From positions 620,001-684,000 of the forward strand of contig NC_052401.1 in NCBI RefSeq assembly GCF_009389715.1: DNA of 64,000 nucleotides. Reading direction: 5' to 3'. Origin of the DNA: Phoenix dactylifera. Taxonomy: Eukaryota > Streptophyta > Magnoliopsida > Arecales > Arecaceae. This document shows, piece after piece, positions 1 to 64,000 of the stretch. The translations under genes were made by a program, and so were the position numbers. The notes under the pieces were generated by a model that had not been told where the DNA came from, ran no database searches, and was given only the letters and a program-made list of their open reading frames with translations. The stretch's first letter is position 1. Every line of letters starts with the position of its first letter.

Positions 1-19
1 GGCATATTACTGGAGAGGG

Positions 20-176
20 CGCCTCGAGCTCGGTCGGGGTGAGTCGGTGAGTACAGTAGGCACCCTGAACTTAGTCGGGCGAGTCGGGGAATACAAGAAG
101 CGCCCCAAACTTAATCGGACGAGTCAGCGAATACAGAAAGCGCCCCGAACTTAGTCGAGCGAATCAGCGAATACCC
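20..176. repeat. 40-bp minisatellite, about four units
   Basis: Four imperfect units of about 40 bp, each built on a core like gaacttagtcgggcgagtc followed by gaatac. The core starts recur at about 26, 67, 107 and 147, so the period is 40-41 bp. The array is GC-rich, unlike the AT-rich DNA after it, and probably belongs to the tail of a retroelement that lies mostly left of the window. Confidence 0.75.
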
Positions 177-610
177 ATGGTTGGAGGAGCTTTTGGTGAA
201 GCCCCGAGGTCGAGCTGATTCCAGGCCGGACCAAGGACATGTCTGGTCGGCGTTGGTGTCTATTGGGCCAAAATTAGGGGACCCTTTTGTTGTGGGTTGG
301 ATGATCTATTTTGCCCCCCATCATGCATGTTGGTTTCAACCGTACCGTGTCGCCTACCGACCGATACAAATCCTGATATCAGTTCGGCAAATCTTGCTCC
401 TGATTTTATCATCAAAAATATCCTTTTTGAACTTTCAAGAGTGTAACAAAATTATATAAAATTAAAAATAATTTTGTAAGGAAATAACTAGTTACTACTT
501 CCAAAAAATCAACCAAAATCAATATTATATTAATTAATCAAATTTTTGAGAGTTCTACAGTGGTGATGGTACAAGTAACCCAAAAGGGTAATGGTCAAGG
601 CACAATATCC
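177..610. other. Intergenic DNA downstream of HSFA3
   Basis: No gene is visible. The part near 330-400 holds a degenerate stretch rich in GTACCG/CCGATAC words, a style of relic that recurs near 3600-3740 inside the HSFA3 intron. The rest is AT-rich and would include the HSFA3 3' UTR and poly(A) region, read leftward. Confidence 0.5.
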
Positions 611-3600
611 CTATGGTTCCATCTTTTCTTTATCATTTTTGTCAAATAGTCTAGACTGACTTTCACATTCCTGGTAAGAGAGGTCGCTGCCTAAGCACTC
701 GTCAAACTCCAAATCTTCACCCAGTGTTTGCAAATCGATATCCCATAGCTCACCAGATCCAGCCGCAACTTCCAGTTTGGGGGCATCATGAGCAAGGCTA
801 TCCCAAACATCGTCGTAAGAACTCAAAGAACATTCTCCAGCCTCAAGACCGATCTTCCATATTTCCTCCTGCCCGCTGACGGTTTTGTTGGCAGACACTA
901 TAGCATCTGAAAACATTTTCTCCTGAAAGGTGTCTTCCGGGAATGACACAGCGTAATCGCTACCACCAAAGGTAGCTTCTGTTTTCTCCATGACACCCTT
1001 TCCCTCGAAGCTGACAGTGTTGGGGTCTGGCCCTGCACTTTCAGTTGCAGGGACTTTAGCATTTGAAAACATCCTCTCTGGGGTCATATCCTCAGGACAA
1101 GATGCAAAGCACTCGGTGCCACTGGAGCCCATGTCTGTCTGAGAGCTCTCTGGAAGCTCTCCTTGGATGGCAGCAGAATCGGCATCCAGAAGCAGTGGGT
1201 CCGGCACCTCCAACGCAGTTTCATCTGAGCCTCTCAGAAGTTCTTGTCTGCTTGTGTCAAGACCAAGTTTTTCAACCATATCTTGCAAAAGATTATCAGA
1301 AAGTTGTTTATTCGCACCATATTCAATGCCTTGCAGTGCAGAAGAAGTAGAACCGGTCAAATCTAGTCTCTTCTTTCCAGTCTGATGATATTCTATGGAT
1401 TCATCTAAATCACTTTGGCTCGGTAATTGTTGCTTGAGGAACTTTCTTCTTACTCTTGTAGAAGCAATCTCCCTTTGTCCCTTCAGCAGCTTAAGATGGG
1501 CCAAGAATACCGGGTTCTGAAGTACCTTTGCCAAGAAAGACACCATCAGCTTCTGCCTCTGTTCCGCTGATTCCATCTGCTGGTTCAGCGCATCCATCTG
1601 TTGGACTGTCGCGAGATGCTCCTGCTGCAATCTAATGACCTCTTGCATCAATGCGCTCTTTTCCTTTCTCAATGTGTGGAGTTCACCTTCCAATTTGGGC
1701 TCCCCCCTTTCAGCTGAAGAGCATAGTTGAGTACCTACTTGCTGAACCTGAGACGACCTTCGCCTGTTTATGTTTCTTAACAAAGGCCTATTTCCTTTTA
1801 CGAAATCTTCATTGGCAAACTCCCATCGATCAACATCAATCTTGCGAAAACCCTGTGAAAAGACCACAAATTCACAAATAAAATAAGGAAAAATGGAGAG
1901 ACCTCCGCCAAGAAAGCACAATCAACACAATACTTCATGAATCAATTTCACATCTTCAGATAACTAAAATCTAGCAGCACTTCAAGCATAAGGGCATGGG
2001 AACAACAAAAGACTTCAAAAGGCCGCAGTGATTTTACATATTACATAGAAACCTAGAATCAACATAAAGAGAATCTAGCTTTTGCTTATTGAAAATACGC
2101 ATCCATAAAAAAAAAAATCTAAAGAAACAGCTAAGAACCCAGAGCATGGAGGCATAACTGTTCTAGAAATTGCTGCTATATGCCTCCAAATACAAGCAAA
2201 GGCACAACAAGGTGAAAAAATTTTCTTCCACTGTTCTAAGAATACAAATATTTTGACAATCTAGCAGATCTAGAGTAACTTTATGTGGGCACATCATATT
2301 CATTAAGACCGATCATTCTTTTTTTTTTTGTGCTTTTTGTTTCTGATTCAAATTCTTTTCAGAAAACATGGTACCTTAGGAAAAGCATTTCAAAAACCAT
2401 AAAGCAGGAGAATCCTTCGGGCCCCTTTAGGATGAACATTTGATAAATCCATTGTCACCAGCTAAATCATATATACATTAAATATTGTCATATGATTTAT
2501 ACTCTATGCACTTCCAGTGTACACTCTAAATAGTTTAAAATGTCGTAGGTGCTACAGCCATTGTAATTCTACAATGTGGGTCTCTCTAAATGAGAGATCT
2601 CAGGTTGAAACCTGAATACTGGCTAATAACCACCATATTCTCACAATGAAATAATATAATATGATATACATATGATGTGTTTGTTGCAAAATAAGATCTT
2701 TCAGACCCTTATTTCAAATGCCAGAAATCATTTTACAGGTTAAATGCAATAGAAATGTTCAGACCCATCATTTACTAACTTCCATCATTGGCTAGTGACA
2801 ACACCTTGCAAGGTCATACCCGCCCTGGCTCTAACTCAATCACTCTGCCATTGAAGAATTTACAAAGTTTCTACTGAAACAGAGTATAATGTTAATTTCC
2901 TAGACTTCAATTAAGGTCAATTGTGAAGATAAGCCCAGATAGGAAATCCATGATCCCCTCTGTCATAGATCATGAATAGTTGCTACAATCCATCTTCCTG
3001 CAATGCCTCTGCCTATTAATTATTTCAATTGCCTGAACAGCTTGCAACATGTACATACAAGTCAATCTTCCACATCCAGCACTGTATGTCCTCACCGTAA
3101 CTTTATTAGGGGTTATTACAATTTCAATTGCCTGAACAGCTTGCAGCATGTACATACAAGTCAATCTTCCACATCCAGCACTGTATGTCCTCACATTAAC
3201 TTTATTAGGGGTTATTACAGCTATGGTTCTTCACAGATGTATCTTACTATTTGACAACCATGTTTTTTAACAGGCTTCTACAATTCATCATGAATCTACT
3301 ACCAATTAGATTAATATTTTTGTTACACTGTTCTTCCAACTGCCCCTTTGTAAACCACCTCGTCTTCAAACCAGAGGCACACCTACAAGTTGATCAATTC
3401 TGCATCTACCTAATTGGGCATGTTATCAATGCTCATATCATGCTTCCACGATTAAACCGATGGCAACTCAAAAATTGTTTGTAAGCAAGATGTCCAACCT
3501 ACTTGACTATCTGATGTAAAGTAGATTTTACTTTATTTTACTTCAGCCTTCTTATTTTTGGATTTACTTAAGAGATCAGGAAAGTGTTTAAGTTAAGGTA

Positions 3601-6190
3601 TGCCAAATTGTACCGAACCAAGCAGCTCAGTACAGAGGACATACAAACACTCGGTATGCCAAATTAGCTTCTTTACCGGACGTACCGACACAGTAACAGG
3701 GTAGCACCTGCACAAGGCCTCGTATCAAGACAGCATACCATAGTTTAAGTATTCTCTACACCTTCCTGATTTTCAACTTATAATTATAAAAACATAAAAA
3801 TAACATAGATCTAATTAAAATCTAATTTACTTGCTGTGTCTTGCCTTGTACTGTTTGTCCAGTCATCTAGTTTGTTGACTGATCAATGCACTCTCTCCTA
3901 AATAGTCGCACATTCTCCAATATATGTTAAGAAATCTATACCATTCTCGTTTCATCTCTTTGGTTTCCTTGCTAAAGCACAAAGCTAAGTTTATGCTAAT
4001 TGGTTAGTCCAGCAATCACTCATCATCAAAAGGGGCAAGAAGTAGAATGCCTTTTACTCCAAATGCTAAAGACATATCTCAGGCAATGCCCACAACTATT
4101 ATGAATGTTGCCATGCTCTTCTTTTCCTTGATTTAAGAAACTATTCTCCTTTCATCTCTTTGGTTTTCTTGCTAAAGCACAAAGCTAAGTTTATGCTAAT
4201 TGGTTAGTCCAGTAATCCCTCACCATCAAAAGGGGCAAGAAGTAGAATGCCTTTTACTCCAAATGCTAAAGCCATATATCAGGTAATGCCCACAGCTATT
4301 ATGGATATTGCCATGCTCCTCTTTTCCTTGATTTAAGAAACCACATTTCATTTTCACTGGCCACTACAATTAGAAGGAAGAGTGTTGTTGAGATAACATA
4401 CAAACCACCCCCTAAAAAGATGATAAAGCAAATCAAAATCAATTATCACTTTGTTCCCCCACTTAAATCTATATAATTTGTTGCCTCCTGTAATGTCTGT
4501 GTGGTGGGGTAGACCTCCTTATACTTGGACCTTGCTCCTTTTAGTGGTTTCACTGCATCGCCACAATCTTTTTAAAACCAGCTACTAAATTTACAACTGA
4601 TATTTCCTAGTCCAGCATGTGATGACTACAGAGTAAAGCATAGCTACCGTAGGAACTAGGAAAAACCACAATATGAAATAATCAGATTCATGGAGTGTCC
4701 CAATTGCATATAACAATAAACATACAGAGAACTGCAAAGTAGCACATTTCGCTTGACATTTCACTCCCACAAGATTGTGCCACTAATAGAGAACATATGA
4801 ACACCAAAAGACAAGGAGACAGAGCATGAGGACGTAGATGGGGAAAGTGAAGCGATACCACAAAGAGAAAATGAAACAGATAGAACCTACAGAACCGAGT
4901 TCGTGAAATTATTGGAAGACATGATTCAGAATATAAATGTACTAGAATGGCAATGCTAGTTAGTTGCACTAAAATACTTCATTTGATATCTGTACTATCT
5001 ATGTGAATTTTGATGCTTACCCGTTGGGACGTAAGCTTGACTCCACGAGATCATCTCCAATCTGGAAGCACTTGTGTAATCAACAAACTAACCTTGTAAA
5101 TAAAAGTGATGGACGTAGATTCTGCCCAGTCTTGGCAAGTCATATTTTCGTTTGGTGGTTACAGGTTCGTTGTACAATTTACAAAACAAATACAAAATAC
5201 AGAAGAATTTCCCACGGACCTCACAAAACAGTGCTGGATGTCCCGAACAACATACCATTCGTCTCAAAAGTAGACACACTCCTATTTACATATTTCGGAT
5301 TCAAGAGCATATACATCAGGATTAAGGAAAAAAAACAAAGGAAAAAGAAAAAAATACAAGGATGCTACATGAAATCTGTAGTGTGTCAATAATATTAAAG
5401 GATACACTGCGATCCTACATAAACAAAAGTCCTCAGCAGCAATCAATCTACAGAGCAATAATCATTGGTCAACATCCAATACTTGTTAAGGGCAAAGAAC
5501 GAATGTAGAATACGAACTGAAACAAACTGAATAAATACAAGCAACAAGAGCCGTCTCCGGCAAAGTTTTAGCAATACGCACATAAGTATTCAGCTGGCGG
5601 ACAAAACTGGAGAAGTTGTTGTGCTTGAAGTTCCGAGGCAGAACGGCCCTAGCAAACTCGACGGGATCCCACACCACGAAGCTCTTCCCAGCAGAACCCC
5701 ACGAAATGAGCGGATCCAGAGAGGGATCATCCACAAGCTCATATGTCTTGGAGAGGAAGGGCGAGATCGGCGCGCTCTGAAGAGCCTCCAGAGGCCGAGG
5801 GATCCCAACACTCTCTCCACCCGCCCCATCCCCAGACGAGAACGACGACGACGACGACGACGAAGGCCCCAAACGGTAGGGGGGAAGCTCTTCCGCAGGA
5901 CGAGGCGGAGGTTGGGCGGAGAAGTCCAAGATTTCCCCGAATGGCTTCATCTCGGGCCCGAGAGGCGGAGAAGGATAGGGATTGGAAGCAGAGAGTGATC
6001 CAAATCCCATGAGAGGAGACGAGGAGGAGGAGGAGGAAGAAAAGAGAACACCCGACCCCCCACCAGAAGGGCGATTTCCCGCCGCCTCCATTAAAGCAGA
6101 GGAGGTAGGAGAGATGGGAGAAGGAGAAGAACAAAGAGGAGAGGATTGGGTTGGAGTTAGGAGGCGAGGCGGCTGATCGCCGAGCTCCAT
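611..6190 (-). CDS. HSFA3: Heat stress transcription factor A3
   Basis: Nuclear trimeric transcription factor that binds heat shock elements. Exon 1 is 5582..6190 and exon 2 is 611..1852, giving 616 aa. The GT donor at 5581/5580 and AG acceptor at 1854/1853 join ...RQLNTY to [12 protein letters not shown] in phase 0, the intron position shared by plant HSFs. The DNA-binding domain is about residues 142-234. The HR-A/B coiled coil is about 256-315 with the long class A spacer. A basic NLS-like RVRRKFLK lies near 336-343. The C-terminus has Trp-centred acidic motifs ([23 protein letters not shown]), which with the [12 protein letters not shown] type of HR-A/B point to A3 rather than A1 or A2. 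Residues 1-140 are low-complexity Ser/Pro/Gly. The first ATG (6190) sits about 50 bp after a TATA box; the next in-frame Met (6091) would give 583 aa. No lesion is seen. Confidence 0.93.
3022..3219. repeat. 99-bp tandem duplication in the HSFA3 intron
   Basis: Two head-to-tail copies, 3022..3120 and 3121..3219, both starting atttcaattgcctgaacag and ending at ggggttattaca. They differ at only a few positions, so the duplication looks fairly recent. Confidence 0.93.
3941..4340. repeat. 200-bp tandem duplication in the HSFA3 intron
   Basis: Two head-to-tail copies, about 3941..4140 and 4141..4340. Both contain ctaagtttatgctaattgg and end at ttccttgatttaagaaa. The spacing is exactly 200 bp, with scattered substitutions. 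Confidence 0.93.
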
Positions 6191-6240
6191 GGAAAATCGT
6201 AAAGTGAGGGGTTGCCCGGAGGGGGGGAAGGGAGCGGGCG

Positions 6241-6251
6241 ATATTTATAAA
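6241..6251 (-). promoter_or_regulatory. TATA box of HSFA3
   Basis: Minus-strand TTTATAAATAT, 51-61 bp upstream of the HSFA3 ATG. Transcription would start near 6215, giving a short leader and supporting use of the ATG at 6190. Confidence 0.7.
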
Positions 6252-6327
6252 GAGGGCTGGGGAGGGAGCAACCGCCACCGCCTCACTGGAGATTTCCATC
6301 GGGAAGAATGGAGGTGCTCGGGCGCAC

Positions 6328-6340
6328 GAATGTTCGAGAA
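6328..6340. promoter_or_regulatory. Perfect three-unit heat shock element
   Basis: GAATGTTCGAGAA fits nGAAnnTTCnnGAAn with no mismatch, about 140 bp upstream of the HSFA3 ATG and about 80 bp upstream of its TATA box. It is the binding site class of HSF trimers, suggesting control by another HSF or by HSFA3 itself. Confidence 0.75.
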
Positions 6341-6731
6341 AATGCAGGCCGTGCCTCATCAGCTGGGCCAGTGGGTGCATGGCACGTCACGATGGCCTAT
6401 GATAGAGCGACACGTACACTGACAACCCCAGCGCGGGATTTACGCGGCGGCGTGAGGTAAGCTTGCGCCAGCGGCAGGGTAGATATTTTCTGAAAAGCAT
6501 AAAATATCCTTTTGTTGGCTGCCATGGAAGGGACGGCGATGGTTGCCATGAAAGGGAGGGGCGGAGGGCAGGGTCGACCCACCCAAGTCGCCGAGACGGC
6601 CACCCGACTTGGTGGAAATGGGCCACTGCAAGCTACACGCCGTATAGAATAAATCAACAACCAAAAAAATAAATAAATACAAAATATGGGCCTTGATCTT
6701 ATGTACCAAGACCCATGGCACCTGACCCGAA

Positions 6732-6737
6732 GCCGAC
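6732..6737. promoter_or_regulatory. Possible DRE/CRT core (GCCGAC)
   Basis: A GCCGAC core about 540 bp upstream of the HSFA3 ATG. In Arabidopsis, HSFA3 is a direct target of DREB2A through DRE elements, so the site is of interest. Six bases also occur by chance, so it is only a candidate. Confidence 0.3.
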
Positions 6738-6840
6738 CAGCCAACCTCCTGACCCAATAAGGCAGAAGCCCCTTTAGTTCTGGGCCTTATATTAAATAGA
6801 TAGGTTTCACATTTTTTTTTGGACAATTTATGCTGCAAAT

Positions 6841-7694
6841 CATCTCTCTTTTTAGATCTAAGCTATTGGATCAATGAACCAAAGACTCATATATTGCATA
6901 ATTTTTGATAGTTAAGTATAAATATAAATAATAAACTATGACCTAACGATCTGAAGATCCTTGATGGGAACCTGACCTGACCTGTTGCCAGACCGAGATT
7001 GGCTGACTTGTACTCAACCCGTAAACTCGACGGGCCAATCTACCAAATGATCAGGTGAAAAACTACCTCCCCCAAATCGTAGGAAATGCAATATTTCTGA
7101 CTCTCACCAATCAATAGTCACGCCTGATTGAAAAAATACAATAAATAGTTAGCTAAGTGGTAGATGTACCAAGTGATTTGGAATCAAAGGTTAAAGATAT
7201 TAGGGAAAGGCTAGCCCCCATTATATAGCCCCGTACTATGTATGTACATACATACATACATACATAGATACATAGTTAAAGAAACGCTGAGCAGAAATAA
7301 CCATGCAAATCCCAACCGGAAACGGGTTGACTTGTGTTCCTTAACTTGCCTCCATGATAAAGTGGCTAGTCGATTCCACGCAATTGTCTGTAAATTTATT
7401 TTTTAAAAAAAATAATTTTTTGAATATTTTTTTTGGTTTTCAAATATTTTCCATCACATTAGATTTACCGTCTTTACTGTATTTTATACTTTTTTGTGAC
7501 TTGGCAGGATGTGCTCATGTTACAATTATATGAATTGCCGTTTTCCGAAAAAAAAAAATACTTTTCATCATAGACTCGGTTGTGGGTCCATTTCTATCCT
7601 TCCTGGCTTTTTTCCACCGTAAAGCACCAGGACCCCATAAAAGCGTTCCTTCGCTCCAACCTAAGACTTCAACCCTTTTCCTCCTCCAAACCTT
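6841..7694. other. AT-rich intergenic DNA
   Basis: No gene is recognised. A (CATA)n microsatellite lies at about 7245-7275. The stretch 7300-7560 is AT-rich with homopolymer runs. Confidence 0.6.
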
Positions 7695-7695
7695 A

Positions 7696-9615
7696 TGCCT
7701 TCACTCATCCCCATTCTCTTCTTATTCGTTTTCTTCACTGATAAACCCTTGAATGGCAGCTCCCATTTCAACCGTAACAAACCAAGAAACCACCAAAGTT
7801 TTTAACCACCGCCACATGAATGCTGCTCACTTTTCCAGTCAAGACCTGCATGGTTATCTCCTGCTGAAGCACTCCCTGATCATCTATTCTGTATTGAGAC
7901 AAGCCCATCCCATGGCGTTCAATGGTTATGTAACTGATTACAACACATTCGAACATCGCTGAGTAGGATTTTTAAATTATTATTTGCACTATCTATTTTA
8001 GTGATTCACAACTTCCTGCTTGTGATCATTTTAAGCAAGCACTGTTCACTATGAGTGCGTTCATGCAATCTAAAAGAAGCAGTGGAAGTGATTTTGGAAA
8101 ATAGATATGTTGAAAAGATCCTTCGTGCTGCATGAGACGAACTGAGAGGAAGGGTCAGCCGAAAAATGGCATCATATATACCTATTCATATACACTAATA
8201 AACATCAGTTAGAAGACTAGCATTTTAGCAAAGGAACAGAGAAAAACTAAAAGGACGGTTCGCTAAAATATAGTTATTACAATACATGATGCGTATAACA
8301 GTAGCATATTGTTTTTCCTTCAGGGATTCAGAGAATATTTACGGTAAATATAATTAGATATTAAAAGAAATGTAAGTTGTTGGCATGTGTAACGACTGAT
8401 GTAGGAGCATTGACTACAGATATTAATCAAACAAGCTGAAGAGAATGACCTATTAAGCTGCTCAAATTCATCCCCCCAATTACAAATTTTGATGCTCAAG
8501 TTATGCTGTTGCATGTAAATATACTCAATTATCTATGATTTCTTTTAAATTAGTTCCAAGGCAACTCACATGATTCCATGACAGATCATTGGCTTGCAAA
8601 CACACTTGCTGATAAAGGTAGAGAAGGAATCATACTCTCCAACTTGTGATATGCCTTCGTAGCTTTGCAATTCACATAGCTCCACCATCCAACAATTACA
8701 GAAGAGAAATGAGTGCCAATTATCCTGTCTAACAAACAGAAACAGAAGCAATGTATTATACATAATGCTGTAATTTGCTCACAACTTTATTCTATGGGTT
8801 TCATCTGCCAACCAAACAGCTCACGACCAGCATGACCTAAAATGAAAGGAATATTCAGTCTTTAATAAAACTTAAGTCAGCATGACCAGATCCACAAGAT
8901 GCCTCCAGATGTCATGGCTGCAAATAATAGCAGTAAACTGAAAAAAAAAAAATCAACCGAATTTTGTGCAGTGGCCTGAGTGAACAGGCTGATTTATAGT
9001 CATAAATCATGAAGGATGATCCAAGAAAATGGATTGAAGCAAAAACATTTTTGCAAGACATTGCTAAAAACCAATGAATCGAGTCTTAAAAGTTTATCAT
9101 CATTAAGTTTCCATATTAAGCCTAACAGGTGGCAACATCAGTAATCAGCACATGAACCATGGAGCGAGACTCGAAAATCTGGTGGATGAAGCATACAACT
9201 TCACAGGTCAAATTTCAATGAGCATGATACATAAACAATTCATGGCTTGTTCGACTTTATAAATCTATTATAGACAGATATTTGAATTATGTAATATGAA
9301 AGGTCAAAGTTTTTACTTATTTTAGTAGATTTTAGTTCTAACTGAAATGCCTGAACTTTTAATATAAAGACAAATAAAAAGCATATGGAATATCTGAAAA
9401 AGGACTATGCAGTGACGTCAACTGAAAATAGTTGGCTGCCATATGTCAGACAGAGTGTTACAGGTTAAAGGGGGCACCATAGCTGATCTAGATGGACAAA
9501 GCTTTGTTTTCCAAATCAGATCACCAAAAATATTTCAAATGGTGAGAAAATTCGTATAAAGAGCCCAAGAGCACCATCGTACCCCAACTTTTAGGTTAAC
9601 TGAAACATTCCTGCA
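7696..9615. other. Intergenic DNA, no recognised gene
   Basis: A short frame from the ATG at 7695 would begin MPSLIPILFLFVFF, signal-peptide-like, but stops after about 36 codons. It follows a CCATAAAAG motif near 7635. Small frames near 7753-7962 and 8566-8763 show no known domain. The right end is the 3' flank of the kinase relic at 9616. Confidence 0.4.
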
Positions 9616-10843
9616 TTAACTGGTTGAGGTGTTGGAAGTCTTGAGTAATGGTTTCAAGGATTCCATGATACTGGCAAAAGAAGGGTGTTTCCATGGCTCA
9701 CTGCAGTTTGAACATTTCATTATAAAAAATACAAGTTGGGAAGTATTAGCAAACAGAACTTAAAAGAATTTGGATGCATCCACATACTTAGCCCAACAAC
9801 TTTTGATTACACTAGCCACTCGTGGATCTACATCACTAGGAATATCGAGCCTTCCGCCCTCAAAAACAACAGCAGCAGCAAACTGCAAGAGGAAACATCA
9901 AGCTTCACTTATCAGACAATATTAGTGAACATAATTCTAATTGGAGCCCTAATGAAGAATGAACTAAGCCTAAAATATTCTTCATCCCCCAAAAAGATTA
10001 GAATCTTCTGGTCAATGGAATGCACTGGTGGATTATTGAATTCATTGGTATTGCTGTTCACGAAGTCAAATGCCTGTTTGACTGGTGCAAAGGAGTTCAA
10101 GTACTACCTTCTAATTAGCATGCCAATAAATCATCTAGAATGATAGGCCCATCATTTTGGCAACTTTGTCCACTTCCTGGGAGAATAATGAGAACGTAGA
10201 TGACATGGTGATGATATTAAAATAAGCAGTGGTACTTCATCATAGCCCTATACAACTTCATCATGTTGTGGGAGTAGAGAGACAATTTATGGGCCTGACT
10301 TTCACTGTATATTTTTTGTCAACAAAGAGATTTGGGGATTTCAAATCTCGACAAACAATTGGAGGATTGCACTTATGAAGATAATTCATTCCTTTTGCCT
10401 GTATAAACCAATCATATTGCACCAATGTTAACACTTCTAATGTATATTGGAACAGACAAAATCTGCTTCAAATTGCTTAACCTAAACAACATCCCAGATG
10501 ATTCTGCAGATATTATAAATCAAAATTCATTAGAGAACACGTAGACATACCACATCAAAAGCCATATTTAGACAAGGCTTCTCATCTAGATTTTCTCTTA
10601 CACCAGGTCTATGTAAAAGCCTATATAAGCTGCCTCTGCAAATTGAAGATAACAATACCAATAATATTATTATCATGGTGTACTGGACTTGCTTGCATGA
10701 TGCAAACAATGGATTGCCAAAAAAAGGATACGAGGATAAAACCTTGACAAGCATTCTGTAACAATTGCCAAATTAGGAGGCTGAGTAACAGCACCCATCA
10801 AAAGAACAATATTAGGATGCCGCAGACTTTTCATTATTGCAAC
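9616..10843 (-). pseudogene. CTR1-type Raf-like protein kinase relic (five exons)
   Basis: Five minus-strand exons of a plant Raf-like MAP3K: 10743..10843, 10551..10635, 10300..10398, 9788..9882, 9616..9700, about 155 codons. They give, in order, [20 protein letters not shown]...[26 protein letters not shown]...MAFDV, AKGMNYLHKC...CRDLKSPNLFVDKKYTVK, FAAAVVFEGGRLDIPSDVDP...CWA, and NEPWKHPSFASIMESLKPLL ending in TAA. The junctions keep phase with GT-AG ends, for example GCTAA joined to TGAGCC gives A-N-E. The NEPWK ending and the YTVK exon border fit CTR1 better than EDR1. Lesions: the exon with DFG, activation loop, APE and DVYSFG is absent from the 417-bp interval between exons 3 and 4; HRD reads CRD; no Gly loop or VAVK Lys is found before exon 1. 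Kinase activity is not expected. Confidence 0.85.
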
Positions 10844-11130
10844 CTAGCATACAAATGATATCATTATCATTGGGACTACAAATTATCCATAAATAACAAG
10901 CACACTTCTTGCTAAAGGATATTCAATTGTTAGAAACCTACATGCATACACCCCCTAAAACCACGAACCCAATCTGAACTGGTCTTTGCAGTTCAGTTTA
11001 TATCGGTTTTTTTTCTAAATTCGGTTTGGTTTCAGTTTCATAAAGTTTTGAACCGAAAAAAAAGGTTCAATTTCAGTTTGAGTTTCAGAAAACTGATTCA
11101 AACCAGCTCGGCCCATATGCCGCATGCGCG

Positions 11131-11282
<152 letters not shown>

Positions 11283-11329
11283 TATATGTTCAAACCGACT
11301 CAGCCCGACCCAATCCGATCCGACCCGAC

Positions 11330-11331
<2 letters not shown>

Positions 11332-11368
<37 letters not shown>
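11332..11368. repeat. (AT)n microsatellite, 37 bp
   Basis: A second AT run about 50 bp after the first, at the end of the duplicated flank. Confidence 0.95.
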
Positions 11369-11371
<3 letters not shown>

Positions 11372-11876
11372 TTTTTATATTTTTTTATATATAAAGTAGA
11401 ATATCAATCTGATCAACGAAACCGAATTTTTTACTTCGGTATCAACCAGTTTTTGTAGATGGCCAGTTAGGTTTCGGTTTCGATTTTCGAAAACCGATTT
11501 AAATTAGTTCAATTTCAGAATTATCTTGAATTTTGGTACAACATGGGTTTTCTTTTTAGATGAAAGAACAAAGATCTATCTGGTGTAAATTATCCAAGTT
11601 CATTTTTTTCAAATATGTCTAGGATTAGAATCATAACCCCCTCTATTTCACATGATAGATGTACTACGTTAATGCTTAGTTGAGAGTATGAGCAGAGGCA
11701 TTATGCACTGAAAAAGATGCTTATTTTTAATTTTAATATTTAAAAATATAGTATTATGTTATATTTTGTTTTAATCATAATTTTTAATTATGACTGATAT
11801 TGGAGTTCGAACCAAAACTCTAGCTCAAGTGTAGCTTGGTGGATATTCGAATTGAGTTAGAGTTGATTTTGAGTTG

Positions 11877-12553
11877 TGTTACGGGGGAACTTAGCCACCA
11901 TGCCCCACGTGACCGGCACGCGCGCCCAGGAAGACTACGGCAGCCCCTTGATCCAGCAATCCGACCCCGAGTCGGACATCTTCGTCTCCGCAGCCCGACC
12001 TCGAGTCGGCTGCCCCTTGATCCAGCAATCCGACCCCGAGTCGGACATCTTCGTCTCCGCAGCCCGATCCCGAGTCGGACATCTCTCGACAACGACAGGC
12101 TATTCCCCAGAGGCACGTCGCGGCCCTCTGCTCCACGATCCCCTGTAACAGCCGTACAAAGCGGAGCTCCACTACGCCCTGTAACAGCCGTACCCAGCGC
12201 TGCCCCACGACGCCCTGTAACGGCCATGTCAGTGGCAGCTCCATCGTGCTACACGATGACCAACCCCCCAAAAGGACCCCCCAGCCTGGTATATATGCGG
12301 CTGGGGGGAGAAGGGGGAGGGTAAGCAAGAACTTCCAGAGCATTCTCCTACTTGCTACTATTATCTTTCCTTCTCCTCCAATCTCCTCTGACTTGATCGT
12401 CGGAGGGCCCCCACTACCCCAGTGGTGGTGCGAGGCTTGCTTGCAGGTTTCCCGGTGGAAAGTGGAGCGCAATCAACACCAACCAAGGCAACCCAAACGG
12501 AACTCCGTTCACACCGCTGTGCCAATCGTTCTCGGTTTGGACCACCAGCAACA
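11877..12553 (+). repeat. Probable 5' LTR of the gypsy element
   Basis: Starts TGTTACGGGGGAAC and is taken to end at ...CAACA just before ttggcgctagaagg. It holds two 69-bp tandem units (from 11944 and 12013), recurring ccctgtaacagccgtac words and a TATATA promoter motif at 12290. The right border is estimated because no second LTR is available for comparison. Confidence 0.65.
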
Positions 12554-12554
12554 G

Positions 12555-12573
12555 TTGGCGCTAGAAGGAGGGC
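12555..12573 (+). other. Probable primer binding site
   Basis: TTGGCGCTAGAAGGAGGG directly follows the presumed LTR end, and the TGGCGC opening is common for tRNA primer sites of plant gypsy elements. The matching tRNA was not identified. Confidence 0.4.
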
Positions 12574-12594
12574 CCGAATCTCAGAGCGATCGTA

Positions 12595-15500
12595 ATGGCA
12601 CGGCGAGGTGGTCGTGGAGCTTCCAATGCCTCCGGTCGCGGGGCCTCTCGCGCCTCCGGCCGGGAGGCCGCTGCGTCTCCAACACATTCTCAGCAACACT
12701 CCACCGTTCCACCCCCCATTCAGATGGTCGAAGCCGCTCAGTTCGACCAGTTAGCCCAGCAGGTTCGCACCCTCGCGGAGGCAGTGCAGAACCTGCAGGG
12801 TGTGATGTCTCGGGCGCCGCAGCGGGCCCAGGAGCCGCTGCTCCCCGAGCGCTCACCTGTCCTCCTCAACCCGCGCTCCTTCCTCTCCCATGGGGAGGAG
12901 CGCCGGCGCGAGGAAGATTCTCGAGCACGGTCCATTCTGCCGGGACCTTCCCATCGGAGCTGCGCGGGGTACGAGAGGCGGGCCCGGGCGCGTTCCCAGA
13001 CCCCCCAGTCCTCAAGGAACCCGCGCTCCAGTCGGTCCCCCTCTCGGTGCACCTTGTCTCCCACCCATCGGTCGCGCTCCCTGGACCGGCGGGTGGACGA
13101 TCTCCACCGACAACTCCAGGTCCTGAAGGGCCACTCCAAAGATCCCTTCACCGACTTGGAGATCTCCTCCCAGCCGGCGCTTGCCTCGAGGATCCTGCGG
13201 ACCCCGAATCCGCCGGGGTTTAAAATGCCGGCGATTGAGCCCTATGACGGGGCGGCGGACCCGCGGGATCACGTCGAGAGTTTCAGGACCCTTATGCTCC
13301 TCCACGGAGCGTCAGATCCTCTCCTCTGCAAGGCCTTCCCGGCGACCCTCCGTGGCCCGGCAAGGGCGTGGTTCGCCGGCTTGGAGGCTAACTCAATCCA
13401 GTCCTTCGACCAGTTTACTCGCCTCTTCATCACCCATTTCGCCGTCAGTAGCCGGCGGCGACTGGTCTCCGACTCCCTCTTTGATGTCCGGCAAAACGAG
13501 GGAGAAAGCTTGCGGGATTATCTTACCCGCTTCAACAAGGCTACGCTGGAAGTCCGGAACCTGAGCCAGGAAGTGGCTCTTTCAGCCCTGAAGCGTGGCT
13601 TCCGAAAGGGCAGACTCACCTTCTCCCTGGACAAACGCCTGCCGCGGAGCTTCCCGGAGCTGTTGTCCCGGGCGAACCAGTATGCGGACGCCGAGGAGGC
13701 GGCCGCCCACCGGAGCAAGGAGGCCGCCGAGATCCCTCCAAAGCTCGGGAAGAAAAGGCGAAAAGAGGCACGCCAGAGGAGGAGCCCGACGCCTCAACGT
13801 CGGCGCAGGAGCCTGTCGCCGGCGAGGAACCACGGCGCCCTACGCCCTCGTTCTCCGCCCCGACATTTCAACCGGTACACTCCTCTCCTGACTCCCCGGG
13901 CCCAGATCCTCATGGAAATCAAGGGGCGGGAGGACCTCCCGGTCCCGAGACAGATGAAGAAGATTCCTGGGAGGAGGCCCTCTCGGGCGTACTGTGAGTA
14001 CCACCGGGACCACGGCCACGACACCGAAGACTGCTTCCAGCTTCGGGACGAGATCGAGGCTCTCATCCGCCGAGGGCGTCTCGGTCGATATGTGAACGAC
14101 CGACGTCCCCCCGCAGACCCGCGTCCGGCCGATCCGGCCCCTCAGGAGCCTCGGGAGCAGAATCGACCCGTCGCGGGCGTGATCCACACTATCACTGGGG
14201 GCTGCCCCCGGCCCGAGAGGAACGCAGGGGGCTCGACTGAAGCGTCAGGGGCAGCCGTCGCAAAGAGGCAGAGGGTCGGTAATGTAATCACTTTTTGTGA
14301 TGAAGATGTAAAGGGGGTTCAGACCCCCCACGATGACGCCATGGTGATCTCCCTCACTATGGCAAACTATGATGTAAGGCGTGTTCTTGTGGATAGTGGA
14401 AGCTCAGCTGATATTTTGTTTTACGAGGCCTTCCAAAAGATGAGCTTGTCCAGACAATTGTTGCACAAAACATCCACCCCCCTCATAGGATTCACTGGTG
14501 ACGCTATCTCGGCCGAAGGTGTCGTTGAGCTGCCTGTGACTGCGGGCGTTGCACCCGCAGAAGCCACGGTGCGGCTCGGGTTCTTGGTCGTCCGTGTTCC
14601 CTCGGCCTACAACGCTATCCTCGGACGACCCGGACTGAACGCCCTTCGCGCGGTGGTCTCTACGTACCACTTGCTCATGCGGTTCCCCACGGCGGCCGGG
14701 ATTGGAGAGGTTCGAGGTGACCAACCGACCGCAAGGCAATGTTTCCTAGCAACTCTCAAAGGGAAGAAGCCCGTAGAAGCCTTAAGCGTCGAGTCCCTCG
14801 ACGCCAGAGACGAGGTGGCCTTGCGGCACGGGGAGCCGGCCGAGGATGTGATCGAAGTTCCCCTCGAGGAAGGTCGCCCGGACAGGACGATTCGGGTCGG
14901 CGCCAATCTCGACCTGGGAGCTCGGACCCGGTTGGTGGAATTCCTCCGAGCCAATGTCGATGTGTTTGCCTGGTCGGTGGCCGATGTACCTGGGATCGAC
15001 CCGGAGGTCATTTCTCACGCCCTCAACGTCGACCCGACCCACCGACCGGTAAAACAGAAGAAGAGACACTGTGCCCCGGATCGGATCCGAGTGGTCGACC
15101 AGGAGGTAGACAAACTCTTGGAGGCAGGATTCATAAGGGAGGTCAGCTACCCCGAATGGCTGGCAAATGTCGTACTTGTCCGGAAGGCGAGCGGAAAGTG
15201 GAGGATGTGCGTCGACTACACCGACCTGAACAAGGCATGCCCCAAGGACAGCTTTCCGCTTCCGCGGATAGACCAACTGGTCGACGCGACTTCCGGATAT
15301 CAGCTGCTGTCTTTCATGGACGCCTTCTCCGGCTACAACCAGATAATGATGGCTCCACAGGACGAGGAGAAAACTGCCTTTATAACAGACCGGGGGCTGT
15401 ACTGTTACAAGGTAATGCCCTTCGGTCTGAAGAATGCTGGCGCCACTTACCAGCGCCTCGTCAACAAAATCTTCAAAGAGCAAATCGGCCGGAACATGGA

Positions 15501-18030
15501 GGTGTACGTGGACGATATGCTGGTGAAGAGCCGCCATGCAGACCAGCACATCGCGGATCTGGAGGAGACTTTCGCCACCTTGCGGAAGTTTCACATGAAG
15601 CTGAACCCAGCGAAGTGCGCCTTTGGCGCTTCGGCCGGGAGGTTCCTCGGTTTCATTGTCAACCAGCGGGGGATCGAAGCCAACCCGGACAAAATCAAGG
15701 CCATCCAAGATATGTCCCCTCCGACCAAAGTGAAGGAGGTTCAGGAGCTCGCTGGGAGGGTCGCCGCGCTCGGACGATTTGTGGCAAAATCGGCCGAACG
15801 CTGCCAACCTTTCTTCAAGGTGTTGAAACGCCCGAAAGACTTCCTCTGGACGGCCGAATGTCAAGCAGCATTCGACCAGCTCAAGGAATACTTGGCGTCT
15901 CCTCCCCTGCTGTCCAAGCCGCAAGAAGGGGAGATGCTCTACCTCTATCTGGCGGTCTCCCCAACCGCAGTCAGTGCGGTACTGGTTCGGGAAGAGGCAA
16001 AGCTCCAGAAGCCTATGTACTACATCAGCCGGGTCCTACGGGATGCCGAGACGCGGTATACGAAGGCTGAAAAGATCGCCTTCGCGCTGCTGACCGCGAC
16101 CAGGAGGCTTCGCCCCTATTTCCAGGCCCATTCTGTCACCCTCTTGACCGATCAACCGCTGCGGCAGATCCTCAGCAATCCAGAGAATGCGGGACGGCTG
16201 GTGAAGTGGGCAATAGAACTTGGTGAGTTCGACATCCGCTACCAGCCCCGACCCGCCATCAAGGCCCAGGCGCTCGCGGATTTCCTCGCTGAGTGCACGG
16301 TGCAGGAGGCGGAACCTAGGTCGCCGGAAACACCCAGCCTCGACCTTCCGATTTGGACGCTTCACATCGATGGGTCGTCGAACCCCGAAGGTGGAGGGGC
16401 CGGGCTGGTCCTTACCAGTCCAGATGGAGTGATAGCCGAGTATGCCTTGAGGTTCGGATTTCCAGTGACCAACAACGAGGCGGAGTACGAGGCCCTAGTC
16501 ACGGGACTCAAACTCACCAAGGAGCTCGGCATCCGGCGCCTGAAGGTCTCACCGACTCCCAGCTGGTGGTCGGGCAGGTCCGTGGGGAGTTCGAAGCCCG
16601 GAACCCGACCATGCAGAATTACGTCCGGAAGGTGCAAGCACTCATTCCCGACCTCGGCAGTGTCGACATCCAGCAGGTCCCAAGAAGTGAAAATGCCAGG
16701 GCCGACAGGTTGTCCCGCTTAGTGAGCGCAGACGCGCACAACTTGTCGAGGGCGATCTACCTGGAGACCCTGGATGCCCCGAGCATCGGCGAGGCTGGAG
16801 CGGTGACGGCGATTGATCCGGAGCCGTCTTGGATGGACCCGCTTGTCGCCTACCTCGCCGAAGGGATCCTTCCTGAAGACGAAGATCAAGCTCGGCGACT
16901 TGTTATGAAGTCCGCCCACTACGTACTCTATGAAGGGAGGCTGTATCGGACCTCGTTCACCGCCCCCCTCTTAAAGTGCCTCCGCCCCTCGGAAGCGACC
17001 TACGTCCTCGGCGAAGTCCACGAAGGCGTTTGCGGATCACACTTGGGGGCTAGGTCCTTGGCGCACAAGATCATGAGGCAAGGCTATTATTGGCCTACCT
17101 TGTTGGAGGACTCAAAGGATCATGTACGGAAATGCGACGCCTGCCAGCGCCATGCCAACGTCCAGAGAGTCCCTTCTGTCCCCTTGGCACCAATCACTGC
17201 ACCCTGGCCCTTCGCCCAGTGGGGAATGGATATCCTCGGACCATTCCCCGTCGCTTCAGCTCAGCGGAAATTTTTGATTGTTGCAATCGACTACTTCACC
17301 AAGTGGGTGGAGGCAGAGCCGCTGGCCACTATCACGGAGGCGCAAGTCCGGAAGTTCGTGAAGAAGAACATCATTGTCCGATTTGGGATACCTCGGGTCC
17401 TCATCTCGGATAATGGTCGACAGTTCGACAACAAGCATTTCCGTGACTTCTGCGAGGAGTTTGGGATCGAGCATCGGTTCACATCTGTGTCGCATCCCCA
17501 AACCAACGGCGAGGCCGAGGTCACAAATCGGACAATCCTCCAAGGAATCAAAGCGCGAATCGGTCGGACGGGGGCAAGCTTGGGTCGAAGAACTCGAGAA
17601 TGTCCTTTGGGCGTATCGGACCACGCATCGGACCCCTACCGGGGAGACGCCTTTCAGCCTAACCTATGGCACGGAAGCCGTTGTCCCCGTGGAGCTCGGA
17701 CTCCCCTCACCTCGGGTGGCCGCGCACCGACCCGAGGCCAATTCGGAGCAACTCCGAGGGAACCTGGATCTCTTGGAAGAAGCAAGGGAAATGGCGCAGG
17801 TTCGGATGGCGATGTATCAACGGAGGGTGGCCCGATATTACAACTCCAAGGTCCGACCGAAGCTTTTCAGAATCGGAGATCTGGTGCTAAGGCGAGCTAA
17901 AGCATCTCAACCTGCGGAAGGTGGGAAGCTAGCGCCAAATTGGGAAGGCCCGTATAGGGTTCGCTGGGTAAACCGACCTGGCTCCTACCAGTTGGAGGCC
18001 CTAGATGGTCGAGAAATTCCAAGGAGCTGA
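12595..18030 (+). pseudogene. Gypsy (Tat) gag-pol region, fossil
   Basis: Domains, approximate positions: gag (ADPRDHVESFRTL, FRKGRL) 13200-13700; CCHC-like CEYHRDHGHDTEDC near 14000; aspartic protease VLVDSGSSADIL near 14385; reverse transcriptase with YVDDMLVKS near 15510; Ty3 RNase H 15900-16290; archaeal-type RNase H with HIDGSSNPEGGGAG from about 16360; integrase zinc motif HLGARSLAHKI...CDACQRH 17040-17150 and catalytic core with MDILGPFP, DYFTKW, SDNGRQFDN and NGEAEVTNR 17225-17540. The region is much more GC-rich than the host DNA on either side. It is near full length but broken in about two places, so it is a fossil. Confidence 0.9.
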
Positions 18031-19216
18031 AATTCCGCTAACCTGCGGATGTATTACCAGTAGAACGACAATGCCAGAAAGACAGTTCAAAAATGTATAA
18101 CACTTTTCATTTCAATAATTTCTGGTTACAATGGCGTGCTCGTGTGATTACAAGGAATTCCCAGAGGGGAATTAGGGTGTAAAGAAAGTAAAGAAGAGGT
18201 GGAGACTCCGAGGAGCTGAAGATCTGGGATCCCGAAACCTCCATCCGAAGCGGCTGCAATCCCGCCGGGAGTGGGTGCTTCCAACCGGAGGCGCCATCGG
18301 CGTCTCACGAAGAAGACGAAGAGCCGGCGCGGATGAAGAAGAACTGGACGAAGGAGAAGTCCACACTGCTCCTACCCAGAGGCGCCATCCACGCCTCACG
18401 AAAAAGACGAGGAGCCGCCGCAGACGAAGCTCCCGCTGCCTCCAGGGGAACGCCACCTCCAAGGGATATTCCGGTCCTCCCCAGTGTTAGGAGAGAGAAG
18501 GAATACAAGGGAGAAGAGCATATGGAGGCGCGGTCCCGGATCAAGCGCCTGGTGCGGAGCTCAATCGGGAGGCCGAACTTCAAGGAGGGGAGACGTGATC
18601 CCGGGATGAAACGCCTAGAGCGGAGTTCCGCCGGGGAGAACCTCCTTGTTGATCCCAGATGAAACGGCTAGTTGGCGGAAGTCGCGAAGGGCGCGCCTCC
18701 CGTTCCTTCGGTAGGGGTCTCTCAACCATGCGCCGGAGAGGAGGCCCACGATCCATGGCAACCTGAACAGCTCCGGCTTGGCAGGCTCCATCGCACCTGC
18801 ACCTATATTTATAGCCAAACTGCGGCCCCCCGGTCGTTCCGCTGCGGGTGGCTCCAATAAATGCGGGCGCATTGAATCCGGAGCCGATCCGGCTCTCGAG
18901 GCGTATCTTCCCGCGATTTCCTAAGCGTTATTCTCCTTAATCGCATTCTTTGTGCAGGACACTCCGGGTGGCCTGTACCCCTAGGTCCACATATCTCCGC
19001 TCGCGCCCAGGCCGCATCCGCCTCGAAGAACGCGCGTATCGCGGCCGCTTAACTGACACTCCTCGCAAGCAGCAACTGGCGATCCGATTTCCCAGGTAAC
19101 CCCTCAATTAGCATTTAATGCCCATCTGGTGTTCCCCAGGCGACGCTTGGAGAGGAGGAGAAACACGATCGCAGCTGGCCACGGAGAAATCCCGTCGGGC
19201 GGCAAGCGACAGGCGC
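18031..19216. other. Gypsy spacer between integrase and tandem array
   Basis: GC-rich non-coding DNA of the element. It has two diverged units of about 95 bp near 18280-18440, each with a ggcgccatc...ctcacga core. No protein domain is recognised on either strand. Confidence 0.6.
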
Positions 19217-20580
19217 ACGACCAGCGAACGGAATTTTCCGAGGCTCGGCCCTCGGATGCCAGGCTAACCCGATGATCATCCCGGGAGCAGACTAGCCTGA
19301 AGCCCCGACCGGTCGCCTCGGCTTGCGCCAGCCATGGCCGACCAACGAGCGGGAATTTCCCGAGGCTCGGCCCTCGGATGCCAGGCTAACCCGATGATCA
19401 TCCCGGGAGCAGACTAGCCTGAAGCCCCGACCGGTCGCCTCGGCTTGCGCCAGCCTTGGCCGACCAACGAGCGGAATTTCCTAAGGCCTGACAACCCTCA
19501 GATGCCAGGCTAACCCGATGATCATCCCGGGAGCAGACTAGCCTGAAGCCCCGACCGGTCGCCTCGGCTTGCGCCAGCCTTGGCCAACCAACGAGCGGAA
19601 TTTTTCGAGGCTCGGCCCTCGGATGCCAGGCTAACCCGATGATCATCCCGGGAGCAGACTAGCCTGAAGCCCCGACCGGTCGCCTCGGCTTGCGCCAGCC
19701 TTGGCCGACCAACGAGCGGAATTTCCCAAGGCTCGGCCCTCGGATGCCAGGCTAACCCGATGATCATCCCGGGAGCAGACTAGCCCTGAAGCCCCGACCG
19801 GTCGCCTCGGCTTGCGCCAGCCTTGGCCGACCAACGAGCGGAATCTCCCGAGGCACGGCCCTCGGATGCCAGGCTAACCCGATGATCATCCCGGGAGCAG
19901 ACTAGCCTGAAGCCCCGACCGGTCGCCTCGGCTTGCGCCAGCCTTGGCCGACCAACGAGCGGAATCTCCCGAGGGCACGGCCCTCGGATGCCAGGCTAAC
20001 CCGATGATCATCCCGGGAGCAGACTAGCCTGAAGCCCCGACCGGTCGCCTCGGCTTGCGCCAGCCTTGGCCGACCAACGAGCGGAAATCTCCCGAGGCAC
20101 GGCCCTCGGATGCCAGGCTAACCCGATGATCATCCCGGGAGCAGACTAGCCTGAAGCCCCGACCGGTCGGCCTCAGCTTGCCGCCAGCCTTGGCCGACCA
20201 ACGAGCGGAATCTCCCGAGGCACGGCCCTCGGATGCCAGGCTAACCCGATGATCATCCCGGGAGCAGACTAGCCTGAAGTCCCGACCGGTCGCCTCGGCT
20301 TGCGCCAGCCTTGGTCGACCAACGAGCGGAATTTCCTGAGGCCTGACAACCCTTAGATGCCAGGCTAACCCGATGATCATCCCGGGAGCAGACTAGCCTG
20401 AAGCCCCGACCGGTCGCCTCGGCTTGCGCCAGCCTTGGCCGACCAACGAGCGGAATCTCCCGAGGCTCGGCCCTCGGATGCCAGGCTAACCCGATGATCA
20501 TCCCGGGAGCAGACTAGCCTGAAGCCCCGACCGGTCGCCTCGGCTTGCGCCAGCCTTGGCCGACCAACGAGCGGAATTTC
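19217..20580. repeat. 122-bp tandem array, 11 units
   Basis: The word gatgatcatcccggg recurs at 19271, 19393, 19517, 19638, 19759, 19881, 20003, 20125, 20248, 20372 and 20493, a spacing of 121-124 bp. Units are very similar and differ mainly in a short block after gagcggaat. Reading frames through it on the minus strand are by-products of the repeat. Confidence 0.97.
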
Positions 20581-20810
20581 CTGAGGCCTAACCCTCGGAT
20601 GCCTGGCTTAGCGCCGGAAGAAGTTCCTGAGGCCTAACCCTCGGATACCTGGCTTAGCGCCGGAAGATGTTCCTGAGGCCTAACCCTCGGATGCCTGGCT
20701 TAGCGCCGGAAGAAGTTCCTGAGGCCTAACCCTCGGAGGCCTGGCTTAGCGCCGGAAGAAATTTCCTGAGGCCTAACCCTCAGATACCTGGCCTAGCGCC
20801 AGAAGAATTT
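20579..20810. repeat. 46-bp tandem array, five units
   Basis: The word ctgaggcctaaccctcgg starts at 20581, 20627, 20673, 20719 and, with one change, 20766. The unit resembles part of the 122-bp unit (gaggcctgacaaccct), so it probably arose from it. Confidence 0.93.
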
Positions 20811-20959
20811 CAAGAGTCGGGAGTCAGCGAGACGCTACCAAGAGTTAAAAAGAAGAAGGACGAAAGTGAAATGAAGAAACTCTATTTGCATTAACTTTCA
20901 TTGTTTCAGGGCCGAGACCCATACAACTTGGCAAAACGCCAAACACACAAAGAAAAGAA

Positions 20960-22742
20960 CGAAAATACAGAAGGTCAGCTTGGAGGAACCCCCGGGTCGG
21001 GAACGCCGGCCACGTCCGCAGGGGGTAGGGAGACGGTTGGAGAAGCAACAGGCAATGGCGTCGGAGGGGAGTCGAGAAGGGAGATCCCACTGAGGTCAAT
21101 TTCGGGGTACTTAGCCGACACCCTTGCCAGGCCTTCCTCGAAGCCTAAGACAAAGGAGTCGGACCCCGCGTCCGACATGTCACGGACGAACTCGTCAGAC
21201 TGACGATAGGCCTGTACCGCCTCCGACATATCACGGGTGAACTCGGCGGACTGACGATAAGCCTGTACCGCCTGACGCCCGATCTCCGCACTCTTCTCGG
21301 CCAGCGCCGCCTCTGCCCGCTCCATAATCTGAGCCTTCGCCTCCAAGACCTTCGCCACAATCCGGTCGTCCGCCTCGGAGGAGATCCTCAGCAGATCAGC
21401 CTGAGCCTCCTTGTGCTTCGCCTCGGCAGCAATGCGAGCAGCCTCAGCCTCCTCCAGGCGCGACTGAAGCTCCTGGTCGTTCGCGCGGGACTTCTCCAAG
21501 GCCGACTCCAATTCGCCCAGCTTGGCTTCAAGAGACCGGGTTCGGTTGCGGGCGTTGTCGGCTGACCGCTGGGCCTTCTCCCACCTCTCCCGGTAGTCGG
21601 CAGCCTTCCGGGACTGCTTCTCGGCCCGCTCCTCCGCCTTCTTGATCTCGCCCTCGAGACCCGAGGCAACCTTGAGTTTGCTCCTGAGCCTCCAACAGTT
21701 GCTTCTCGAGGGTGACGAAGCCGAGTGCCCGCTCTTCGGCCACCCGGAGCCTCATCTCGAGGTCCCTGGTCGTCCTCCCGCCGCAGCCTGACCTCCCTCC
21801 TCTACTGCCTTCAGTTGGCTCTCGGCCCTCGCCAGAAGCCTCGCCTGTTCCTCGTAGCACTCCTCCAGGCGGATCATGTACTGGGCGAGCTAAGAGATAG
21901 GAAAAACGGGGGCGTCAGGCGGGGACCAACAGAGCCTATAAATGATAAAAGCGACCGAAAGAACACTCACCGACATGAGACAGACGCAGCTGGCAGCCCC
22001 AACGTCAGGACCCTCATCTCCCGGACCTGCCTGCGGTCCTTCTCCAGCAGTACCGTCTCGATGAGGTTTCGGGCGCCGGCGAAAGTGAAGGCCGACCCCG
22101 ACTTCTCTCCGGAGTCGGACGGTGGTTCTGCAGCCTTACCCTTACCCCATCGCATGGGGAAGAGTCATGCTGACCATGCTCGGGGCGGGGACCGCCCCTG
22201 GAATTGACAGGGTCCCGCTCGGCCGGGGCCTCGGCGCGTCCCTCCTCGTATCATCCGGAGCCGACCGAGTCGAAGGCTGGGCTGGGGACCGATCACGTCC
22301 GACCCGTCCATCTCTGGGCACGCCCGGGTGATGCCTTCGGAGAAACGGTAGTCTCGGCATCGGAGGGCTGATACAGCGTCAACTCCCGGTCCGCGCTCCG
22401 CGGCGTCCCCTGATCGGTGGGTCCGGACCCGTCTGTCGGAGTCGGAGTCGCCTGCCGGCGGGACTTCTTCGCCGGTGGGGGCCCCGCTCGGAGGAGCTCG
22501 TTTCTTCCTCCGGACTGCTTCCAGTAGAGACGTCCTACCAACAGCCGTTGCCTTGTCCGACTGCATGACGTCGTCGATCTCTGCAAAAAGGACGAGGTGG
22601 TCGGAGGTTGAGAAACTGAAGGAAGAACGAGACGAAGAGGAGAAAAGAGCTAAAAAGGAATGGTGGCGGGCTCACGGTCAGTGGGGACCGAGCTCAGACC
22701 AACGTTCACCAAGGTAATCCTCGGAAATAAGGCAAGCCACCG
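20960..22742 (-). pseudogene. Antisense ORF (aORF) of the Tat element, fossil
   Basis: A minus-strand coding region downstream of integrase. Its C-terminal part is a charged coiled coil (ELQSRLEEAEAARIAAEAKH) ending in a Pro-rich tail; the middle and N-terminal parts are Arg/Ser/Pro-rich. Position and orientation match the aORF of Tat elements, whose function is unknown. It is broken in several places and its 5' part runs into the gap. Confidence 0.65.
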
Positions 22743-22842
22743 NNNNNNNNNNNNNNNNNNNNNNNNNNNNNNNNNNNNNNNNNNNNNNNNNNNNNNNNNN
22801 NNNNNNNNNNNNNNNNNNNNNNNNNNNNNNNNNNNNNNNNNN
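22743..22842. other. Assembly gap, 100 N
   Basis: Exactly 100 N, the usual placeholder for a gap of unknown size. The left side is gypsy DNA. The right side starts at acattactgggagcgag, the same word that opens the later duplication copies at 34651 and 54791. Confidence 0.99.
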
Positions 22843-23049
22843 ACATTACTGGGAGCGAGAGAGGAGAAGCCACAGCTTTGTGAGTGCTACCATCCTTGTT
22901 ATTCTTTGGTTGAATAGTACCAGTTTTTATTTTACCTTTTGTTTTTGTTTTCTATTATCTTTAAACTCAAGCAATTATACATCAATTCAGCAACACCATC
23001 ACCCTCCTATTTTCTCGAGATCAATTTTAATAGGACCGTGATGAAAAGA

Positions 23050-23285
23050 AGGTGCCATTTTGGATGCTATTTATACATGAAGAGTTTCACAGATTTATTT
23101 CGAGCAAGACTCTATAACAATTATTAGATATCTTTCTGATCCACTTCTCACCAACAAAGACTTTATCCACTGGATTGTTGGCGATGGGCAATTCACTGCT
23201 ATCAATCAAGATTTCACATATTTATAGAAAAGCTAATAATGCAGTTGATAGGATGGCATCTTATGTGGCAAATTAAATGGAATCT
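23050..23285 (+). mobile_element. LINE RNase H relic, module copy 1
   Basis: The translation contains EDSITIIRYLSDPLL and HIYRKANNAVDRMASYVAN, the C-terminal RNase H-like domain found at the end of plant LINE polyproteins. Stops and a loss of about 130 bp relative to copies 2 and 3 show long decay. Confidence 0.65.
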
Positions 23286-24032
23286 ACATTATAGATTTCT
23301 TCAGTAAATCTTCCTATTCAGTTTTGCAATATTTTATTTTCTAATTTTCATGAATGTATTTATGCTCAATTAATTTAAATCATTCGATTACCAAAAAAAG
23401 TGGTCGACTAATCAACCAGTGAGACTAAATTTTGTTCTATGGTGTGTATAAATATCCAAAATTTCTTCGGCGAATAACCGGCGTGAGACTAAATACATAT
23501 CCGCATGGATTCTCACAGTACCTCATCATAAAAGAAAAGAGGTCTCCTCTATATCACTTAGAGTTGTGTTTGAATCAATTCTAGAATGCTTGGTTATACT
23601 TGCCTTTCAAAGCAAGCCCTGCCTTCGGGTGCCAAAGTTTGCTACTCAAGATATTTAACCTTTGGACATATAATTAACACGAACTATTACATGTATGATG
23701 ACTCCTTTGAATTCCCAAACGGCCTTATTCCACCATGTAATGATTTCACCCAAGAAAATAATAATAAAAAAAGACAAGGTAGGACTATGCATATTCAACT
23801 TATGCATCTATTTCCATGCGCGTATATGTACCGACAGAATATTAATTTTGTTCTACCACTTGGATAACTTTATAAGGTGGTAACATCAATGTGATGCACC
23901 AAACATGATCATTAGAACATTTTATCATGTGTATGATCCTAAAGTAATAAAAATGCCGTAAGGGAGGGTGGGGAGGCTGCTCCCAAACATTCTCAACCGT
24001 CCAATTCTCTCTCTCTCTCTCTCTCTGATTTC
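23286..24032. other. Non-coding DNA, module copy 1
   Basis: No gene is seen. 23425-23515 carries a short repeat (tataaatatccaaaatttc...gtgagactaaatacatatcc...tctcacagt). A diverged relative lies at 34420-34495 and 54560-54635 (aactaaacacatgccc...ctccca). A (CT)n tract is at about 24006-24026. Confidence 0.5.
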
Positions 24033-24042
24033 ATCGTGCTGC

Positions 24043-24310
24043 TTTTTTTTTTTTTTTTTGCGCATCGGCAGCTCATACTGCTCTAACATGAGCACAACCT
24101 GCTACATCAGAAGCAAAAAGTCTACACAAAGAAAAGGAATGAGAATTGCTGAGTCCAAAAAAACTCTCCCGAGTGGTGAGCAGCAAACGAGGCCATCCAG
24201 TCAGCAGCTTGGTTCGCCCCTCGAAGGACATGCCTGACCTGGATGGCCTGATACTCCCGTAACATCCGTCGCATGTCGCACAGAAGCGAGTGCTCCACCT
24301 CCTCCTGCTA
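24043..24310 (-). mobile_element. 5'-truncated LINE insertion, private to copy 1
   Basis: A 268-bp insertion in minus orientation. A 17-T run at 24043-24059 is its poly(A) tail. The minus strand encodes IQVRHVLRGANQAADWMASF and AAHHSGEFFW, a LINE-type RNase H C-terminus, then a 3' UTR. It is flanked by the 10-bp target duplication atcgtgctgc at 24033-24042 and 24311-24320. Copies 2 and 3 have the site once and empty. Confidence 0.9.
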
Positions 24311-24320
24311 TCGTGCTGCT

Positions 24321-24860
24321 TTTCAAAGTTCTTTCGTGAACACGCTCTTCCTCATTTAAGCAAAAGTCAAGAGAAGAATTCCCCGCACGAGAGACCTTCA
24401 AAGCGGGGTAGTTAAGCAAAGTTATATATAAATTCTAGTCACTCTATTAAACCAACGAGAAGATCGTGGCGATAGAGGATGGCCACATTATAATATTTAA
24501 TATCATACATATTATAATAGATGAATTTGTGCATGATTCTGATAATTAGTAGAATACTAGCATTGACGAGAGTCCACGATGTAGGTTTCTTTACTCCCGG
24601 TGAATTAATTGTATCCCGTTGTCCCCGTTTAGCAGACTTGAGACCTCTGAATGGAATAAATAAAGGCAACGGTGTTTCCAAGAGCTAACTCCAGCATTGT
24701 TTGAGAGCATTAGACCAGGAGCCTATATTTAAAAGAAAACAGCAAGTTCCAGTGAATCCAATCCCTGTCACATAAGCCTACACAAGGTGAGCCAATTTGT
24801 TTGTGTCCCGAATTTACTACACTTATTATTGCACTTCATTTGTCTTTGCCACCATCGTTT
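24321..24860. other. DIR-1 upstream region, copy 1
   Basis: AT-rich flank, clearly more diverged from copies 2 and 3 than the gene itself, with several indels. Copy 1 lacks the segment equivalent to about 43200-43500. No gene is seen. Confidence 0.5.
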
Positions 24861-24865
24861 TCCTC

Positions 24866-24875
24866 TATAAATATA
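24866..24875 (+). promoter_or_regulatory. TATA box of DIR-1, copy 1
   Basis: TATAAATATA, 58 bp before the original ATG at 24924. Conserved in all three modules. Confidence 0.65.
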
Positions 24876-24923
24876 GCTTCCATCTTAGCTTAATTCCATG
24901 CCCTCCACGCGTTGGCAGAAAAA

Positions 24924-25486
24924 ATGGGTACCATCACCACAAGCATTTCATCTCTTCTTTTGGCATGCTCCTCCCATCCCTCTTCCTCCCCACTTGCGGC
25001 CTAACTGATGCAAAAACCGAGGCCCATTTCTCCAAACCAGCCCACATGAAGCTAAGGCGGAAGGTAAGCCACCTCCACTTCTTCTTCCATGACGTAGTGA
25101 GCGCCCGCAAGGCGGCGGCGGTGCCGGTCACCGATCCAGTCATGCCTTTTCCATCGAGCTTCGGCAAGATCGTCATGATGGATGATTTGCTGACGGAGGG
25201 GCCGGAGCCGACTTCGAAACCCGTGGGCCGGGCTTAGGGGATGTATTCATTTGCGGCCCAGCTCATGGTCATGAACTTCGTGTTCCCAGAGGGGAAGTAC
25301 AACGGCAGCGTGCTCACCGTGCTCGGACGGAACCCGGTGCTTCACCGGGTACGGGAGATGCCGGTGGTCGGAGGGAGCGGGCTGTTCCGATTCGCCCGGG
25401 GCTATGCTCAGGCCCAAACCCACTGGTTGGATCCCAACACGGGGGATGCCATTGTTGAGTACAATGCTTACGTGCTGCACTACTGA
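24924..25486 (+). pseudogene. Dirigent pseudogene DIR-1, copy 1
   Basis: Dirigent proteins are secreted all-beta trimers that steer radical coupling of monolignols. This intronless copy keeps [70 protein letters not shown] and the C-terminal [14 protein letters not shown]. Lesions: a 1-nt loss in the signal peptide codons (ctttt against cttttt in the other copies), a TAG at 25235 where the paralogue DIR-2 has CAG (VGRA-Q-G), and a 15-nt in-frame loss after GCCCAG near 25260. An internal ATG at 24965 opens a 90-codon frame to the TAG. The TAG is shared with copies 2 and 3, so it predates the duplications. Confidence 0.88.
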
Positions 25487-25886
25487 ACTGAACTTAATAG
25501 TTGAAGTGCCGCTTGAAGAAATAATTAGCTGTAGGTCTTCTTCTTTTCATTTTTGAGTGTTGATCTTTAAGCAGACCGGTGTCTTTATTTGATACTTTTC
25601 TTCCTCGGTAGATGCTGAGGCTCCTTTTCACTGTGTCTTTGTGGGAGTTACCTTCAGTCAGATTAGATTCATAACATAACAGTTTGTTTTATCCCTCGGA
25701 CGGTACCGCCTTTTTGCTTGCATGGACGGCTTGTCAGTTGTCGCTGAGCAGTGAAACAAAAGACGAAGCATTGGTGGCCGTGTGAGACCTACCTGGTTCA
25801 CAAGGGCGTCTCCACCGAGTCCGGATGCTACTGAATTACACCCCGTGGCCAAATGATCCAGATGATGAGGAATTCATAGAAAGATT
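25487..25886. other. DIR-1 3' flank, copy 1
   Basis: The DIR-1 3' region, with the empty MITE site near 25640 (ttttcactgtgtctttg). No gene is seen. Confidence 0.55.
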
Positions 25887-28800
25887 TGTCACGCCCCGGC
25901 CAGATTCCGTGCGTGATGTGGCCATACTATCGAAGAGTACGGCCCACGATAACACGAAGCCAAATGTTTCATTTAGTTTTCAAATCCATCTCAAATATAA
26001 TAGAATAAATATGAATCCAATTTCATTATTTATTAAATAAAAACCAATATTAATTCAAAGCTTCTAAATCCAAACATAAATACTAAGCCTATAATCCTTA
26101 ATATTCAGAAAATCATTAACTATAAATTTGTAGTCAATTTAAAATACTAAAATTTTTCTACAAAATTGTCAAGCGTGCTAGCACCAACTCCACGTCTAGA
26201 CCATCTTCTGTCCTTACTGATCCTATTCACCTAGCGAGAGAAAAATAAAAATAAAGGTATACGAGCGACAGCTCAATGAGTAAACCTTTCACTACCTTAC
26301 TAGATCAAGCATAAGTTTTTCATGCCAATGCATCATTAAAGAAAAATAACAGGTATTCCAAAATAATCATTTTATAACATAGTATATTAAAAATAGGTTA
26401 TATAGCAAATCTCATGCATGAACAAATCATCCATCTTTCATCAATAATTTCGTAAATCGTTTTTCATGTCATGTAACCCTATCACAAAATTCAAAATATT
26501 GCTCACAGATATTTGTGCTATGGTCACTATAACCTGTAACAGGGTTGTCTTCGTAATCGACAATATTTTATAGTTCATATTTGTCACCAACTTTAATCCA
26601 TTAGCAGAAGGCCATTTTCGTTGGATGTTAGCTCCAAGGCGTCGATTGAAATTCATGATCAGATTATATGATAAAATACTTATTTTTTTCTTAAAACATA
26701 CACATAAAAAAGTGAAAAATACTAAATGACATGATCAGATTCATAACAGAGCTATTTTTATTAAAATATTAATGAAACTTTATTTCCTAATAAAGCATAA
26801 TTTTCATGATACAAATGCTGATCCAAAATTTTTAAAAAAATGTGATATTTTCACAAGCAGATTTTATGCATGAAACAACATGATTATAAAAAGTACAAGA
26901 TCTACTTACAGTTTAAAAACTAATAAGAAGTATAAGATTTACTTACCTGTTTCGCCTTAAGCCGTCAAATTTCACTAGGTGATTCAGTCAACCCAATTAA
27001 CAACATTAAAAGCGAGATTAATTTCTATTTGAAATAAATAAGAAAGGAGAGAGAGAGTTGGTCGAGTGACAGTGTTCGATGGTTCCGGATGGTTTAGGCC
27101 CGAGCGACTCGATCAACAAATCATAGGGTATAAACTCGATCAAGGCTTAAATTAGCCAACATGGTTCATCAATGAAGGTTTTAAGGACATTCAATAGAGC
27201 TAGGATGATCAGTCCAGTAGGTAGCCCGGGCACCAGAGCAGAACTATGCCCTTTACAAGGTTAACTCGGGTTCGTAGATCAAGTCAACAGGATCCGATAC
27301 TGGGTTCCTTGGACATTCTAGAGAGAGAAAGTAGAGAGAAGAGAGAAGGTGGAGAGAGAAAGTGGAGAGAGGAAAGAGAAGGTAGAGAGAAAGTGGAGAG
27401 AGGAGAGGGAAGGCAGAGAGAGAAAGTGGAAAGAGAAAGTAGAGAAGAGAGAGAAAATGAGAGAGGATAGCTCTCTTTCTCTCTCTCATCCTCTTCTCTT
27501 CTTTTTCTTCCCTTGTTCTTTTCTTCTTTCTTCTCCCATAGCAACAACAAAGAAAAGAGGGGTGGCTGATGACGGTGACTGCAACAGTTCGGCGGTAGTG
27601 GCAGCCAGCGGTGGTGGCTGATCGGTGAGGAAATCCAAAAAAGACCCAAAAATAGGGGAATCAGACTCTCCTTGACTTCCAGCCATTGGCCGCTCACCGA
27701 CTGTAGGGTGTTGCCCACAATAACACAAAGCCCATAATAACAATATTCTTTCATATAACATGATAAAATTTGTCCAACTTGCATCTAAATCAAATATTTG
27801 AATATTGAAGACTAAAACCCAAACTTATAGTCATCGCTACTTCTATGACAGCTTGTAACTATGCTTCAAGCTTTATTTTTTCAACCTTCATTCATTTATT
27901 CTTTTCCACTCCTAGCAACTTTATTTATCTTAAAAAAAAATATAAAGAGACAGATGAGCTTTGGAGTTCAGTAAGTAACCATGCACCATCTTACCAGATC
28001 AAGCATGGGTTTTTCCATGTCAATGTATCATTTAAAGAAAATAACAGACAATCCAAAATAAGCATTCATAACACATATATTAAAACAAGTCATAAAGGAA
28101 CTCATGCATGCATAAATCATTTATTTTCCACAAACAAGCTTCAAGTTCATTTTACAAATAAATGCATAAATTATTCTTATACCATTTAGCCATATTATAG
28201 TTCAAAACCTTGCTCATAGATATTCGTGATACGGTTTACTATAACCCATGATATGGCCGTTTTCATAATCGACAAGATTATAGTTCACATTCATTACTAA
28301 CTTTAACCTATTGGCTGAGGACCATCTTCTTTAGATGCTAGCTCTAGGGTGTTGATTGGCCTCCATTTCTAGAGGCAGTCATAGCTATCTGAGAGCTTAT
28401 AAAATATTTCATAAATCATACCTTAATAAGTAGGTTGAAAATGTGAAATGACATCGCAAAACTTTAACTAATCATGCCATATATGAAATTTTACATAATC
28501 ATAAGTCATTTATCATTAAGCATTCTAATTATGTCACATATATCATTTTCATGCAATTTTTATAAATCATATGTAGATCATTTACAACAAAGTATTCAGT
28601 AAAGATGCTATTTGACCAAAAATATGGATTATTTTCAACCGTATGCTTGGGTTTAAATTTTTAAAAAAATGCAAGATCAATCATGTCAAATATAATTCAT
28701 AATTTTTCTTACTAAAAATTAATCAATAATTTAAAATTATAAAATTTATGCCAAAGTTATTTACCTCTGTTCTTCCAAAGATCTCTAGATTCAGTTGGAT

Positions 28801-29603
28801 AACTCCGCTGCACAAAACTGTTTAAAATAAATTACTTGCTATTTACCTTTTTTTTAAAAAATAATTCGAAATGGATTTGAGCAGGCTTCAAGTTCTGATT
28901 GGGTAAGTCGGATTTGGATATACAAATCTAGTAAAGAGAGAATGCTTGCACCATGGATGGACATTTCTCTCTCTCCCTCCCTTTTTTTTTTTCTCCTTTT
29001 CTCTTTTCTTCTTCCTCTTTTCTTCTTCTTTTTGTTCTTCTTTTCTTCTCCTTCATCGCCCTCCCCTCTTTTCTTCCCCGTGAAACTGGAGGGGGAAGGG
29101 CGAGAGCCCACCCCACCTAAGACAGAGAAGGGGAAGGTGGCCTCTAGCCCGACGGTGGCGCGGCCGAGGGCCTGCGGGCGGTAGGGTGGAACCACCGGAT
29201 ATGCTCTCCCCCCTTCTCTTCTTCTTCTTCTTTTTCTTCTTCTTCTTCTTTTTCCTTATTCCGGCGGCCCTTTGCCGGATTCCAGCCATTGTCGATCGAT
29301 CGGAAGGAGGGGGAGACAAGAGAAGGAAATGCGAAGGGTATGGAAGGCCTTACCTTGCTCCGATGAGGCGTTGCACCTCGACCCCGGCGGCACAAGCGAG
29401 GGCACAGTCAGCTCAAGCAGGAGAAGGGAGGAAGATGGAGGAGGAATGAGAAGATGGATGGAGGTGGAGTGGAATCGAGGGTTTTTTAAGCCGCAGAGAG
29501 GGAGGGTAACGACCGGCCGTTCGTCAGTTACAACCGTCTAGCGGCCGCGGCGGTTGGGCCTGCCGACTGGTCTAAGTCAGGCCCAGTTGGCTTGATTCTT
29601 ACA
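25887..29603. repeat. 3.7-kb composite non-coding repeat, copy 1
   Basis: Runs from TGTCACGCCCCGG to ...GATTCTTACA, LTR-like termini but with no target duplication found. It contains two diverged relatives of one sequence, about 26268-27560 and 27945-29220. Both have a gatcaagcat...ttttcatg block, a gtaatcgacaagattttatag block and a gatgctagctc block, followed by CT/GA-rich microsatellites. No coding capacity is seen. Probably a non-autonomous element or nested pair; the class is unassigned. Confidence 0.6.
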
Positions 29604-29659
29604 GACTGTGTAAGCCCAAACCTCCGTGAGAGGACTACGAATACTGAAGCAAAAGACTG

Positions 29660-30115
29660 GGATCATGAGTGGGATAGAGGTAGAGTGGGCTTTGTGATCA
29701 GGGATCATGAGTCTAAGCTCATTGTGGCCGGCATGTCTTCGATGAATCAGTCAATGGTGCAGAGCTGAGAGCTGCATGGGAGGACATTGTCTTTGCCAAA
29801 TGGATCCTAGGAGCGACTTGTATTCAGCTTGAGGGCGATGCGGCCATGGTGATTGATTGGATTCAGAAGAGTGTTGATAGGCACAGACGTTCGGATAGGC
29901 ATCTGCTTTGTTGGATATATGTAAGATTGTGAGTGGGCTGATGGCATTCCGAGCTACCCATATCTATCGGAAGGCAAACAGTGTTGCCTCCTATGCGGCG
30001 CACCACTCAGAAGAATTTTGTTGGGAGGGCACGGACGCTGCTCCCTCACCCCTTCATCGACTTTTGGTTTTGACTCTTACAAGTGCACTCATATGAGTAT
30101 GGTATGGTTTGCCGT
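29660..30115 (+). mobile_element. LINE RNase H relic, copy 1
   Basis: Encodes GGVGFVIRDHESKL-type sequence, then ELRAAWEDIVFAKW, QLEGDAAMVIDWI and HIYRKANSVASYAAHHS, the RNase H-like C-terminus of a plant LINE, with stops. About 550 bp of upstream sequence kept in copies 2 and 3 is missing here. The 3' tail is cut differently in each copy. Confidence 0.75.
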
Positions 30116-31227
30116 TGTATCATAAAAATTTGTTTCCTCTTGCTTCATTATTGGTAGTCTTATTCAAGTCTATATGAAACATTTTTTGTCTAGATTCTCT
30201 TTCTTAAAATGTGGTTAATACTTGGAGGTTTTGTTAAGGTACGGATTTTCGCACCGACGCATGAATAGATTTTTAAGAGATTCGTTTTAACTGCAAACAT
30301 ATGAACCAATTTGGAAAGGCCACGACGTTCCAGGAGACCACTCGGACCACCTACTCTGGGATTATGGAGTTGTAAGAGGTAATCAGCTTTTGTAGCTTTG
30401 TTGTGGGTGCTCTTGGAGACTGCCATGACCGAAATCTGGAGGTATCACTGGTCCCTCTTGCTCTCACCTACCCTTAATGAGCCCGTCCCACAAGAGATGC
30501 ATTGGCCTCTCTCCAATCACATATGTTGCTACCGAAAGCAACATTATTTGTAGGTTCTGATAGCCCGTTTGCAGCAACATAAGGTTTCATCTAATAAATT
30601 TAGCTAGGATATGTTATTTGAATTTCTTAATAATATATAAGTATCCAAAATCTATCTAGTTCGTAGAAAAAATAGTACTAATCATCTACCCAAAGGACAA
30701 CCAATGATCTAAAATTATATTTCCCAAAATAGAGAGGACCGAACATATGTTCTAGCCTTTCAGGCACGCACCCCCTTGAATCGAAACATTGGCAAACTAG
30801 ATTTCACCCTCACGAAAAAAAAAAAAAAGAAGCAGAACAGGAGCCTACCGCAAGTACTACTACTTTTATGCGAACCCTCCTATGCAAGCTATAACAGCCC
30901 TAATAATGATATAGCGGTTGCTACCTAAAGTAGGTTTGGGGAAAAAAGTAGCAGGATTTGACCCCAAAAAAAAAGTAGTAGGTTTGAAAAAGCTGTCCAC
31001 ATGTAAAGAATTTTACGATTACTTTGCTCTCGTTCCAACTTTTTATTTTTCTGAGCAATGATTCCACTCTCCATGGCCTGTAGCATTGAGTAGAGCCAGG
31101 GGACACCGACAATGACATCCATTGAATGAAAAAGAAAAGAGCCAAAACCAAAACCACATCATGAAGATCACCTTGCAACCAACGCCATTGAGAGGACACA
31201 AACTAAATCAGAAAACCAACCTCTAAA
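30116..31227. other. Non-coding DNA between LINE relic and DIR-2, copy 1
   Basis: Almost identical to 50428-51544 and slightly more different from copy 3. The recombination switch point lies near 30176-30201. A 78-codon minus-strand frame (30190-30426) is shared by all copies but changes residues freely, so it is not called a gene. Confidence 0.55.
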
Positions 31228-31803
31228 TCAGTAGTGCATGACGAAAACATTGTACTCCACCACAGCATCACCAGTCTTAAGATTGAAGGTGTGCGTCCGG
31301 GCCTGGGCATAACCCTGGGCCAACCGAAAAAGCCCACTTCCCCCGATCACCGGCATCTCCCTCACCTTCGACAATGCCGTATACCGGCCCAATATGGTAA
31401 CCGTGCTACCATTGTACTTGCCGTCGGTGAAGGCAAAGTTCATGGACATCAGCAGGCCCGCCTCCTCCTTGGACGCGAAACAATAGAAACCCTGGGCCCG
31501 GCCCACTAGCTTTGAAGTGGCCTCAGGGCCAACGGTCAGCGCGTCGTCGATCATGACCAACGTGCCGAACGAGGTCGCCGACTTGTTGGCCGAGGCCGCC
31601 TGGGCCACCCTGACGGTGCTCGGATCCGGCCCGCTCACGACGTCGTGCAAGAATAGCCGCAGGTGGCTCAGCTTCTGGCGCACCGGCGGCGTCGCCGGCT
31701 TTTGACTCTGGAGGAAACTGTAGTGTTCTCCATCCTTGGCTGAGGAGGGAGTGATGGTGCTGAATAAGAGAAGAAGAATGGCGATCGAAAAGAGTTTGCC
31801 CAT
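31228..31803 (-). CDS. Dirigent protein DIR-2, copy 1
   Basis: An intact intronless 191-aa dirigent protein, likely apoplastic, of the family guiding stereoselective phenoxy-radical coupling in lignan and lignin-type defence metabolism. Residues 1-22 are a clear signal peptide (hydrophobic core SIAILLLLF, cut near SSA-KDG). Family motifs: HDVVSGPDP (53-61), [12 protein letters not shown] (82-93), [13 protein letters not shown] (128-140), [11 protein letters not shown] (147-157), YAQART (165-170), [11 protein letters not shown] at the end. N-glycosylation sequons are at N73 and N131. Only one Cys is present (C108), so the disulfide seen in pinoresinol-forming dirigents is absent and the product is uncertain. 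The start at 31803 was chosen because the frame upstream is a Cys-Val run from a microsatellite. Converges with DIR-1 of its module. Confidence 0.93.
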
Positions 31804-31810
31804 GAGAACC

Positions 31811-31812
<2 letters not shown>

Positions 31813-31892
<80 letters not shown>
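31813..31892. repeat. (CA)18(GA)22 microsatellite in the DIR-2 leader, copy 1
   Basis: On the sense strand this is (TC)n(TG)n ending 9 nt before the ATG. The copy 2 equivalent has 23 CA and 21 GA units. Confidence 0.95.
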
Positions 31893-31895
<3 letters not shown>

Positions 31896-31958
31896 GTGAG
31901 AATGGGATGGGAGTTTGGGTTTTGGTGTGATGAGTGTATGTGTCTGAGCCCTTGGTGG

Positions 31959-31967
31959 TTATTTATG
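31959..31967 (-). promoter_or_regulatory. TATA-like box of DIR-2, copy 1
   Basis: Minus-strand CATAAATAA about 160 bp upstream of the ATG. This would place the microsatellite inside the 5' UTR. The same sequence precedes copy 2. Confidence 0.5.
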
Positions 31968-32120
31968 GGGACCGTCAGGCGTCAGGTGGGGGTGGGGACT
32001 GGTGGAGGAAAATTTTATTTAATGGGTCTGCTTCCCGTTATTTTGTCTATTTAAAAGCGCCTGGTTTGGTTGGGGTGAAACTTTCCCCATGATCTTTACC
32101 TGAGGAAGGGCATGGCTTGG

Positions 32121-32244
32121 CACTCAGGTGTCTTTTTATGGACGTCTGATGCAGACGTCCCTTCACAGTTGTATTTTTTGCTTTCCCGTGATTTGGAGGG
32201 CTGTACTCACGTCCGATCTATATGATATGAGTAGCCGTTTTTAC

Positions 32245-32290
<46 letters not shown>
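32121..32290 (+). mobile_element. Poly(A)-tailed retroposon, private to copy 1
   Basis: A 170-bp insertion starting cactcaggtgtc and ending in 45 A (32246-32290) after ...gccgtttttacc. Flanked by the 13-bp target duplication gggcatggcttgg at 32108-32120 and 32291-32303. Copy 2 has this word once (about 52434) with no insert. No pol III A/B boxes are seen, so a 5'-truncated LINE tail is more likely than a SINE. Confidence 0.88.
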
Positions 32291-32295
<5 letters not shown>

Positions 32296-32303
32296 TGGCT
32301 TGG

Positions 32304-34650
32304 GAGTTGGGAATGCAAGTAACACTTCGATTGTTTTTTTCTCTAAAATAAATATTTCGTACCCTTCAAATACGGCCATATCCAAAAATAAAATAAAATA
32401 AAATAAAAAATAGTAGAGTACTCTAGGCAGCTTTTTTTTTTTTTTTTACCCACAGGACATTTTTGGAGTGGTTGGCATAGAAGGCTCACTTCTATTAACT
32501 ACCGGCTAAAATAAGAATAAAAAAACACTGAATTTTTTTTAAAAAAAATGTCAAGAAGTATACTTTTGACTTGGTATTAGGTAAGATGGGTCTCAAATTG
32601 GTAATCTGGTCATAAATCAAGTCTGAACTTTTAAGTTAATCTTTCCTTGTATGAAACCAATTAATCTGATTGAGAGCCATAGTCTTTGGAGCTCTGGAGG
32701 ATCAAGTATAGGCCTATTTTGCACCAATAATACATGACTTCTTAGGAAGACAATGGAGACAGCATTTTGCCATTAACTTGGAAGATTTTCTGATGGTATG
32801 AATTCTTATACTTAAATCAAGCCTAAATTAGATCCTTTAGGCATATCAGCATTTCGTACATGGCCCACTCAGCTACCTTTCGAAAGCTTAAATTCTAGAC
32901 AAAGCTAGCTTTCCTGAGAAAGTCGATCGACATGACTTGGTTGCCCAACGAATATAAGTATGGAGCAAGAATCGGAGTCCTTCCATAGTAAAATGGTTTA
33001 AAGGTTTGTCTTTTTTCTGAAGGGTAATGGAGGAAGTGAATTGCTTTCCCCAGATTTATTGAGATGGTAATAAAAGAAGACAAAGCTTGTAGATATATAC
33101 AGAGTTAAGGCATGAGAAGAATAGGAGGGCAGAGGGTAGCCTGCTCCTTTCAGTCTGCATCAAGGGTAACAAGTGGTTCAATAGCAATCTATAGCTGTCA
33201 AGTAACCTCGGTGCACAGATTTCCCCAGAGCTAAAAACACTGAAGAGTTTTTGTATAAGACCGAAGCCAATGAAGAAGATTTTCTGACAAAAATTCAAAA
33301 AATATATTCACTCCGGACCTGACAATGTATATTCACATTGTAGTAGGGGAAGAAAATCCTGCAGCTGTTGATGAAATTGTAACAAGAGTTAGTAGTGAAT
33401 TTACCATCATTTGTGAGTTCCTTTAGAGGTCATCATCTGACATGTTCCTCATTTCAGTTTTTGGACCCAATAATAGGTCAATATTGAATACTAGGCTTGA
33501 TGTCTCAGAATTGATGGCATCCAATAGGAATGTTTATCATTCATCTTATCAAAACAAAAATCATAATAACGATTTCCTTGTCGGAACAAAGTAGTTTGAA
33601 ACTTTAAAAATCCAACACATATGTCCAGCATACTATATTTTTTTAGTTTTCAAAATATCATGAAATTATGCTCTAAATAAAACTTGATAATTTTTTGCTT
33701 ACAAAATAGTCTTTATAATTTTTTTTAAGAAGGAAAGGAAGTGATTACAGCCCTATCAACCATACAAATCCAAAGTGCTCCAAGATACGACTCTCTCCTG
33801 AGTTATGGCTCTTGCTAGGTATGGCTAATGCAAAAATCTACTAGATCATTCAAATTGCTGAAGTTAATTACCCAAAAGTTATAGAATTCTGTATTTTTTT
33901 TTATATTTGATTAGCCAAGCAATATGTTAAATTAAGGAGGAGGACTTTCTCATCTTTCCTTCTGTATCATAGAATTTCCATGTGGTTCGTCTCATAAGAG
34001 AAAACAGCTGAGCCATTGACACATGCTTTCATAACTAAAAAATGTAACTAGCAAAATCATTCAGCTGGTGTGCTGTTTTTGTATTTGCGCCGTGAATTGT
34101 GGCAAAATAATGGAAGCAAAGAAGAATGTGAATGGTGGGAGAGACAGTTGAGTGAATTTTTTGGGTGGTTTTTCTGAGTTACCATGGCATTATGTAACAG
34201 CTTAAGACCTCACCCAAAATAGCATCAGGTTAAAAGTTTAAATCCATTTAAATCTAATTACAAGCATTACGATCGGCCGATGGTCAGCCTCAATGAGCCT
34301 TTGCTGCAATGTTCCCTAGTCCACATGAGTTATAGGCTGGATTTACTCTGATACTATTTGTAACAACCTATGATTTCATCCAAAATAGTTAGCTCGAAGG
34401 TATTTTTTAGATTTTATAGACATGTATAAATACCCAAGATCTTTTGGGCAAATAATTGATATGGAACTAAACACATGCCCACGGATCTCCCACATTATTC
34501 TTTTGCATTTGTTAGTGGTCCCTGCTACTCTTCGTCCACAATAATTGGGACCCAAAACGAGTAGAAAATGGGTCACCTAGAAAAGATTAAAGTAGAACCT
34601 GACTTGGCTTAAACGCGCGTGCACTGCGTGGGGCTCTGCGTACATCTTCC
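32304..34650. other. Non-coding tail of module copy 1
   Basis: Nearly identical to 52444-54790 (about 7 substitutions noticed). It contains a poly(T) run at about 32431-32449 and a dispersed-repeat relic at 34195-34500 built on two gtaaca...ctt...atgatttcatccaaaatag-like blocks. No gene is recognised. Confidence 0.5.
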
Positions 34651-34867
34651 ACATTACTGGGAGCGAGAGAGAGGAGAAGCCGCAGCTTTGGGAGTGCTAC
34701 CATCCTTGTTATTCCTTGGTTGAATAGTACCAGTTTTATTTTACCCTTTTTTTTGTTTTCTATTATCTTTAAACTCGAGCAATTATATATCAATTCAGCA
34801 ACACCATCACCCTTCTATTTCCTCAAGTTCAATTTTAATGGGACTGTCATGAAAAAAAAAGGGTGTA

Positions 34868-35225
34868 TTTGTGGAGCAGACTTTATTATATGAAGTGCTA
34901 AGTGCACCGCCAGTTGCAGACGGTGTTAGAATTTTTGATACTACAATTCCAATGGTGGAGTTACATGCAGCTTGAAAAGATCTAAATTATGTTATATATA
35001 CATTAAGGGTTTCACAGGTTTATTTAGACGAAGACTCTATAACAATTATTAGATATCTTTCTAATTCACCTCCTACTGACAGAAGACTTTTTCCATTGGA
35101 TTGTTGGCGATGATGCATTCACTACTATAAATTGAGATTTCACATATTTATAGAGAAGCTAATAGTGCAACTGATCGGATGACATTTTATGTGGCAAATT
35201 ATATGAGATCTACATTATAGGTTTT
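34868..35225 (+). mobile_element. LINE RNase H relic, module copy 2
   Basis: A longer version of the 23050 relic: GVRIFDTTIPMVELHAA keeps the ELHA motif of RNase H, then EDSITIIRYLSNS and a frame-broken end. Followed by AT-rich DNA up to the copia insertion. Confidence 0.65.
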
Positions 35226-35544
35226 TTCAACAGATCTTCCTATTTAATTTTGTAATATTTTATTTTTCATTCCCATGGATGTATTTATGCTCAATTAACT
35301 TAAATCATCCGATTTATTGAAAAAAAAAGGTTGATTATCACCCGTGAGACGTAACCTCATGATACTACAATCTTTCTCTTGCCCGACTAATTCTAGCAAT
35401 CAATGGTTACAGTTTGGTGTTTAGTTTAAATGTTGGCATCAAACATCATGGCACCTTCATGGGATGTGAGACATAACTAGTTGATGGTTTGTATTGGTTA
35501 TTTCAATCTGGTAGATATATTTTAAGTGCATATAATGTGAGTGC

Positions 35545-36440
35545 TGTTAGCAATATATCTCCTAACTAAATAAATAAATCTATAAATTCAATTAATAAAA
35601 AAAAACCTTAAAGGAAATAATATACATGCATATCATTCGGCATCCAAATAATTCTATTTTAATACAAAATAAATCTATTCTAGCACAAAGTAAATCTATG
35701 CATTTAATAAGTTTATATCATAGAATTTCAAATCCTACCAATCTACTAATATTAAATTAAAAATAAAGGTAGAAGAAAGTAGCCTGATTGAAAGCAGGTC
35801 GAAGCGCGTAGACGCTGTCCCAAAGAAGTATTTGCCCCCACGTACGGGTCACCCGGCAATCCTTCTCGGAGATACGACGACCCTACAACCTCTTCTTCGG
35901 CACGTCTCGGAAGAAGTCAAAGCGAACCCGATCGGACTTGCAGATCCAGCAAAGAACGGAATGAAAAGAACTAAATAAACTGAATAAAAATGTAAAATAA
36001 AATTTGGAAGTGGCTAAGAGGGAGAAGAATTTTTTCAGAATTTTTTCACTATTTTTCTGAAATTTTTCGTGTATCAAAAGAGATGAAATAGGGGGTATAT
36101 ATAGGGGTTTTACGCAGGGGCAAAATGGTCTTTTTGGCGGACGCGTCCGCGCTCTTCACGCGAACGTGGGCAACGTGCGCCTGTCCGCTGGCATGTTCCC
36201 ATTTAAACCAAAAACGCCCGTTGGGCGTTTCCAATTCAAACGGGCATGCCCGTTTTATTTCTCAAACGCGCACGCGGCCCGACACCGGCCGCGTGCGCAT
36301 TTAATTCCTTCTTTGAAAATCCCCGGTTGTTTCCGAAACCAAACGCGTAACGCCCGCTGGGCGTTACCTTTTTGTTTTCCCTCTTAAACGCGCACGCGGC
36401 CAAATTTCGGGCCGCGTGCGCATTTAAATTTTTCCTAACA
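35545..36440 (-). repeat. Copia 3' LTR (left end)
   Basis: 896 bp, at the downstream end of the leftward-transcribed element. Its last 300 bp are full of GC-rich inverted repeats (aacgcccgttgggcgttt, cgcacgcggcc paired with ggccgcgtgcg, taacgcccgctgggcgtta). Confidence 0.95.
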
Positions 36441-36441
36441 A

Positions 36442-36448
36442 TCCCCCA
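36442..36448 (-). other. Polypurine tract of the copia element
   Basis: Minus-strand GTGGGGG just before the LTR start, the expected place and composition for a plus-strand primer site. Confidence 0.65.
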
Positions 36449-36967
36449 CAAAAATTTAAATAATTTTAAAATCAAAATAAATTGCTGGATATCTTATATT
36501 ATGTAATAGGTGTAGGTACCTTTCGGTTTGAACCTTCACTTAGTGACAATTGATTACATCTGTGGAGCCAAGGTGGTCTTAACCTTGAACCTCGGTCCAT
36601 GGCTCAGATTAAATCAACAGCACACATAATATAGCCCGATCTGGGTTCTAAGCGGGTTGCGCTATTATGGCCATGCGCAGGTATCTATCATGTGCTTTTT
36701 AGGGAATCGCCCATTTCCCATAATCGCGGCCTCACGATTGCACATATAGGTGAGTCCTAATAAGGAAGCTAACAAGGAAGCTCCTGCCTCTTGGGTCTCG
36801 GACTCATTAAGAGTTATACAAACGAACTCATCCTACCACTTGCTTTTATGAGCACTAGCGCCATAGGGATGAGGAAAACATGAAATTGTGCTCCTCTTAG
36901 TCACACTCCGGTTTGTTTCTACCCATTGAACCTTTTAAGGTTGGGTTCCCACCGTGGTGATCTATCT

Positions 36968-39900
36968 TTATGGGCTAAGCCCCATCCCCCTCGATGACTC
37001 TAGAACCACTGTTCTAGATAAACCTTTTGTAAGCTGATCAGCCAAATTATTTTCTGATTTTACAAAATTCAAGGCAATAACATTATTTTTCAATTTATAT
37101 CTCAATGATTTATGATGTACTTTTAAGTGCCTGTTCATTTTTACATTGGCATTTTCTTGGTTGCACTTATCTATTGCAGATTTACAGTCACAATGTAAGG
37201 AGACAGGTGGTAAAGGTGACTCATCTACAGGAAGGTCTATTAGTAGATCTCTGAGCCACTCAGCCTCAATGCTAGTAGTGTTTAAAGCTATCATTTCAGA
37301 CTCCATGGTACTCCTAGATATCAAGGTTTGTTTGGTGGATTTCCAAGACACAGCAGCACCTCCTAGGAGAAAGACGTATCCTGTGGTGGATTTAACATCT
37401 AAGGTATCGCTGATCCAGTTGGCATCACTATAGCCTTCTAGAACAGCAGGAAACCCACTAAAGTGCAAACTATAGGACTTAGTACCCTTAAGATACCTAA
37501 GGATCCTTTCTAATGCGGTCCAGTGATCTTTATTTGGATTAACAGTATATCTGCTAAGTCTATTTACAGCATATGCTATGTCTGGCCTAGTGTAGTTAGT
37601 TAGGAATCCTAGTGAGCCTATGATTTGAGCATATAGGCTTTGAAGGATAGGAGTTCCTAAGTTCTTCTTAAGATGTGTAGAGGGATCAAAGGGAGTAGAG
37701 ACAGGCGGACAATCCGAATAATTAAATTTGTTGAGTATCTTGTCAACATAATGACTTTGGGATAACTCAATTCCATTTGCACTTCTAATTATTTTGGTAT
37801 TTAAAATTAAGTCAGCTTGTCCCAAGTCTTTCATATCAAACTTATGACTTAAAAATTGTTTTACTTCATCAATTATCTGAAGATCTGTCCCAAAGATCAG
37901 TATATCATCTACATAAAGGCACAAGATCACAAATTTGTGTCCAACTCTCTTATGATATACACATTCGTCTGTGCTATTGATTTCAAATCCAAATGTCATT
38001 ATGGTTTCATCAAATTTCAAATGTCATTGCTTAGGTGCTTGTTTAAGACCATAAAGAGATCTGACTAGTCTGCAAACTTTATTTTCTTGGCCTGGGGTTT
38101 TAAATCCCTCTGGTTGGTCCATATAAATTTCTTCATTTAAGTCTCCATTTAGAAAAGCTGTCTTAACATCCATTTGATGAATCACTAATCTATGAATGGA
38201 GGCTAATGCTATAAGGACCCTAATAGTAGTTATCCTAGCTACAGATGCATAAACATCAAAGAAATCTACCCCAGGTCTCTGAGTAAAGCCCTTGGCAACT
38301 AATCTAGCCTTAAATTTATCTACAGAGCCATCAGGCCTAAGTTTCTTCTTAAAGATCCATTTGCATCCTATTGTTTTACAACCAGGAAGAAGATCAGTCA
38401 ATTCCCAAGTATGGTTTTGGATAATTGATTGCATCTCATTGTCCACAGCTTCTCTCCAAAAAGGTGAATCCAAAGATTTCATTGCGTCCTCAAAGGTAGT
38501 TGGAGAGTCTTCTATTAGGAAGGTATAAAAATCATCTCCAAATATTTTCTCTATCCTGGATCTTTTACTCCTCCTAGGTTCTGCTTCTACTTCTACTGTT
38601 CTTGTCCTTATTCTACTAGAGCTACTAGCTATACCGCTATCTACTCTAGTCTTAAGTGGAAAGGTGTCTTCAAAATATGTTGCATCTCTGGCTTCTATGA
38701 TAGTGTTGTTACTAATATCATTTATTTCTGAACTTATTACCAGAAATCTATTGGCATTACTATTGGCTGCATAACCTATGAATATGGCATCCACTGTTTT
38801 AGGGCCTATTTTCTTTCTCTTAAAATCAGGTATTTTTACTTTTGCCAAGCACCCCCACACTTTTAAATAGCTAAGATTAGGTTTTCTATGTTTCCAAACT
38901 TCATATGGGGTTAGATCATTATTTTTAGAGGGAATTCTATTAAGGATATAACAGGCTGAAACAAGAGCTTCCCCCCACAAATTTTCTGGTACTCCTGAGC
39001 TTATAAGCATGGAGTTCACCATATCCATTAAAGTCCTATTCTTCCTTTCTGCTACTCCATTTGATTGGGGAGAATAGGGTGCAGTCACTTCATGAATGAT
39101 TCCATGATCTTCACAGAATTGAGTTATGTCATTTGATGTATATTCACCTCCCCGATCTGATCTAAGAATTTTAATTTTCTTTTCCTGTTGGTTCTCAGCT
39201 TCAATCTTAAAAATTTTAAATTTGCTGAGCACCTCATCCTTGGTTTTAATTAGGTAGATGTAACAGAACTTCGATAGATCATCTATAAATATTACAAAGT
39301 ATCTGTTACCTCCCCTAGAAGTTCTACCAGAGTCACAAACATCACTATGAATCAACTCTAATAGATCAGAATCCCTATTAACAGATTTAAAAGGCTTCCT
39401 AGGGAGTTTGGCTTCTACACAAGTTTGACATTTCTCATGGTTCTTGAGATCACTTTTTGGTATTAGATTTAGGTTCATAAGTTGCTTAATTGAATTATAA
39501 TTTACATGACCTAATCTACCATGCCAAATAGAAGGAGGCTCTATATTCATAATCAAAGGATTTTCATTTATTGAAGGAGCTATTACATTCAATTTGAACA
39601 ATCCTTCACTAAGGAATCCTTTTCCAATAAACATAACACCATGAGAAATTACAACCTTATTGGACTCAAAGACAAGACGAAAGCCTTGCTGGACAAGCAA
39701 AGAACCACTAATGAGGTTTCTCCTAACAACTGGAACATGTTGGACGCCGTGCAGTGACAGGACTTTTCCAGAGGTAAGCTTTAAGTCCACACGTCCTACT
39801 CCTAACACACGTGCCTCCGAGCTGTTTGCCATGATCACAGCTCCTCCACTTGAGATCTGGTAAGAAGAAAACCTGGAACGATCCGAACAAATATGAATAC

Positions 39901-40945
39901 CAGCTCCGGTATCAATCCACCAATCTAGTGCTTGTAAAGTCATGTTAACTTCAGGAGTGAAGGAAACAGACCTGAAAGCTGTCTCAGAGGAGCCAGCGCC
40001 GAAAGTCACCATGTTGACTTGAGCACTGGATGTGTGTGGACCCTTCTTCTTAGATTGAAGAGGTGCAGTCTTCTTATAGAAGCACTGTGGAGACAAATGG
40101 TTGGTCCGACCACACACATAACAGAAACGAGCACCACCTTCCTCTTTCTTCTTCTTCTGCTCCTGGGATTGAATAGGCTTCCCATTGTAGTGGTGGTTAG
40201 GGTTTCTAGGGTTGTAGGGTTTCTTCTTGAAATTCTTACGGAAGGGTCGGTTCTGATTTTTCTTAGGAGGAGCTTCTACATTATATGCATTATTTTTAGA
40301 TCCAGTAGAGGTATTATTTCTGAGCCTATGCTGCTCTTCAATCCTAATGGAGTTTAAGACTTGGGTTAGGGTGAGAATTCCTTGGGTATGGCTCAGGGTC
40401 TTAGCAAAATCAGACCAGGAAGTAGGTAGTTTATCTATCAAACAGGCTACCTGGAATGATTCATCCAAATTGGTTCCATTAGCCCTAAGCTGGTGGATCA
40501 GGGTTTCAAATTCATGAATTTGGTCATTCATAGGCTTTGAGTCCACCATCCTAAACTTATTGAAATCGGAGGCCTTGAACCTCTTTACCCCAGCATCATC
40601 AAGACCATATTTGCTATCTAGGGTGTCCCAGAGTTCTTTGGCACTCTTGGCTGTGTAATAGATATCATACAGCCTCTCAGAAAGAGCACCTAGAATTCTA
40701 TGGATACAATGATAATCTATCTCATCAGGTGTCCTAGAGGGTGTGCTAGTGGAGGCAGAATGTTCAGTGTTGGAAGAGGTAGTTGGGTTGGACCCGTTAT
40801 CAACTTCGATCGTACTTTCACCTATGGCTGAGATTAACCCTAATGTGGTGAGCCAGAACCGCATTTGGTTCTGCCACCTCCTAAAGTTATGGCCATCAAA
40901 TTTTTCAGGTTTGGCACTAAGATGGTCACTAGTGTTTGAGGCCAT
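36968..40945 (-). pseudogene. Copia gag-pol polyprotein, fossil
   Basis: One long minus-strand coding region starting MASNTSDHL. Domains in order: gag (UBN2-type, KFDGHNFRRWQNQM), CCHC knuckle CYVCGRTNHLSPQC, aspartic protease WWIDTGAGIHIC, pre-integrase HGRLGHVNY, integrase core (HSDVCDSG, IDDLSKFCYIY, SDRGGEYTS, NGVAERKNRTL), reverse transcriptase ([24 protein letters not shown]), and RNase H ([40 protein letters not shown]). All domains are present, with about one break. The copia lineage was not assigned. Confidence 0.93.
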
Positions 40946-41782
40946 AGGATCAGGGTTACAGAATAGTGACAGAAACCTGATTGAAATCAAAAAATCTATG
41001 TCAAAAGATTGCAGTAATATTTATATTGAACTTTGGATGTCTAATTGATATATCCAAAAAACTAATAGCCAGATCAGCTCCAGATCGGTGGTGGAGCACT
41101 AGGCTCACTTAAGTACCAGCCTTTCTTAGGCACGTATGCCTTTTTGACAAGCTTTTCTTAGACAGTATTAGTTAATGGATATAATCACTAGAAATCACAC
41201 AAATTCAATATTTAAAATAACCTAAATGCAAATTTAAATTAGATATTGTGGATTAACTAATTTCAAAATTTTTCGTTTGAATTTTCCGAATTAGCAATGA
41301 TTGATTACTAATTTAGTAGTAGCAAATCAATTATTTTAATTTTGATCTAAAATATCAATTTAATGAATTATATGTTAGATTTGAATTATTGCCTTATTGA
41401 AATAATTGATTACTAATTTTATGGCAAATCAATTATTGTAATTAAGATCTAAAATGTCAATTCAGCGAATTAAAATATTTATTCCTTTATTAGAATAATT
41501 TATTGAGATCTAATAAGTCAATTCAATAGATTAACTATTATGTATCAACCAAATTCCGAATTTTCCGTTTGAATGGGATCTGGAAATTACTCCTTGAGAA
41601 GTCCAAATGGAGGTATAATAAACCTCTTGGAGGTTAACCAAATTATTAACTCTTTAGAATAATTTATTATTGATGATGTGCTAGCAAAAACAATTATTGC
41701 AATTAAAATCTAATATGCCACAATTGCAATAAAGAATTTAATTAATTATATATTACTAACAAAAATAAGCACTTCTTTGGAT
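40946..41782 (-). other. Copia untranslated leader
   Basis: AT-rich leader between the 5' LTR and gag. A block opening ttgattacta recurs at 41301 and 41405, a loose tandem repeat of about 104 bp. No good match to the initiator-Met primer site is seen next to the LTR. Confidence 0.6.
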
Positions 41783-42679
41783 TGTTAGCAATATATCTCC
41801 TAACTAAATAAATAAATCTATAAATTCAATTAATAAAAAAAAACCTTAAAGGAAATAATATACATGCATATCATTCGGCATCCAAATAATTCTATTTTAA
41901 TACAAAATAAATCTATTCTAGCACAAAGTAAATCTATGCATTTAATAAGTTTATATCATAGAATTTCAAATCCTACCAATCTACTAATATTAAATTAAAA
42001 ATAAAGGTAGAAGAAAGTAGCCTGATTGAAAGCAGGTCGAAGCGCGTAGACGCTGTCCCAAAGAAGTATTTGCCCCCACGTACGGGTCATCCGGCAATCC
42101 TTCTCGGAGATACGACGACCCTACAACCTCTTCTTCGGCACGTCTCGGAAGAAGTCAAAGCGAACCCGATCGGACTTGCAGATCCAGCAAAGAACGGAAT
42201 GAAAAGAACTAAATAAACTGAATAAAAAATGTAAAATAAAATTTGGAAGTGGCTAAGAGGGAGAAGAATTTTTCCAGAATTTTTCCACTATTTTTCTGAA
42301 ATTTTTCGTGTATCAAAAGAGATGAAATAGGGGGTATATATAGGGGTTTTACGCAGGGGCAAAATGGTCTTTTTGGCGGACGCGTCCGCGCTCTTCACGT
42401 GAACGTGGGCAACGTGCGCCTGTCCGCTGGCATGTTCCCATTTAAACCAAAAACGCCCGTTGGGCGTTTCCAATTCAAACGGGCATGCCCGTTTTATTTC
42501 TCAAACGTGCACGCGGCCCGACACCGGCCGCGTGCGCATTTAATTCCTTCTTTGAAAATCCCCGGTTGTTTCCGAAACTAAACGCGTAACGCCCGCTGGG
42601 CGTTACCTTTTCGTTTTCCCTCTTAAACGCGCACGCGGCCAAATTTCGGGCTGCGTGCGCATTTAAATTTTTCCTAACA
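41783..42679 (-). repeat. Copia 5' LTR (right end)
   Basis: 897 bp, about 99% identical to the other LTR. As the upstream LTR of the leftward element it would carry the promoter. Confidence 0.95.
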
Positions 42680-42684
42680 AGTGC

Positions 42685-44109
42685 CTCATCATAAAAGAAA
42701 AGAGATCTCCTCTATAACACTTAAGAGTTGTGTTTGATACTCCAATATGCCAAATTCCAGGCACAAAATCTTGCTTTGAATCAACTCTCGAATGCTTGGT
42801 TATACTTGCCTTGAAAGCAAGCCGCACCTTTGGGTGCCAAAGTTTGCCACTTAAGATATTTAACCTTCGGACATAATAAATAACACGAACTATTACATGT
42901 ATGATGACTCCTTTGAATTCCCAAATGGCCTTATTCCACCATGTAATGATTTCACCCAAGAAAATAAAAAAAATGATTTTGTACCCACAGAACATTAATT
43001 TTGTACGATCCTAAAGTAATAAAAATGCCGGAAGGTAGGGTGGGGAGGTTTCTCCCAAACATTCTCAACCTTCAATTGTTTTATGCTTCCTTTAGACTCT
43101 CTCTGATTTCTTTTTCATCGTGCTGCTTTTCAAAGTTCTCTCCCGAACACTCTCTTCCTCATGTAAGCAGAAGTCCCCGCATGAGAGTCCTTTAAAGCGT
43201 GGTAGCTAAGCAAAGTCAAATATGGATTCTTTAAACACCATAGTTGAGAAATTTGTATTAAAAATATGATTTAAATTACATATATTGTTCATAGCACTAG
43301 TGTGCTTTATATTCAAATTGAGCTCATAGATATAGTAAGATACAACAATAAAGTTCTATGATTATGAGAAAAATACTAGAGGACATATATATATAGTATA
43401 ATATAATAACAAAATTTTATGATTTGATATAAATACTAAATTTGAATATAACAATCAGACTCCATAATTTTTAGAGATTGATCTAAGTTGATATATCAAG
43501 ATTATGCATGCAATATGTAATAACTATGATATCTAATACCGTACATACTATAATAGACGAGATTGTACTTGATTCTGACAACTATAATATATCAGAAGGC
43601 ACTGTAAGTCTGGTAATCAAGGAGGAGGTCATGGCGGTTGAGGACGACCATACTGTGATATTTAATACCGTGCATGCATGTTATATTATGATAGATGTGA
43701 TTGGGCATAATTCTCACTTAATAGTAGCGTTGACGGGTCCACGACGTTGGTTTCTTTTTCCCCGGTGAATTAATTTTATCCCACTGTCCCCGTTTAACAG
43801 ACTTGGAGACCTCTGAATGGAATAAATAAAGGCAACGGTGTTTCCAAGTGCTAACTGCCGCACTGATTGAGAGCTTGAGACCAGGAGCTATATGTAACAG
43901 AAAACAGCAAGTTCCAGTGAATCCAATCCTGTCACATAATCCTACACATGGTGGGACCATGGCTTATTCCCATACTTTTGGGTGCTGAGTTGGCTGTTCC
44001 CTATTACCTCCATGGAACCAAAGCTCCCGCTGAGCCAATTAGTTTGTGTCACGAATTTTACTACACTCATTATTGCACTTCATTTGTCTTTGCCACCATC
44101 GTTTTCCTC
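42685..44109. other. DIR-1 upstream region, copy 2
   Basis: Matches 55684-57103 closely and copy 1 more loosely. AT-rich, with no gene seen. The 3' side of the copia target (gcctcatcataaaag) begins here. Confidence 0.5.
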
Positions 44110-44119
44110 TATAAATATA
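44110..44119 (+). promoter_or_regulatory. TATA box of DIR-1, copy 2
   Basis: TATAAATATA, 65 bp before the ATG at 44175. Confidence 0.65.
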
Positions 44120-44174
44120 GCTTCCATGATTCCATCTTAGCTTAATTCCATGCCCTCCACGCATTGGCAGAAAA

Positions 44175-44752
44175 ATGGCTACCATCACCACAACCATTTC
44201 ATCTCTTCTTTTTGGCATGCTCCTCCCATCCCTCTTCCTCCCCACTTGCGGCCTAACTAATGCAAAAACCCAGGCCCATTTCTCCAAACCAGCCCACATG
44301 AAGCTAAGGCAGAAGGTAAGCCACCTCCACTTCTTCTTCCATGACGTAGTGAGCGGCCGCAAGGCGACGGCGGTGCCGGTCACCGATCCAGTCATGCCTT
44401 TGCCATCGAGCTTCGGCAAGATCGTCATGATGGATGATTTGCTGACGGAGGGGCCGGAGCCGACTTCGAAACCCGTGGGCCGGGCTTAGGGGATGTATGC
44501 ATTTGCGGCCCAGCAGGAGCTGGGCCTGCTCATGGTCATGAACTTGGTGTTCACAGAGGGGAAGTACAACGGCAGCGTGCTCACCGTGCTCGGACGGAAC
44601 CGGTGCTTCACCGGGTACGGGAGATGCCGGTGGTCGGAGGGAGCGGGCTGTTCCGATTCGCCCGGGGCTATGCTTAGGCCCAAACCCACTGGTTGGATCC
44701 CAACACGGGGGATGCCATTGTTGAGTACAATGCTTACGTGCTGCACTACTGA
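44175..44752 (+). pseudogene. Dirigent pseudogene DIR-1, copy 2
   Basis: Signal peptide intact (MATITTTISSLLFGMLLPSLF), followed by the dirigent N-half with HDVVSGRKA. Lesions: the shared TAG at 44487; a 1-nt loss after cggaacc near 44600 that shifts the GRNPVL frame (shared with copy 3); and a private CAG-to-TAG change in the YAQAQ motif near 44674. The 15-nt stretch lost from copy 1 (caggagctgggcctg) is present. Product expected: at most a 104-aa fragment lacking the C-terminal strands. Confidence 0.9.
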
Positions 44753-44900
44753 ACTGAACCTAATAGTTGAAGTGCCGCTTGAAGAAATAATTAGCTGTAG
44801 GTCTTCTTCTTTTCATTTTTGAGTGTTGATCTTTAAGCAGACCGGTGTCTTTATTTGATACTTTTCTTCCTCGGTAGATGCTGAGGCTCCTTTTCACTGT

Positions 44901-45372
44901 GGGCTCGTTTGGTTCGCAGGAAAACGAGGGGGGAAAGTGTGGTCAACGGGAAAGTAATGAAATGCCTCTTGTTTGGTTGGAGTTTTCAAAGGAGAGAGAT
45001 GGGAAAGTTGTATTCCCATGGGAATATGATTCCCACATTTCATGGAAAAGTCTTTCCCATGAGAAACATGGGAAAGTTACTTTCCCATGAGGTGGAAATC
45101 ACTCCTTTTTTATTTTTTCCCAAAAAAACCCTTTAGCATTAAAGAGGCATTAAAGACCTAATTTTTATTAAGGGCATAATAGGAATTATACATAACTTTC
45201 CTAGGAAAGTGGATGGTCAACCAAACATAAGCATTTTGGAAATTTTAGTCACTTTCCCATGGTTAACCAAACATGTCAAAAGTACTTTCCTAGGTATCCT
45301 CTTCCTAGGAATCTGATTCCCAGGAATCATATTCCTAGGAGAGAAAATACTTCCCGCGAACCAAACGAGCCC
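44901..45372. mobile_element. 472-bp MITE, private to copy 2
   Basis: Terminal inverted repeats of 22 bp with one mismatch, starting GGGCTCGTTTGGTTCGC. Flanked by TGT at 44898-44900 and 45373-45375 (a 5-bp CTGTG reading is also possible). Internal palindromes include tttcccatgggaa and ttcctaggaa words. No ORF. The GGGCTCGTTTGG end is Harbinger/Tourist-like, though that group prefers TAA or TTA targets. The site is empty in copies 1 and 3. Confidence 0.88.
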
Positions 45373-45627
45373 TGTGTCTTTGTGGGAGTTACCTTCAGTT
45401 GGATTGGATTCATAACATAACAGTTTGTTTTATCCCTCGGACGGTACCGCCTTTTTGTTTGCATGGACGGCTTGTCAGTTGTCGCTGAGCAGTGAAACAA
45501 AAGACGAAGTATTGGTGGCCGTGTGAGACCTACCTGGTTCACAAGGGCGTCTCCACCGAGTCCGGATGCTACTGAATTACACCCCGTGGCCAAATGATCC
45601 AGATGGTGAGGAATTCATAGAAAGATT

Positions 45628-48600
45628 TGTCACGCCCCGGCCAGATTCCGCGCATGATATGGCCATACTATCGAAGAGTACGGCCCACGATAACACGAAG
45701 CCAAACGTTTCATTTAGTTTTCAAATCCATCTCAAATATAATAGAATAAATATGAATCCAATTTCATTATTTATTAAATAAAAACCAATATTAATTCAAA
45801 GCTTCTAAATCCAAACATAAATACTAAGCCTATAATCCTTAATATTCAGAAAATCATTAACTATAAATTTGTAGTCAATTTAAAATACTAAAATTTTTCT
45901 ACAAAATTGTCAAGCGTGCTAGCACCAACTCCACGTCTAGACCATCTTCTGTCCCTACTGATCCTATTCACCTAGCGAGAGAAAAATAAAATAAAGGTAT
46001 ACGAGCGACACAGCTCAATGAGTAAACCTTTCACTACCTTACTAGATCAAGCATAAGTTTTTCATGCTAATGCATCATTGAAGAAAAATAACAGGTATTC
46101 CAAAATAATCATTTCATAACATAGTATATTAAAAACAGGTTATATAGCAAATCATGCATGAACAAATCATCCATCTTTCATCAATAATTTCATAAATCGT
46201 TTTTCATGTTATGTAATCCTATCACGAAATTCAAAATATTGCTCACATATATTTGTGTTATGGTCACTATAACCTGTAACAGGGTTGTCTTCGTAATCGA
46301 CAAGATTTAAAAGTTCATATTTGTCACCAACTTTAATCCATTAACAGAAGGCCGTTTTCGTTGGATGCTAGCTCTAAGACGTCGATTGAAATTCATGATC
46401 AGATTATATGATAAAACACTTATTTTTTTCTTAAAACATACACATAAAAAAGTGAAAAATACTAAATGATATGATCTGATTCATAACAGAGCTATTTTCA
46501 TTAGAATATTAATGAAAATTTATTTCATAATAAAGCCTGATTTTCATGATACAAATGCTAATCCAAAATTTTAAGAAAAGTGTGATATTTTCACAAGCAG
46601 ATTTTATGCATGAAAGACATGATTATAAAAAGTACAAGATCTACTTACAGTTCAAAAACTAGTAAGAAGTATAAGATTTACTTACCTGTTTCGCCTTAAG
46701 CCGTCAAACTTCACTAGGTGATTCAGTCAACCCTATTAACAACATTAAAAGCGAGATTAATTTCCATTTGAAATAAATAAGAAAGGAGAGAGAGAGAGAG
46801 TTGGTCGAGTGACAGTGTTCGATGGTTCCGGATGGTTTAGGACCGAGCGACTCGATCAACAAATCATAGGGCATAAACTCGATCAAGGCTTAGATTAGCC
46901 AACATGGTTCATCAATGAAGGTTTTAAGGACATTCAACAAGGCTAGGATGATCAGTCCAGTAGGTAGCCCGGGCACCAGAGTAGAACTGTGCCCTTTACA
47001 AGGTTAACTCGGGTTCGTAGATCAAGTCAACAGGACCCGATACTGGGTTCCTTGGACATTCTAGAGAGAGAAAGTGAAGAGAGAAAGTAGAGAGGAGAGA
47101 GAAGGTGGAGAGAGAAAGTGGAGAGAGAGGAAAGAGAAGGTAGAGAGAAAGTGGAGAGAGGAGAGGGAAGGTAGAGAGAGAAAGTGGAAAAAGAAAGTGG
47201 AGAGAGAGAGAAAATGAGAGAGGATAGCTCTCTTTCTCTCTCTCATCCTCTTCTCTTCTTTTTCTTCCCTTGTTCTTTTCTTCTTTCTTCTCCCATTGCA
47301 ACAACAAAGAAAAGAGGGGTGGCTGATGATGGTGACTGCAACAGTTCGGCGGTAGTGGCAATGGCGGTGGCGATGGCCAGCGGCGGCGGCTGATTGGTGA
47401 GGAAATCCAAAAAAAAGATCCAAAAATAGGGGAATCAGACTCTCCTTGACTTCCAGCCATTGGCTGCTCACCGACTGTAGGGTGTTGCCCACAATAACAC
47501 AAAGCCCATAATAACAATATTCTTTCATATAACATGATAAAATTTGTCCAACTTATATCTAAATCAAATATTTGAATATTGAAAACTACAACCCAAACTT
47601 TATAGTCATCGCTACTTCTATGACAGCTTGTAACTATGCTTTAAGCTTTATTTTTTCAACCTTCATTCATTTATTCTTTTCCACTCCTAGCAACTTTATT
47701 TATCTTAAAAAAATATAAAGAGACAAATGAGCTTTGGAGTTCAGTAAGTAACTATGCACCATCTTACCAGATCAAGTATGAGTTTTTCCATGTCAATATA
47801 TCATTTAAAGAAAATAAGAGACAATCCAAAATAAGCATTCATAACACATATATTAAAACAAGTCAAAAAGGAACTCATGCATGCATAAATCATTTATTTT
47901 CCACAAACATGCTTCAAGTTTATTTTGCAAATAAATGCATAAATTATTCTTCTAACATTTAGCTTCAAAATCTTGCTCGCAGATATTCGCGCTACGGTCA
48001 CTATAACCCATAATATGGCTATTTTCGTAATCGACAAGATTTTATAGTTTACATTCGTTACTAACTTTAACCCATTGGCTGAGGGCCGTTTTCTTTAGAT
48101 GCTAGCTCTAAGGTGTCGATTGGCCTCCATTTTTAGAGGCAGTCATAGTTATCTAAGAGCTTATAAAATATTTCACAAATAATACTTTAATAAGTAGGTT
48201 GAAAATGTTAAATGACATCGCAAAACTTTAAATAATTATGCCATATATGAAATTTTACATAACCATAAGTCATTTACTATTAAGTATTCTAATTATGCCA
48301 CATATATCATTTTCATGCAATTTTTCATAAATCATATGTAGATCATTTACAACAAAGTACTCAGTAAAGATGCTATTTGACCAAAAATATGGATTATTTT
48401 CAACCGTATGCTTGGGTTTAAACTTTTAAAAAAAATGCAAGATCAATCATATCAAATATAATTCATAATTTTTCTTACTAAAAATTAATCAATTATTTAA
48501 AATTAATAAGATTTATGCCAAAATTATTTACCTCTGTTCGTTCAAAAATTTTTAGATTCAGTTGGATAGCTCTGCTGCACAAAATTGTTTAAAATAAATT

Positions 48601-49380
48601 ACTTGCTATTTACCTTTTTAAAAAAAACAATTCGAAATGAATTTGGGCCGGCTTCAAGTTCTGATTGGGTAAGTCGGATTTGGATATACAAATCTAGTAA
48701 AGAGAGAATGCTTGCACCAAGGATGGACATTTCTCTCTCCCCCTCCCCCTTTTTTTTTTCTCCTTTTCTCTTTTCTTCTTCCTCTTTCTTCTTTTCTTCT
48801 TTTCTTTTCTTCTTTTCTTCTCCTTCATCGCCCTCCCCTCTTTTCTTCCCCGTGAAACTGGAGGGGGAAGGGCGAGAGCCCACCCCACCTAAGACAGAGA
48901 AGGGGAAGGAGGCCTCTAGCCCGACGGTGGCGCGGCCGAGGGCCGGCGGGCGGTAGGGTGGAACCACCAGATATGCTCTCCCCCCTTCTCTTCTTCTTCT
49001 TCTTTTTCTTCTTCTTCTTCTTCTTTTTCCTTATTCCGGCGGCCCTTTGCCGGATTCCAGCCATTGTCGATCGATCGGAAGGAGGGGGAGACAAGAGAAG
49101 GAAATGCGAAGGGTATGGAAGGCCTTACCTTGCTCCGATGAGGCGTTGCACCTCGACCCCGGCGGCACAAGCGAGGGCACAGTCAGCTCAAGCAGGAGAA
49201 GGGACGAAGATGGAGGAGGAATAAGAAGATGGATGGAGGTGGAGTGGAATCGAGGGTTTTTTAAGCCCCAGAGAGGGAGTGTAGCGATCGGCCGTTCGTC
49301 AGTTACAACCGTCTAACGGCCGCGGCGGTTGGGCCTGCCGACTTTGGGCTAAGTCAGGCCCAGTTGGCTTGATTCTTACA
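45628..49380. repeat. 3.7-kb composite non-coding repeat, copy 2
   Basis: Same content as 25887-29603 with two diverged sub-units. GA/CT microsatellites at about 47063-47260 and 48735-48830 differ in length from the other copies. Confidence 0.6.
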
Positions 49381-49749
49381 GACTGTGTAAGCCCAAACCT
49401 CCGCGAGAGGACTGCGAATACTGAAGCAAAAGACTGAATCTTCCATGAAATCTATCACATTGAATGCTGTGACGACGACACAACAACAACAGCTATGGTA
49501 ACTCTTAAATAAAAAGCATGGATGCAAGGAAAATGTTTTGAAAACTAATCCGGCCATGGGTCGGCACCTCCAACTAGAGTACAGCAAATAATACAAGTCT
49601 AATTATCCCAATTGGTGTAATGTTAATTGGACCACTTTATGGGACGAGTCCCGTTCGACAGATGCTATATCACATCAGTTAATTTCAAAAAAATAATAAT
49701 ATTTAATTATCTTTTGTAGGTCCTTGCTAATTATCAATTATGTTCTATT
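49381..49749. other. Non-coding DNA before the LINE relic, copy 2
   Basis: No gene is seen. Missing from copy 1 by deletion and present in copy 3. Confidence 0.5.
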
Positions 49750-50425
49750 TAGATGCCCCCATGCAGCTCAGGTGTGGGGTAGGATCATGAACTCACCGCA
49801 GGTAGTGACTTAAGTAGAGGACTTCTTAAGCCAGCTGAAGGGAGCTCGGTGGCGACCAAGCACTCTGGAGTTGGATATTAGATGTGCCTATGTGGCCTAT
49901 CATATAAGGCTAGACAGAAATACCCAAATTTTTCAGGGTAGAAGTATGCACTCGAAGACAGTGGCGGGTAGGGCTGTACTTCACCCCTACCCCCTTGCTT
50001 TTTCAAGGTTGATTTTGATGGCAGTATCGTTGACAATAGAGAAAGAGGTGGAGTGGGCTTTGTGATCAGGGATCATGAGTCTAAGCTCATTGCGGCCGAC
50101 ATGTCTTCGATGAATCAGTCAGTGGTGCAGAGTTGAGAGCTGCATGGGAGGACATTGTCTTTGCCAAATGGGTCTTAGGGGCGACTTGTATTCAGCTTGA
50201 GGGCGACGCGGCCATAGTGATTGATTGGATTTATAAGAGTGTTGATAGGGACAGACGTTCGAATTGGCATATGCTTTGTTGGATATATGTAAGATTGTGA
50301 GTGGGCTGATGGCATTCCGAGCTACCCAATGTCTATCGGAAGGCAAACAGTGTTGCCTCCTATGCGGCGCACTACTCAGAAGAATTTTGTTGGGAGGGCA
50401 CGGACGCTGCTCCCCCACCCCTTCG
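49750..50425 (+). mobile_element. LINE C-terminal relic, copy 2
   Basis: Starts in a CPHAAQVWGRI-like segment (the region between reverse transcriptase and RNase H in plant LINEs), then VDFDGSIVDN, GGVGFVIRDHESKL, ELRAAWEDIVFAKW and EGDAAIVIDWI, with stops. The 3' end is shortened by about 150 bp relative to copy 3. Confidence 0.75.
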
Positions 50426-51544
50426 TTAGGAATAAAATTTGTTTCCTTTTGCTTCATTATTGGTAGTCTTATTCAAGTCTATATAAAACATTTTTTGTCT
50501 AGATTCTCTTTCTTAAAATGTGGTTAATACTTGGAGGTTTTGTTAAGGTACGGATTTTCGCACCGACGCATGAATAGATTTTTAAGAGATTCGTTTTAAC
50601 TGCAAACATATGAACCAATTTGGAAAGGCCACGACGTTCCAGGAGACCACTCGGACCACCTACTCTGGGATTATGGAGTTGTAAGAGGTAATCAGCTTTT
50701 GTAGCTTTGTTGTGGGTGCTCTTGGAGACTGCCATGACCGAAATCTGGAGGTATCACTGGTCCCTCTTGCTCTCACCTACACCTACCCTTAATGAGCCCG
50801 TCCCACAAGAGATGCATTGGCCTCTCTCCAATCACATATGTTGCTACCGAAAGCAACATTATTTGTAGGTTCTGATAGCCCGTTTGCAGCAACATAAGGT
50901 TTCATCTAATAAATTTAGCTAGGATATGTTATTTAAATTTCTTAACAATATATAAGTATCCAAAATCTATCTAGTTCGTAGAAAAAATGGTACTAATCAT
51001 CTACCCAAAGGACAACCAATGATCTAAAATTATATTTCCCAAAATAGAGAGGACCGAACATATGTTCTAGCCTTTCAGGCACGCACCCCCTTGAATCGAA
51101 ACATTGGCAAACTAGATTTCACCCTCACGAAAAAAAAAAAAAAAAGAAGCAGAACAGGAGCCTACCGCAAGTACTACTACTTTTATGCGAACCCTCCCGT
51201 GCAAGCTATAACAGCCCTAATAATGATATAGCGGTTGCCACCTAAAGTAGGTTTGGGGAAAAAAGTAGCAGGATTTGACCCCCAAAAAAAAGTAGTAGGT
51301 TTGAAAAAGCTGTCCACATGTAAAGAATTTTACGATTACTTTGCTCTCGTTCCAACTTTTTATTTTTCTGAGCAATGATTCCACTCTCCATGGCCTGTAG
51401 CATTGAGTAGAGCCAGGGGACACCGACAATGACATCCATTGAATGAAAAAGAAAAGAGCCAAAACCAAAACCACATCATGAAGATCACCTTGCAACCAAC
51501 GCCATGGAGAGGACACAAACTAAATCAGAAAACCAACCTCTAAA
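50426..51544. other. Non-coding DNA before DIR-2, copy 2
   Basis: No gene is seen. Identity switches near 50485-50510: left of it matches copy 3, right of it matches copy 1. Confidence 0.55.
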
Positions 51545-52120
51545 TCAGTAGTGCATGACGAAAACATTGTACTCCACCACAGCATCACCAGTCTTAAGAT
51601 TGAAGGTGTGCGTCCGGGCCTGGGCATAACCCTGGGCCAACCGAAAAAGCCCACTTCCCCCGATCACCGGCATCTCCCTCACCTTCGACAATGCCGTATA
51701 CCGGCCCAATATGGTAACCGTGCTACCATTGTACTTGCCGTCGGTGAAGGCAAAGTTCATGGACATCAGCAGGCCCGCCTCCTCCTTGGACGCGAAACAA
51801 TAGAAACCCTGGGCCCGGCCCACTAGCTTTGAAGTGGCCTCAGGGCCAACGGTCAGCGCGTCGTCGATCATGACCAACGTGCCGAACGAGGTCGCCGACT
51901 TGTTGGCCGAGGCCGCCTGGGCCACCCTGACGGTGCTCGGATCCGGCCCGCTCACGACGTCGTGCAAGAATAGCCGCAGGTGGCTCAGCTTCTGGCGCAC
52001 CGGCGGCGTCGCCGGCTTTTGACTCTGGAGGAAACTGTAGTGTTCTCCATCCTTGGCTGAGGAGGGAGTGATGGTGCTGAATAAGAGAAGAAGAATGGCG
52101 ATCGAAAAGAGTTTGCCCAT
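51545..52120 (-). CDS. Dirigent protein DIR-2, copy 2
   Basis: An intact 191-aa secreted dirigent protein, identical base for base over its 576-nt CDS to the gene at 31228-31803, so all residue positions given there apply. The start at 52120 follows the same logic: the frame upstream is only the TG microsatellite. It lies head-to-head with the DIR-1 pseudogene of copy 3 (57169), about 5 kb apart. The lack of any change against copy 1 points to a very recent duplication or gene conversion. Confidence 0.93.
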
Positions 52121-52127
52121 GAGAACC

Positions 52128-52129
<2 letters not shown>

Positions 52130-52217
<88 letters not shown>
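52130..52217. repeat. (CA)23(GA)21 microsatellite in the DIR-2 leader, copy 2
   Basis: Same position as 31813-31892 but with five more CA units and one fewer GA unit, the only sizeable change near the otherwise identical genes. Confidence 0.95.
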
Positions 52218-52220
<3 letters not shown>

Positions 52221-54790
52221 GTGAGAATGGGATGGGAGTTTGGGTTTTGGTGTGATGAGTGTATGTGTCTGAGCCCTTGGTGGTTATTTATGGGGACCGT
52301 CAGGCGTCAGGTGGGGGTGGGGACTGGTGGAGGAAAATTTTATTTAATGGGTCTGCTTCCCGTTATTTTGTCTATTTAAAAGCGCCTGGTTTGGTTGGGG
52401 TGAAACTTTCCCCATGATCTTTACCTGAGGAAGGGCATGGCTTGGGAGTTGGGAATGCAAGTAACACTTCGATTGTTTTTTTCTCTAAAATAAATATTTC
52501 GTACCCTTCAAATACGGCCATATCCAAAAATAAAATAAAATAAAATAAAAAATAGTAGAGTACTCTAGGCAGCTTTTTTTTTTTTTTACCCACAGGACAT
52601 TTTTGGAGTGGTTGGCATAGAAGGCTCACTTCTATTAACTACCGGCTAAAATAAGAATAAAAAAACACTGAATTTTTTTTAAAAAAAATGTCAAGAAGTA
52701 TACTTTTGACTTGGTATTAGGTAAGATGGGTCTCAAATTGGTAATCTGGTCATAAATCAAGTCTGAACTTTTAAGTTAATCTTTCCTTGTATGAAACCAA
52801 TTAATCTGATTGAGAGCCATAGTCTTTGGAGCTCTGGAGGATCAAGTATAGGCCTATTTTGCACCAATAATACATGACTTCTTAGGAAGACAATGGAGAC
52901 AGCATTTTGCCATTAACTTGGAAGATTTTCTGATGGTATGAATTCTTATACTTAAATCAAGCCTAAATTAGATCCTTTAGGCATATCAGCATTTCGTACA
53001 TGGCCCACTCAGCTACCTTTCGAAAGCTTAAATTCTAGACAAAGCTAGCTTTCCTGAGAAAGTCGATCGACATGACTTGGTTGCCCAACGAATATAAGTA
53101 TGGAGCAAGAATCGGAGTCCTTCCATAGTAAAATGGTTTAAAGGTTTGTCTTTTTTCTGAAGGGTAATGGAGGAAGTGAATTGCTTTCCCCAGATTTATT
53201 GAGATGGTAATAAAAGAAGACAAAGCTTGTAGATATATACAGAGTTAAGGCATGAGAAGAATAGGAGGGCAGAGGGTAGCCTGCTCCTTTCAGTCTGCAT
53301 CAAGGGTAACAAGTGGTTCAATAGCAATCTATAGCTGTCAAGTAACCTCGGTGCACAGATTTCCCCAGAGCTAAAAACACTGAAGAGTTTTTGTATAAGA
53401 CCGAAGCCAATGAAGAAGATTTTCTGACAAAAATTCAAAAAATATATTCACTCCGGACCTGACAATGTATATTCACATTGTAGTAGGGGAAGAAAATCCT
53501 GCAGCTGTTGATGAAATTGTAACAAGAGTTAGTAGTGAATTTACCATCATTTGTGAGTTCCTTTAGAGGTCATCATCTGACATGTTCCTCATTTCAGTTT
53601 TTGGACCCAATAATAGGTCAATATTGAATACTAGGCTTGATGTCTCAGAATTGATGGCATCCAATAGGAATGTTTATCATTCATCTTATCAAAACAAAAA
53701 TCATAATAACGATTTCCTTGTCGGAACAAAGTAGTTTGAAACTTTAAAAATCCAACACATATGTCCAGCATACTATATTTTTTAAGTTTTCAAAATATCA
53801 TGAAATTATGCTCTAAATAAAACTTAATAATTTTTTGCTTACAAAATAGTCTTTATAATTTTTTTTAAGAAGGAAAGGAAGTGATTACAGCCCTATCAAC
53901 CATACAAATCCAAAGTGCTCCAAGATACGACTCTCTCCTGAGTTATGGCTCTTGCTAGGTATGGCTAATGCAAAAATCTACTAGATCATTCAAATTGCTG
54001 AAGTTAATTACCCAAAAGTTATAGAATTCTGTATTTTTTTTTATATTTGATTAGCCAAGCAATATGTTAAATTAAGGAGGAGGACTTTCTCATCTTTCCT
54101 TCTGTATCATAGAATTTCCATGTGGTTCGTCTCATAAGAGAAAACAGCTGAGCCATTGACACATGCTTTCATAACTAAAAAATGTAACTAGCAAAATCAT
54201 TCAGCTGGTGTGCTGTTTTTGTATTTGCGCCGTGAATTGTGGCAAAATAATGGAAGCAAAGAAGAATGTGAATGGTGGGAGAGACAGTTGAGTGAATTTT
54301 TTGGGTGGTTTTTCTGAGTTACCATGGCATTATGTAACAGCTTAAGACCTCACCCAAAATAGCGTCAGGTTAAAAGTTTAAATCCATTCAAATCTAATTA
54401 CAAGCATTACGATCGGCCGATGGTCAGCCTCAATGAGCCTTTGCTGCAATGTTCCCTAGTCCACATGAGTTATAGGCTGGATTTACTCTGATACTATTTG
54501 TAACAACCTTTGATTTCATCCAAAATAGTTAGCTCGAAGGTATTTTTTAGATTTTATATACATGTATAAATACCCAAGATCTCTTGGGCAAATAATTGAT
54601 ATGGAACTAAACACATGCCCACGGATCTCCCACATTATTCTTTTGCATTTGTTAGTGGTCCCTGCTACTCTTCGTCCACAATAATTGGGACCCAAAACGA
54701 GTAGAAAATGGGTCACCTAGAAAAGATTAAAGTAGAACCTGACTTGGCTTAAACGCGCGTGCACTGCGTGGGGCTCTGCGTACATCTTCC
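52218..54790. other. DIR-2 upstream flank and module tail, copy 2
   Basis: A TATA-like CATAAATAA lies near 52286 (minus). Then non-coding DNA nearly identical to copy 1, without the poly(A)-tailed insert. No gene is seen. Confidence 0.5.
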
Positions 54791-55007
54791 ACATTACTGG
54801 GAGCGAGAGAGAGGAGAAGCCGCAGCTTTGGGAGTGCTACCATCCTTGTTATTCCTTGGTTGAATAGTACCAGTTTTATTTTACCCTTTTTTTGTTTTCT
54901 ATTATCTTTAAACTCAAGCAATTATACATCAATTCAGCAACACCATCACCCTCCTATTTTCTCGAGATCAATTTTAATAGGACCGTGATGAAAAAAAAAG
55001 GGTGCAT

Positions 55008-55365
55008 TTGTGGAGCAGACTATATTATATGAAGTGCTAAGTGCACCGCCAGTTGCAGACGGTGTTAGAATTTTTGATACTACAATTCCAATGGTGGAGT
55101 TACATGCAGCTTGAAAAGATCTAAATTATGTTATATATACATTAAGGGTTTCACAGGTTTATTTAGACGAAGACTCTATAACAATTATTAGATATCTTTC
55201 TAATTCACCTCCTACTGACAGAAGACTTTTTCCATTGGATTGTTGGCGATGATGCATTCACTACTATAAATTGAGATTTCACATATTTATAGAGAAGCTA
55301 ATAGTGCAACTGATCGGATGACATTTTATGTGGCAAATTATATGAGATCTACATTATAGGTTTTT
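55008..55365 (+). mobile_element. LINE RNase H relic, module copy 3
   Basis: Nearly identical to 34868-35225, with the same ELHA motif and stops. Confidence 0.65.
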
Positions 55366-57103
55366 TCAACAGATCTTCCTATTTAATTTTGTAATATTTT
55401 ATTTTTCATTCCCATGGATGTATTTATGCTCAATTAACTTAAATCATCCGATTTATTGAAAAAAAAAGGTTGATTATCACCCGTGAGACGTAACCTCATG
55501 ATACTACAATCTTTCTCTTGCCCGACTAATTCTAGCAATCAATGGTTACAGTTTGGTGTTTAGTTTAAATGTTGGCATCAAACATCATGGCACCTTCATG
55601 GGATGTGAGACATAACTAGTTGATGGTTTGTATTGGTTATTTCAATCTGGTAGATATATTTTAAGTGCATATAATGTGAGTGCCTCATCATAAAAGAAAA
55701 GAGATCTCCTCTATAACACTTAAGAGTTGTGTTTGATACTCCAATATGCCAAATTCCAGGCACAAAATCTTGCTTTGAATCAACTCTCGAATGCTTGGTT
55801 ATACTTGCCTTCAAAGCAAGCCGCACCTTTGGGTGCCAAAATTTGCCACTTAAGATATTTAACCTTCGGACATAATAAATAACACGAACTATTACATGTA
55901 TGATGACTCCTTTGAATTCCCAAATGGCCTTATTCCACCATGTAATGATTTCACCCAAGAAAATAAAAAAAATGATTTTGTACCCACAGAACATTAATTT
56001 TGTACGATCCTAAAGTAATAAAAATGCCGGAAGGTAGGGTGGGGAGGTTTCTCCCAAACATTCTCAACCTTCAATTGTTTTATGCTTCCTTTAGACTCTC
56101 TCTGATTTCTTTTTCATCGTGCTGCTTTTCAAAGTTCTCTCCCGAACACTCTCTTCCTCATCTAAGCAGAAGTCCCCGCATGAGAGTCCTTTAAAGCGTG
56201 GTAGCTAAGCAAAGTCAAATATGGATTCTTTAAACACCGTAGTTGAGAAATTTGTATTAAAAATATGATTTAAATTACATATATTGTTCATAGCACTAGT
56301 GTGCTTTATATTCAAATTGAACTCATAGATATAGTAAAATATATAATAAAATTTTATGGTTATGAGAAAGATACTAGAGGCCAAATATAGTATAATACAA
56401 TAACAAAATTTTATGATTTGATATAAATACTAAATTTGAATATAACAATGAGACTCCATAATTTTTAGAGATTGATCTAAGTTGATATATCAAGATTATG
56501 CATGCAATATGCAATAACTATGATATCTAATACCGTACATACTATAATAGACGAGATTGTACTTGATTCTGGCAACTGTAATATATCAGAAGGCACTGTA
56601 AGTCTGGTAATCAAGGAGGAGGTCATGGCGGTTGAGGACGACCATACTATGATATTTAATATCGTGCATGCATGTTATATTATGATAGATGTGATTGTGC
56701 ATAATTTTCACTTAATAGTAGCGTTGACGGGTCCACGACGTTGGTTTCTTTTTCCCCGGTGAATTAATTTTATCCCACTGTCCCCGTTTAACAGACTTGG
56801 AGACCTCTGAATGGAATAAATAAAGGCAACGGTGTTTCCAAGTGCTAACTGCCGCACTGATTGAGAGCTTGAGACCAGGAGCTATATGTAACAGAAAACA
56901 GCAAGTTCCAGTGAATCCAATCCTGTCACATAATCCTACACATGGTGGGACCATGGCTTATTCCCATACTTTTGGGTGCTGAGTTGGCTGTTCCCTATTA
57001 CCTCCATGGAACCAAAGCTCCCGCTGAGCCAATTAGTTTGTGTCACGAATTTTACTACACTCATTATTGCACTTCATTTGTCTTTGCCACCATCGTTTTC
57101 CTC
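55366..57103. other. DIR-1 upstream region, copy 3
   Basis: Non-coding. Holds the intact pre-insertion site of the copia element (aatgtgagtgcctcatc near 55674-55690). Confidence 0.55.
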
Positions 57104-57113
57104 TATAAATATA
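57104..57113 (+). promoter_or_regulatory. TATA box of DIR-1, copy 3
   Basis: TATAAATATA, 65 bp before the ATG at 57169. Confidence 0.65.
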
Positions 57114-57168
57114 GCTTCCATGATTCCATCTTAGCTTAATTCCATGCCCTCCACGCATTGGCAGAAAA

Positions 57169-57746
57169 ATGGCTACCATCACCACAACCATTTCATCTCT
57201 TCTTTTTGGCATGCTCCTCCCATCCCTCTTCCTCCCCACTTGCGGCCTAACTAATGCAAAAACCCAGGCCCATTTCTCCAAACCAGCCCACATGAAGCTA
57301 AGGCAGAAGGTAAGCCACCTCCACTTCTTCTTCCATGACGTAGTGAGCGGCCGCAAGGCGACGGCGGTGCCGGTCACCGATCCAGTCATGCCTTTGCCAT
57401 CGAGCTTCGGCAAGATCGTCATGATGGATGATTTGCTGACGGAGGGGCCGGAGCCGACTTCGAAACCCGTGGGCCGGGCTTAGGGGATGTATGCATTTGC
57501 GGCCCAGCAGGAGCTGGGCCTGCTCATGGTCATGAACTTGGTGTTCACAGAGGGGAAGTACAACGGCAGCGTGCTCACCGTGCTCGGACGGAACCGGTGC
57601 TTCACCGGGTACGGGAGATGCCGGTGGTCGGAGGGAGCGGGCTGTTCCGATTCGCCCGGGGCTATGCTCAGGCCCAAACCCACTGGTTGGATCCCAACAC
57701 GGGGGATGCCATTGTTGAGTACAATGCTTACGTGCTGCACTACTGA
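57169..57746 (+). pseudogene. Dirigent pseudogene DIR-1, copy 3
   Basis: Nearly identical to copy 2: the same signal peptide, the shared TAG (57481) and the shared 1-nt loss in the GRNPVL codons. It lacks the extra TAG of copy 2 in the YAQAQ motif. At most a 104-aa N-terminal fragment could be made. Confidence 0.9.
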
Positions 57747-58146
57747 ACTGAACCTAATAGTTGAAGTGCCGCTTGAAGAAATAATTAGCTGTAGGTCTTC
57801 TTCTTTTCATTTTTGAGTGTTGATCTTTAAGCAGACCGGTGTCTTTATTTGATACTTTTCTTCCTCGGTAGATGCTGAGGCTCCTTTTCACTGTGTCTTT
57901 GTGGGAGTTACCTTCAGTTGGATTGGATTCATAACATAACAGTTTGTTTTATCCCTCGGTCGGTACCGCCTTTTTGTTTGCATGGACGGCTTGTCAGTTG
58001 TCGCTGAGCAGTGAAACAAAAGACGAAGTATTGGTGGCCGTGTGAGACCTACCTGGTTCACAAGGGCGTCTCCACCGAGTCCGGATGCTACTGAATTACA
58101 CCCCGTGGCCAAATGATCCAGATGGTGAGGAATTCATAGAAAGATT
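57747..58146. other. DIR-1 3' flank, copy 3
   Basis: Uninterrupted MITE target at about 57889 (cactgtgtctttg). No gene is seen. Confidence 0.55.
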
Positions 58147-61100
58147 TGTCACGCCCCGGCTAGATTCCGCGCGTGATATGGCCATACTATCGAAGAGTAC
58201 GGCCCACGATAACACGAAGCCAAACGTTTCATTTAGTTTTCAAATTCATCTCAAATATAATAGAATAAATATGAATCCAATTTCATTATTTATTAAATAA
58301 AAACCAATATTAATTCAAAGCTTCTAAATCCAAACATAAATACTAAGCCTATAATCCTTAATATTCAGAAAATCATTAACTATAAATTTGTAGTCAATTT
58401 AAAATACTAAAATTTTTCTACAAAATTGTCAAGCGTGCTAGCACCAACTCCACGTCTAGACCATCTTCTGTCCCTACTGATCCTATTCATCTAGCGAGAG
58501 AAAAATAAAAATAAAGGTATACGAGCGACACAGCTCAATGAGTAAACCTTTCACTATCTTACTAGATCAAGCATAAGTTTTTCATGCTAATGCATCATTG
58601 AAGAAAAATAACAGGTATTCCAAAATAATCATTTCATACATAGTATATTAAAAACAGGTTATATAGCAAATCATGCATGAACAAATCATCCATCTTTCAT
58701 CAATAATTTCATAAATCGTTTTTCATGTTATGTAATCCTATCACGAAATTCAAAATATTGCTCACATATATTTGTGTTATGGTCACTATAACCTGTAACA
58801 GGGTTGTCTTCGTAATCGACAAGATTTTATAGTTCATATTTGTCACCAACTTTAATCCATTAGCAGAAGGCCGTTTTCGTTGGATGCTAGCTCCAAGGCG
58901 TCGATTGAAATTCATGATCAGATTATATGATAAAACACTTATTTTTTTCTTAAAACATACACATAAAAAATGAAAAATACTAAATGATATGATCAGATTC
59001 ATAACAGAGCTATTTTCATTAGAATATTAATGAAACTTTATTTCATAATAAAGCCTGATTTTCATGATACAAATGCTAATCCAAAATTTTAAGAAAAGTG
59101 TGATATTTTCACAAGCAGATTTTATGCATGAAAGACATGATTATAAAAAGTACAAGATCTACTAGATCTTACAGTTCAAAAACTAGTAAGAAGTATAAAA
59201 TTTACTTACCTGTTTCGCCTTAAGCCGTCAAACTTCACTAGGTGATTCAGTCAACCCTATTAACAATATTAAAAGCGAGATTAATTTCCATTTGAAATAA
59301 ATAAGAAAGGAGAGAGAGAGAGAGAGAGTTGGTCGAGTGACAGTGTTCGATGGTTCCGGATGGTTTAGGACCGAGCAACTCGATCAACAAATCATAGGGC
59401 ATAAACTCGATCAAGGCTTAGATTAGCCAACATGGTTCATCAATGAAGGTTTTAAGGACATTCAACAAGGCTAGGATGATCAGTCCAGTAGGTAGCCCGG
59501 GCACCAGAGCAGAACTGTGCCCTTTACAAGGTTAACTCGGGTTCGTAGATCAAGTCAACACGACCCGATACTGGGTTCCTTGGACATTCTAGAGAGAGAA
59601 AGTAGAGAGGAGAGAGAAGGTGGAGAGAGAAAGTGGAGAGAGGAAAGAGAAGGTAGAGAGAAAGTGGAGAGAGGAGAGGGAAGGTAGAGAGAGAAAGTGG
59701 AAAAAGAAAGTGGAGAGAGAGAGAAAATGAGAGAGGATAGCTCTCTTTCTCTCTCTCATCCTCTTCTCTTCTTTTTCTTCCCTTGTTCTTTTCTTCTTTC
59801 TTCTCCCATTGCAACAACAAAGAAAAGAGGGGTGGCTGATGATGGTGACTGCAACAGTTCGGCGGTAGTGGCAATGGCGGTGGCTATGGCCAGCGGCGGC
59901 GGCTGATTGGTGAGGAAATCCAAAAAAAAGATCCAAAAATAAGGGAATCAGACTCTCCTTGACTTCCAGCCATTGGCTGCTCACCGACTGTAGGGTGTTG
60001 CCCACAATAACACAAAGCCCATAATAACAATATTCTTTCATATAACATGATAAAATTTGTCCAACTTGTATCTAAATCAAATATTTGAATATTGAAAACT
60101 ACAACCCAAAATTTATAGTCATCGCTACTTCTATGACAGCTTGTAACTATGCTTTAAGCTTTATTTTTTCAACCTTCATTCATTTATTCTTTTCCGCTCC
60201 TAGCAACTTTATTTATCTTAAAAAAATATAAAGAGACAAATGAGCTTTGGAGTTCAGTAAGTAACTATGCACCATCTTACCAGATCAAGTATGGGTTTTT
60301 CCATGTCAATATATCATTTAAAGAAAATAAGAGACAATCCAAAATAAGCATTCATAACACATATATTAAAACAAGTCAAAAAGGAACTCATGCATGCATA
60401 AATCATTTATTTTCCACAAACATGCTTCAAGTTCATTTTGCAAATAAATGCATAAATTATTCTTCTAACATTTAGCTTCAAAATCTTGCTCGCAGATATT
60501 CACGCTATGGTCACTATAACCCATAATATGGCTGTTTTCGTAATCGACAAGATTTTATAGTTTACATTCGTTACTAACTTTAACCCATTGGCTGAGGGCC
60601 GTTTTCTTTAGATGCTAGCTCTAAGGTGTCGATTGGCCTCCATTTCTAGAGGCAGTCATAGTTATCTGAGAGCTTATAAAATATTTCACAAATAATACTT
60701 TAATAAGTAGGTTGAAAATGTTAAATGGCATCGCAAAACTTTAAATAATTATGCCATATATGAAATTTTACATAACCATAAGTCATTTACTATTAAGTAT
60801 TCTAATTATGCCACATATATCATTTTTATGCAATTTTTCATAAATCATATGTAGATCATTTACAACAAAGTATTCAGTAAAGATGCTATTTGACCAAAAA
60901 TATGGATTATTTTCAACCGTATGCTTGGGTTTAAACTTTTAAAAAAATGCAAGATCAATCATATCAAATATAATTCATAATTTTTCTTACTAAAAATTAA
61001 TCAATAATTTAAAATTAATAAGATTTATGCCAAAATTATTTACCTCTGTTCGTCCAAAAATTTTTAGATTCAGTTGGATAGCTCCGCTGCACAAAACTGT

Positions 61101-61918
61101 TTAAAATAAATTACTTGCTATTTACCTTTTTAAAAAAAACAATTCGAAATGAATTTGAGCCGGCTTCAAGTTCTGATTGGGTAAGCCGGATTTGGATATA
61201 CAAATCTAGTAAAGAGAGAATGCTTGCACCAAGGATGGACATTTCTCTCTCTCCCTCCCCCCCCCCCCCCCCCCCCCCCCCCCTTTTTTTTTTTTCTCCT
61301 TTTTCTCTTTTCTTCTTCCTCTTTTCTTCTTTTCTTCTTTCCTTTTCTTCTTTTCTTCTCCTTCATCGCCCTCCCCTCTTTTCTTCCCCGTGAAACTGGA
61401 GGGGGAAGGGCGAGAGCCCACCCCACCTAAGACAGAGAAGGGGAAGGAGGCCTCTAGCCCGACGGTGGCGCGGCCGAGGGCCGGCGGGCGGTAGGGTGGA
61501 ACCACCAGATATGCTCTCCCCCCTTCTCTTCTTCTTCTTCTTTTTCTTCTTCTTCTTCTTCTTTTTCCTTATTCCGGCGGCCCTTTGCCGGATTCCAGCC
61601 ATTGTCGATCGATCGGAAGGAGGGGGAGACAAGAGAAGGAAATGCGAAGGGTATGGAAGGCCTTACCTTGCTCCGATGAGGCGTTGCACCTCGACCCCGG
61701 CGGCACAAGCGAGGGCACAGTCAGCTCAAGCAGGAGAAGGGACGAAGATGGAGGAGGAATAAGAAGATGGATGGAGGTGGAGTGGAATCGAGGGTTTTTT
61801 AAGCCCCAGAGAGGGAGGGTAACGATCGGCCGTTCGTCAGTTACAACCGTCTAACGGCCGCGGCGGTTGGGCCTGCCGACTTTGGGCTAAGTCAGGCCCA
61901 GTTGGCTTGATTCTTACA
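58147..61918. repeat. 3.7-kb composite non-coding repeat, copy 3
   Basis: As in copies 1 and 2, with an unusual run of about 28 C (about 61256-61283) where the others have short C runs. Confidence 0.6.
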
Positions 61919-62290
61919 GACTGTGTAAGCCCAAACCTCCGCGAGAGGACTGCGAATACTGAAGCAAAAGACTGAATCTTCCATGAAATCTATCACATTG
62001 AATGCTGTGACGACGACACAACAACAACAGCTATGGTAACTCTTAAATAAAAAGCATGGATGCAAGGAAAATGTTTTGAAAACTAATCCGGCCATGGGTC
62101 GGCACCTCCAACTAGAGTACAGCAAATAATACAAGTCTAATTATCCCAATTGGTGTAATGTTAATTGGACCACTTTATGGGACGAGTCCCATTCGACAGA
62201 TGCTATATCACATCAGTTAATTTCAAAAAAATAATAATATTTAATTATCTTTTGTAGGTCCTTGCTAATTATCAATTATGTTCTATTTAG
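61919..62290. other. Non-coding DNA before the LINE relic, copy 3
   Basis: Matches 49381-49750. No gene is seen. Confidence 0.5.
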
Positions 62291-63110
62291 ATGCCCCCAT
62301 GCAGCTTAGGTGTGGGGTAGGATCATGAACTCACCGCAGGTAGTGACTTAAGTAGAGGACTTCTTAAGCCAGCTGAAGGGAGCTCGGTGGCGACCAAGCA
62401 CTCTGGAGTGGAATATTAGATGTGCCTATGTGGCCTATCATATAAGGCTAGACTAAAATACCCAAATTTTTGAGGGTAGAAGTATGCACTCGAGGATAGT
62501 GGCGGGCAGGGCTTTACTTCACCCCTATCTCCTTGCTTTCTCAAGGTTGACTTTGATGGCAGTATCGTTGACAATAGAGATAGAGGTGGAGTGGGCTTTG
62601 TGATCAGGGATCATGAGTCTAAGCTCATTACGGCCGGCATGTCTTCGATGAATCAGTCAATGGTGCAGAGCTGAGAGCTGTATGGGAGGACATTGTTTTT
62701 GCCAAATGGGTCCTAGGGGCGACTTGTATTCAGCTTGAGGGCGATGCGGCCATGGTGATTGATTGGATTCAGAAGAGTGTTGATAGGCACAGACATTCGG
62801 ATAGGCATCTGCTTTGTTAGATATATGTAAGATTGTGAGTGGGCTGATGGCATTCCGAGCTACCCATATCTATCGGAAGGCAAACAGTGTTGCCTCCTAT
62901 GCGGCGCACCACTCAGAAGAATTTTGTTGGGAGGGCACGGACGCTGCTCCCTCACCCCTTCGTCGACTTTTGGTTTTTGACTCTTACAAGTGCACTCATA
63001 TGCGTATGGTATGGTTTGCCGTTGTATCATAAAAATAAAAAAAAAAGGAAGTAGTTGCTATCTTGTTTTCTTGTTATTCTTGTCGTCGTCGTTGTTGTTT
63101 GCTGCTGTTA
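62291..63110 (+). mobile_element. LINE C-terminal relic, copy 3 (most complete)
   Basis: The longest of the three relics: the region before RNase H, the RNase H domain with stops, and a 3' UTR with an A-rich stretch and cgtcgtcgttgttgtttg at about 63080-63100. Copies 1 and 2 lack different parts of this tail. Confidence 0.75.
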
Positions 63111-64000
63111 TGAATAAAATTTGTTTCCTTTTGCTTCATTATTGGTAGTCTTATTCAAGTCTATATAAAACATTTTTTGTCTAGATTCTCTCTCTTAAAA
63201 TGTGGTTAATACTTGGAGATTTTGTTAAGGTACGGATTTTCGCACCGACACATGAATAGATTTTTAAGAAATTCGTTTTAACTGCAAACATATGAACCAA
63301 TTTGGAAAGGCCACGACGTTCCAGGAGACCACTCGGACCACCTAGTCTGGGATTATGGAGTTGTAAGAGGTAATCAGCTTTTGTAGCTTTGTTGTGGGTG
63401 CTCTTGGAGACTGCCATGACCGAAATGTGGAGGTATCACTGGTCCCTCTTGCTCTCACCTACCCTTAATGAGCCCGTCCCACAAGAGATGCATTGGCCTC
63501 TCTCCAATCACATATGTTGCTACCGAAAGCAACATTATTTGTAGGTTCTGATAGCCCGTTTGCAGCAACATAAGGTTTCATCTAATAAATTTAGCTAGGA
63601 TATGTTATTTGAATTTCTTAATAATATATAAGTATCCAAAATCTATCTAGTTCGTAGAAAAAATAGTACTAATCATCTACCCAAAGGACAACCAATGATC
63701 TAAAATTATATTTCCCAAAATAGAGAGGACCGAACATATGTTCTAGCCTTTCAGGCACGCACCCCCTTGAATCGAAACATTGGCAAACTAGATTTCACCC
63801 TCACGAAAAAAAAAAAAAAGAAGCAGAACAGGAGCCTACCGCAAGTACTACTACTTTTATGCGAACCCTCCTGTGCAAGCTATAACAGCCTAATAATGAT
63901 ATAGCGGTTGCTACCTAAAGTAGGTTTGGGGAAAAAAGTAGCAGGATTTGACCCAAAAAAAAGTAGTAGGTTTGAAAAAGCTGTCCACATGTAAAGAATT
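63111..64000. other. Non-coding DNA at window end, copy 3
   Basis: Equivalent to 30122-31010 of copy 1. It is more different from copies 1 and 2 than they are from each other. A third DIR-2 gene would be expected just past the window end. Confidence 0.55.

Follow-up and report, generated by a model that had tools for sequence, protein, structure and literature searches.

In barley, seven tandem duplication blocks of dirigent genes are reported, and 27 dirigent genes are described as taking part in tandem duplication (PMC9667096). The locus analysed here, from Phoenix dactylifera, resembles barley as described there in that dirigent genes were multiplied in tandem. Unlike the gene-level blocks of that description, the unit repeated here is a divergent two-gene unit, R-L, and non-coding DNA resolves its history segment by segment. 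The multi-copy alleles of maize p1/p2 (PMC3014980) resemble the locus as reconstructed below: a tandem array that expanded through unequal crossover and also experienced gene conversion and insertion of retrotransposons. They differ in belonging to another gene family and in being alleles of several lines, whereas the copies compared here come from one assembly.

No mosaic array of such a kind was found in the literature searched for dirigent arrays, and literature searched on misoriented scaffolds yielded a single, unrelated item. The shuffling of a dirigent array by exchange between neighbours is ordinary biology, here well resolved. The locus offers a clean textbook case, since the duplication, conversion and decay of a two-gene unit can be read in one assembly and a single-copy homeolog serves as the yardstick for the history of the array.

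Organization of the dirigent array

The window was a 64-kb stretch of contig C10; plain coordinates are positions in the window, and C10:n denotes positions on the contig. Three head-to-tail copies of a homologous unit of about 12 kb, consisting of a DIR-1 module (L) and a DIR-2 module (R), were found at 22843-64000, where the initial annotation had placed them. With the rest of the genome included, the array comprises five copies of DIR-2 and five L modules, and a sixth L is represented by its beginning. The first half of the array reads flankA, R_a-L_a, R_b, the start of L_b (its first 646 bp) and a gypsy element, up to a gap; the second half reads, from a gap, L1, R1-L2, R2-L3, R3-L4 and flankB.

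All modules in the window lay on the plus strand. L1 (22843-30176) began at the contig start and was the most diverged L in the window, its left part being of the same type as L_a (C10:2.577 Mb). It was followed by R1 (30177-34650), by L2, divided by an insertion into a start (34651-35544) and a remainder (42680-50424), by R2 (50425-54790), by L3 (54791-63106) and by the first 894 bp of R3 (63107-64000). The DIR-2 gene of R3 is located outside the window, at C10:684216-684833. For alignment, R3 was taken without its private inserts (C10:685045-691341 and C10:692362-699744) and L4 only to C10:704499. By coordinate arithmetic, and with private inserts subtracted, the two young units measure about 12.5 kb and about 12.7 kb, as had been proposed.

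DIR-2 was intact on the minus strand in R1 (31228-31803) and R2 (51545-52120), and the reading frame was open over 191 aa in R1, R2 and R_b. The R1 product is a dirigent protein by its match to Pfam PF03018 (E 9.9e-57; 191.3 bits against a cut-off of 29.1; profile positions 2-147 of 148). The R1 and R2 coding sequences did not differ (0/576 nt), and R1 was identical to R_b over 615 bases, including the coding sequence. DIR-1, also matching the Pfam Dirigent profile PF03018, was a plus-strand pseudogene in all three L modules of the window. A premature TAG was common to L_a, L1, L2 and L3, while a 1-bp frameshift occurred only in L2 and L3 and was absent from L1 and L_a. In addition, the L1 pseudogene (24959-25486) had a private 15-bp deletion and that of L2 (44175-44752) a second, private TAG; that of L3 (57169-57746) carried the TAG and the frameshift. 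Only in L4 was DIR-1 intact.

The insertion that divides L2 was a copia LTR retrotransposon (35545-42679, minus strand) with two LTRs, the target repeat AGTGC, gag, integrase and RVT_2 domains and an interrupted pol. Transitions at 8 of 897 sites were the only differences between its LTRs; this divergence was not significantly different from that of the near flanks (3/1161, P 0.07) or of a broader region (49/7095, P 0.52). L2 also held a MITE-like insert (44902-45371, plus strand) with 17-bp perfect terminal inverted repeats; both inserts were absent from L1 and L3. R1 held a private retroposon-like insert (32121-32288, plus strand) with a poly-A of about 45 nt and a target repeat of about 13-15 bp, absent from R2. 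The window contained no Rfam matches and no tRNAs, and a weak YxiG Pfam match under its cut-off was disregarded.

Mosaic relationships among the units

The initial annotation proposed that an old L-R duplication was followed by a younger one, in tandem, of an R-L block (breakpoints about 30.19 and 50.50 kb); conversion has no part in this model. Its observation was confirmed in part and its interpretation supported in part. Optimal segmentation of copy 1 against copy 2 placed a step at 30177/50486, where the difference fell from 4.64% to 0.37%; the main boundary lies near 30.18 kb, as proposed. Left of it, L2 and L3 agreed against L1: of 4912 three-copy sites at 24734-29670, 152 set copy 1 apart from the other two, 26 set copy 2 apart and 20 did so for copy 3. 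The two sites cited for the switch read as described (copy 1 differs at 30176, copy 3 at 30201).

The claim that from 30201 on copies 1 and 2 share one state and copy 3 differs held at all six substitution sites of 30201-30436 and failed for most of the R3 sequence in the window: after 30436, copy 2 was the odd one out at five of six substitution sites. Of four indels in this later part, those at 30464 and 30814 grouped copies 1 and 3, and those at 30898 and 30965 grouped copies 1 and 2. Over the R shared by all three copies (894 aligned bases, copies 2/3), the groupings tied at 6/6/6. Beyond the window, R3 differed from R1 and R2 by 1-10%, as the proposed model predicts: against R1 the difference was 1.0-10.0% in 12 of 12 alignment windows from 31307 on, with 0-1.0% between R1 and R2. 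R3 departs from R1 and R2 only from about 31.3 kb on. Over its first 900 bp or so, R3 lacks the old divergence required by a two-event history: the 833 three-copy sites that follow 30177 include 6 of the relevant kind where 27-36 were expected (P 1e-6 to 1e-9). If the lowest L1 stratum is taken as the yardstick, the expectation drops to 12.7 (P 0.03); the L1-L2 divergence fell into strata of about 15-18%, 6%, 2% and 4.6%.

Contrary to the expectation of the initial annotation, identity across the young pair was not uniformly high: the best split gave a gain of 33.7, whereas none of 500 permutations exceeded 12.3, and segmentation of the copies revealed patches of 7.6-14% against a background of 0.3-1%. 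Different segments of one unit gave different trees. In the left part of L, L1 and L_a were separated from the rest with 100% bootstrap; the count of 334 sites for this grouping is inflated, since the alignment includes two scarcely alignable stretches (about 35.4 and 43.1-43.5 kb) in which the two types differ by 52-56%. The right part of L joined L2 and L3 (100%; 16 sites against 1 for another grouping). At the L-R junction, unit 2 grouped with L_a-R_b and unit 1 with unit 3 (18 sites to 0, 100%), and the R body separated R1, R2 and R_b from R3 and R_a (100%).

A conversion tract was located in L3 (54916-54987, plus strand), where all 9 of the 9 sites that distinguish it from L2 match L1 and L_a, and not L2, L_b or L4; at these nine sites, the L2 equivalent (34777-34848, plus strand) is still of the L_b and L4 type. 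The nine sites also form the densest cluster of sites private to copy 2: they fall within 72 columns, a density that none of 1000 permutations attained. The reading of 34777-34848 as a patch in copy 2 was considered and dropped, because L_a, L_b and L4 show that copy 3 was converted. Sites private to copy 3 were not clustered (94 of 1000 permutations reached the observed maximum). In a further patch (49872-50424, plus strand), L2 matched L_a (C10:2.57 Mb) and L3 was nearer L1.

Since the segment trees are discordant at 100% bootstrap, two events are insufficient. The five DIR-2 copies, the nine-site tract in L3, the L1 strata, the clustered patches and the early part of R3 without old divergence likewise stand against the two-event model. 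It draws support from the step at 30177/50486, the frameshift shared by L2 and L3 alone and the separation of R1 and R2 from R3 outside the window, and it still describes the largest single boundary fairly; as a complete account it is refuted, and its chance of being right is small. The copies are nevertheless mosaic, as it held, and the block repeated in the young duplication has the order R-L rather than L-R, as it also held. R-L is the natural unit because the homeolog on C14 (C14:166.5-171.2 kb) has a single R-L pair between the same flanks as the array. FlankA matched there over 4837 aligned bases and flankB over 1903, neither matched the opposite side, and shuffled flankA gave 0 aligned bases.

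The array probably arose from one R-L pair by repeated R-L duplication together with short conversion tracts, and was split by a misoriented block; this account draws on the observed copies, trees, tract, gaps and linking contig. The mechanism would be unequal exchange with conversion. A divergent dirigent pair, with DIR-2 on the minus strand and DIR-1 on the plus strand, would have formed the first R-L unit, and misaligned exchange would have multiplied R-L blocks several times. Short gene-conversion tracts would later have moved pieces between units, so that adjoining segments of one unit came to have different closest relatives. The youngest modules would be R_b, R1 and R2 with L_b, L2 and L3; R_b, R1 and R2 differed mutually by 0-1.3% per alignment window from 31.0 kb on and by up to 2.1% before, a likeness so close that a single unit may have been duplicated in assembly.

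The outermost copies were examined for greater age. R_a, at the array end, differed from the other R copies by 3-25% per alignment window and is clearly the oldest R. The age signal of L4, at the opposite end, is mixed: its DIR-1 is intact and it was an outlier at 44.7-45.9 kb (2.8-8.7%), yet it grouped with L2 and L3 in the left part of L and, at 92%, in 43.9-45.9 kb.

Scaffold gaps and block orientation

A scaffold gap of 100 N (22743-22842) lies directly before copy 1, and the two halves of the array are separated on the scaffold by a block of about 1.9 Mb between two such gaps (C10:642843-2549429). C10 was read outside 724-2515 kb. C734 carries X (C10:620.0-631.9 kb, left of the first gap) together with the far end of the block, reversed, up to the gap (C10:2549429-2538839, 97.2-97.8%), and on it the sequence left of the first gap continues into non-array sequence. 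No array sequence was found between X and the block end in the parts of C734 that were read (half of the contig). C673 links the gypsy element of the left side of the first gap to the C734 middle, at an empty site, and also to the block end, so that on this contig too the element leads into non-array sequence; it lacks X and has other sequence left of its gypsy element.

On C14, matches were found to the block end at 3.12 Mb, to the C734 middle at 3.284 Mb and to X at 3.290 Mb, and flankA, flankB, block end, C734 middle and X fall into a single order and orientation there only with the block flipped. At 3.1-3.3 Mb the matches are single, short and not the only ones: for HSF, identity was 86% on C8 and 80% on C91 and C4, all above the 78% on C14. 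The block far end also showed weak similarity to C14:155-185, in two matches that look like repeats (766 aligned bases).

Most likely, the block lies in the wrong orientation. A real inversion, heterozygous relative to C734 and broken within the array and close to gypsy copies, would accord with the related gypsy elements in opposite orientation at the two ends, with the missing target-repeat match of the gypsy element C10:2552640-2565686, as for an exchanged element, and with the different left flank of the C673 gypsy copy. Such an inversion is unlikely, as both breakpoints coincide with 100-N scaffold gaps (C10:642743 and C10:2549430), C734, which follows the block right up to its gap, is in uninverted order, and so is the homeolog. 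Misorientation is indicated by C734, in part by C673, and by the homeolog. With the block misoriented, the left array edge in the window is an assembly edge at the scaffold gap and not a duplication breakpoint, and the sequence that truly continues the array to the left probably lies in another part of the assembly. From the gypsy element to the second gap, 3.1 kb of non-array sequence intervene. Since L_b and L1 both hold a unit start, and these 3.1 kb are non-array, there is no simple join of the halves, which lack one or more pieces of a unit.

An assembly artefact, in which some units are alleles or pieces of a duplicated haplotype set in series, might be suspected from the alternate contigs kept in the assembly (C734, C673, C1046), the two scaffold gaps that interrupt the array and the near identity of R_b, R1 and R2 (0-1.3% from 31.0 kb on). 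It is improbable, since C10:642843-724000 contains no N and holds L1 to L4 in one piece, L2 and R1 carry private insertions with target repeats, and, among the matches listed, no alternate contig had array sequence at array-level identity. Moreover, the units diverge by up to 5-18% per segment, above the 0.8-3.3% between C10 and C734 (five pieces of 1.9-2.0 kb). The array broke the scaffold, and dirigent gene counts or calls of a 1.9-Mb inversion from this assembly could mislead.

The DIR-2 variant of the youngest units

In the second half of DIR-2, a cluster of 22 changed sites within 300 bp was common to R1, R2 and R_b when compared with R3 and R_a. At the coding sites where C14 decides, its broken DIR-2 had the R3/R_a state at 14 of 18, and its DIR-1 split 8 to 9. 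In a genome search for a donor of the altered half, nothing closer than R_a (91%) was found among the matches listed. Tentatively, the three youngest units might have spread one altered DIR-2 variant, a functionally changed enzyme being amplified and homogenised while its partner DIR-1 decayed. DIR-2 matched the PDB entries 6ooc, 6ood and 8th2 over 150-162 residues (E 2e-49 to 8e-47) and, judged by sequence similarity only, appears like the dirigent proteins of the pterocarpan-synthase type.

Array layout and copies elsewhere in the genome

A unit of about 12 kb was found repeated as an array, each unit combining a module L, with a dirigent pseudogene (DIR-1, + strand), and a module R, with an intact dirigent gene (DIR-2, - strand). 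The window corresponds to positions 620001-684000 of the source contig, C10, and its dirigent genes and copia and gypsy elements suggest plant DNA. In the window, the modules were located at 22843-30176 (L1), 30177-34650 (R1), 34651-50424 (L2), 50425-54790 (R2), 54791-63106 (L3) and from 63107 onward (R3), and the array was interrupted by a 100-N gap at 22743-22842 (C10:642743-642842). L2 contained a copia element (35545-42679) and a MITE-like insert (44902-45371), and R3 carried an LTR-like element (C10:692360-699739) with 470-bp end repeats that were 99.1% alike. Translated frames revealed an RNase-H-like coding remnant, presumably LINE-type, at the right end of L (62540-62960 and equivalents). 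The DIR-2 protein showed a likeness in sequence to pterocarpan-synthase-type dirigent proteins (6ooc, E 1.7e-49).

A genome search (773 Mb, 2391 contigs) placed DIR-2 at C10:651228 (R1) and C10:671545 (R2), both inside the window, at C10:684216 (R3, 94%), and in two modules outside the window, R_b (C10:2568941, 100%) and R_a (C10:2580249, 93%). DIR-1 relatives were found at C10:645160, 664412 and 677406, and in the outside modules L4 (C10:703789) and L_a (C10:2575868). The non-coding DNA of R matched the same five places, and otherwise only six short matches (at most 103 query bases) were found. The non-coding DNA of L gave four long copies (95-100%) and at least 41 dispersed matches (71-82%), a lower bound with 40 of 1185 candidates scored; the searched part of L, with a direct repeat at 26270-26648 and 27965-28358, is a dispersed genomic repeat. 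The two arms of the direct repeat were about 71-74% alike and were found within L1, L2, L3 and L_a.

Divergence between copies

Divergence strata were set by optimal segmentation of pairwise copy alignments. Copies 1 and 2 differed by 14.7% at 22843-23425, by 62% over 87 barely alignable sites up to 23512, by 6.5% up to 23761, by 17.7% up to 24733, by 1.9% at 24734-26325, by 4.6% at 26326-30176, and by 0.37% at 30177-34650. The step from 4.6% to 0.37% at 30177 confirmed the large boundary that the initial annotation had placed near 30.19 kb; that annotation proposed an old L-R duplication followed by a younger tandem duplication of an R-L block.

The proposed young pair (R1L2 and R2L3) was expected to be uniform in identity and proved not to be: the gain of the best split (33.7) was reached by none of 500 permutations, whose maximum was 12.3. 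In the opening 61 sites (30107-30176) divergence was 9.8%; it was then 0.36% at 30177-34776, 10.3% at 34777-34883, 0.31% up to 43321, 14.1% at 43322-43404 (a 61-bp repeat region of doubtful alignment), 0.99% up to 49871, 7.6% at 49872-50281, and 1.45% from 50282 up to 51329, crossing into R2/R3. The 0.36%/0.31% strata and the 0.99% stratum differed significantly (20/5712 vs 59/5974, P 2e-5).

Copies 1 and 2 had also been said to agree in R against copy 3, which held for R3 beyond the window and failed for most of R3 inside it, because R3 departs from 31307 on and R1 is mostly nearer to R3 before that point. From 31307, R3 differed from R1 by 1.0-10.0% in 12/12 windows; the corresponding ranges were 0-1.0% for R1/R2 and 0-1.3% for R1/R_b. 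In three of the four windows of 30107-31306, R1 was closer to R3 than to R2. Site by site, the odd one out was copy 2 at 30120, copy 1 at five sites of 30121-30176, copy 3 at 6/6 sites of 30201-30436, and, after 30436 within the window, copy 2 at 5/6 substitution sites; of four later indels, two set copy 2 apart and two set copy 3 apart. Over the R part common to all three copies, each copy was the odd one out 6 times, in a clustered order (5 switches; equally few in 4/5000 shuffles). The two-event history predicted 27-36 sites joining copies 1 and 2 against 3 after 30177, and 6 were observed (P 1e-6 to 1e-9); the expectation fell to 12.7 (P 0.03) when it was calibrated on the lowest L1 stratum.

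Segment trees, probable conversion and relative age

Phylogenetic trees were built per segment (IQ-TREE, ultrafast bootstrap). The left L tree separated L1 and L_a from L2, L3, L4 and L_b (another outside module) with 100% support. At 43.9-45.9 kb, where sites were few, L2 and L3 grouped (92%) and were joined by L4 (92%). In the right L tree (45881-49871), 16 sites placed L2 and L3 against L1 and L_a (100%), with one site for L1 and L2. In the L-R junction tree, unit 2 paired with L_a-R_b, and units 1 and 3 paired with each other (18 sites against 0, 100%). In R, R_a alone stood apart at 30731-31320, and R1, R2 and R_b were separated from R3 and R_a at 31321-31620 and at 31621-34650 (100% each). 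A single block-duplication history with one breakpoint pair does not yield all of these trees.

The clearest conversion tract was 54916-54987 in L3: each of the 9 positions that distinguish it from L2 was of the L1/L_a type, with L2, L_b and L4 on the opposing side. Across the patch 49872-50424, L2 agreed with L_a and L3 was nearer to L1; therefore, sequence regarded as private to copy 2 has a counterpart in the array outside the window. From the copies, the discordant trees and the conversion tract, we infer that, most likely, the R-L pair was multiplied by misaligned exchange between units and short tracts were moved between units by conversion. Dirigent families are described as commonly growing in tandem (PMC9667096), and the maize p1 tandem array is attributed to unequal crossover and conversion (PMC3014980); the present array belongs to a known kind of system and is nothing new in kind.

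The homeologous contig C14 carried a single R-L pair (R, - strand, 166516-167042; L, + strand, 170365-171190). Of the array-bordering sequences, flankA matched C14 next to R (4837 aligned bases) and flankB next to L (1903 aligned bases); swapped flank/side combinations and shuffled flankA gave no match on C14. On C10, flankA adjoined R_a (C10:2582-2588 kb) and flankB lay past L4 (C10:708-713 kb). R_a is clearly old, because no other R was as diverged (3-25% per window) and it lies beside flankA as in the C14 pair. For L4, the gene and the stretch at 44.7-45.9 kb indicate greater age, yet the module groups with L2/L3 in left L. DIR-1 was intact in L4; L_a, L1, L2 and L3 had a TAG in common, a 1-bp frameshift was shared by L2 and L3 alone, and L2 had one further TAG. 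On C14, DIR-1 was open across the matched 151 query residues and DIR-2 was broken.

At 22 sites within 300 bp, in the second half of the DIR-2 gene, R1, R2 and R_b shared changes relative to R3 and R_a. Across the CDS there were 24 such sites, at which the R3/R_a, young and third states numbered 14, 4 and 3 in C14 DIR-2 (3 gaps), 11, 6 and 7 in L4 DIR-1, and 8, 9 and 6 in C14 DIR-1 (1 gap). These counts lean one way, towards the R3/R_a state as the older one, though not decisively. Among the genome-search matches listed, no sequence was closer to that half of DIR-2 than R_a (91%).

Split array and orientation of the 1.9-Mb block

Comparisons beyond the window covered C10:684-724 kb, C10:2515-2605 kb, C14:155-185 kb and parts of contigs C734 and C673. 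The second half of the array lay in inverted orientation at C10:2565687-2581205, and another 100-N gap (C10:2549430-2549529) was nearby. Sequence to the left of the first gap (X, C10:620001-631876) matched C734:41.4-53.2 kb, at 96.7-99.2% in five 1.9-2.0-kb pieces and at 87.8-99.3% in four pieces of smaller size; where this match ends, C734 was without the gypsy element and proceeded into other sequence. C734:149606-160000 corresponded to the block end in reverse (97.2-97.8%), starting at C10:2549429, which directly abuts the gap, and ending at C10:2538839, and C734:158.9-163.4 kb extended this match (99% to C10:2535-2540 kb). C734 joins sequence outside the first gap to the far end of the block, with about 96 kb (53.2-149.6 kb) between; no N run was found in 80 kb of its 163 kb, and its 53-80, 100-110, 120-130 and 140-149.6 kb had no high-identity match in the compared C10 stretches.

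Contig C673 was without X and included the gypsy element found at C10:631877-642742, its main pieces matching at 94-96%; from the gypsy end it ran into C734:53210 onward, with a five-base overlap at the empty site, and also reached the block end. Since C673 joins the gypsy end to the middle of C734, the gap-cut element continues, on this contig, into that sequence and not into L1. On C14, the block end matched once, at 3.12 Mb, as did the middle of C734 at 3.284 Mb and the heat-shock-factor (HSF) gene of X at 3.290 Mb; C8, C91 and C4 matched the HSF gene at higher identity. The R-L pair of C14 lay at 0.17 Mb. When C10:642843-2549429 was flipped, C10, C734 and C14 shared one order and the array halves met. 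The block of about 1.9 Mb between the two 100-N gaps appears to be misoriented, a real inversion being the rival explanation.

C10:2535001-2540000 was carried by three other contigs (C1046 100%, C673 and C734 99%), and therefore multiple haplotypes or copies of this stretch are retained in the assembly. Left of the gypsy element, C673:50001-56114 was neither X nor array sequence. The gypsy element (11877-22742), cut by the gap, was GC-rich, encoded gag, RT, RNase H and integrase, and contained an array of 122-bp repeats (19218-20608); C734 lacks the whole element at the corresponding position. An open frame at 5486-6190 (- strand) contained an HSF DNA-binding domain (PF00447), and C734 carried a copy whose identity along the full 705 bases rounds to 100%.
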